Source of the DNA: a virus
Direction: 5' to 3' (one strand)
IMG/VR virus record: IMGVR_UViG_3300030328_002877
Span: 1-24,525 of that record
Length of the DNA: 24,525 bases
Shown: positions 1-24,525 of the stretch, piece by piece
Position numbering within the stretch: position 1 is the first letter of the stretch
Layout: every line of letters starts with the position of its first letter
Position numbers and translations under genes: made by a program
The notes under the pieces: generated by a model
The model's input: only the letters and a program-made list of their open reading frames with translations
What the model was told of the DNA's origin: nothing
Database searches by the model: none

Positions 1-1
1 C

Positions 2-397
2 TATCGGTTTAATTTTTCTCAAAGTGGTTTAGTTGCTGTTTTGGGTTCAAGTGGAGTTGCCGGTAATGCTATACATCAAAATACTAGTACTAATATGTTA
101 TTTCAATATACTTCATCTGAAAGATATAAGAAAAACATTGTTGATACTGCATTAGATTCTTCTAAAGTATATGATTTAAGACCAGTAGATTATGAAACTA
201 ATGAAAATTCAATAGTAGAAGGGGAAAAAGGGTTTGGTTTAATTGCAGAAGAAGTCAATGAGCTTTTTCCAGAGTTGGTAATTTATGATAAAGAAGGAAA
301 ACCAAATTCTTTAAGCTATGATAGATTATCTGTGGTCTTATTAATGGAAATAAAAAAACTAAAAGAAGAAATAGAAAAACTAAAGGAGAATAAATAA
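2..397 (+). CDS. Tail fibre/spike C-terminus with peptidase S74 chaperone (5' partial)
   Basis: The frame is open from base 2, so this is the 3' end of a longer gene whose start lies outside the window. The TTG at 41 is not convincing as a true start. The last ~95 residues match the peptidase S74 intramolecular chaperone of phage tail fibres and spikes. The hallmark SSERYKKNI (about nt 113-139) fits the family pattern S-D-x-R-x-K-x-x-I, with the first Ser as the expected self-cleavage nucleophile. It is followed by LRPVDYE, a GLIAEEV block and the LSYDRLSVVLLMEIKKLKEEIEKLKE segment, which is a terminal coiled coil. In known members this domain drives trimer folding and then cuts itself off in the virion-assembly phase. 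The usual Asp after the nucleophile is Ser here. The next gene overlaps the stop by one base. Confidence 0.87.
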   Translation, partial: YRFNFSQSGLVAVLGSSGVAGNAIHQNTSTNMLFQYTSSERYKKNIVDTALDSSKVYDLRPVDYETNENSIVEGEKGFGLIAEEVNELFPELVIYDKEGKPNSLSYDRLSVVLLMEIKKLKEEIEKLKENK

Positions 398-603
398 TGG
401 CTGATACTACAATAACAGTGACATTTACCGAAGCTCAATGGGACAGAATTATAGCAGCATCTGGCTATATAAAAGGTGGATGGTCTGTAGCACCATCAAC
501 ATCAACTATAGATGCGGCTTTTATTGCAGCATATTGGAAAGATGGCCTAAGTGAAATGGTAAAAAACTATGAGTTGTCGCTCAAAACGACAGATGATTTC
601 TAA
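397..603 (+). CDS. Small hypothetical protein next to tail fibre
   Basis: A 68-residue protein that I do not recognise. The ATG overlaps the TAA of the S74 gene (TAATG), and AAAGGAG at 382-388 gives a good ribosome site 8 bases upstream. The start TTITVTFTEAQW suggests a beta strand leading into a helix rich in Trp and Ala, followed by an alpha-helical second half. There is no signal peptide, membrane segment or cysteine. Tight coupling to the fibre gene suggests a virion-associated or fibre-related small protein, but that rests on position only. Confidence 0.7.
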   Translation: MADTTITVTFTEAQWDRIIAASGYIKGGWSVAPSTSTIDAAFIAAYWKDGLSEMVKNYELSLKTTDDF

Positions 604-961
604 AATCATACAATATAGATACGATAATCCACACGACACCTTACAACAGATAGGAGATGCCTTCAAAGTATCTCGTCAATACATACATGAGGTACTAAAA
701 AATAATGATATACCTACTATTCGGGCGAAAAGACAAAAAGGGACTAGATACTGTTTAGTATGTAAAGAACTAAGCACAACATTAGTACATAAAGGTACTT
801 GCCACTTCCAATACTATAACATAAAACTTACATGTACTTATTGTAGGGTTCCCTTTTATAGGAAACGAGCCGACATAGTACACAAATACCACAGAGGCTA
901 TGGAAAAAACTATTGTTCACAACAATGTTTTCACAAACATAGGAGCAATCGGTTTAATTAG
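569..961 (+). CDS. HTH plus zinc-finger protein, putative regulator or HNH-associated
   Basis: A 130-residue protein in two parts. Residues ~9-50 form a helix-turn-helix (LQQIGDAFKVSRQYIHEVLK). Residues 61-121 are cysteine-rich, with C62-x2-C65, C78, C89-x2-C92 and C116-x3-C120; the last part, YCSQQCFHKHRS, resembles the zinc knuckle found near phage HNH nucleases. I see no clear HNH catalytic core, so DNA binding or regulation is more likely than cutting. The start is uncertain: ATG 569 overlaps the previous gene by 35 bp, ATG 593 would overlap by 11 bp and keeps the HTH intact, and neither has a strong ribosome site. It is the last gene before promoter P1 and the sigma factor, so it could be a transcription regulator; this is inference. 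Confidence 0.7.
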   Translation: MSCRSKRQMISKIIQYRYDNPHDTLQQIGDAFKVSRQYIHEVLKNNDIPTIRAKRQKGTRYCLVCKELSTTLVHKGTCHFQYYNIKLTCTYCRVPFYRKRADIVHKYHRGYGKNYCSQQCFHKHRSNRFN

Positions 962-973
962 GGCTATTTATTA

Positions 974-1017
974 ACGAAATTCGTAGTATTTCTTACAAAA
1001 TATGATATAATAGTAAT
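974..1017 (+). promoter_or_regulatory. Promoter P1 (extended -10) with dyad at the -35 region
   Basis: In the 103-bp gap before the sigma-factor gene there is a perfect extended -10, TGATATAAT (TATAAT at 1006-1011). No TTGACA-like -35 is present. GTAGTA at 983-988 lies exactly 17 bp upstream, matching the element at P2 and P3. An inverted repeat ACGAA-A-TTCGT (974-984) overlaps it and could be an operator. The start site is predicted near 1018. Confidence 0.65.
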
Positions 1018-1029
1018 ACACTGTAATAA

Positions 1030-1043
1030 ATCCCAGTAGGGAT
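1030..1043 (+). other. Small hairpin in sigma-factor leader
   Basis: ATCCC-AGTA-GGGAT forms a 5-bp stem with a 4-base loop in the predicted leader, 21 bases before the sigma gene ATG. That ATG has no Shine-Dalgarno sequence in the usual window, so the leader structure might affect translation or mRNA stability. The stem is short and could be chance. Confidence 0.35.
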
Positions 1044-1064
1044 AAAAACAATAACAAGTAAATA

Positions 1065-1607
1065 ATGCAGATTAATAACGACTTAATATTACAGTGGGAA
1101 CCTAAAATTATGAAAATGGTTGGGAATACCTATATTGCAGGTATGGACCGAGAAGACATAGCTCAAGAGCTTCGTATTGCCTTAACAAAGGCCGCTAAGA
1201 AGTATGATGAGAGTAAAGGAGCTATATTCCACACATATCTACACACTTCATTGGTAAATACTATTCGTACTCTTATTACAAAAGCCCAAAGACATCCAAA
1301 TTTTGTTAGTATTGACAATAATCCATATGACATTAATGATTCAGGATTTTATACATCAGAAATTTCAAAAGTTTTATCTAAAGAAGAGAAAGAATACGAG
1401 GAGATTGATATGGAACTACTTATTCATACAAATGATGAAAACGGGGACCCGAAACTGCAAGACAAGGAGAAAGAATTTGTAATGTACAAACTACAAGGAC
1501 TTACTATGGATGAGATTACAAAGAAACTTGGTGAGTCTTCTTATAAAGTACGTCACTCTATACGAGAGAAATTTACAGATTTACTAACAGAGACTGATGA
1601 ATTTTAA
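1065..1607 (+). CDS. Phage RNA polymerase sigma factor (sigma-70-like, regions 2 and 4)
   Basis: A 180-residue protein with the layout of a minimal sigma-70-family factor. Residues ~10-75 resemble region 2 (MDREDIAQELRIALTKAAKKY, then FHTYLHTSLVNTIRTLITKAQR), which melts and reads the -10. A linker rich in acidic residues follows. Residues ~130-173 resemble region 4, with an HTH at LTMDEITKKLGESSYKVRHSIREKF that would read the -35. It lacks region 1.1 and region 3, as ECF and many phage factors do. It would redirect host RNA polymerase to phage promoters. It lies just after promoter P1, so it may control itself. The ATG at 1065 has no clear ribosome site, which is unusual here. The stop overlaps the next gene by 11 bp. 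Family assignment is by motif reading; a divergent ECF-like factor is the main alternative. Confidence 0.76.
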   Translation: MQINNDLILQWEPKIMKMVGNTYIAGMDREDIAQELRIALTKAAKKYDESKGAIFHTYLHTSLVNTIRTLITKAQRHPNFVSIDNNPYDINDSGFYTSEISKVLSKEEKEYEEIDMELLIHTNDENGDPKLQDKEKEFVMYKLQGLTMDEITKKLGESSYKVRHSIREKFTDLLTETDEF

Positions 1608-2088
1608 TGAATTAAATGCTAGAGACATTTACGAACTATTCGGTAATTTATATAAAGAAAAACACAACAAAGAATATTCTGGAGCAGGATTTATAGGTAA
1701 TGAAATGCATTTACTTAGAAATCTAATTGATGAGCAGGGGTCAGCACCTGTAGCTGCAGCAGTTCTTAATTGCATTATAAATAATGACCATAATGTAAAT
1801 GTACCTTATTTTGTAGCAGGTATTGAGTATTATATAACCCCTCACAATCCAATTATTTATTATTCAGTTACTAGGTGGGGAGATTCAAAAATAAAAAAAC
1901 TCTGGAAAAGATTCTTAATTTTAGATGCAGTATGGTTTCCATCTGCTACCCAGAGAGCTCAAAGAAAAATTATACTTAAAGAACTAAAGGAGTGGGCCAA
2001 TGCGAAGGCGGGTAACAAGGCGAGAAAGAGGGCTAATAAGAAAACCACAAAGCCAAAAAAGGGGCGTAGTGGAGGAGCAAGAGTTTAG
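1597..2088 (+). CDS. Hypothetical protein with basic C-terminal tail, upstream of helicase
   Basis: A 163-residue protein that I cannot assign to a family. It looks alpha-helical with several aromatic patches (PYFVAGIEYYI, IYYSVTRWGDSKIKKLWKRF). The last ~28 residues are strongly basic (KARKRANKKTTKPKKGR), as in nucleic-acid-binding tails. It overlaps the sigma gene by 11 bp at its start and contains the start of the next gene in another frame. Position just before the replicative helicase makes a helicase loader or other replisome accessory role possible, but no motif supports it. Confidence 0.72.
   Translation: MNFNELNARDIYELFGNLYKEKHNKEYSGAGFIGNEMHLLRNLIDEQGSAPVAAAVLNCIINNDHNVNVPYFVAGIEYYITPHNPIIYYSVTRWGDSKIKKLWKRFLILDAVWFPSATQRAQRKIILKELKEWANAKAGNKARKRANKKTTKPKKGRSGGARV
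1986..1992 (+). promoter_or_regulatory. Ribosome binding site for the nested gene at 2000
   Basis: AAAGGAG with 7 bases to ATG 2000. This near-ideal site inside the upstream gene is the reason for choosing the 2000 start over the later GTG at 2069. Confidence 0.6.
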
Positions 2089-2260
2089 GGTAATTGCATC
2101 ATCTGCTGACCTAAAAGATTTCTGGACTGTAGGGTATTATGCAGATTTTGAAAAAGCCAAAGCAGAGATTGACAACCTTGATACGTCTGATGTAGTATAC
2201 TATATATATTCTAATAATAATAGAGTGTTATATAGCACTACAGGAGAAACAGATGGCTAG
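2000..2260 (+). CDS. Small hypothetical protein, overlapping the upstream gene by 89 bp
   Basis: An 86-residue protein of unknown family. The ATG at 2000 lies inside the preceding gene and has AAAGGAG 7 bases before it. The first ~25 residues are very basic (MRRRVTRRERGLIRK) because the shared DNA is A/G-rich. The conserved-looking part is residues 29-80 (EFRVIASSADLKDFWTVGYYADFEKAKAEI...), an alpha/beta pattern. If translation began at GTG 2069 the overlap would be only 20 bp and the product 63 residues. The stop overlaps the helicase start by 8 bp, so it is translationally coupled to replication genes. Confidence 0.65.
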   Translation: MRRRVTRRERGLIRKPQSQKRGVVEEQEFRVIASSADLKDFWTVGYYADFEKAKAEIDNLDTSDVVYYIYSNNNRVLYSTTGETDG

Positions 2261-3539
2261 TTATGATTATATTGAATCCGCTATAATCCTAAACCTTGAT
2301 AATAAAACAAAATTACGTACGTTTAAGCATACAGAAAAAGATTTTGCGGCACATGGTAAAGCATATAATTGGATTATTAAACATTTTGATAAGTATGGAG
2401 TGTTCGCAACTCCGGAAGCTATTGTCGAAAAGTTTCCTAATTTGGACATCAAGGCTAACAGCGTTAATTTTGAATATGCAGTTGAAGAATTTAAGGGCCA
2501 CGTATTACAAAGGACTTTGCGTAATGCTGTTAATAAGCAAGTAAATTTAATTAATGAAAATCCAAAAAAAGCCATTACAAACTTGATGGTGGATTTGACA
2601 GATATTGAAATAGTATATGATGAGGATGTGCAAACCTTTGATAAAGGAGATACATCTAGATTAGAGGAGTGGCGAGAGAGAACAATGAAACGAGAGATGG
2701 GTGATGGCTTGATGGGCATACCTACGAGTTTCAAGACTATAAATACCACTGGAGTGGGTTGGAATCCGGGAGAACTAATAGCAGCTTTCGCAAGACCGAC
2801 TATTGGTAAAACATGGTTATGCGTTCATGCAGCAGCTACTGCAGTAAAGGCAGGACATAGAACTCTTTTGATTTCTACAGAAATGCCCCAAACTGCTATA
2901 AATATGAGACTTGATGTGGTATTAGCAAAAATGATGGACTACAATTTCTCCCACACTGCTCTTAGACGAGGAGACCCTATAGATGAGGAACTCTATGCGA
3001 AGTACTTAAAAGAGTCTAATACAGAATCTTTACTCGTTTGTGACCATATTTCCGGTCAGATGGGTATATCTTTGGAATCAATTGCAGGATTAGTAAGAAA
3101 ACATAATCCTGAATTTGTAGTTATTGATGGGGTTTATTTGGTAGCTACAAGCGATTCAAAAAAAGCTGCTTGGGAACAATCACATGCATTGTTTTATGGA
3201 TTGAAAAACCTAGCAACTGCAACAAATACTCCAATCATGGTATCAACACAGGCTACCCGGGATGCTTCTAATATGTTTACTCCCCCAAGGGCGGACCAAG
3301 TGGCTTTTGGAGATGCTTTGATAAGGGCTGCTGACGTAGCAATAGCTATGTGTGCTGTAGCGAAAGATTCAGCGGATGCTTCATCGCTAATGCAAAAGCA
3401 GGTCGACACCAAAAGACTAGTGCAATTCCAAAAATATCGGGATGGTGAATTGCCGAGAGATACAACCTATATGGAGTGGTCAGTCAACAATGGTGAGATA
3501 CATGAAATACCCGATTACGATGGGGGAGGAGACTTTTAA
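2253..3539 (+). CDS. Replicative DNA helicase, DnaB/RecA-fold type
   Basis: A 428-residue hexameric helicase, expected to unwind the fork ahead of the polymerase. The N-terminal ~120 residues are helical (DnaB N-domain-like, a primase-contact region in relatives). The C-terminal motor begins at IPTSFKTINTTGVGWNPGELI. Walker A is ARPTIGKT (180-187), with Ala replacing the usual first Gly. The catalytic Glu is in LLISTEMPQ (E210), Walker B is EFVVIDGVY (D292), and an STQATRDA segment matches the DnaB sensor region before QVAFGDALIRAADVAIAM. The C-terminus ends in acidic DYDGGGDF. CAGGAG at 2241-2246 precedes the ATG. The primase is separate, two genes downstream, unlike the fused T7 gp4. Confidence 0.92.
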   Translation: MASYDYIESAIILNLDNKTKLRTFKHTEKDFAAHGKAYNWIIKHFDKYGVFATPEAIVEKFPNLDIKANSVNFEYAVEEFKGHVLQRTLRNAVNKQVNLINENPKKAITNLMVDLTDIEIVYDEDVQTFDKGDTSRLEEWRERTMKREMGDGLMGIPTSFKTINTTGVGWNPGELIAAFARPTIGKTWLCVHAAATAVKAGHRTLLISTEMPQTAINMRLDVVLAKMMDYNFSHTALRRGDPIDEELYAKYLKESNTESLLVCDHISGQMGISLESIAGLVRKHNPEFVVIDGVYLVATSDSKKAAWEQSHALFYGLKNLATATNTPIMVSTQATRDASNMFTPPRADQVAFGDALIRAADVAIAMCAVAKDSADASSLMQKQVDTKRLVQFQKYRDGELPRDTTYMEWSVNNGEIHEIPDYDGGGDF

Positions 3540-3553
3540 ACAGGAGGTTTAAT

Positions 3554-3748
3554 ATGGGAATTTTCGATTGGCTTGGTGGAAGTGAAGATGATAGTCATAT
3601 CATTGTAAAATCTACTAGAAGCAAAGGAGATGGACGACCAATCATTGACATTACTGTAGGAGATATCAGAAAAGGTATTGCTACAGATGAAAATGGTTAT
3701 AGAAACGAAGTTGTTCTATTTCTTAGAAAAAACAAAAAGGATAGATAA
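3554..3748 (+). CDS. Small hypothetical protein between helicase and primase
   Basis: A 64-residue protein with no family that I recognise. AGGAGG at 3542-3547 lies just before ATG 3554. The start MGIFDWLGGSED is typical of small phage proteins; the rest alternates charged and beta-prone segments and ends basic (FLRKNKKDR). The last base of its stop is the first base of the primase ATG, so the two are coupled. A replisome accessory role is possible from position only. Confidence 0.68.
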   Translation: MGIFDWLGGSEDDSHIIVKSTRSKGDGRPIIDITVGDIRKGIATDENGYRNEVVLFLRKNKKDR

Positions 3749-4623
3749 TGGTAGATTGGTACTCTATATTAACTAAATATGGGGTGGACATTCCAAATGA
3801 AGAACAGATTGTAATACATTGCCCTTTTCATGAAGATAGAAAAGAGTCTTGTGCAATCAATCTTGATAAGGGAGCTTGGATTTGTTTTGCAGGTTGTGGT
3901 CAAGGAGGTCTAAAAAGCTTTCTCCATAAGATTTCAGGCAAGTCTTGGGAAGAAATTAATCTTGAGGTTGGTAGTCAAATAGATACTAATTCTCTTGAAA
4001 TTAATCCACTTTTCTTTGGGGACGAGGAAAAAGAAGTTTCCAAAGAACTCCCTTATCAAAAACCGGAAGTAATCTTAGATGTCCCGGACGGACACTGGAT
4101 ATATAAAAGAGGATTCACCAAAGATACTATTTCAAAGTGGGATTGTAAAACTAACAATTTTCTAGATTTTATGATACCGGCTAAGAACCAATCTCAAGAG
4201 ATTATAGGTTGGATAACAAGACGAACGCAGGCAGTACCAAAGTACTTATTTTCAAAGGGTTTTTCTAAATCAAAGACTTTATTTGGTATAAACAAACTAA
4301 AAGATGTAGAGACCTTATATATAGTCGAGGGGGCCTTAGATTGTATGTGGCTCAGTCAGCAGGGGTACTCAGCTGTAGCATTACTTGGAGCCTCTTTATC
4401 TAAAAAACAGATTGAACTTTTAAGTGCATTACGAGCAACAGAATTAGTACTAGCATTAGATAATGATGAGGCGGGAAAAAAGGGAATGGAAAAAGCTACA
4501 CTTGACATGGGCAATAGATTTTTGATATCATATTTAAACATTCCAAAAAAATACAAAGACTTGCAAGAAATTACTGATTTGGATATATTACATTCAGTAC
4601 TAACAAGCAAAGTACTAATATAA
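3748..4623 (+). CDS. DNA primase (CHC2 zinc finger + Toprim)
   Basis: A 291-residue DnaG-type primase that makes RNA primers for lagging-strand synthesis. An N-terminal zinc finger is visible at C25-P-F-H28 and C46-x3-C50 (CPFHEDRKESCAIN...WICFAGCGQGG), matching the CHC2 pattern used for template recognition. The middle part ends with a Toprim fold: E194 in YIVEGALDCM and D238/D240 in LALDNDEAGKKG are the metal-binding residues. It is shorter than bacterial DnaG (~580 residues) because it lacks the helicase-binding C-domain. The stop is followed by AGGAGAT before the next gene. Confidence 0.92.
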   Translation: MVDWYSILTKYGVDIPNEEQIVIHCPFHEDRKESCAINLDKGAWICFAGCGQGGLKSFLHKISGKSWEEINLEVGSQIDTNSLEINPLFFGDEEKEVSKELPYQKPEVILDVPDGHWIYKRGFTKDTISKWDCKTNNFLDFMIPAKNQSQEIIGWITRRTQAVPKYLFSKGFSKSKTLFGINKLKDVETLYIVEGALDCMWLSQQGYSAVALLGASLSKKQIELLSALRATELVLALDNDEAGKKGMEKATLDMGNRFLISYLNIPKKYKDLQEITDLDILHSVLTSKVLI

Positions 4624-4635
4624 GGAGATAACAAC

Positions 4636-5328
4636 ATGAGTGGAATAACAAGAATACAACAAGGGCGTGAGGATTCTAAAAGACCTGACGTTGCCTTTAC
4701 ACCGGGTAAAGAGATTTGGTTCAGAGATGGCGACCAAGTATTTTTATCATCACTAGCTACTGGGGCTGACAACGATAATTTTTTAGAAGAAATTTATCTA
4801 TACACCTTTAGAGCAGGCAATAAGTTTGTAAATTTATTGAAAGACGAGAGAGTAGATACTTCTATCGTTCCTGATGATGTTAGAGCATCACACAAATTTG
4901 CAATTTGGGCATATGTTCACAACATAATGCACCAAGAGAAGAGAAACGATGACTGGGTTGAAGTCGATGGTCCGGCAGGTAAAAAAATGTTTAGAGAAGA
5001 TGTAAATGATTTTCGTATCATTGCTTTGACTTTTGGTAGAAGTGACTATATATGGAACCAATTAGTTGAGGTTTATAGTGATTGGGGAGCATTAAATAAA
5101 GGTGTTATAAGAATAAAAAGAACTGGTCAAGGAATGTACGAGACTTCTTATTCTATTACAGCTACCCCTAAAAACGATGAGATACCTGCAGAAAGACAAA
5201 GTGATATTGCAGAACTACCCCCACTACTAGATTATTTCTATGAGAGATACGGTAATTCCGCAGACGCAGCTATGGATATAGCAAAGAACGCAGCAACTTC
5301 TGATGATTCAGAACAACCTTTATTCTAA
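4636..5328 (+). CDS. Putative single-stranded DNA-binding protein
   Basis: A 230-residue protein located between primase and DNA polymerase, the usual place for a phage SSB. The C-terminus is acidic and ends in an aromatic residue (SDDSEQPLF), the tip that T7 gp2.5, T4 gp32 and bacterial SSB use to contact partners. The centre (IWAYVHNIMHQEKRNDDWVEVDG... FRIIALTFGRSDYIWNQLVEVYSDWG... GVIRIKRTGQGMYETSYSITATPK) reads as beta-rich with many aromatic residues, compatible with an OB fold. I do not see a sequence signature that settles the family. AGGAGAT at 4623-4629 precedes ATG 4636. Its 3' end overlaps the polymerase start by 26 bp. Confidence 0.58.
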   Translation: MSGITRIQQGREDSKRPDVAFTPGKEIWFRDGDQVFLSSLATGADNDNFLEEIYLYTFRAGNKFVNLLKDERVDTSIVPDDVRASHKFAIWAYVHNIMHQEKRNDDWVEVDGPAGKKMFREDVNDFRIIALTFGRSDYIWNQLVEVYSDWGALNKGVIRIKRTGQGMYETSYSITATPKNDEIPAERQSDIAELPPLLDYFYERYGNSADAAMDIAKNAATSDDSEQPLF

Positions 5329-7393
5329 AGAAGCTGCAGTAACCGAAGAAACATTTGAACAGAATGTCAATCAGCTGAGGTCGGTATTAGAGGTAGCACC
5401 GACCTTGGTTGTGGATGTTGAAACAAACGGATTAAACTCTTTTGGCACCAACCAAATATGTGGGATTGGTGTCGGAGAACCTAAAAAAGAAGGCCTTACT
5501 CAGTATTACCCCTTTAGACACCACGATGGTAATAATTTATCTAGTGAGTCCTTACAGCAACTAATATCTCTTTTAAACCAATCGGTAAAATCTTACATAG
5601 GTTATAACTTAAAGTTTGATTTGCACTTTTTGGAAAAAGAGGGACTATCAGTTTTAGACAAAAAGCTTATAGATGTTATAGTTATGGTTCGATTGATAGA
5701 ACATTCTGATACCAAAGAATTGGGTCTTTCGGCTACAGGTAAGCGTAATTATGGGCAAGAGGCTATACAGTATGATGATGATACTAAAAAGGTCCTAAAA
5801 TCTAATAAAGGGTGGTTTAGAGATTTTTCAAAGGCACCAGCAGATATATTAGGTGAGTATTGTCAAGAAGACGTAAGACTTACGAGTAGAATTTATAACG
5901 ATTACTTAAAAAAGATAGAAGATAGTAGACAAAACGATATCTTTACTATGGAATGTGAATTAACTAAAGTTCTTTATGCCATGGAAAGAAGAGGTATTTC
6001 GGTAGACAAACACTATGCTTTAGGAGTTGAAAAGCTAATTACTAGTAGATTGGCTGAGGTTGAGGACGAGATACTGAAAATATCTGTGCGTAAAAGGTGG
6101 AATCATGATATTCCAATGTCGTCTAAAAAACATGATGAAGACGAGTTCAATATATCAAGTCCTAAGCAGATAGGTGAGGTCTTTAATTCTATGGGGATTG
6201 AGTCGCCTGTAAAAACATCTAAGGGTCAAGATTCTTGGAATGAGGCTGCCCTAATAAATATCAATCATAGAATGGCGGGGTTAATAAGACAGTATCGAAC
6301 CCTAGAGAAGCTGAAATCTACATATATATTACCATATACAGAAATAGATACTATGCACACTTCATTTTGTAATTGGGGTACAGCAACTGGGAGACTATCT
6401 AGTAGAGAGCCTAACTTACAAAACATTCCTCGTAACCACTTTAAATTGGTAGAGAAACAACTAACAGAAGAAGATAAGATTGATATGAGAGGTAAAATCT
6501 CGGCTATGGTTGCCCAAAAGGGTATTACCATAGATAATGAGTTATCTGATGATGTATTAGCAACATGGTCTTTTATTGGTGATGAATCATATGATGAATT
6601 AGATAAACACCAGATAGCTATACGTAGATTGTTTATCCCACGTCAAGGATACTCTTTAGTTGGGTTTGACTATAGTCAGATGGAAGTTCGGGTATTTATG
6701 TCATATTTTAGAAACCCTGAGATTGATGCCATTCTAAATAAAACAGATGTAGACTTCCACAGTGAAGCGGCAAAACTTGCTTTCAAAATAGATGAGTCAC
6801 ATAATAGATTCAAGGAATATCGTCAGTATGCTAAGGCTATTACATTTGGTACTATTTATGGTATTGGTAATAAGAAATTAGCCCAACAGTTGAATACTTC
6901 TCCAAGAGAAGCCGGGAAGTTTAAAAGGCAATACTTTGAGGGTATGCGGGGTTCAAAAGATTTCTTCGATGCAGTTGTTGCAAAGGTTGAGAGAGTGGGT
7001 AAAATCCGTAATAAGTATGGTAGGGTTTACCAAATTAACCCACAATTTGCTTACAAAGGAGTAAACTATCTCGTCCAAGGAACCAGTGCTGACCTTTTGA
7101 GTGAACGTATGCTTGAGGTTGCTAAATTTTTAGATGATAAAAAAAGCAATATTTTATTACAGGTTCATGATGAAATTATATGTGAGATACATGATTCCGA
7201 ATTAGAGACTGTACCCTTTACAATTAGGGAGTTACTTGAGACAAATACTTTGGACATACCACTAAAAGTTGATATGGAGTTGTGTACACCATCTTGGGCG
7301 AATAAGAAGGAACTAAAAGTTTTAACTATGGATGACCTTGTAGATTGGGATGATGCTCCAACGACAGACTCCAACGGGGTAGTTTGGTCTTGA
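5303..7393 (+). CDS. polA: DNA polymerase, family A with 3'-5' exonuclease
   Basis: A 696-residue replicative polymerase. The N-terminal DnaQ-like proofreading domain starts with VVDVETNG (D38, E40); later exo motifs include IGYNLKFDLHFL and a YCQEDVRLTSRIY segment. Polymerase motif A is FDYSQMEVR (D456), motif B is RQYAKAITFGTIYG with Phe515 at the position of E. coli Pol I Phe762, and motif C is LQVHDEI (H622-D623-E624). There is no 5'-3' exonuclease domain. About 63 residues separate NLQNIP (371-376) from IRRLFIP (440-446), whereas E. coli Pol I has about 8; the extra part is acidic and mostly helical. The ATG has no strong ribosome site and is probably coupled to the upstream gene. Confidence 0.95.
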   Translation: MIQNNLYSKEAAVTEETFEQNVNQLRSVLEVAPTLVVDVETNGLNSFGTNQICGIGVGEPKKEGLTQYYPFRHHDGNNLSSESLQQLISLLNQSVKSYIGYNLKFDLHFLEKEGLSVLDKKLIDVIVMVRLIEHSDTKELGLSATGKRNYGQEAIQYDDDTKKVLKSNKGWFRDFSKAPADILGEYCQEDVRLTSRIYNDYLKKIEDSRQNDIFTMECELTKVLYAMERRGISVDKHYALGVEKLITSRLAEVEDEILKISVRKRWNHDIPMSSKKHDEDEFNISSPKQIGEVFNSMGIESPVKTSKGQDSWNEAALININHRMAGLIRQYRTLEKLKSTYILPYTEIDTMHTSFCNWGTATGRLSSREPNLQNIPRNHFKLVEKQLTEEDKIDMRGKISAMVAQKGITIDNELSDDVLATWSFIGDESYDELDKHQIAIRRLFIPRQGYSLVGFDYSQMEVRVFMSYFRNPEIDAILNKTDVDFHSEAAKLAFKIDESHNRFKEYRQYAKAITFGTIYGIGNKKLAQQLNTSPREAGKFKRQYFEGMRGSKDFFDAVVAKVERVGKIRNKYGRVYQINPQFAYKGVNYLVQGTSADLLSERMLEVAKFLDDKKSNILLQVHDEIICEIHDSELETVPFTIRELLETNTLDIPLKVDMELCTPSWANKKELKVLTMDDLVDWDDAPTTDSNGVVWS

Positions 7394-7418
7394 AAATAAA
7401 CATAAAAACTGATAAGAT
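7390..7418 (+). promoter_or_regulatory. Possible weak host-type promoter
   Basis: TTGAAA (7390-7395), a 17-bp spacer and TAAGAT (7413-7418) match the standard sigma-70 pattern at 5/6 and 4/6. The predicted start near 7425 is almost at ATG 7428, so a transcript from it would be leaderless or nearly so. It could be chance in AT-rich sequence. Confidence 0.25.
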
Positions 7419-7427
7419 ATAAACACT

Positions 7428-7700
7428 ATGGGTAAGTACAACGAAGACAAAATAATAAAAGAAATAAGTGAGTATGTGAATAACACATATGACCAACACT
7501 ACAGTGAGGGTGAAGTCCAAACATTAGACTTTATAGAAGCCTGTGGTGATGCTAAAGCATTTTGCAGGAGCAACATACTAAAGTATGCTTCAAGATATGA
7601 TAAAAAAGGAACCCCGAGAAAAGATATATTAAAAATAATACACTATGCAATGTTACTGTTGCATTTTAGTGACAAAGGAGAAGATGATGCCAAAAGTTAG
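7428..7700 (+). CDS. DUF3310 family protein
   Basis: A 90-residue protein that fits the DUF3310 pattern common in phages: HY near the start of the domain (QHYSEGEV), then the FIEACGDAKAFCRSNILKYASRYDKKG block with NxxKYxxRxxxKG, then a helix (DILKIIHYAMLLLHF). Members are sometimes annotated as nucleotide-kinase-like or SaV-like, but the function is not established. It follows the polymerase after a 34-bp gap. No Shine-Dalgarno is visible before the ATG. Confidence 0.82.
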   Translation: MGKYNEDKIIKEISEYVNNTYDQHYSEGEVQTLDFIEACGDAKAFCRSNILKYASRYDKKGTPRKDILKIIHYAMLLLHFSDKGEDDAKS

Positions 7701-7905
7701 TGCACATTTAGGATTTACATTTAGAGTAGGTCCATTAGAACAAAACCAATATGGGAGAGTAGACTTATCTGTTGACCAGATAGATACTGATTTACCAATA
7801 GAACCGCAGTTAGAAGAATCTAAAAAAGTAGCCGATGTTGTGTGGGACTTTATAAAAGGAAAAGTAGATACACAAATCGAGGATATGTTAGATGACTCCA
7901 AATAA
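7687..7905 (+). CDS. Small hypothetical acidic protein
   Basis: A 72-residue product beginning MPKVSAHLGFTFRVG. AAAGGAG at 7674-7680 lies 6 bases before ATG 7687; the adjacent ATG 7684 is only 3 bases away and an upstream in-frame start at 7645 would lie far inside the previous gene, so 7687 is preferred. It shows a beta-rich first half (FTFRVGPLEQNQYGRVDLSVDQID) and a helical, acidic second half (VADVVWDFIKGKVDTQIEDML). I do not recognise the family. It overlaps the gene before by 14 bp and the gene after by 14 bp. Confidence 0.66.
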   Translation: MPKVSAHLGFTFRVGPLEQNQYGRVDLSVDQIDTDLPIEPQLEESKKVADVVWDFIKGKVDTQIEDMLDDSK

Positions 7906-8152
7906 ATCTAATGTTTCTAGTATGAGTATATTAGAAGCTGTATTAGCAGAAAAAGAACGACAAACAAAAGTATATGGAACACAAGACCACGATGATTCTT
8001 GGTGGAATCTTATAACAACTGATAAAAATGGAGATGTTGTGAAAGAGATTTTCAATCGAAATGACACTAAATTGTTTATTGAGTTGATTGAATTAGCCGC
8101 TACTTATTTTTCATGGGCAGAATCTATACATAGGAGACAACAAGATGGATAA
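7892..8152 (+). CDS. MazG-like / phage NTP-PPase-related small protein
   Basis: An 86-residue protein whose pattern VLAEKERQTKVYGTQDHDDSWW ... LFIELIELAATYFSWAESIHRR resembles phage proteins related to all-alpha NTP pyrophosphohydrolases (the 'ER-x-QD-x-WG-x-Q' opening and the 'LiqvAAva-aWie' helix). The metal-binding EExxE segment that should lie between them is not evident: GDVVKEIF stands in its place, so it may be catalytically inactive. This assignment is tentative. It overlaps the recA-like gene by 8 bp. A second possible start is ATG 7922. Confidence 0.5.
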   Translation: MTPNKSNVSSMSILEAVLAEKERQTKVYGTQDHDDSWWNLITTDKNGDVVKEIFNRNDTKLFIELIELAATYFSWAESIHRRQQDG

Positions 8153-9113
8153 AGACGCAGATAGTGCAATTAAAAAACTATTAAAAAACAAAGATTTAAA
8201 GTTTTCTTTAGGAGAAGATGTGCCAGAGGTAGAAAAAATACCATTTCATTTACCTCAGTTAGACCAGTTATTAGGCGGGGGACTCCCTAAGAATCGATTT
8301 ACACTAATCTATGGTCCTCCTAATGTAGGTAAATCATATTTATCTTCTTTAGCTGTATCAAGTGCCCAAAAAGAAGGCGGAGAGGCTATGTGGATAGACG
8401 CAGAAAGGTCTTATGATAAAGACTGGATGACTAAATGTGGTGTAGACCAATCTAAAATTATAATATCTCAACCTCTTAACGGTGAGGAAGCAATGGCACA
8501 GCTTAAGGAAGGGTTACAGGCGGGTGTTGCTGTAGTTGTATTGGACAGTATTGCAGCCTTAGTACCCAAAGATATAACAAAAGAAGTTGAGAAGGGTAAC
8601 TTTGATTACAACCCAATGGCTTGGCAAGGAAGATTTGTAAATAGTGCTTTTCCAAAACTGTTCCCGTACCTAGAGAATGGTTCAGCGTTTATTGCTATAA
8701 ACCAACAGAGACAAAGCATTGGAGGCATCGGAAGACAAGGAAATACTTGGCCGGGAGGTCAAGGGCAGACTTTTTATGCTCATGCAATGTTGGAAGTTAG
8801 ACGGGATGGTTGGATAAATGAAAAAATAGACGGTGAGGACAGACGAGTTGGGTTCGACATGCAGATACGAATGCATAAGTCTAAGATAGGTGGTGAGCAC
8901 TGGAACGCAGCTGTGGTACCCTTCAAAGCAGGTGGTGGCATAGATGTTATAGAGACTTTTATGCGAGAGGGCATTAATCAAGGAGCAATCGAGCAATCAG
9001 GGACATGGTACACCTATAAGGGTACTAAAATACAGGGCATGAATGGTTTGAAAGGGTTATTTTTAGAAACACCAACTTTGTTTGAAGAGTTACAAAATGA
9101 ACTTACCCCCTAA
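8145..9113 (+). CDS. RecA/UvsX-like recombinase
   Basis: A 322-residue strand-exchange ATPase. Walker A is GPPNVGKS (57-64), the catalytic Glu is in MWIDAERSYD (E87, as in RecA FIDAEHALD), and Walker B is VAVVVLDSIAAL (D134). INQQRQSIGG and the Gly-rich GNTWPGGQGQTFYAHAMLEVRR segment correspond to the RecA L2 region and the 'PGG-alk' motif. KIGG.. HWNAAVVPFKAGGGIDVIE matches the RecA core end. It lacks the RecA C-terminal domain. Expected roles are recombination-dependent replication and repair. AGGAG at 8132-8136 precedes the ATG. It is followed by three nuclease-type genes that would act on its products. Confidence 0.92.
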   Translation: MDKDADSAIKKLLKNKDLKFSLGEDVPEVEKIPFHLPQLDQLLGGGLPKNRFTLIYGPPNVGKSYLSSLAVSSAQKEGGEAMWIDAERSYDKDWMTKCGVDQSKIIISQPLNGEEAMAQLKEGLQAGVAVVVLDSIAALVPKDITKEVEKGNFDYNPMAWQGRFVNSAFPKLFPYLENGSAFIAINQQRQSIGGIGRQGNTWPGGQGQTFYAHAMLEVRRDGWINEKIDGEDRRVGFDMQIRMHKSKIGGEHWNAAVVPFKAGGGIDVIETFMREGINQGAIEQSGTWYTYKGTKIQGMNGLKGLFLETPTLFEELQNELTP

Positions 9114-9402
9114 AGAATATACTAAACAAGAGAATATTATTGCTGATTGCTTAGATGAATTTGGTATGAGATATTCACAACAAACAAGTTTTCCTCCATA
9201 TACAGTAGATTTTTATGTTTCAGAGATACAAAGAGTAATTGAAGCTGATGGAATATATGGACACAATATAAAAAGAGACCGCAAAAGAGATAAAGATTTG
9301 AAAGAGTATCCTGAGATAGAAGATATTATTCACATAACAGCAATCACTAAAAAAGATATAAAGGAACAATTATGGCAGGCATTGAACAAATTAAGCCAAT
9401 AA
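9097..9402 (+). CDS. Vsr/DUF559-like small endonuclease
   Basis: A 101-residue protein from ATG 9097; a TTG at 9082 would add 5 residues but lies deeper inside the recombinase gene. The core YTVDFYVSEIQRVIEADGIYGH...RDRKRDKDLKEY matches the DUF559/Vsr branch of the PD-(D/E)XK nuclease fold: D38 in VDF, E49 and D51 in IEADG, H56, and the RDxxRDxxL helix. Such enzymes nick or cut DNA. Vsr itself repairs T:G mismatches, but that substrate cannot be inferred here. It overlaps recA-like by 17 bp and the next nuclease by 31 bp, suggesting a shared recombination or repair role. Confidence 0.72.
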   Translation: MNLPPKEYTKQENIIADCLDEFGMRYSQQTSFPPYTVDFYVSEIQRVIEADGIYGHNIKRDRKRDKDLKEYPEIEDIIHITAITKKDIKEQLWQALNKLSQ

Positions 9403-10043
9403 AAATAAAAGAAAAGTCAGCAACAGAGGATATGTGGTTATCTGAGATAATTGATGATTACTTAACAGGCACAATGTTTGCTCCTAGAGGTGGTGTTTTC
9501 CACCCGTCTGTAATTAGCAATCCATGTGATAGATACGTATGGTTATGCTATCATGGTAAAATGGCAGACCAACCATTACCAGCTAAATTAGAACGAATAT
9601 TTCAAAATGGTAATTTTTTAGAAGAAAGGGTTGGTTCGTGGTTAGAAGGTTTGAATATCTTAATAGACCGAGAAGTTTCAGTAAAACAAGAAATACCACC
9701 CATTTCTGGAAGAATTGACTTTTTAATCAACCATTATAAATTCGGTACACATCCGATTGAATTGAAATCTATTAATACAGCAGGCTTTGCTAAATTAAAA
9801 AAACCTAAACCAGAACATCAAATACAGATTCAAATGTATTTAAATATGGGAGATTATGGTCAAGGTACAGTTTTATATGAAAACAAAAACGACCAGAAAA
9901 TAAAAACGTTTTTAGTAGATAAAGACCCAATTCAATGGGATGAGATACTAAGACGTTGTTTTAATATTCAAGAAATGTTGATGCCCCCTGAGAAGTGTTC
10001 AGGAGCAACGTGGTGTAATTGTAGAAAAGTGGAGGGATACTAA
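9372..10043 (+). CDS. Cas4-like / RecB-type PD-(D/E)XK nuclease with Fe-S cysteines
   Basis: A 223-residue nuclease. The catalytic series is readable: GRIDFLI (D116), PIELKS (E130, K132) and HQIQIQMYLN (Q150, Q154, Y156), which is the RecB/Cas4 pattern. One N-terminal Cys (C52 in SNPCDRY, or C59) and a C-terminal cluster C209-x5-C215-x-C217 fit the one-plus-three Cys layout that holds a 4Fe-4S cluster in Cas4 and AddB. The His expected near residue 84 appears to be replaced (GNFLEERV). Family members are DNA exonucleases. With no CRISPR array here, a role in recombination or DNA end processing is more likely than adaptation. AAGGA precedes ATG 9372. Confidence 0.8.
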   Translation: MAGIEQIKPIKIKEKSATEDMWLSEIIDDYLTGTMFAPRGGVFHPSVISNPCDRYVWLCYHGKMADQPLPAKLERIFQNGNFLEERVGSWLEGLNILIDREVSVKQEIPPISGRIDFLINHYKFGTHPIELKSINTAGFAKLKKPKPEHQIQIQMYLNMGDYGQGTVLYENKNDQKIKTFLVDKDPIQWDEILRRCFNIQEMLMPPEKCSGATWCNCRKVEGY

Positions 10044-10044
10044 T

Positions 10045-10548
10045 ATGCAGGAGCGTGAGACAGAATGGACACCAATGAAAGCTCTAGGGAAAGCCCAAAA
10101 AGAAGTTGATTCTTTGGGGTTACCACCACTAACTGTTGACTTAGAAGAGAATGAAACCTTAGAGTTCTCTAAATTAAACACTTATGATAATAAAATATTA
10201 GCTGATTTCTTAGCTATGTATGGTGGTTACAAAGCTTATCTAGAAACTAAAATAGCTGGTATTGAATCTAAAGTAGGTGCTTTGAATGCAGCTTTCGATG
10301 AAGGTTATAGCACGGCTTTGTATAGAACTGTCAAAATGTATGAAGAAGAAGATAAGAAAAAGCCTACTAGAGATGAATTAAAAGGTGAGATTATGGACAC
10401 CCACGAAGTTCTAAGGGAACTGAGACGGGAAATTATTGACCAAGAAGCCACACTAAAAAAGACAGAAGGGCTACTAAATACTTATACAACTGCTTATAAT
10501 ACTGTTAGTAGAGTGGTCACCTTGCGTACAAATGGGGATAGACTATGA
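10045..10548 (+). CDS. Coiled-coil protein in recombination cluster
   Basis: A 167-residue protein without a family that I recognise. Residues ~45-100 (TYDNKILADFLAMYGGYKAYLETKIAGIESKVGALNAAF) and ~110-160 (RDELKGEIMDTHEVLRELRREIIDQEATLKKTEGLLN) form two long amphipathic helices, probably a helical hairpin or coiled coil. There are no cysteines or obvious catalytic residues. It lies 1 base after the Cas4-like gene and overlaps the RuvC-like gene by 4 bp (ATGA), so a structural or partner role to the nuclease is plausible. Confidence 0.74.
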   Translation: MQERETEWTPMKALGKAQKEVDSLGLPPLTVDLEENETLEFSKLNTYDNKILADFLAMYGGYKAYLETKIAGIESKVGALNAAFDEGYSTALYRTVKMYEEEDKKKPTRDELKGEIMDTHEVLRELRREIIDQEATLKKTEGLLNTYTTAYNTVSRVVTLRTNGDRL

Positions 10549-11000
10549 TATATTTAGGTTTAGATACTTCTAGTAAGGCAATTCATGGGGCAGCTGTAAA
10601 TCCTGACGAAGAAATAGTAGCTCTGTATAAATGGGGATGTGATACAAAAAAATCATTCCCTGAAAGGTTTCCCGAGTTGATAACCAATTTTTCTAAGGAA
10701 ATTAGTACAATAAATAATATAGACTTTGCAACAATAGAAGCATCAATATTTGCTCAAAACAGAAGTGTGGTTGGAACTCTAGCCAGCGTTGTTGGGGCAG
10801 TATGGGCAGTCTTAGTGTTACAAGGTATTCCCACAGTTCGTGTAGATAATAATACATGGAAAAAAGATGTTGTTGGGAAAGGTAATGTAAAAAAAGATGA
10901 AATCAAAAGATTTGCTGAAGAAAAGTGGGGAGATAAATTCCCCGAACAAGACTACGCTGATGCAGCATGCATAGCGTTATGGAACAAAAGGAGGTTCTAG
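10545..11000 (+). CDS. RuvC-like Holliday junction resolvase
   Basis: A 151-residue protein with the RNase H-fold layout of RuvC. The first strand carries D7 (YLGLDTSSK), the second acidic residue is E65 (FATIEASIFAQN), and the C-terminal helix gives D136 and D139 (DYADAACIALW). WKKDVVGKGNVKKDEI matches the RuvC segment that contacts junction DNA. It would cut four-way junctions made by recombination, or branched replication DNA, before packaging by the terminase encoded just downstream. Length is near E. coli RuvC (173). Confidence 0.8.
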   Translation: MIYLGLDTSSKAIHGAAVNPDEEIVALYKWGCDTKKSFPERFPELITNFSKEISTINNIDFATIEASIFAQNRSVVGTLASVVGAVWAVLVLQGIPTVRVDNNTWKKDVVGKGNVKKDEIKRFAEEKWGDKFPEQDYADAACIALWNKRRF

Positions 11001-11001
11001 T

Positions 11002-11517
11002 ATGAGTATAGCAGGTGGACTACAGAAAGTTGTAAGAAGATTTACTATGGCTTTTCCGGGTAAAAAGGAAGAGACAAAAAGAGATTACAAAGACAAATTT
11101 CCTAAGAAATTACCTACTCTTGAAGATGTAAAAAAAGAGTATGGGGCTGTTGTTTGGTGTAAGTTTGCTAAATGTGGTAGTAATCAACAAGTAAAAAATT
11201 TACAAAGAACTACAGGGACTTTATTGAAAAGACAAAATTACACACCAATCAATGAACAAGAACATGTTTGGGCTGGGGTATGTACTAGAGGCGAGATAGG
11301 AATGCAATTCAATGAAATAAGATTACCCGGTGGGTCTAAGGTAAAGGTTCCTAGTTGTTTTACAGCTCATACAGATAAAACAGGATACTGGGATTTCTCT
11401 CAATTCCTAAATTCAGACGGAACACCATTGGGTGGAAATATTGATTCCCAACATGTTTCTGATGCTGGGTATGGAATGAACGACTCTAATAGTATCTATG
11501 ACCAATTTAAGGACTAA
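11002..11517 (+). CDS. Hypothetical protein before terminase
   Basis: A 171-residue protein that I cannot assign. It has a strong ribosome site (AAGGAGG at 10988-10994, 7 bases to ATG). After a basic start (VVRRFTMAFPGKKEETKRDYKDKFPKK) come four cysteines (C53-x4-C58, C94, C119) and H123, which could form a metal site. The second half is polar with Gly/Asn loops and resembles a compact beta domain. Position between resolvase and terminase small subunit suggests DNA processing or packaging, without direct support. Confidence 0.7.
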   Translation: MSIAGGLQKVVRRFTMAFPGKKEETKRDYKDKFPKKLPTLEDVKKEYGAVVWCKFAKCGSNQQVKNLQRTTGTLLKRQNYTPINEQEHVWAGVCTRGEIGMQFNEIRLPGGSKVKVPSCFTAHTDKTGYWDFSQFLNSDGTPLGGNIDSQHVSDAGYGMNDSNSIYDQFKD

Positions 11518-11522
11518 TAATT

Positions 11523-12023
11523 ATGCCTAAACATATACCTGATGAAATAAAATTAAAAGCTATGGAGCTATTTTTAAAGGGAGACAAAACAGCCAAAGAT
11601 ATTGCTAACGAAGTTTCTACGGAAGAGCACAAGGTTGCTCCACCTACTATTTATATGTGGGCTAAAAGAGACAGATGGGGTGAACAAAAAGCAGTAGCTA
11701 TTGCCGATACTCAGAGAAACTTAGCAGAATCTGAAGGACAGAGATTTGCTCGACTACAAACAGAGCAATTAGATACTTATACACAGATTGCTAACAAAGC
11801 AGGTAATGAGATACAAGGCCTTACCTTTGACAGACCTTTAGACGCAGCTAGAGCAGCGGATATTGGAATAAAGGGGCAACGTGAAGTATTACAAGGCATG
11901 ATAAACATGGAGTTTGTTCAAGATATTATGACAGTCTTAATTGAAGAGATTGCAGACCAAGAAACCTTACAGAGAATTGGTATAAAGCTAAAGACTATAG
12001 AACAAAAACATAGGGACATATAG
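11523..12023 (+). CDS. terS: Terminase small subunit (HTH)
   Basis: A 166-residue protein with an N-terminal HTH: IPDEIKLKAMELFLKGDKTAKDIANEV...APPTIYMWAKRDRWGEQK, where the final 'W-x-KRDRWG' is a frequent ending of small-terminase HTHs. The rest is helical and probably mediates oligomer formation and contact with the large subunit. It would recognise the packaging site on phage DNA. The large terminase follows after 2 bases, which supports the call. No separate packaging site could be identified. Confidence 0.77.
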   Translation: MPKHIPDEIKLKAMELFLKGDKTAKDIANEVSTEEHKVAPPTIYMWAKRDRWGEQKAVAIADTQRNLAESEGQRFARLQTEQLDTYTQIANKAGNEIQGLTFDRPLDAARAADIGIKGQREVLQGMINMEFVQDIMTVLIEEIADQETLQRIGIKLKTIEQKHRDI

Positions 12024-12025
12024 AA

Positions 12026-13702
12026 ATGGCTAAAGACATTCTTAGTGTCGGTGGGGCGTTTGATATGCTTTCCGATGGTTTACTAGAACAAAAACGATAT
12101 GAAGTAGGCACTTTTAGAGAGTTTATTGAAAACATATGGGCTCTTTCATATGATAACCCAGAATATTTCAAAGCTTGGCATGTAAGCTTACTTACAGAAG
12201 ATATTGAAGAATGTTTAGAAACAGGCTTGAATTATGTTGGGGTATTACCCAGAGGGCATTTTAAATCAACTATTTTAGGGCATGCCTTTAGTGTTTGGAG
12301 ATTGTTGCAGGCTCCTAGAGATATGTCTATACTTTACCTATCTTATAGTGATGGTATGGCAAAATATCATATTGCTGAGATAAATAAAACTATTGCAAGA
12401 AACCCCATTATTCCGGAGCTTCTTATAAACAGAAACCCGAAGGCTGATTTCTCAGCTAGATTTTATAAAAACAATAAACCTATGGAAATTATGCATGGTG
12501 GATTGTTTTCTTTCAAACGGGGTATGCACGTGAATGGGGCACTAATTGCCGATGACGTATTGAGAGACCCTGAAAACCCATTGAATATAGGACAGATAAC
12601 TAAAGTAGAAGACCACTTTATGACAGAATCAATGTTCATTCCTTTAAAAGATGCTCCTGTCATTGTTGTGGGTACACCTATGATGCCAAACGATATACTG
12701 GCTAAGTTACAAAGTGATGAACGATTCAAAGCTAGAGTATTACCTGCCCTAGACCCAGTGCCGGGGAGAAGAGTATTGGCTCCAGAAATAATGAGTGAGA
12801 AGTACTTGCTAGCACAACAAAAAGCTAGACCTAAATCTTTTGCTTCAGAGTTTATGTTGATTCCGCATTTTGCTACAGAGTCTTATTTCAACGAAGAGGA
12901 TATCACTAAGTGTGAAGACGACTCATTAAGGTCATACCCATCTACTAAAAGGTTCACTGGTTGGGAAACCGGAGACCAGATTTTTGGTGGATTTGATGTA
13001 GGTAAGAAAAAACACCCATCTCATTTAGTTCTGTTTAGAAAACGAGGTGAGGAGTTACATCAAATACATTCGTCCTTTTTAGACGGGTGGAGTTACTCCG
13101 ACCAAATAGAATTTTTAAATGAAGTTGCTGATAACTTTGATTTAGATGGGGGCTATATTGATAACACTCGGGGGGAGCTAGAAGACCGTGGTTTAGACGC
13201 TCGCTGGAGACCTATGAATTTCACAAGAAAAAGTAAAAATACTATGGCTGGAGTCTTTGAAAAATTTGTTCATTCTGGTATATTAAAACTAATAAAGGAT
13301 GAGCGACAGAAGCAACACATCCTGTCTGTGAGCAATGATTTAAAAGCACCCGACACACCAATGGGTCATGGTGATGCTTTTTTTTCAATTGCCATGGCTC
13401 TACAAGCAGCACATGACACAGCATATAAGTTTGTAGACTTAGGGAGTGCGACTGATTGGTTTAATGCCATTAGTCCGGGAGAAACCCCGGAAAGTCGTAA
13501 AGTGATGCAGGATGAGATGAAAGGACTTACAGAAGACCAACAGAAGAAATTGTCTTCTTTAAATCCCTTGCAGATGGAACCAGTTAATCCATCTGAGAAA
13601 GCAGCTTTGGCACCCAATCCTCAGTGTAAAGAGATGGTGTGTAGTCCTTCTTTTTGGGTTCCAGAAAGAGGTCTTTGCCTTTATTGCGGACACAGAAAAT
13701 AA
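12026..13702 (+). CDS. terL: Terminase large subunit with C-terminal zinc-like motif
   Basis: A 558-residue packaging motor. The ATPase has a Walker A variant in LPRGHFKST (74-82) and Walker B at GALIADDVL (D176, D177; the catalytic acidic residue is Asp rather than Glu). The Q/C-motif region is VVGTPMMPND. The RNase H-fold nuclease carries D324 in FGGFDVGKK, D379 in GGYIDNTRG and D450 in MGHGDAFF. Unusually, the last 25 residues hold C534-x4-C539-x11-C551-x2-C554, a probable zinc-binding knuckle, joined by a Pro/Asn-rich linker. Most large terminases end soon after the nuclease. The start follows the small subunit by 2 bases. Confidence 0.93.
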   Translation: MAKDILSVGGAFDMLSDGLLEQKRYEVGTFREFIENIWALSYDNPEYFKAWHVSLLTEDIEECLETGLNYVGVLPRGHFKSTILGHAFSVWRLLQAPRDMSILYLSYSDGMAKYHIAEINKTIARNPIIPELLINRNPKADFSARFYKNNKPMEIMHGGLFSFKRGMHVNGALIADDVLRDPENPLNIGQITKVEDHFMTESMFIPLKDAPVIVVGTPMMPNDILAKLQSDERFKARVLPALDPVPGRRVLAPEIMSEKYLLAQQKARPKSFASEFMLIPHFATESYFNEEDITKCEDDSLRSYPSTKRFTGWETGDQIFGGFDVGKKKHPSHLVLFRKRGEELHQIHSSFLDGWSYSDQIEFLNEVADNFDLDGGYIDNTRGELEDRGLDARWRPMNFTRKSKNTMAGVFEKFVHSGILKLIKDERQKQHILSVSNDLKAPDTPMGHGDAFFSIAMALQAAHDTAYKFVDLGSATDWFNAISPGETPESRKVMQDEMKGLTEDQQKKLSSLNPLQMEPVNPSEKAALAPNPQCKEMVCSPSFWVPERGLCLYCGHRK

Positions 13703-13739
13703 GAAATAAAAAATAAATTAGAAGGAGGACCTTAGTTCC

Positions 13740-15689
13740 ATGACAACCGATATAACACAACCCGAAGCATTAGAAGAAGTAAATTTATCAGACCAAGCCA
13801 AAGTGATATTGGAACATAGGTATTTATTGAAAAATAAGGATTCAGAAATAGTTGAATCCCCTACAGAATTATTTAGACGTGTTGCTAAAGCAGTAGCATC
13901 AATTGATTCTGATTATCTCCATCTACCGGTTGAGGCTTCCTTAACAGAAAAAGACTTTTTTTCAGTAATGAAGCACCTAGAGTTTGTCCCTAACTCACCA
14001 ACACTAATGAATGCTGGAACAGAGCAAGGAACTTTATCTGCATGCTTTGTGCTACCTTTAGAAGATAGCATGGAAGGAATAATGAAAGCTTCACACGATG
14101 CGGCAATGGTACAAAAATTCGGAGGAGGAACAGGATTTTCCCTTTCAAAGCTTCGACCTCGAGGAGCAAAGATTCAGTCTACACATGGTATTGCCTGTGG
14201 TCCAATAGAAGTACTTAAAACATTGTCTAGAGTGTCATCTATGATAACTCAAGGTGGTAAAAGAGATGGGGCTAATATGGCTGTAATGTCTATCTATCAC
14301 CCAGATATTCTAGAGTTTATCAAATGTAAATCTACAGAAGGGGACATTCACAATTTCAACATATCTGTAGGAGTAGATTCTAATTTTATGCAACTCGCTA
14401 AGAATGACATGAAGTATAATCTAATTAATCCACATGATAATTCTATTGCTGGTAGCTTATCAGCACGAGACGTATTGAATAAGATTGTTGAGGGGGCATG
14501 GAAAAACGGTGAACCCGGAATGATATTTCTCGACCAAGTAAATAAAGACAATCATGTAAAAGAACAATATGGTGACATGATTGCAACAAACCCATGTGGT
14601 GAACAACCTTTATTAGGAAACGAGTCTTGTAATTTAGGGTCTATAAACTTAGCTACTTTTTACAAGAAGTCTGAGGGGCCCACTCATGGCTGGAAAGAAA
14701 AAATAGATTGGGACAGACTAGACCATGTTATAAGAACATCTGTTCATTTTCTAGATAATGTAATAGATGCTAATAAATATGCTACTCCAGAAATTGAACA
14801 AATGACTAAAGCTACACGAAAGATAGGTTTAGGCGTTATGGGCTTTGCTGATTTACTAATACAAATGCAAATCCCCTATGGGTCAAAATTAGCTCGAGAT
14901 GTGGGCGGGGGTTTGATGAAGAAGGTTCGTGAGATAGCTGACGAAAAATCACAAGAGTTAGCAAATAAGCGAGGAGTTTTCCCTGCTTGGGATAATAGCA
15001 CTTATAATGTTCCTTTTAACAAAGCAGCAAGTCAGATGTTTAGAAATCATTGCAGACTAACAGTTGCTCCAACAGGAACAATATCAATGATAGCTGACAC
15101 ATCTAGTGGTATTGAACCTACATTTGCATTAGCTTGGAAAAAACAAAACATATTAGAAGGAAAAACATTAAACTATGTGAACAAGTATTTTGAAGCAGAC
15201 GCTAAAAAACATGGGTTCTATTCAGAAGATTTGATGGATTACTTAGCAGAGGGTGGTTCTTTAGCCACGGCTCCGCAGGTACCGGATTGGGCTAAGGCAG
15301 TATATGCTACTGCTCCCGAGATTTCTCCGGAAGACCATGTTCTTATGCAGTCAGCTTTTCAAGCACACTGTGATTCCGGTATATCTAAAACAATAAACTT
15401 TGATAATTCTGCTACAATAGAAGATGTAGAAAAGGCTTATATGTTAGCATGGCAAGAAGGATGTAAGGGTATAACTGTCTACAGAGCTGGTAGTAGGGAC
15501 AAAGAAGTTCTTGTAAAAGGTAATTCTGAAAATAAATCTGAGCAGTTACAACTTGATGGTTTTGAACTAGAAGAACAGGTAATATCCGAAGCTGAAAACT
15601 ACGATTGTTGTGACAATCCAAACATAGTATTTGAGTCTGGATGTGAGACTTGTAAGTCTTGTGGGTGGAGTGCTTGCAAGATTGCGTAA
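13740..15689 (+). CDS. nrdJ: Class II (adenosylcobalamin-dependent) ribonucleotide reductase
   Basis: A 649-residue reductase that makes dNTP precursors from ribonucleotides for phage DNA synthesis. Typical blocks are FVPNSPTLMNAG, GGGTGFSLSKLRPRGA, TQGGKRDGANMAVM, the catalytic NPCGEQPLLGNESCNLGSINLA (N284, C286, E288), IGLGVMGFADLL and APTGTISMIADTSSGIEP. The C-terminus carries C635-x2-C638-x2-C641-x4-C646 (CETCKSCGWSACKIA), the redox-active tail of NrdJ-type enzymes. No small radical subunit gene follows and there is no ATP-cone domain, which supports class II. AAGGAGG lies at 13722-13728, 11 bases before ATG. The location between terminase and head genes, away from the replication block, is unusual. 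Confidence 0.95.
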   Translation: MTTDITQPEALEEVNLSDQAKVILEHRYLLKNKDSEIVESPTELFRRVAKAVASIDSDYLHLPVEASLTEKDFFSVMKHLEFVPNSPTLMNAGTEQGTLSACFVLPLEDSMEGIMKASHDAAMVQKFGGGTGFSLSKLRPRGAKIQSTHGIACGPIEVLKTLSRVSSMITQGGKRDGANMAVMSIYHPDILEFIKCKSTEGDIHNFNISVGVDSNFMQLAKNDMKYNLINPHDNSIAGSLSARDVLNKIVEGAWKNGEPGMIFLDQVNKDNHVKEQYGDMIATNPCGEQPLLGNESCNLGSINLATFYKKSEGPTHGWKEKIDWDRLDHVIRTSVHFLDNVIDANKYATPEIEQMTKATRKIGLGVMGFADLLIQMQIPYGSKLARDVGGGLMKKVREIADEKSQELANKRGVFPAWDNSTYNVPFNKAASQMFRNHCRLTVAPTGTISMIADTSSGIEPTFALAWKKQNILEGKTLNYVNKYFEADAKKHGFYSEDLMDYLAEGGSLATAPQVPDWAKAVYATAPEISPEDHVLMQSAFQAHCDSGISKTINFDNSATIEDVEKAYMLAWQEGCKGITVYRAGSRDKEVLVKGNSENKSEQLQLDGFELEEQVISEAENYDCCDNPNIVFESGCETCKSCGWSACKIA

Positions 15690-15720
15690 GTAAATACGAA
15701 AAATCTAGTATAATATAAAT
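15686..15720 (+). promoter_or_regulatory. Promoter P2, upstream of the head operon
   Basis: TATAAT at 15709-15714, with GTAAGT at 15686-15691 exactly 17 bp upstream, matching P1 and P3 in both -10 and spacing. The upstream element overlaps the reductase stop codon. The start site is predicted near 15721. The leader contains AGGAG just before ATG 15744. This promoter would drive the portal operon. Confidence 0.62.
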
Positions 15721-15743
15721 AGAGAAGATTTTAGGAGAGAAAA

Positions 15744-16193
15744 ATGGTAAACGGAGAAATAGGGAATATGTTATCTGACTCCGGTCAGCAGTATATAGCA
15801 ACTAAGGATGATAAGGGGACATGGAGAATATTAGATACTTGGCACGCTGATTTAAAAATGCTGAGTGCTGAGGATGATATTCCTGATGATAGCCCCGCAG
15901 TAGCTACTCTTAGTGAGGGACAATTTATAGCCCTAATAAAAGAAGCCGGTAGTCTGGGAGTACTTGAAAATGCTACTTTTGGTACTGGTGAGGCTGAACT
16001 TGAAGCCATAATATTAGATAGAGACCAAGAAATCCAAACCTTGAATGAGGAAATATTAAAGTTGAAGGAACAAAAATCTGAAGTTATTCGAGATGTTGAA
16101 CATTCAGAAGACTACCAACTAAAAGAGAAAGCGATGGACAATATATTAAAGTTAGTATCCATGCAGGATATGACTAAACTAAGCAGGGATTAA
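15744..16193 (+). CDS. Hypothetical protein before portal
   Basis: A 149-residue acidic protein with no family recognised. The first half (QQYIATKDDKGTWRILDTWHADLKML) looks like a small beta unit; residues ~88-120 (LEAIILDRDQEIQTLNEEILKLKEQKSEVI) form a coiled coil, followed by another helix. AGGAG lies just upstream. It is the first gene after promoter P2 and ends 2 bases before the portal, so a head-assembly or portal-associated role is reasonable but inferred. Confidence 0.7.
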   Translation: MVNGEIGNMLSDSGQQYIATKDDKGTWRILDTWHADLKMLSAEDDIPDDSPAVATLSEGQFIALIKEAGSLGVLENATFGTGEAELEAIILDRDQEIQTLNEEILKLKEQKSEVIRDVEHSEDYQLKEKAMDNILKLVSMQDMTKLSRD

Positions 16194-16195
16194 TA

Positions 16196-18169
16196 ATGAA
16201 ATTATCTGAATATCTACCACAAGTCCCCCAAATGCAACAGACAATGGCTGATTTGAATAAACAAATTAGTTTATTAGATGTTATGAAATCTCAGGGAGAT
16301 ACTGGGGCGGCTCCTACAGTTGGTCTTGACCACGTGGTGAATACATGGGTGCGTCATCAAATGGCGTACAGACAACAGTTAGTACAAGACCTTCAAACTA
16401 TAACCTTATCGGTTGAAGAAATCCGGGGTCCTCTAACACATATTACAGGGGAAGTATTTAGAAGAGGTATAGAAATTATACCTAATAAAGAAAACCCCGA
16501 CATTGACCAACGTAAGAGACTGACTAAATGGTTACGAGACTGTAACGTATTTGACCAGAGTATGGAAGAGGTATTTAGACAATTTCATTTTGATGTGAAC
16601 TCTCTAGACGATGCCTTTTTGTATTTAGCTAAAGAATATAAAGATGTGGGTGGTGGAGAGGTTAGAACTAAACTTCTAGAGATTAGAAGACTAAACCCAG
16701 CACTAGTTGAATTTGATTTAGACCAAGCGGGGCTACCTAAAAATTCTCATTTCCTTTGCCCTATTCATAGGGAAGTAATTCAAGAAGCCGCAGGGACATG
16801 TGAGAAAGAAGATTGTGATGTAAAACTACAACCAGCAATGTATAAATATTACCATAGAAGTCATCACATGTACTTTACCGATTCCGAAATTATTCACTTA
16901 TCTAAGTTTGCCCCATCAGAAACATATGGTTGGTCTCCAATACTAACTATTTTTGAGAAGGCTTTAACTTTAGTAGGTATGGATAAAAACCTTTACAGAT
17001 ATTTTTACGAAAGAAAAATGCCTGCAAGTATGTTAATGGTAACTACTGATGACCCTGAGAGTCTACGAAAAGAACGAGAACACATTGCGGCTCAAACAAG
17101 AATGGACCCTAACTATATACCTATGGTAGCAGTATCTGCTAGAAACCAAAGAGGTAGGGTAGACATGGTAAGACTATTCCACACTCTAAATGAAATGGAT
17201 TACTTACCTGTTAGAGATGAAATCAGGGAACGTGTAGCAGCTATGTGGGGAGTTACTCCAGCATGGCAGGGAGCTCCTGAAGCTTTTGGTGGGATGTCTA
17301 CTCAGACACAACAACTAGTAGTTATGAGTAGAGTAGTTGAAGGAGACCAAAGATTATTCCACGAGAAAATTTTCCCGCAACTATTAGAAGCTTTTGGGAT
17401 AACTGACTATGACTTAAAATTACCCCAGCCTGAAGAGAAGGCTGAGAATACTAGGTTGAGTTTCGCACAACAAAAAATACAGATAGTAAATCAATTTGCT
17501 CAATTAGGGTTTGATATAAAACTAAAAGAACAGGATGTTGATTTATATGAGGCGGAGTTTGTTGTGAGTGGTGAGCCTGTACCAACTGCTAAAATGCAGG
17601 GTGAACAACAGTTGATGGGAATTGAACAACAAAAGAAGCAAATAGAAATGGAAGAACAGCAACAAGCTATGGCAGAACAACAGGCTGAAGAGCAAGCTGC
17701 TATGGAACAATTGCAAGCCGAGGAAGGTGGTGAAGAAGCCCAAGCCCCATCAGACATGGTGGGTATCCAAGCTATGCAAAAGACATATGTTCCACCATCA
17801 CAAAGGAAATTTAAAGGGCGGACAGGTGGGGTTACCCCTGACTGGTCGGACAAACACCCTGATGAAGAGAGAGATATTGATGAGTATGCTGAAGCTAGAG
17901 CTAATAAAAACGAATTAACCCTGTCAAAGACGTGGGTACAGTCGTTGAATGAAAAAGGTTTTGCTGCTCCGATAATAAAACAAGTATCTCCAGACTTGAG
18001 TCAGATGTGGTTTTCGGAAAATAACGTCGAGTATATAGCAAACCTTTCGGCTACAGGCGTAACAACTATTGAAAAAGCAACTTTCGGAGACCCGACAAGA
18101 TTCAGTAGAAATAAACAGGAAGGACCAAAGGCAACAGAACCAACCGAATTTGATATAGAAGATGAATAA
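16196..18169 (+). CDS. Portal protein with inserted Cys/His cluster
   Basis: A 657-residue portal, the dodecameric gate for DNA at the capsid vertex. Portal-like features are the ITGEVFRRGIEIIP start of the core, an SPILTIFEKALTLVGMDKNLYRYFYERKMPASMLMV stem/wing segment and IRERVAAMWGVTPAWQGAPEAFGGMSTQTQQLVVMSRVVEGDQRLFHEKIFPQLLEAFG. A putative zinc cluster C188-x2-H191-x10-C202-x4-C207 lies between core strands, which is not typical for portals. Residues ~460-515 are rich in Gln/Glu and Met, a likely coiled coil. The last ~110 residues form an extra domain ending acidic (FDIEDE). There is no strong ribosome site; it is coupled to the gene before. Confidence 0.88.
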   Translation: MKLSEYLPQVPQMQQTMADLNKQISLLDVMKSQGDTGAAPTVGLDHVVNTWVRHQMAYRQQLVQDLQTITLSVEEIRGPLTHITGEVFRRGIEIIPNKENPDIDQRKRLTKWLRDCNVFDQSMEEVFRQFHFDVNSLDDAFLYLAKEYKDVGGGEVRTKLLEIRRLNPALVEFDLDQAGLPKNSHFLCPIHREVIQEAAGTCEKEDCDVKLQPAMYKYYHRSHHMYFTDSEIIHLSKFAPSETYGWSPILTIFEKALTLVGMDKNLYRYFYERKMPASMLMVTTDDPESLRKEREHIAAQTRMDPNYIPMVAVSARNQRGRVDMVRLFHTLNEMDYLPVRDEIRERVAAMWGVTPAWQGAPEAFGGMSTQTQQLVVMSRVVEGDQRLFHEKIFPQLLEAFGITDYDLKLPQPEEKAENTRLSFAQQKIQIVNQFAQLGFDIKLKEQDVDLYEAEFVVSGEPVPTAKMQGEQQLMGIEQQKKQIEMEEQQQAMAEQQAEEQAAMEQLQAEEGGEEAQAPSDMVGIQAMQKTYVPPSQRKFKGRTGGVTPDWSDKHPDEERDIDEYAEARANKNELTLSKTWVQSLNEKGFAAPIIKQVSPDLSQMWFSENNVEYIANLSATGVTTIEKATFGDPTRFSRNKQEGPKATEPTEFDIEDE

Positions 18170-19142
18170 GTCTTGGATTACAAACCCCAGAGGGCAGAAC
18201 GACTCATATAAAAAAGCCGCTAAAAAAGATTTGCAGAAGCAAAAATCTGATGAAATAAAACACGACTTATTGTTACCACGAGGTGAGACTAAGGTTTTGC
18301 GAGCCACCGATATGGAAGATGGTCCAAGTTATGACAGAGGTTTGTTTGTAAAATTATTAGATGATGGTGGGTACGAAGTCGCTTATTGGTATAATACATT
18401 AAATGAAATATATCCTATTGAAATATTAGTGGATGGTGAATCAGTGAAAAAAGATGCAAAAAAAGTAACATTTAAATTTCATCCTGAATTAGAAAAACTA
18501 CTGAAGGAAAACGGTGGTGGTGGCGGAGCCGCTACTTCGGGGTCGTTTGGTGGTGGTGCAGGGACGGTATTTACGTCTCAAGACTCAGGAGTGTTTACTC
18601 CTAGCTACGGTGGTAGGTCAGAACGTAAAAAAAGATGGGATAAAAATCGTAAAGGCAAAAAACGAAGTGGTGTTGAAAGACTTGGGCTGTTTATAACTGA
18701 CCAGTCTCCAGAAAGAAAAATGCAGAAAGAACTTACTTCATCAACAGTTGACCTAATAAAGTGGGTTCAAGACGAACTTAAAAAAGATGATGTAAAGTTT
18801 CGACAGCAAACATCATCTACTTCTATGAATGACCAGACTAAACAAACTGATGGACTTAGGAATCCTGTGTTATATGATGCAGAGCCAGATAAAGAAGCAG
18901 ATGTGGCTCAGAAAGATGTAGAAGATAGAATTAGAAGCTTAGATGATTCAGAAAACATAAAGAATAATAAGGCTGATGAAAAGGGGGATGCAGGGCAAGT
19001 AGCTCCTGCAGGGCTAAGTGTTCAATTATCATACGGTTCGGGGACAGAAACAGGACCAACAGTTGCAGGGGGTTATAGAGACCTAGACGCTGGTAAAATA
19101 GATGCTGAAGAAGAAGACGATAAAGATAGCCCCTTTGTTTAA
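18162..19142 (+). CDS. Gly-rich linker protein, probable virion structural
   Basis: A 326-residue protein. Residues 1-115 form an N-terminal domain (LLLPRGETKVLRATD ... VAYWYNTLNEIYPIEILVDG). Residues 117-151 are a Gly/Ser/Thr linker with the pattern GGGAGTVFTSQDSGVFTPSYGG, which I recall from other phage structural proteins. A very basic stretch follows (RSERKKRWDKNRKGKKRSG, 152-170), then a helical part and an acidic C-terminus (DAEEEDDKDSPFV). The start overlaps the portal stop by 8 bp. It could be a prohead or neck component or a minor head protein that contacts DNA through the basic stretch. The family is unknown to me. Confidence 0.72.
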   Translation: MNKSWITNPRGQNDSYKKAAKKDLQKQKSDEIKHDLLLPRGETKVLRATDMEDGPSYDRGLFVKLLDDGGYEVAYWYNTLNEIYPIEILVDGESVKKDAKKVTFKFHPELEKLLKENGGGGGAATSGSFGGGAGTVFTSQDSGVFTPSYGGRSERKKRWDKNRKGKKRSGVERLGLFITDQSPERKMQKELTSSTVDLIKWVQDELKKDDVKFRQQTSSTSMNDQTKQTDGLRNPVLYDAEPDKEADVAQKDVEDRIRSLDDSENIKNNKADEKGDAGQVAPAGLSVQLSYGSGTETGPTVAGGYRDLDAGKIDAEEEDDKDSPFV

Positions 19143-19445
19143 ATGAAATTATATGATAGAATGTGTACTAAGTGTCAAGGACATATGTACATAAACGAAG
19201 ATAAAGATTTACAATGTCTTACTTGCGGTAAGATATTGGTAGTAAAGGTAAGGAGGAACTATGATTCCAGAACAGGCAAAATCAGAGATAATAAGAAGAA
19301 GGGCTCTAGGAGCTACGTGGACAGCGATAGTAAACTGGATGAACGAGGAGTACGGTACCGAAACCCATCGAACAACCATTCAACGTTGGCACGACAGCGA
19401 GATAGAGGGAGTTCAGGTAGAGCAGGTCTTACATCCGGAAGATAG
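19143..19445 (+). CDS. Zinc-ribbon protein, 185-bp overlap with next gene
   Basis: A 100-residue protein. The start is a zinc ribbon, C8-x2-C11 ... C25-x2-C28 (MCTKCQGHMYINEDKDLQCLTCGK). The remaining two thirds are basic and low-complexity (Arg, Lys, Ser, Asp) and lie in DNA that also codes, in another frame, for the HTH of the following phosphoesterase. ATG 19143 comes immediately after the previous TAA with no ribosome site, so re-initiation is likely. The zinc ribbon is credible; whether the long tail is functional or only read-through of an overlapping frame is uncertain. A transcription or DNA-binding role is possible. Confidence 0.62.
   Translation: MKLYDRMCTKCQGHMYINEDKDLQCLTCGKILVVKVRRNYDSRTGKIRDNKKKGSRSYVDSDSKLDERGVRYRNPSNNHSTLARQRDRGSSGRAGLTSGR
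19250..19256 (+). promoter_or_regulatory. Ribosome binding site for the metallophosphoesterase
   Basis: AAGGAGG, 4 bases before ATG 19261 and inside the zinc-ribbon gene. It fixes the phosphoesterase start and therefore the dual-coding overlap. Confidence 0.6.
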
Positions 19446-20592
19446 TCTAGCCCAAAGGATAAAACTTGATAAAAAGGTTGCTACCCAAAAGAGTGAAGCA
19501 TCTTTTTATAAAAAGCTTTATCAAGCGGCTTTAAAAGATGATACTAAACAAGACCTTATTATAGAGACTATACAACAACACACCAAAGCTTTCCCATCAG
19601 TACCCCTAAAATATATCGAAAAAACCGATAAGACCCCATTTGGACATCAAGCACAAGTTATGGTTACCCCTTTATCTGATACACATGTAGGTGAGCAGGT
19701 GTATAAAGACCAGATGAGAGGATTGAACGAATACAACTTGGAGGTCTTTAATAAACGGATGTATGGTTGGGCTAACCAAATACTAAAACACGCATCTTAT
19801 AGAAGACAGATAGCCCCAGTAGATGAACTAATTATACCTATGTTAGGTGACATGATTAGTGGAGACATACACGAAGAGTTGGCTAGGTCTAATATGGCTA
19901 ACTGTATGGACCAAATGATTAGAGGAGCTAGTATTATCGGACAAGCTTTGATGTACTTAGCCCCACATTTCACAAAAATCAAAGTCCCATGTGTAGTTGG
20001 TAATCATGGTAGGATGACTAGAAAGCCTCCTATGAAAGACAAATTCATGGATTGGGATTATATGTTATACCAATGGATTGCTTCTTTCTGTAAGAACCAA
20101 GAAAATATAGAGTTCCATATTCCTAAAAGCTTTATGACTACATTCAAAGTGCATGATAAGGTAGTTCTTATTACTCACGGAGATTGTATATCGGGGGCTG
20201 GAAGTAGTGGAGCAATACTAAATTCAATAACTAAACTACGAAGTGTATTCCAATTTAGGAAGAATCTACAGCGTGAGATAGAAGGTGCTCTTGATGAAGA
20301 CTTAGAGCAAGAGTTTGATAGTGTAATGATTGGGCATTTTCACAGAATAGATGAATTAGATATAGGTACAGGAGAGCTACATATATGTGGAACCATGAAA
20401 GGTCCAGATGAGTTTGCTCTTCAACGATTACAAGCGGCTACTAAACCTAAACAAATAGTTACTTATTGGCACCCAAAGTATGGTTATGTGGGTAGAGATG
20501 TTATTTATTTGAACCGCTATGATACTAGTAAGCGTAAGTTTATAGATAAAATCCCTGAGAAATGGACGGATTTAGGGGGAATGTCAGTATAA
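19261..20592 (+). CDS. HTH-metallophosphoesterase (calcineurin-like) fusion
   Basis: A 443-residue protein in the head block. Residues 1-48 form an HTH (KSEIIRRRALGATWTAIVNWMNEEYGTETHRTTIQRWHDSEI). Residues ~130-400 are a calcineurin-type phosphoesterase with every metal motif: SDTHVG (D140, H142), LGDMISGD (D197), GNHGR (N248, H249), THGD (H306) and GHFH (H359, H361). SbcD/Mre11-like nucleases share this fold, and phage relatives are often annotated as DNA exonuclease or phosphoesterase. The attached HTH suggests that the substrate is DNA. Why it sits between portal and connector genes is unclear. Confidence 0.88.
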   Translation: MIPEQAKSEIIRRRALGATWTAIVNWMNEEYGTETHRTTIQRWHDSEIEGVQVEQVLHPEDSLAQRIKLDKKVATQKSEASFYKKLYQAALKDDTKQDLIIETIQQHTKAFPSVPLKYIEKTDKTPFGHQAQVMVTPLSDTHVGEQVYKDQMRGLNEYNLEVFNKRMYGWANQILKHASYRRQIAPVDELIIPMLGDMISGDIHEELARSNMANCMDQMIRGASIIGQALMYLAPHFTKIKVPCVVGNHGRMTRKPPMKDKFMDWDYMLYQWIASFCKNQENIEFHIPKSFMTTFKVHDKVVLITHGDCISGAGSSGAILNSITKLRSVFQFRKNLQREIEGALDEDLEQEFDSVMIGHFHRIDELDIGTGELHICGTMKGPDEFALQRLQAATKPKQIVTYWHPKYGYVGRDVIYLNRYDTSKRKFIDKIPEKWTDLGGMSV

Positions 20593-20601
20593 TAATATAT
20601 T

Positions 20602-21123
20602 ATGCCGAAAAATCGAAAAACCCGTGCTAAAGAATTAAGACAAGAGCTAATTAAACTCGTAGGCAATGGTGTGTTTGATAAAGCACAGGAGTTAGTTCCA
20701 GAGGGGGGCACAGGGGGGTTGAAGAACTCAGGTTCAATCTCATTCGATAGTAAGGGGTTTTATATTAGATATTCAGCTCCATATGCTAAACAAGTGCATG
20801 ATGGGGATGATGGTGAACTTCCAGAGTACATTCAAAGACCTAAAGACCACGACAGGAATTATTCGTCTACAATCAAAGAGGGTAAATATAAAGGGCAAAC
20901 ATCAAGACCTGTAAGTTACCCCAATGGTAGGAATTTTGGGAATAAACGAGTTGTACAGTGGGAGGGGGCACCTAGAGGTTGGTACACAACAGACTCCCCT
21001 AGAGAAGGGAACCCATGGCTAGATAAGGCGTGGGAATCTTATACAAGTTCCTTATCAAGAAGAGAACAAACAGTCCTAACTAAGTTAGGTATAAAATTAA
21101 AAAATAAGTTTCAGGATAGCTAG
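20602..21123 (+). CDS. HK97 gp10-like head-tail/tail-completion protein
   Basis: A 173-residue protein. Residues ~35-70 (PEGGTGGLKNSGSISFDSKGFYIRYSAPYAKQVHDGDDG) match the 'vdTGrLrnS ... pYa-yvhyGt' pattern of the HK97 gp10 family, and NPWLDKAWESY near the end fits its 'npfl-pA' closing helix. Such proteins form the head-tail connection or end the tail tube. The middle insertion (RPKDHDRNYSS..GNKRVVQWEGAPRGWYT) is larger than usual. ATG 20602 has no ribosome site; a TATAAT lies at 20588-20593, so a leaderless start is possible. Confidence 0.68.
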   Translation: MPKNRKTRAKELRQELIKLVGNGVFDKAQELVPEGGTGGLKNSGSISFDSKGFYIRYSAPYAKQVHDGDDGELPEYIQRPKDHDRNYSSTIKEGKYKGQTSRPVSYPNGRNFGNKRVVQWEGAPRGWYTTDSPREGNPWLDKAWESYTSSLSRREQTVLTKLGIKLKNKFQDS

Positions 21124-21135
21124 GAGGAGAGCAAA

Positions 21136-21345
21136 ATGGTAGACGTAAGTAAAATAACCCCCGCACAAGAATATATAATAGCCCGACATTCTAAAATGGT
21201 CGGCAAAATTTTAGATTTAGTAGAAGCATCACTCCCAGAAGGGAATCAATGTGATAAACTCAAAAAACTTTTACAAGTTCCTTTATATGATTTTCGTAAT
21301 GAAATGATTCAATTAGATACAAAGGGTCTTCCAGAAACAGAATAA
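21136..21345 (+). CDS. Small helical hypothetical protein
   Basis: A 69-residue, all-helical protein (TPAQEYIIARHSKMVGKILDLVEASLPEGNQCDKLKKLLQVPLYDFRNEM). AGGAGG at 21122-21127 precedes it. Proteins of this type are common in phage head operons but have no agreed function. It is the last gene before the P3 gap. Confidence 0.68.
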   Translation: MVDVSKITPAQEYIIARHSKMVGKILDLVEASLPEGNQCDKLKKLLQVPLYDFRNEMIQLDTKGLPETE

Positions 21346-21363
21346 TTAGTTTTATATTATAAC

Positions 21364-21410
21364 ACTAACTAGTTTTAGTAGGATTTTCTGTTTTACGTAG
21401 TATAATATAC
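21364..21410 (+). promoter_or_regulatory. Promoter P3, upstream of scaffold and capsid
   Basis: TATAAT at 21401-21406 with GTAGGA at 21378-21383, again with a 17-bp spacer. ACTAA-N6-TTAGT (21364-21379) is an inverted repeat that overlaps the upstream element. The predicted start site is near 21413. P3 lies in a 168-bp gap, the longest non-coding stretch of the window, and would raise capsid expression. Confidence 0.65.
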
Positions 21411-21435
21411 TAACGTTAAATATAACGTTATATTT
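21411..21435 (+). promoter_or_regulatory. Tandem AACGTT palindromes, candidate operator
   Basis: TAACGTTA (21411-21418) is followed by the 18-bp perfect palindrome AAATATAACGTTATATTT (21418-21435). The two AACGTT cores are 12 bp apart. They lie exactly over the predicted P3 start site, where a dimeric repressor or activator would act; in RNA they could also form a hairpin. Which protein binds is unknown. Confidence 0.5.
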
Positions 21436-21441
21436 TATGCT

Positions 21442-21470
21442 AAAGGGTCGGATGGCTAAGACCAACCTTT
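21442..21470 (+). other. Hairpin in the scaffold-capsid leader
   Basis: AAAG-GGTC (21442-21449), a 10-base loop, GACC (21460-21463), a 3-base bulge and CTTT (21467-21470) can pair. It is a modest stem followed by T/A-rich sequence, about 43 bases before ATG 21514. Possible roles are mRNA stability or attenuation; it is weak evidence alone. Confidence 0.3.
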
Positions 21471-21513
21471 TATGTCAATGAAATAAAAACAACAGACATA
21501 GGAGGTAAATACT

Positions 21514-22344
21514 ATGGCAGATATCTCAGATAGACTTGAGAAGCAAATGGAGGGAACTAACCTTGCTCTTGCTGCTGTAGCCGAAGTCCTACAAAAAATG
21601 GACATTAGATTGGCTAAGGAAGAGGAAGACGCAGAAGCTGAGGAAAACGAAAAAGAAATGGCGAAAGCCCAATCAGAACTCGTTAAATCAGTTGCTACTG
21701 AAGTTGTTGCAATGTTGAAAGCTGGTGAAGGTGACAGTTATGCTGGAACTGACGTTAGTGGAGGCGAAAGAAAGGCAAAACCAACAGGTGGAACTCCTCA
21801 AAATTCTGACGATTCAGAATCTACTGCTGGCATTTCTTCTAAAATAGAAGACCAGCAAAACACAATCCAAGCTGCCGACATGGGTAGTGAAGATGAAGAC
21901 GAAGACATGGAAAAAGGTGCTCACGACGATGAGGACAAGGAAGAGAAGGGAATGTATAAAGAGGACGATGATGACGATGCATCTGACGAACCTATAGAAG
22001 AGAAGGGAATGGACGATGATGAGGACGACGTGGAAAAAATGCAAAAGCAACTAGACTCTTTGAAGAAGCAACTTGCTGACACAGAAGCTAGTATTTCCAA
22101 AGCAGTCCAAACAGAATCTGAAAACAGACTAAGAAAAATGGGATTCAGGGAAGAAACTGGATTGCAAGCTCCAAAAGTAGTTAATGGATTAGGAGTAGAT
22201 GGTTCTACACCTATTCAAAAATCAACTGCTATTGAAGACACACCAGCTCAACTAGCTGAACTTTCTTATTCTGAATTAAGAAGAATGCAACACCAAATAG
22301 AAACTGGAAACACTGACGGTGTTCCTAGAGAACTATTAGGTTAA
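21514..22344 (+). CDS. Putative capsid scaffolding protein
   Basis: A 276-residue, strongly acidic protein directly upstream of the major capsid gene, the usual place for a scaffold. Residues ~6-65 are helical; ~80-165 are disordered and Asp/Glu-rich with three repeats of EKG(A/M) (two share an identical 15-bp DNA core, 21940-21954 and 21997-22011); ~170-205 form a coiled coil (VEKMQKQLDSLKKQLADTEASISKAVQ). The end (AQLAELSYSELRRMQHQIETG) is a helix that may bind the capsid protein. No protease motif is seen. AGGAGG at 21500-21505, 8 bases before ATG, is a strong site. The product could instead be an internal head protein. Confidence 0.66.
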   Translation: MADISDRLEKQMEGTNLALAAVAEVLQKMDIRLAKEEEDAEAEENEKEMAKAQSELVKSVATEVVAMLKAGEGDSYAGTDVSGGERKAKPTGGTPQNSDDSESTAGISSKIEDQQNTIQAADMGSEDEDEDMEKGAHDDEDKEEKGMYKEDDDDDASDEPIEEKGMDDDEDDVEKMQKQLDSLKKQLADTEASISKAVQTESENRLRKMGFREETGLQAPKVVNGLGVDGSTPIQKSTAIEDTPAQLAELSYSELRRMQHQIETGNTDGVPRELLG

Positions 22345-22372
22345 TCAAAACAAACTATAGGAGATTATAAAC

Positions 22373-23707
22373 ATGGCAAACCCAAGTTTAAGTGAATATC
22401 TTGCACAGTCTCAAAGAGGTCTGTATCAGTCTGTATTCGGTCCAGAATACCTTCAGAAACAATCTTACTTTACAGTAGACTCTGCTACAGGAATATTCAA
22501 CACAACATACGGAAGAAAAGTTTGGCAAGCACTAAACAACCAAACTAGATTCTTCAATGCTATCCCAAGAGTAGTCTGGGGTAACACAGCTGGTTGGAGG
22601 GTAAGAACTGACAGAGGTTCTAGCCGTTCAAGACCAGTAACTGAAACTGGAAGTTTACCAACAGTTGACGTTTCCAACATTGCTACTGTATCTAGCTTGC
22701 CTAGAATAGTATCAACCACATTCGGTGCTTCAGTGAAATCAGTATTCACAGCACAACTAGAAGGTGGTGTTGGGGATGTTCTTGCGTTGGAAAACGAAAA
22801 CGCTCAGTTAGACCACATCAAAGAAATGAACGAAGAGTTACTAGCAGGTTCAGCTTACTTGACTTCTGCTGGTGGAGCAACATCATTCACAGTTCCAGCA
22901 GCAATTGCTAAGAACTTTAAGATTGGTGATGCAGTAGGACAATATGATGTCTCTGCTACAGGACACGACAGAACTTCTGGTTCAGTTGTTTCCGCTGTAA
23001 ACACATCTACTGGTGCGGTTACAGTTGCTTCAGGTACTACATTCGCTGATGGTGACGTAGCTTACATTTACAACAGAGCAGGTTTAACATCTATCGATGA
23101 TATTATTTCAGAAGATGGTGCTGCAGTTGGTGGTGGTGAAGCTAGAACAAGAGCTTACGACCTAACTCTAGGTGGTAGAACAGCAGGTGCTTGGAACGCA
23201 GGTGCTTCTGTTTCTTACAACTCAGGAACAGGAAGAGCTCTAAGTCTAAACTTACTAGACACAGCAATCCAAAAAATAAGAGAGAATGGTGGAGAACCAA
23301 AACTAATCCTTTTGGGACACGACCAATACTTCAACTTAGAAAGATTGCTAAACAGTAACCAAAGATACTTAGGACAGGAAGAGTACCAAGTTGGTGTAGG
23401 GTCTGAAAAGACTTTCCCGGGTACAAGAACTGGACTAGTATTGGCTACTTATCAAGGTATCCCAATTATCCCAGACGCTGACACACCTAAGTCTGTATCA
23501 ACAGCTGATGCAGTTCTTGGTTCAAACGTGTACGTTTTGGATACTGATTACCTAGAAATCGCTGTTGCTCAACCTACACAGTACGTAGAGAACAGAGATT
23601 ACTTCGCAGCAAATGCACTAGTTGTTAGAGGATTACTCTACACTATGGCTGAGATGCGATGTAACAACATTTTTGTACAATCAAAAATAGCTGACCTAAA
23701 CTCATAA
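22373..23707 (+). CDS. Major capsid protein (HK97-like fold, probable)
   Basis: A 444-residue protein with capsid features: an N-terminal helical arm (SLSEYLAQSQRGLYQSVFGPEYL), a core start with 'ALNNQTRFFNAIPRVVWGNTAGWRVRT', and the long helix LALENENAQLDHIKEMNEELLAGSAYLTSAGG. Residues ~172-234 (FTVPAAIAKNFKIGDAVGQYDV...GSVVSAVNTSTGAVTVASG...DGDVAYIYN) form an inserted beta domain. The P-domain part includes KLILLGHDQYFNLERLL and an end with VENRDYFAANALVVRGLLYTMAEMRC. Codons often end in C (aac, gac, ttc), unlike the replication genes, which fits high expression. The AGGAG site is at 22359-22363. The hairpin after the stop is consistent with a strong capsid transcript. Confidence 0.86.
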   Translation: MANPSLSEYLAQSQRGLYQSVFGPEYLQKQSYFTVDSATGIFNTTYGRKVWQALNNQTRFFNAIPRVVWGNTAGWRVRTDRGSSRSRPVTETGSLPTVDVSNIATVSSLPRIVSTTFGASVKSVFTAQLEGGVGDVLALENENAQLDHIKEMNEELLAGSAYLTSAGGATSFTVPAAIAKNFKIGDAVGQYDVSATGHDRTSGSVVSAVNTSTGAVTVASGTTFADGDVAYIYNRAGLTSIDDIISEDGAAVGGGEARTRAYDLTLGGRTAGAWNAGASVSYNSGTGRALSLNLLDTAIQKIRENGGEPKLILLGHDQYFNLERLLNSNQRYLGQEEYQVGVGSEKTFPGTRTGLVLATYQGIPIIPDADTPKSVSTADAVLGSNVYVLDTDYLEIAVAQPTQYVENRDYFAANALVVRGLLYTMAEMRCNNIFVQSKIADLNS

Positions 23708-23724
23708 GTTTAGTGATGATACTT

Positions 23725-23748
23725 GCGGGGGGGCTTCGGTCCCCCTGC
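23725..23748 (+). terminator. Stable cUUCGg hairpin after the capsid gene
   Basis: GCGGGGGGGC, a TTCG loop and GTCCCCCTGC form a 10-bp stem (eight Watson-Crick and two G-T pairs) closed by the exceptionally stable cUUCGg tetraloop. TAATTTATAA follows, which is T/A-rich but not a classic U run. It is a probable partial terminator or a 3' barrier that protects capsid mRNA from exonucleases. Confidence 0.72.
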
Positions 23749-23782
23749 TAATTTATAAACAACATTTTGTGAGGACTGATAA

Positions 23783-24037
23783 GTGCCCAACAAGGACACA
23801 CAAGTGAATTTAGCAGTTTATATGGAACGATTAGATTCTTATATATCAAGTCAGAACGCCCTCAATGAAAACCTATCTAAAAACTTAGAAAAGGTTGAAA
23901 CCAAAGTCGATGATATCTCTCAATGGCGAAACAAAGTGTACGGAATGAAAAGTATTTTACTAGCAATGGGAATACTTATTGTACACACTTCAGCTATTAT
24001 GGGTAGCTTTGTAGCTATCATAAATTTTAATAAATAG
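23783..24037 (+). CDS. Holin-like single-TM membrane protein
   Basis: An 84-residue protein from GTG 23783, with GAGGA at 23771-23775 and 7 bases of spacing. The first half is a coiled coil (LNENLSKNLEKVETKVDDISQW). Residues ~57-80 (ILLAMGILIVHTSAIMGSFVAII) are one hydrophobic transmembrane helix, ending with the short polar tail NFNK. This coil-plus-TM layout is seen in XhlA-type holin accessory proteins and in small phage membrane proteins, so a lysis or head-associated membrane role is possible. No endolysin is adjacent. ATG 23821 is an alternative start. Confidence 0.55.
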   Translation: MPNKDTQVNLAVYMERLDSYISSQNALNENLSKNLEKVETKVDDISQWRNKVYGMKSILLAMGILIVHTSAIMGSFVAIINFNK

Positions 24038-24049
24038 GAGAATATATAA

Positions 24050-24525
24050 ATGGCTAATGAAAGACATACGGATTACAGAGAATGGGACATAGATAGTTCT
24101 ACTAGACAGTCAGTACATCCGGTTAATAGATATGTGGCAATCTCAAATGCTGCGAGCACCACTGCAGAAGATGTATATTCTATAGTAGCAAATGGTGGAG
24201 AAAAAGCAACTAACTGGGTAACAAACCCGGGAATAGAAGGAAGTACTGTATCAATGTATACAGCAACTGGTTCTGCAATAGCTAGAGATACGGGGCAACA
24301 AGCTGAAGGTGCCGCATCTCTTCTAGTAAACCCAGCCAACTCTGCAGTAGGAGAAGGGTTTTATTGGGAATCTCCAATGATTGCAAGAAGTATAAACCCT
24401 CAACATATTACAGTTCAATGTGAACATAGAGGTGCTTCTGCTTCAGGGACAGTAGAAATCAATATTACAGATTCATCTGGTACAGAACTAGCTTCTTCTG
24501 GAAGTTCTAGTTTGGCTACTAGTTG
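24050..24525 (+). CDS. Probable virion structural or decoration protein (3' partial)
   Basis: The frame opens at ATG 24050 and stays open to the window edge (158 complete codons). AGGAG at 24036-24040 lies 9 bases before it. The product begins MANERHTDYREWDIDSST and is rich in Ser, Ala, Thr and Gly with a predicted beta pattern (SVHPVNRYVAISNAAST, ITVQCEHRGASASGTVEINITDSSG), as in decoration or tail proteins. No domain is firmly recognised. It follows the capsid block, so a head or neck structural role is inferred. The C-terminus lies outside the window. Confidence 0.7.
   Translation, partial: MANERHTDYREWDIDSSTRQSVHPVNRYVAISNAASTTAEDVYSIVANGGEKATNWVTNPGIEGSTVSMYTATGSAIARDTGQQAEGAASLLVNPANSAVGEGFYWESPMIARSINPQHITVQCEHRGASASGTVEINITDSSGTELASSGSSSLATS

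Follow-up and report, generated by a model that had tools for sequence, protein, structure and literature searches.

A Putative Late Promoter Class and a Candidate Leader RNA Switch in Marine Phages Encoding a Small Sigma Factor

Introduction

How does a phage that encodes its own sigma factor divide its genes between the transcription machinery of its host and its own, and which DNA element tells the two sets of promoters apart? This question is raised by a stretch of 24,525 nt of viral DNA (IMG/VR record IMGVR_UViG_3300030328_002877, positions 1 to 24,525), which was analysed at its full length and is called the window in the following. The gene content of the phage comprises a DnaB-like helicase, a primase, a DNA polymerase, a UvsX-like recombinase, a terminase, a ribonucleotide reductase (RNR), a portal protein and an SU10-type capsid protein, besides a small sigma-like protein. 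The initial annotation of the window had proposed that three promoters, namely P1 in front of the sigma gene, P2 in front of the portal block and P3 in front of the scaffold and capsid genes, share the hexamer GTARNN exactly 17 bp upstream of TATAAT, and that region 4 of the phage sigma factor reads this hexamer as a -35 element, also at its own promoter.

The proposal was evaluated against some 300 loci of marine phages related to this one. A search of IMG/VR with the capsid protein yielded 385 relatives, 80 of which were kept as loci, and the corresponding search with the sigma factor returned 11 close loci and, with an alignment, 377 relatives, of which again 80 were kept. Fourteen longer related records were analysed in full, giving together with the window a set of 15 records and about 600 kb. 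In a genome collection of 84,980 species we found neither a relative of the capsid protein nor a match to the pattern of the leader RNA core described below. The matches of capsid and RNR, with 22-41 % identity, fall among haloarchaeal, Methanofastidiosa and bacterial viruses and do not decide the host.

Results and Discussion

The three reported sites themselves hold up on inspection. The window contains just three copies of GTARNN-N17-TATAAT (983, 15686 and 21378), all of them on the + strand and against 0.24 matches expected from shuffles, and the ORFs around the sites as well as the sigma-like protein at 1065 are present as annotated. The gaps in which they lie are not the three largest ones, as had been assumed, since the gap at 23708-23782 (75 bp) exceeds the P2 gap at 15690-15743 (54 bp). 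TATAAT by itself is not enriched in the window, with 28 occurrences for an expectation of 34, and a promoter scan reported nothing of the canonical sigma70 type in any of the three gaps. Upon shuffling of the three upstream sequences, an equally good common hexamer turned up in 1 % of cases at a spacing of 17 and in 3 % at spacings of 15-19; as GTARNN was moreover defined after the sites had been seen, the evidence from within the window is only suggestive.

Conservation among orthologues rules out GTARNN as the element common to the three promoters. At the exact position, GTAR is kept in 5/9 distinct orthologues of P1, 3/13 of P2 and 23/48 of P3, and the GTAAGT hexamer of P2 (15686-15691) coincides in part with the stop codon of RNR (Table 1). 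Conservation of a -35-like box is limited to P3 and, as a separate case, to P1 of close relatives. The sequence directly in front of TATAAT furthermore separates P1 from the group into which it had been placed, as all nine distinct P1 orthologues read TGATATAAT and none of them carries AG at this position. A sigma region 4 that reads GTARNN at P1, P2 and P3 would explain the three exact matches as well as the GTAG kept at P1 of close relatives and at roughly every second P3, yet the poor retention at P2, the absence of GTARNN from the other late promoters described below, the deviating -10 context of P1 and the look-elsewhere chance of 1-3 % render this model very improbable.

What P2 and P3 share is a different signature. 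Across the 15 related records, the density of TATAAT in gaps is nearly six times that in genes (3.7 vs. 0.65 per kb), and AG stands directly 5' of it at 73 of 156 gap sites (47 %), compared to 29 of 370 sites in genes (8 %; odds ratio 10, p=5e-23), while no significant AG effect was found on the opposite strand of the same records. The most enriched 8-mers in their gaps are TAGTATAA (64-fold) and AGTATAAT (36-fold). The AG enrichment was repeated at 160 other loci with 113/221 (51 %) vs. 34/559 sites (6 %, p=2e-43), which do not constitute a fully independent repeat because the phages are related. Counts across related records are likewise not independent, and non-redundant subsets give the same pattern. 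An artefact caused by the stop codon TAG was rejected, as the result remained intact after exclusion of sites adjoining ORF ends.

In a non-redundant set of 40 AG promoters that leaves aside the scaffold group, only the letters T-A-G-TATAAT-A are shared, with no conserved columns that would represent a -35 signal. The exception is P3, where a TAGGATTTTT box is conserved just upstream of TAGTATAAT; most other members of the class are devoid of this box. The consensus of the class is TAGTATAATA, a -10-type element without a -35 element, and AG precedes TATAAT in all distinct orthologues of P2 and nearly all of P3 (Table 1). A fourth candidate site, AGTATAAT at 20586-20593 with TATAAT at 20588, is located just 5' of the gene at 20602 and escaped the initial annotation because the preceding ORF extends into it; of the 14 other records, 10 also have AGTATAAT before the orthologue of this gene. 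Genes downstream of AG promoters include the opener of the portal block, the scaffold and capsid genes and a gene whose product weakly matches a minor tail protein, whereas most others are unannotated and the label "late" rests on position. The AG class also includes a few sites in early regions, and a TTGACA-like -35 accompanies 6 of 50. Judged by these shared letters, P2, P3 and the site at 20588 are members of a distinct, putatively late promoter class TAGTATAATA, to which P1 does not belong.

Table 1. Features of the window around the three promoters, with coordinates, strand and the evidence for each.
Feature	Position	Strand	Evidence
Promoter P1 of the sigma gene, host-type extended -10: GTAGTA (983-988) and TGATATAAT (1003-1011)	983..1011	+	TATAAT preceded by TGA in 9/9 distinct orthologues, GTAR kept in 5/9
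Small hairpin ATCCC-AGTA-GGGAT within the leader of the sigma gene	1030..1043	+	kept by eye in close relatives; fold z only -1.6
Phage sigma factor, 180 aa, ECF-like (sigma2 + sigma4)	1065..1607	+	Pfam Sigma70_r2 E=1.9e-10; PDB sigma-E match E=5e-6; region 2 in 13/19 long records
RNR stop codon TAA, overlapped by GTAAGT	15687..15689	+	ORF coordinates
Promoter P2 TAGTATAAT, putative late class, before portal block	15706..15714	+	AG in 13/13 distinct orthologues
Additional putative late-class site CAGTATAAT before gene at 20602; overlaps end of ORF 19261-20592	20585..20593	+	AGTATAAT before orthologues in 10 other records
P3 upstream box TAGGATTTTC (consensus TAGGATTTTT), centre near -29	21379..21388	+	columns -21 to -14 conserved in 51 non-redundant P3s
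Promoter P3 TAGTATAAT, putative late class, scaffold/capsid	21398..21406	+	AG in 46/48 distinct orthologues
5' hairpin of P3 mRNA (TAACGTTA...TAACGTTA)	21411..21430	+	fold; moderate covariation
P1 helix of leader RNA with invariant core GUCGGAUGGCUAAGACCAAC	21442..21471	+	covariation, RNAalifold, covariance model
Anti-SD strand ACCUUUUAUGUC, common to 3' strand of hairpin	21465..21476	+	fold; duplex permutations
GACAUAGGAGGU with Shine-Dalgarno AGGAGG (21500-21505)	21495..21506	+	fold; duplex permutations
Probable scaffold gene, acidic, immediately preceding capsid	21514..22344	+	position and composition; no Pfam or PHROG match
Major capsid protein, SU10 type	22373..23707	+	Pfam SU10_MCP 2.4e-12

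The protein encoded at 1065 exceeds the Pfam cut-off for Sigma70_r2, with its region 4 staying below that for Sigma70_r4_2 (E=0.0026), and its profile aligns with E. coli sigma-E from the PDB over most of the length, including both domains (Table 1). The six long records in which region 2 was not found seem too short to reach the locus, as judged from gene order with the sigma gene located about 21 kb upstream of the capsid gene. Among relatives the identity of the sigma factor falls to 43-44 %, at which the highly conserved region 2 and the putative C-terminal helix-turn-helix are still recognisable. Its closest matches in annotated phages share 25-34 % identity, none of them being of the phiEco32 type. 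The AlphaFold model, with C-terminal helices at residues 133-177, is moderate (pLDDT 71, pTM 0.40) and therefore allows no interpretation of promoter contacts at the level of residues; its TM-scores to sigma factors in general are low. From the co-occurrence of sigma factor and promoter class, and from the logic of the arrangement, the phage sigma probably reads the TAGTATAAT late promoters.

The early regions of the longer relatives feature promoters of a different kind, TTGACA-N16-18-TATAAT. In a relative of 81.6 kb, 9 of 10 TTGAC-type promoters lie inside the early region of 20 kb, while 8 of 11 occurrences of TAGTATAAT lie outside of it. Directly before the sigma gene, TATAAT is missing in several clades, and self-activation is thus not a conserved feature; with P1 reading TGATATAAT and standing outside the late class, there is no support for a sigma factor that regulates its own gene through this promoter. 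The initial annotation is hence partly confirmed: its site coordinates stand and a phage-specific regulon is backed by a distinct late promoter class and a conserved sigma factor, whereas GTARNN as the shared element, a common class for all three promoters and autoregulation of the sigma gene have to be given up.

The reading that we favour, with a probability of roughly 60 % for the model as a whole, combines host sigma70 for the early genes and the sigma gene, the phage sigma for the TAGTATAATA class and the P3 leader as a second layer. Host RNA polymerase with sigma70 would transcribe the early genes from TTGACA-N16-18-TATAAT and the phage sigma gene from TGATATAAT at promoter P1. The small ECF-like sigma factor would direct the host core polymerase to TAGTATAATA in front of the portal, scaffold/capsid and other virion genes, with the P3 box near -29 presumably serving an activator or sigma region 4. 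On the resulting P3 message, the mRNA leader may add a second layer of control by means of a hairpin that competes with a helix hiding the scaffold Shine-Dalgarno (SD) sequence. Comparison of the related sequences shows the promoter classes, the conserved sigma factor, the covarying hairpin and the competing helix.

Since TATAAT is a perfect -10 element of host sigma70, the host polymerase could read the late sites as well. The sigma70 holoenzyme might recognise TAGTATAAT via this hexamer with the aid of a phage activator or co-factor such as MotA or AsiA of T4, leaving the phage sigma to serve elsewhere, and the P3 box centred near -29 does resemble a MotA box. Most late-class members, however, are found without the P3 box, the class carries neither the TTGACA nor the TGn extended -10 seen at the early and sigma promoters of the phage, and the sigma gene is retained by these phages, which makes us regard a late programme read by sigma70 as unlikely.

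The most unusual part of the locus is the structured P3 leader RNA. No family of Rfam 15 matches the window at E<=1. Between P3 and the scaffold gene, the core GUCGGA(GG)UGGCUNAGACCA or a close variant is present in 72 loci including the window; one additional locus (L048) has the scaffold start and begins too close to the gene to contain the core. A 20-mer from the core has exact matches in 104 stretches of viral contigs, and in 96 of 97 newly fetched loci with the core a scaffold or capsid gene follows, the remaining one ending at a contig edge. A covariance model detects exactly one copy in each of the 15 long records with nothing else up to E=1, and one copy in each of six further records. 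It gave no match in ten other sigma-bearing records, most of which probably do not reach the capsid region.

Within the leader, the P1 helix reaches a covariation score of 0.531 vs. 0.234+-0.022 after shuffling, and both-sided changes occur in six of its seven pairs, amounting to 46 such cells vs. 13.7+-2.8 in shuffled alignments. RNAalifold recovers this helix unaided, and the G-U pairs it contains point to RNA rather than DNA as the functional molecule. For the complete leader, folding gives z=-5. An intrinsic terminator was dismissed, as one strand of the hairpin itself makes up the U-rich stretch, which some relatives in the alignment lack; the local GUC/GAC pairing inside the core was discarded as support, since without any variation it is uninformative.

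The 3' strand of the P1 helix can alternatively pair with the SD region of the scaffold gene. Duplexes formed by each anti-SD strand with its own sequence have a mean energy of -10.9 kcal/mol vs. -8.3+-0.33 kcal/mol for permuted partners, with none of 5000 permutations being as strong, although column covariation of this helix is weaker than that of the P1 helix. The median for the SD being unpaired is 0.18 in the free fold and 0.63 with the P1 helix forced, a release that is partly circular because the strands overlap. Taken at the level of predicted structure, the P3 leader looks like a candidate translational switch, in which the conserved hairpin and the SD-hiding helix are mutually exclusive.

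We see even odds that the leader represents a new class of phage regulatory RNA, in which a ligand, be it a metabolite or an assembly protein, would bind the core GUCGGA(GG)UGGCUNAGACCAAC, stabilise the hairpin and thereby free the ribosome-binding site of the scaffold/capsid message. Virion assembly would then be tied to a late-infection signal, downstream of the late promoter read by the phage sigma. It is also conceivable, at less than even odds, that the leader is not a switch and that its hairpin is a protein operator, an mRNA-stability element or a ribosome-standby element, with the anti-SD pairing being a by-product of an AT-rich leader that contains AGGAGG. The weaker covariation of the anti-SD helix would agree with this, as would the lineages in which clear SD sequestration is missing (L058, L059, L063, L079 and L011), but a by-product accounts poorly for own-sequence duplexes that beat all 5000 permutations and for the overlap of the P1-helix strand with the anti-SD strand across lineages.

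Several features of the favoured model have counterparts in well-studied phages. In phiEco32 (TAATGTATA) and 7-11 (core TGATGT), motifs for the phage sigma precede structural genes, sigma70 promoters serve the early genes, and host-type promoters supply the first sigma (PMC4331800). The phages studied here would likewise use a phage sigma with a short motif before virion genes and leave the early genes to host-type promoters, with the difference that their motif TAGTATAATA keeps the host -10 hexamer; 7-11 also has sigma-dependent promoters upstream of its sigma gene, whereas none was seen directly before the sigma gene here. The late promoters of T4 (TATAAATA; gp55, gp33 and gp45) pair a -10 element without -35 with a small phage sigma (PMC1524935, PMC6024815). 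The -10 element without -35 recurs here with a small sigma as its probable reader, although the consensus TAGTATAATA does not match the T4 late motif and the sigma factor has a sigma4-like region. Of the T4 middle promoters with their MotA box (PMC6024815), the P3 box near -29 before TATAAT is reminiscent, but it reads TAGGATTTTT and is found at one promoter only. A scheme with host polymerase first and phage sigma later, as in phiEco32, 7-11 and T4, would be the simplest one by analogy.

The candidate leader switch also has parallels, as T4 makes use of leader operators in genes 32 and 43 (gp32, gp43) and of SD-sequestering leaders in genes e, soc and 49 (PMC3014915). As in T4, a structure in the phage mRNA leader would govern access to the ribosome-binding site, while the invariant core, the scaffold/capsid target and the missing Rfam match set the RNA described here apart. 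In P22, the scaffolding protein is autoregulated, its gene being under post-transcriptional control. The scaffold gene studied here is a candidate for post-transcriptional control as well. In the open literature we found no paper on these promoters or on the leader RNA, an absence that counts as weak evidence.

Conclusion

With the distinction between TTGACA-N16-18-TATAAT and TAGTATAATA, a promoter code that can be tested is available for uncultured marine phages of a widespread group. As it separates the early programme, assigned to host sigma70, from the late one, infection timing could be deduced from genome sequences. As for the leader RNA, it would represent a conserved cis-regulatory element that controls translation of scaffold and capsid, which is testable in an ordinary E. 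coli reporter.

The protein encoded ahead of the sigma gene contains a zf-FCS zinc finger and matches sigma70 region 4 weakly. The same gene likewise lies upstream of sigma in several relatives; its protein is possibly a regulator. The sigma promoters of the window and of L241, L299, L300 and L101 carry inverted repeats in the -35/spacer region, such as CGTA..TACG or CCGT..ACGG, which from their sequence look like operators.

In one lineage of related marine phages (L071, L076 and L080), AGAGUCG of the RNA core, the invariant part of the structured leader preceding the scaffold gene, is able to pair instead with a sequence adjoining the Shine-Dalgarno sequence, this partner being UGACUCU in L080 versus CGACUCU in the rest of the lineage. 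Judged by these predicted pairings, their leader is differently wired. Several late transcripts appear to form a small hairpin near the 5' end, a few nt past the inferred start.

Locations of the features
Feature	Location	Remark
zf-FCS zinc finger protein gene	569-961	directly upstream of sigma promoter P1 and sigma gene
Inverted repeats, sigma promoters	window 983-1005; upstream of sigma gene in L241, L299, L300, L101	
Rewired leader	L071:9066-9166; L076:3772-3882; L080:6932-7045	
Late-transcript 5' hairpin	late promoters of G001, G003, G005, G012	example GATAG-AAAAA-CTATC
Ribonucleotide reductase (RNR) gene	13740-15686	
Terminator-like hairpin GCGGGGGGGCTTCGGTCCCCCTGC	23725-23748	downstream of capsid gene; strong

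The tail of the terminator-like hairpin is only moderately T-rich. Among named proteins, the RNR best matches the enzyme of a Moorella phage, the B12-dependent nrdZ of a Microcystis phage and the class II enzymes of haloarchaeal viruses, at 36-41% identity. Within the phage collection, the capsid protein (gene at 22373-23707) has no named relatives other than haloarchaeal viruses and one Methanofastidiosa virus, at 22-31% identity. In contrast to these archaeal-virus relatives, the promoters, sigma factor and Shine-Dalgarno sequences of the phage look bacterial.
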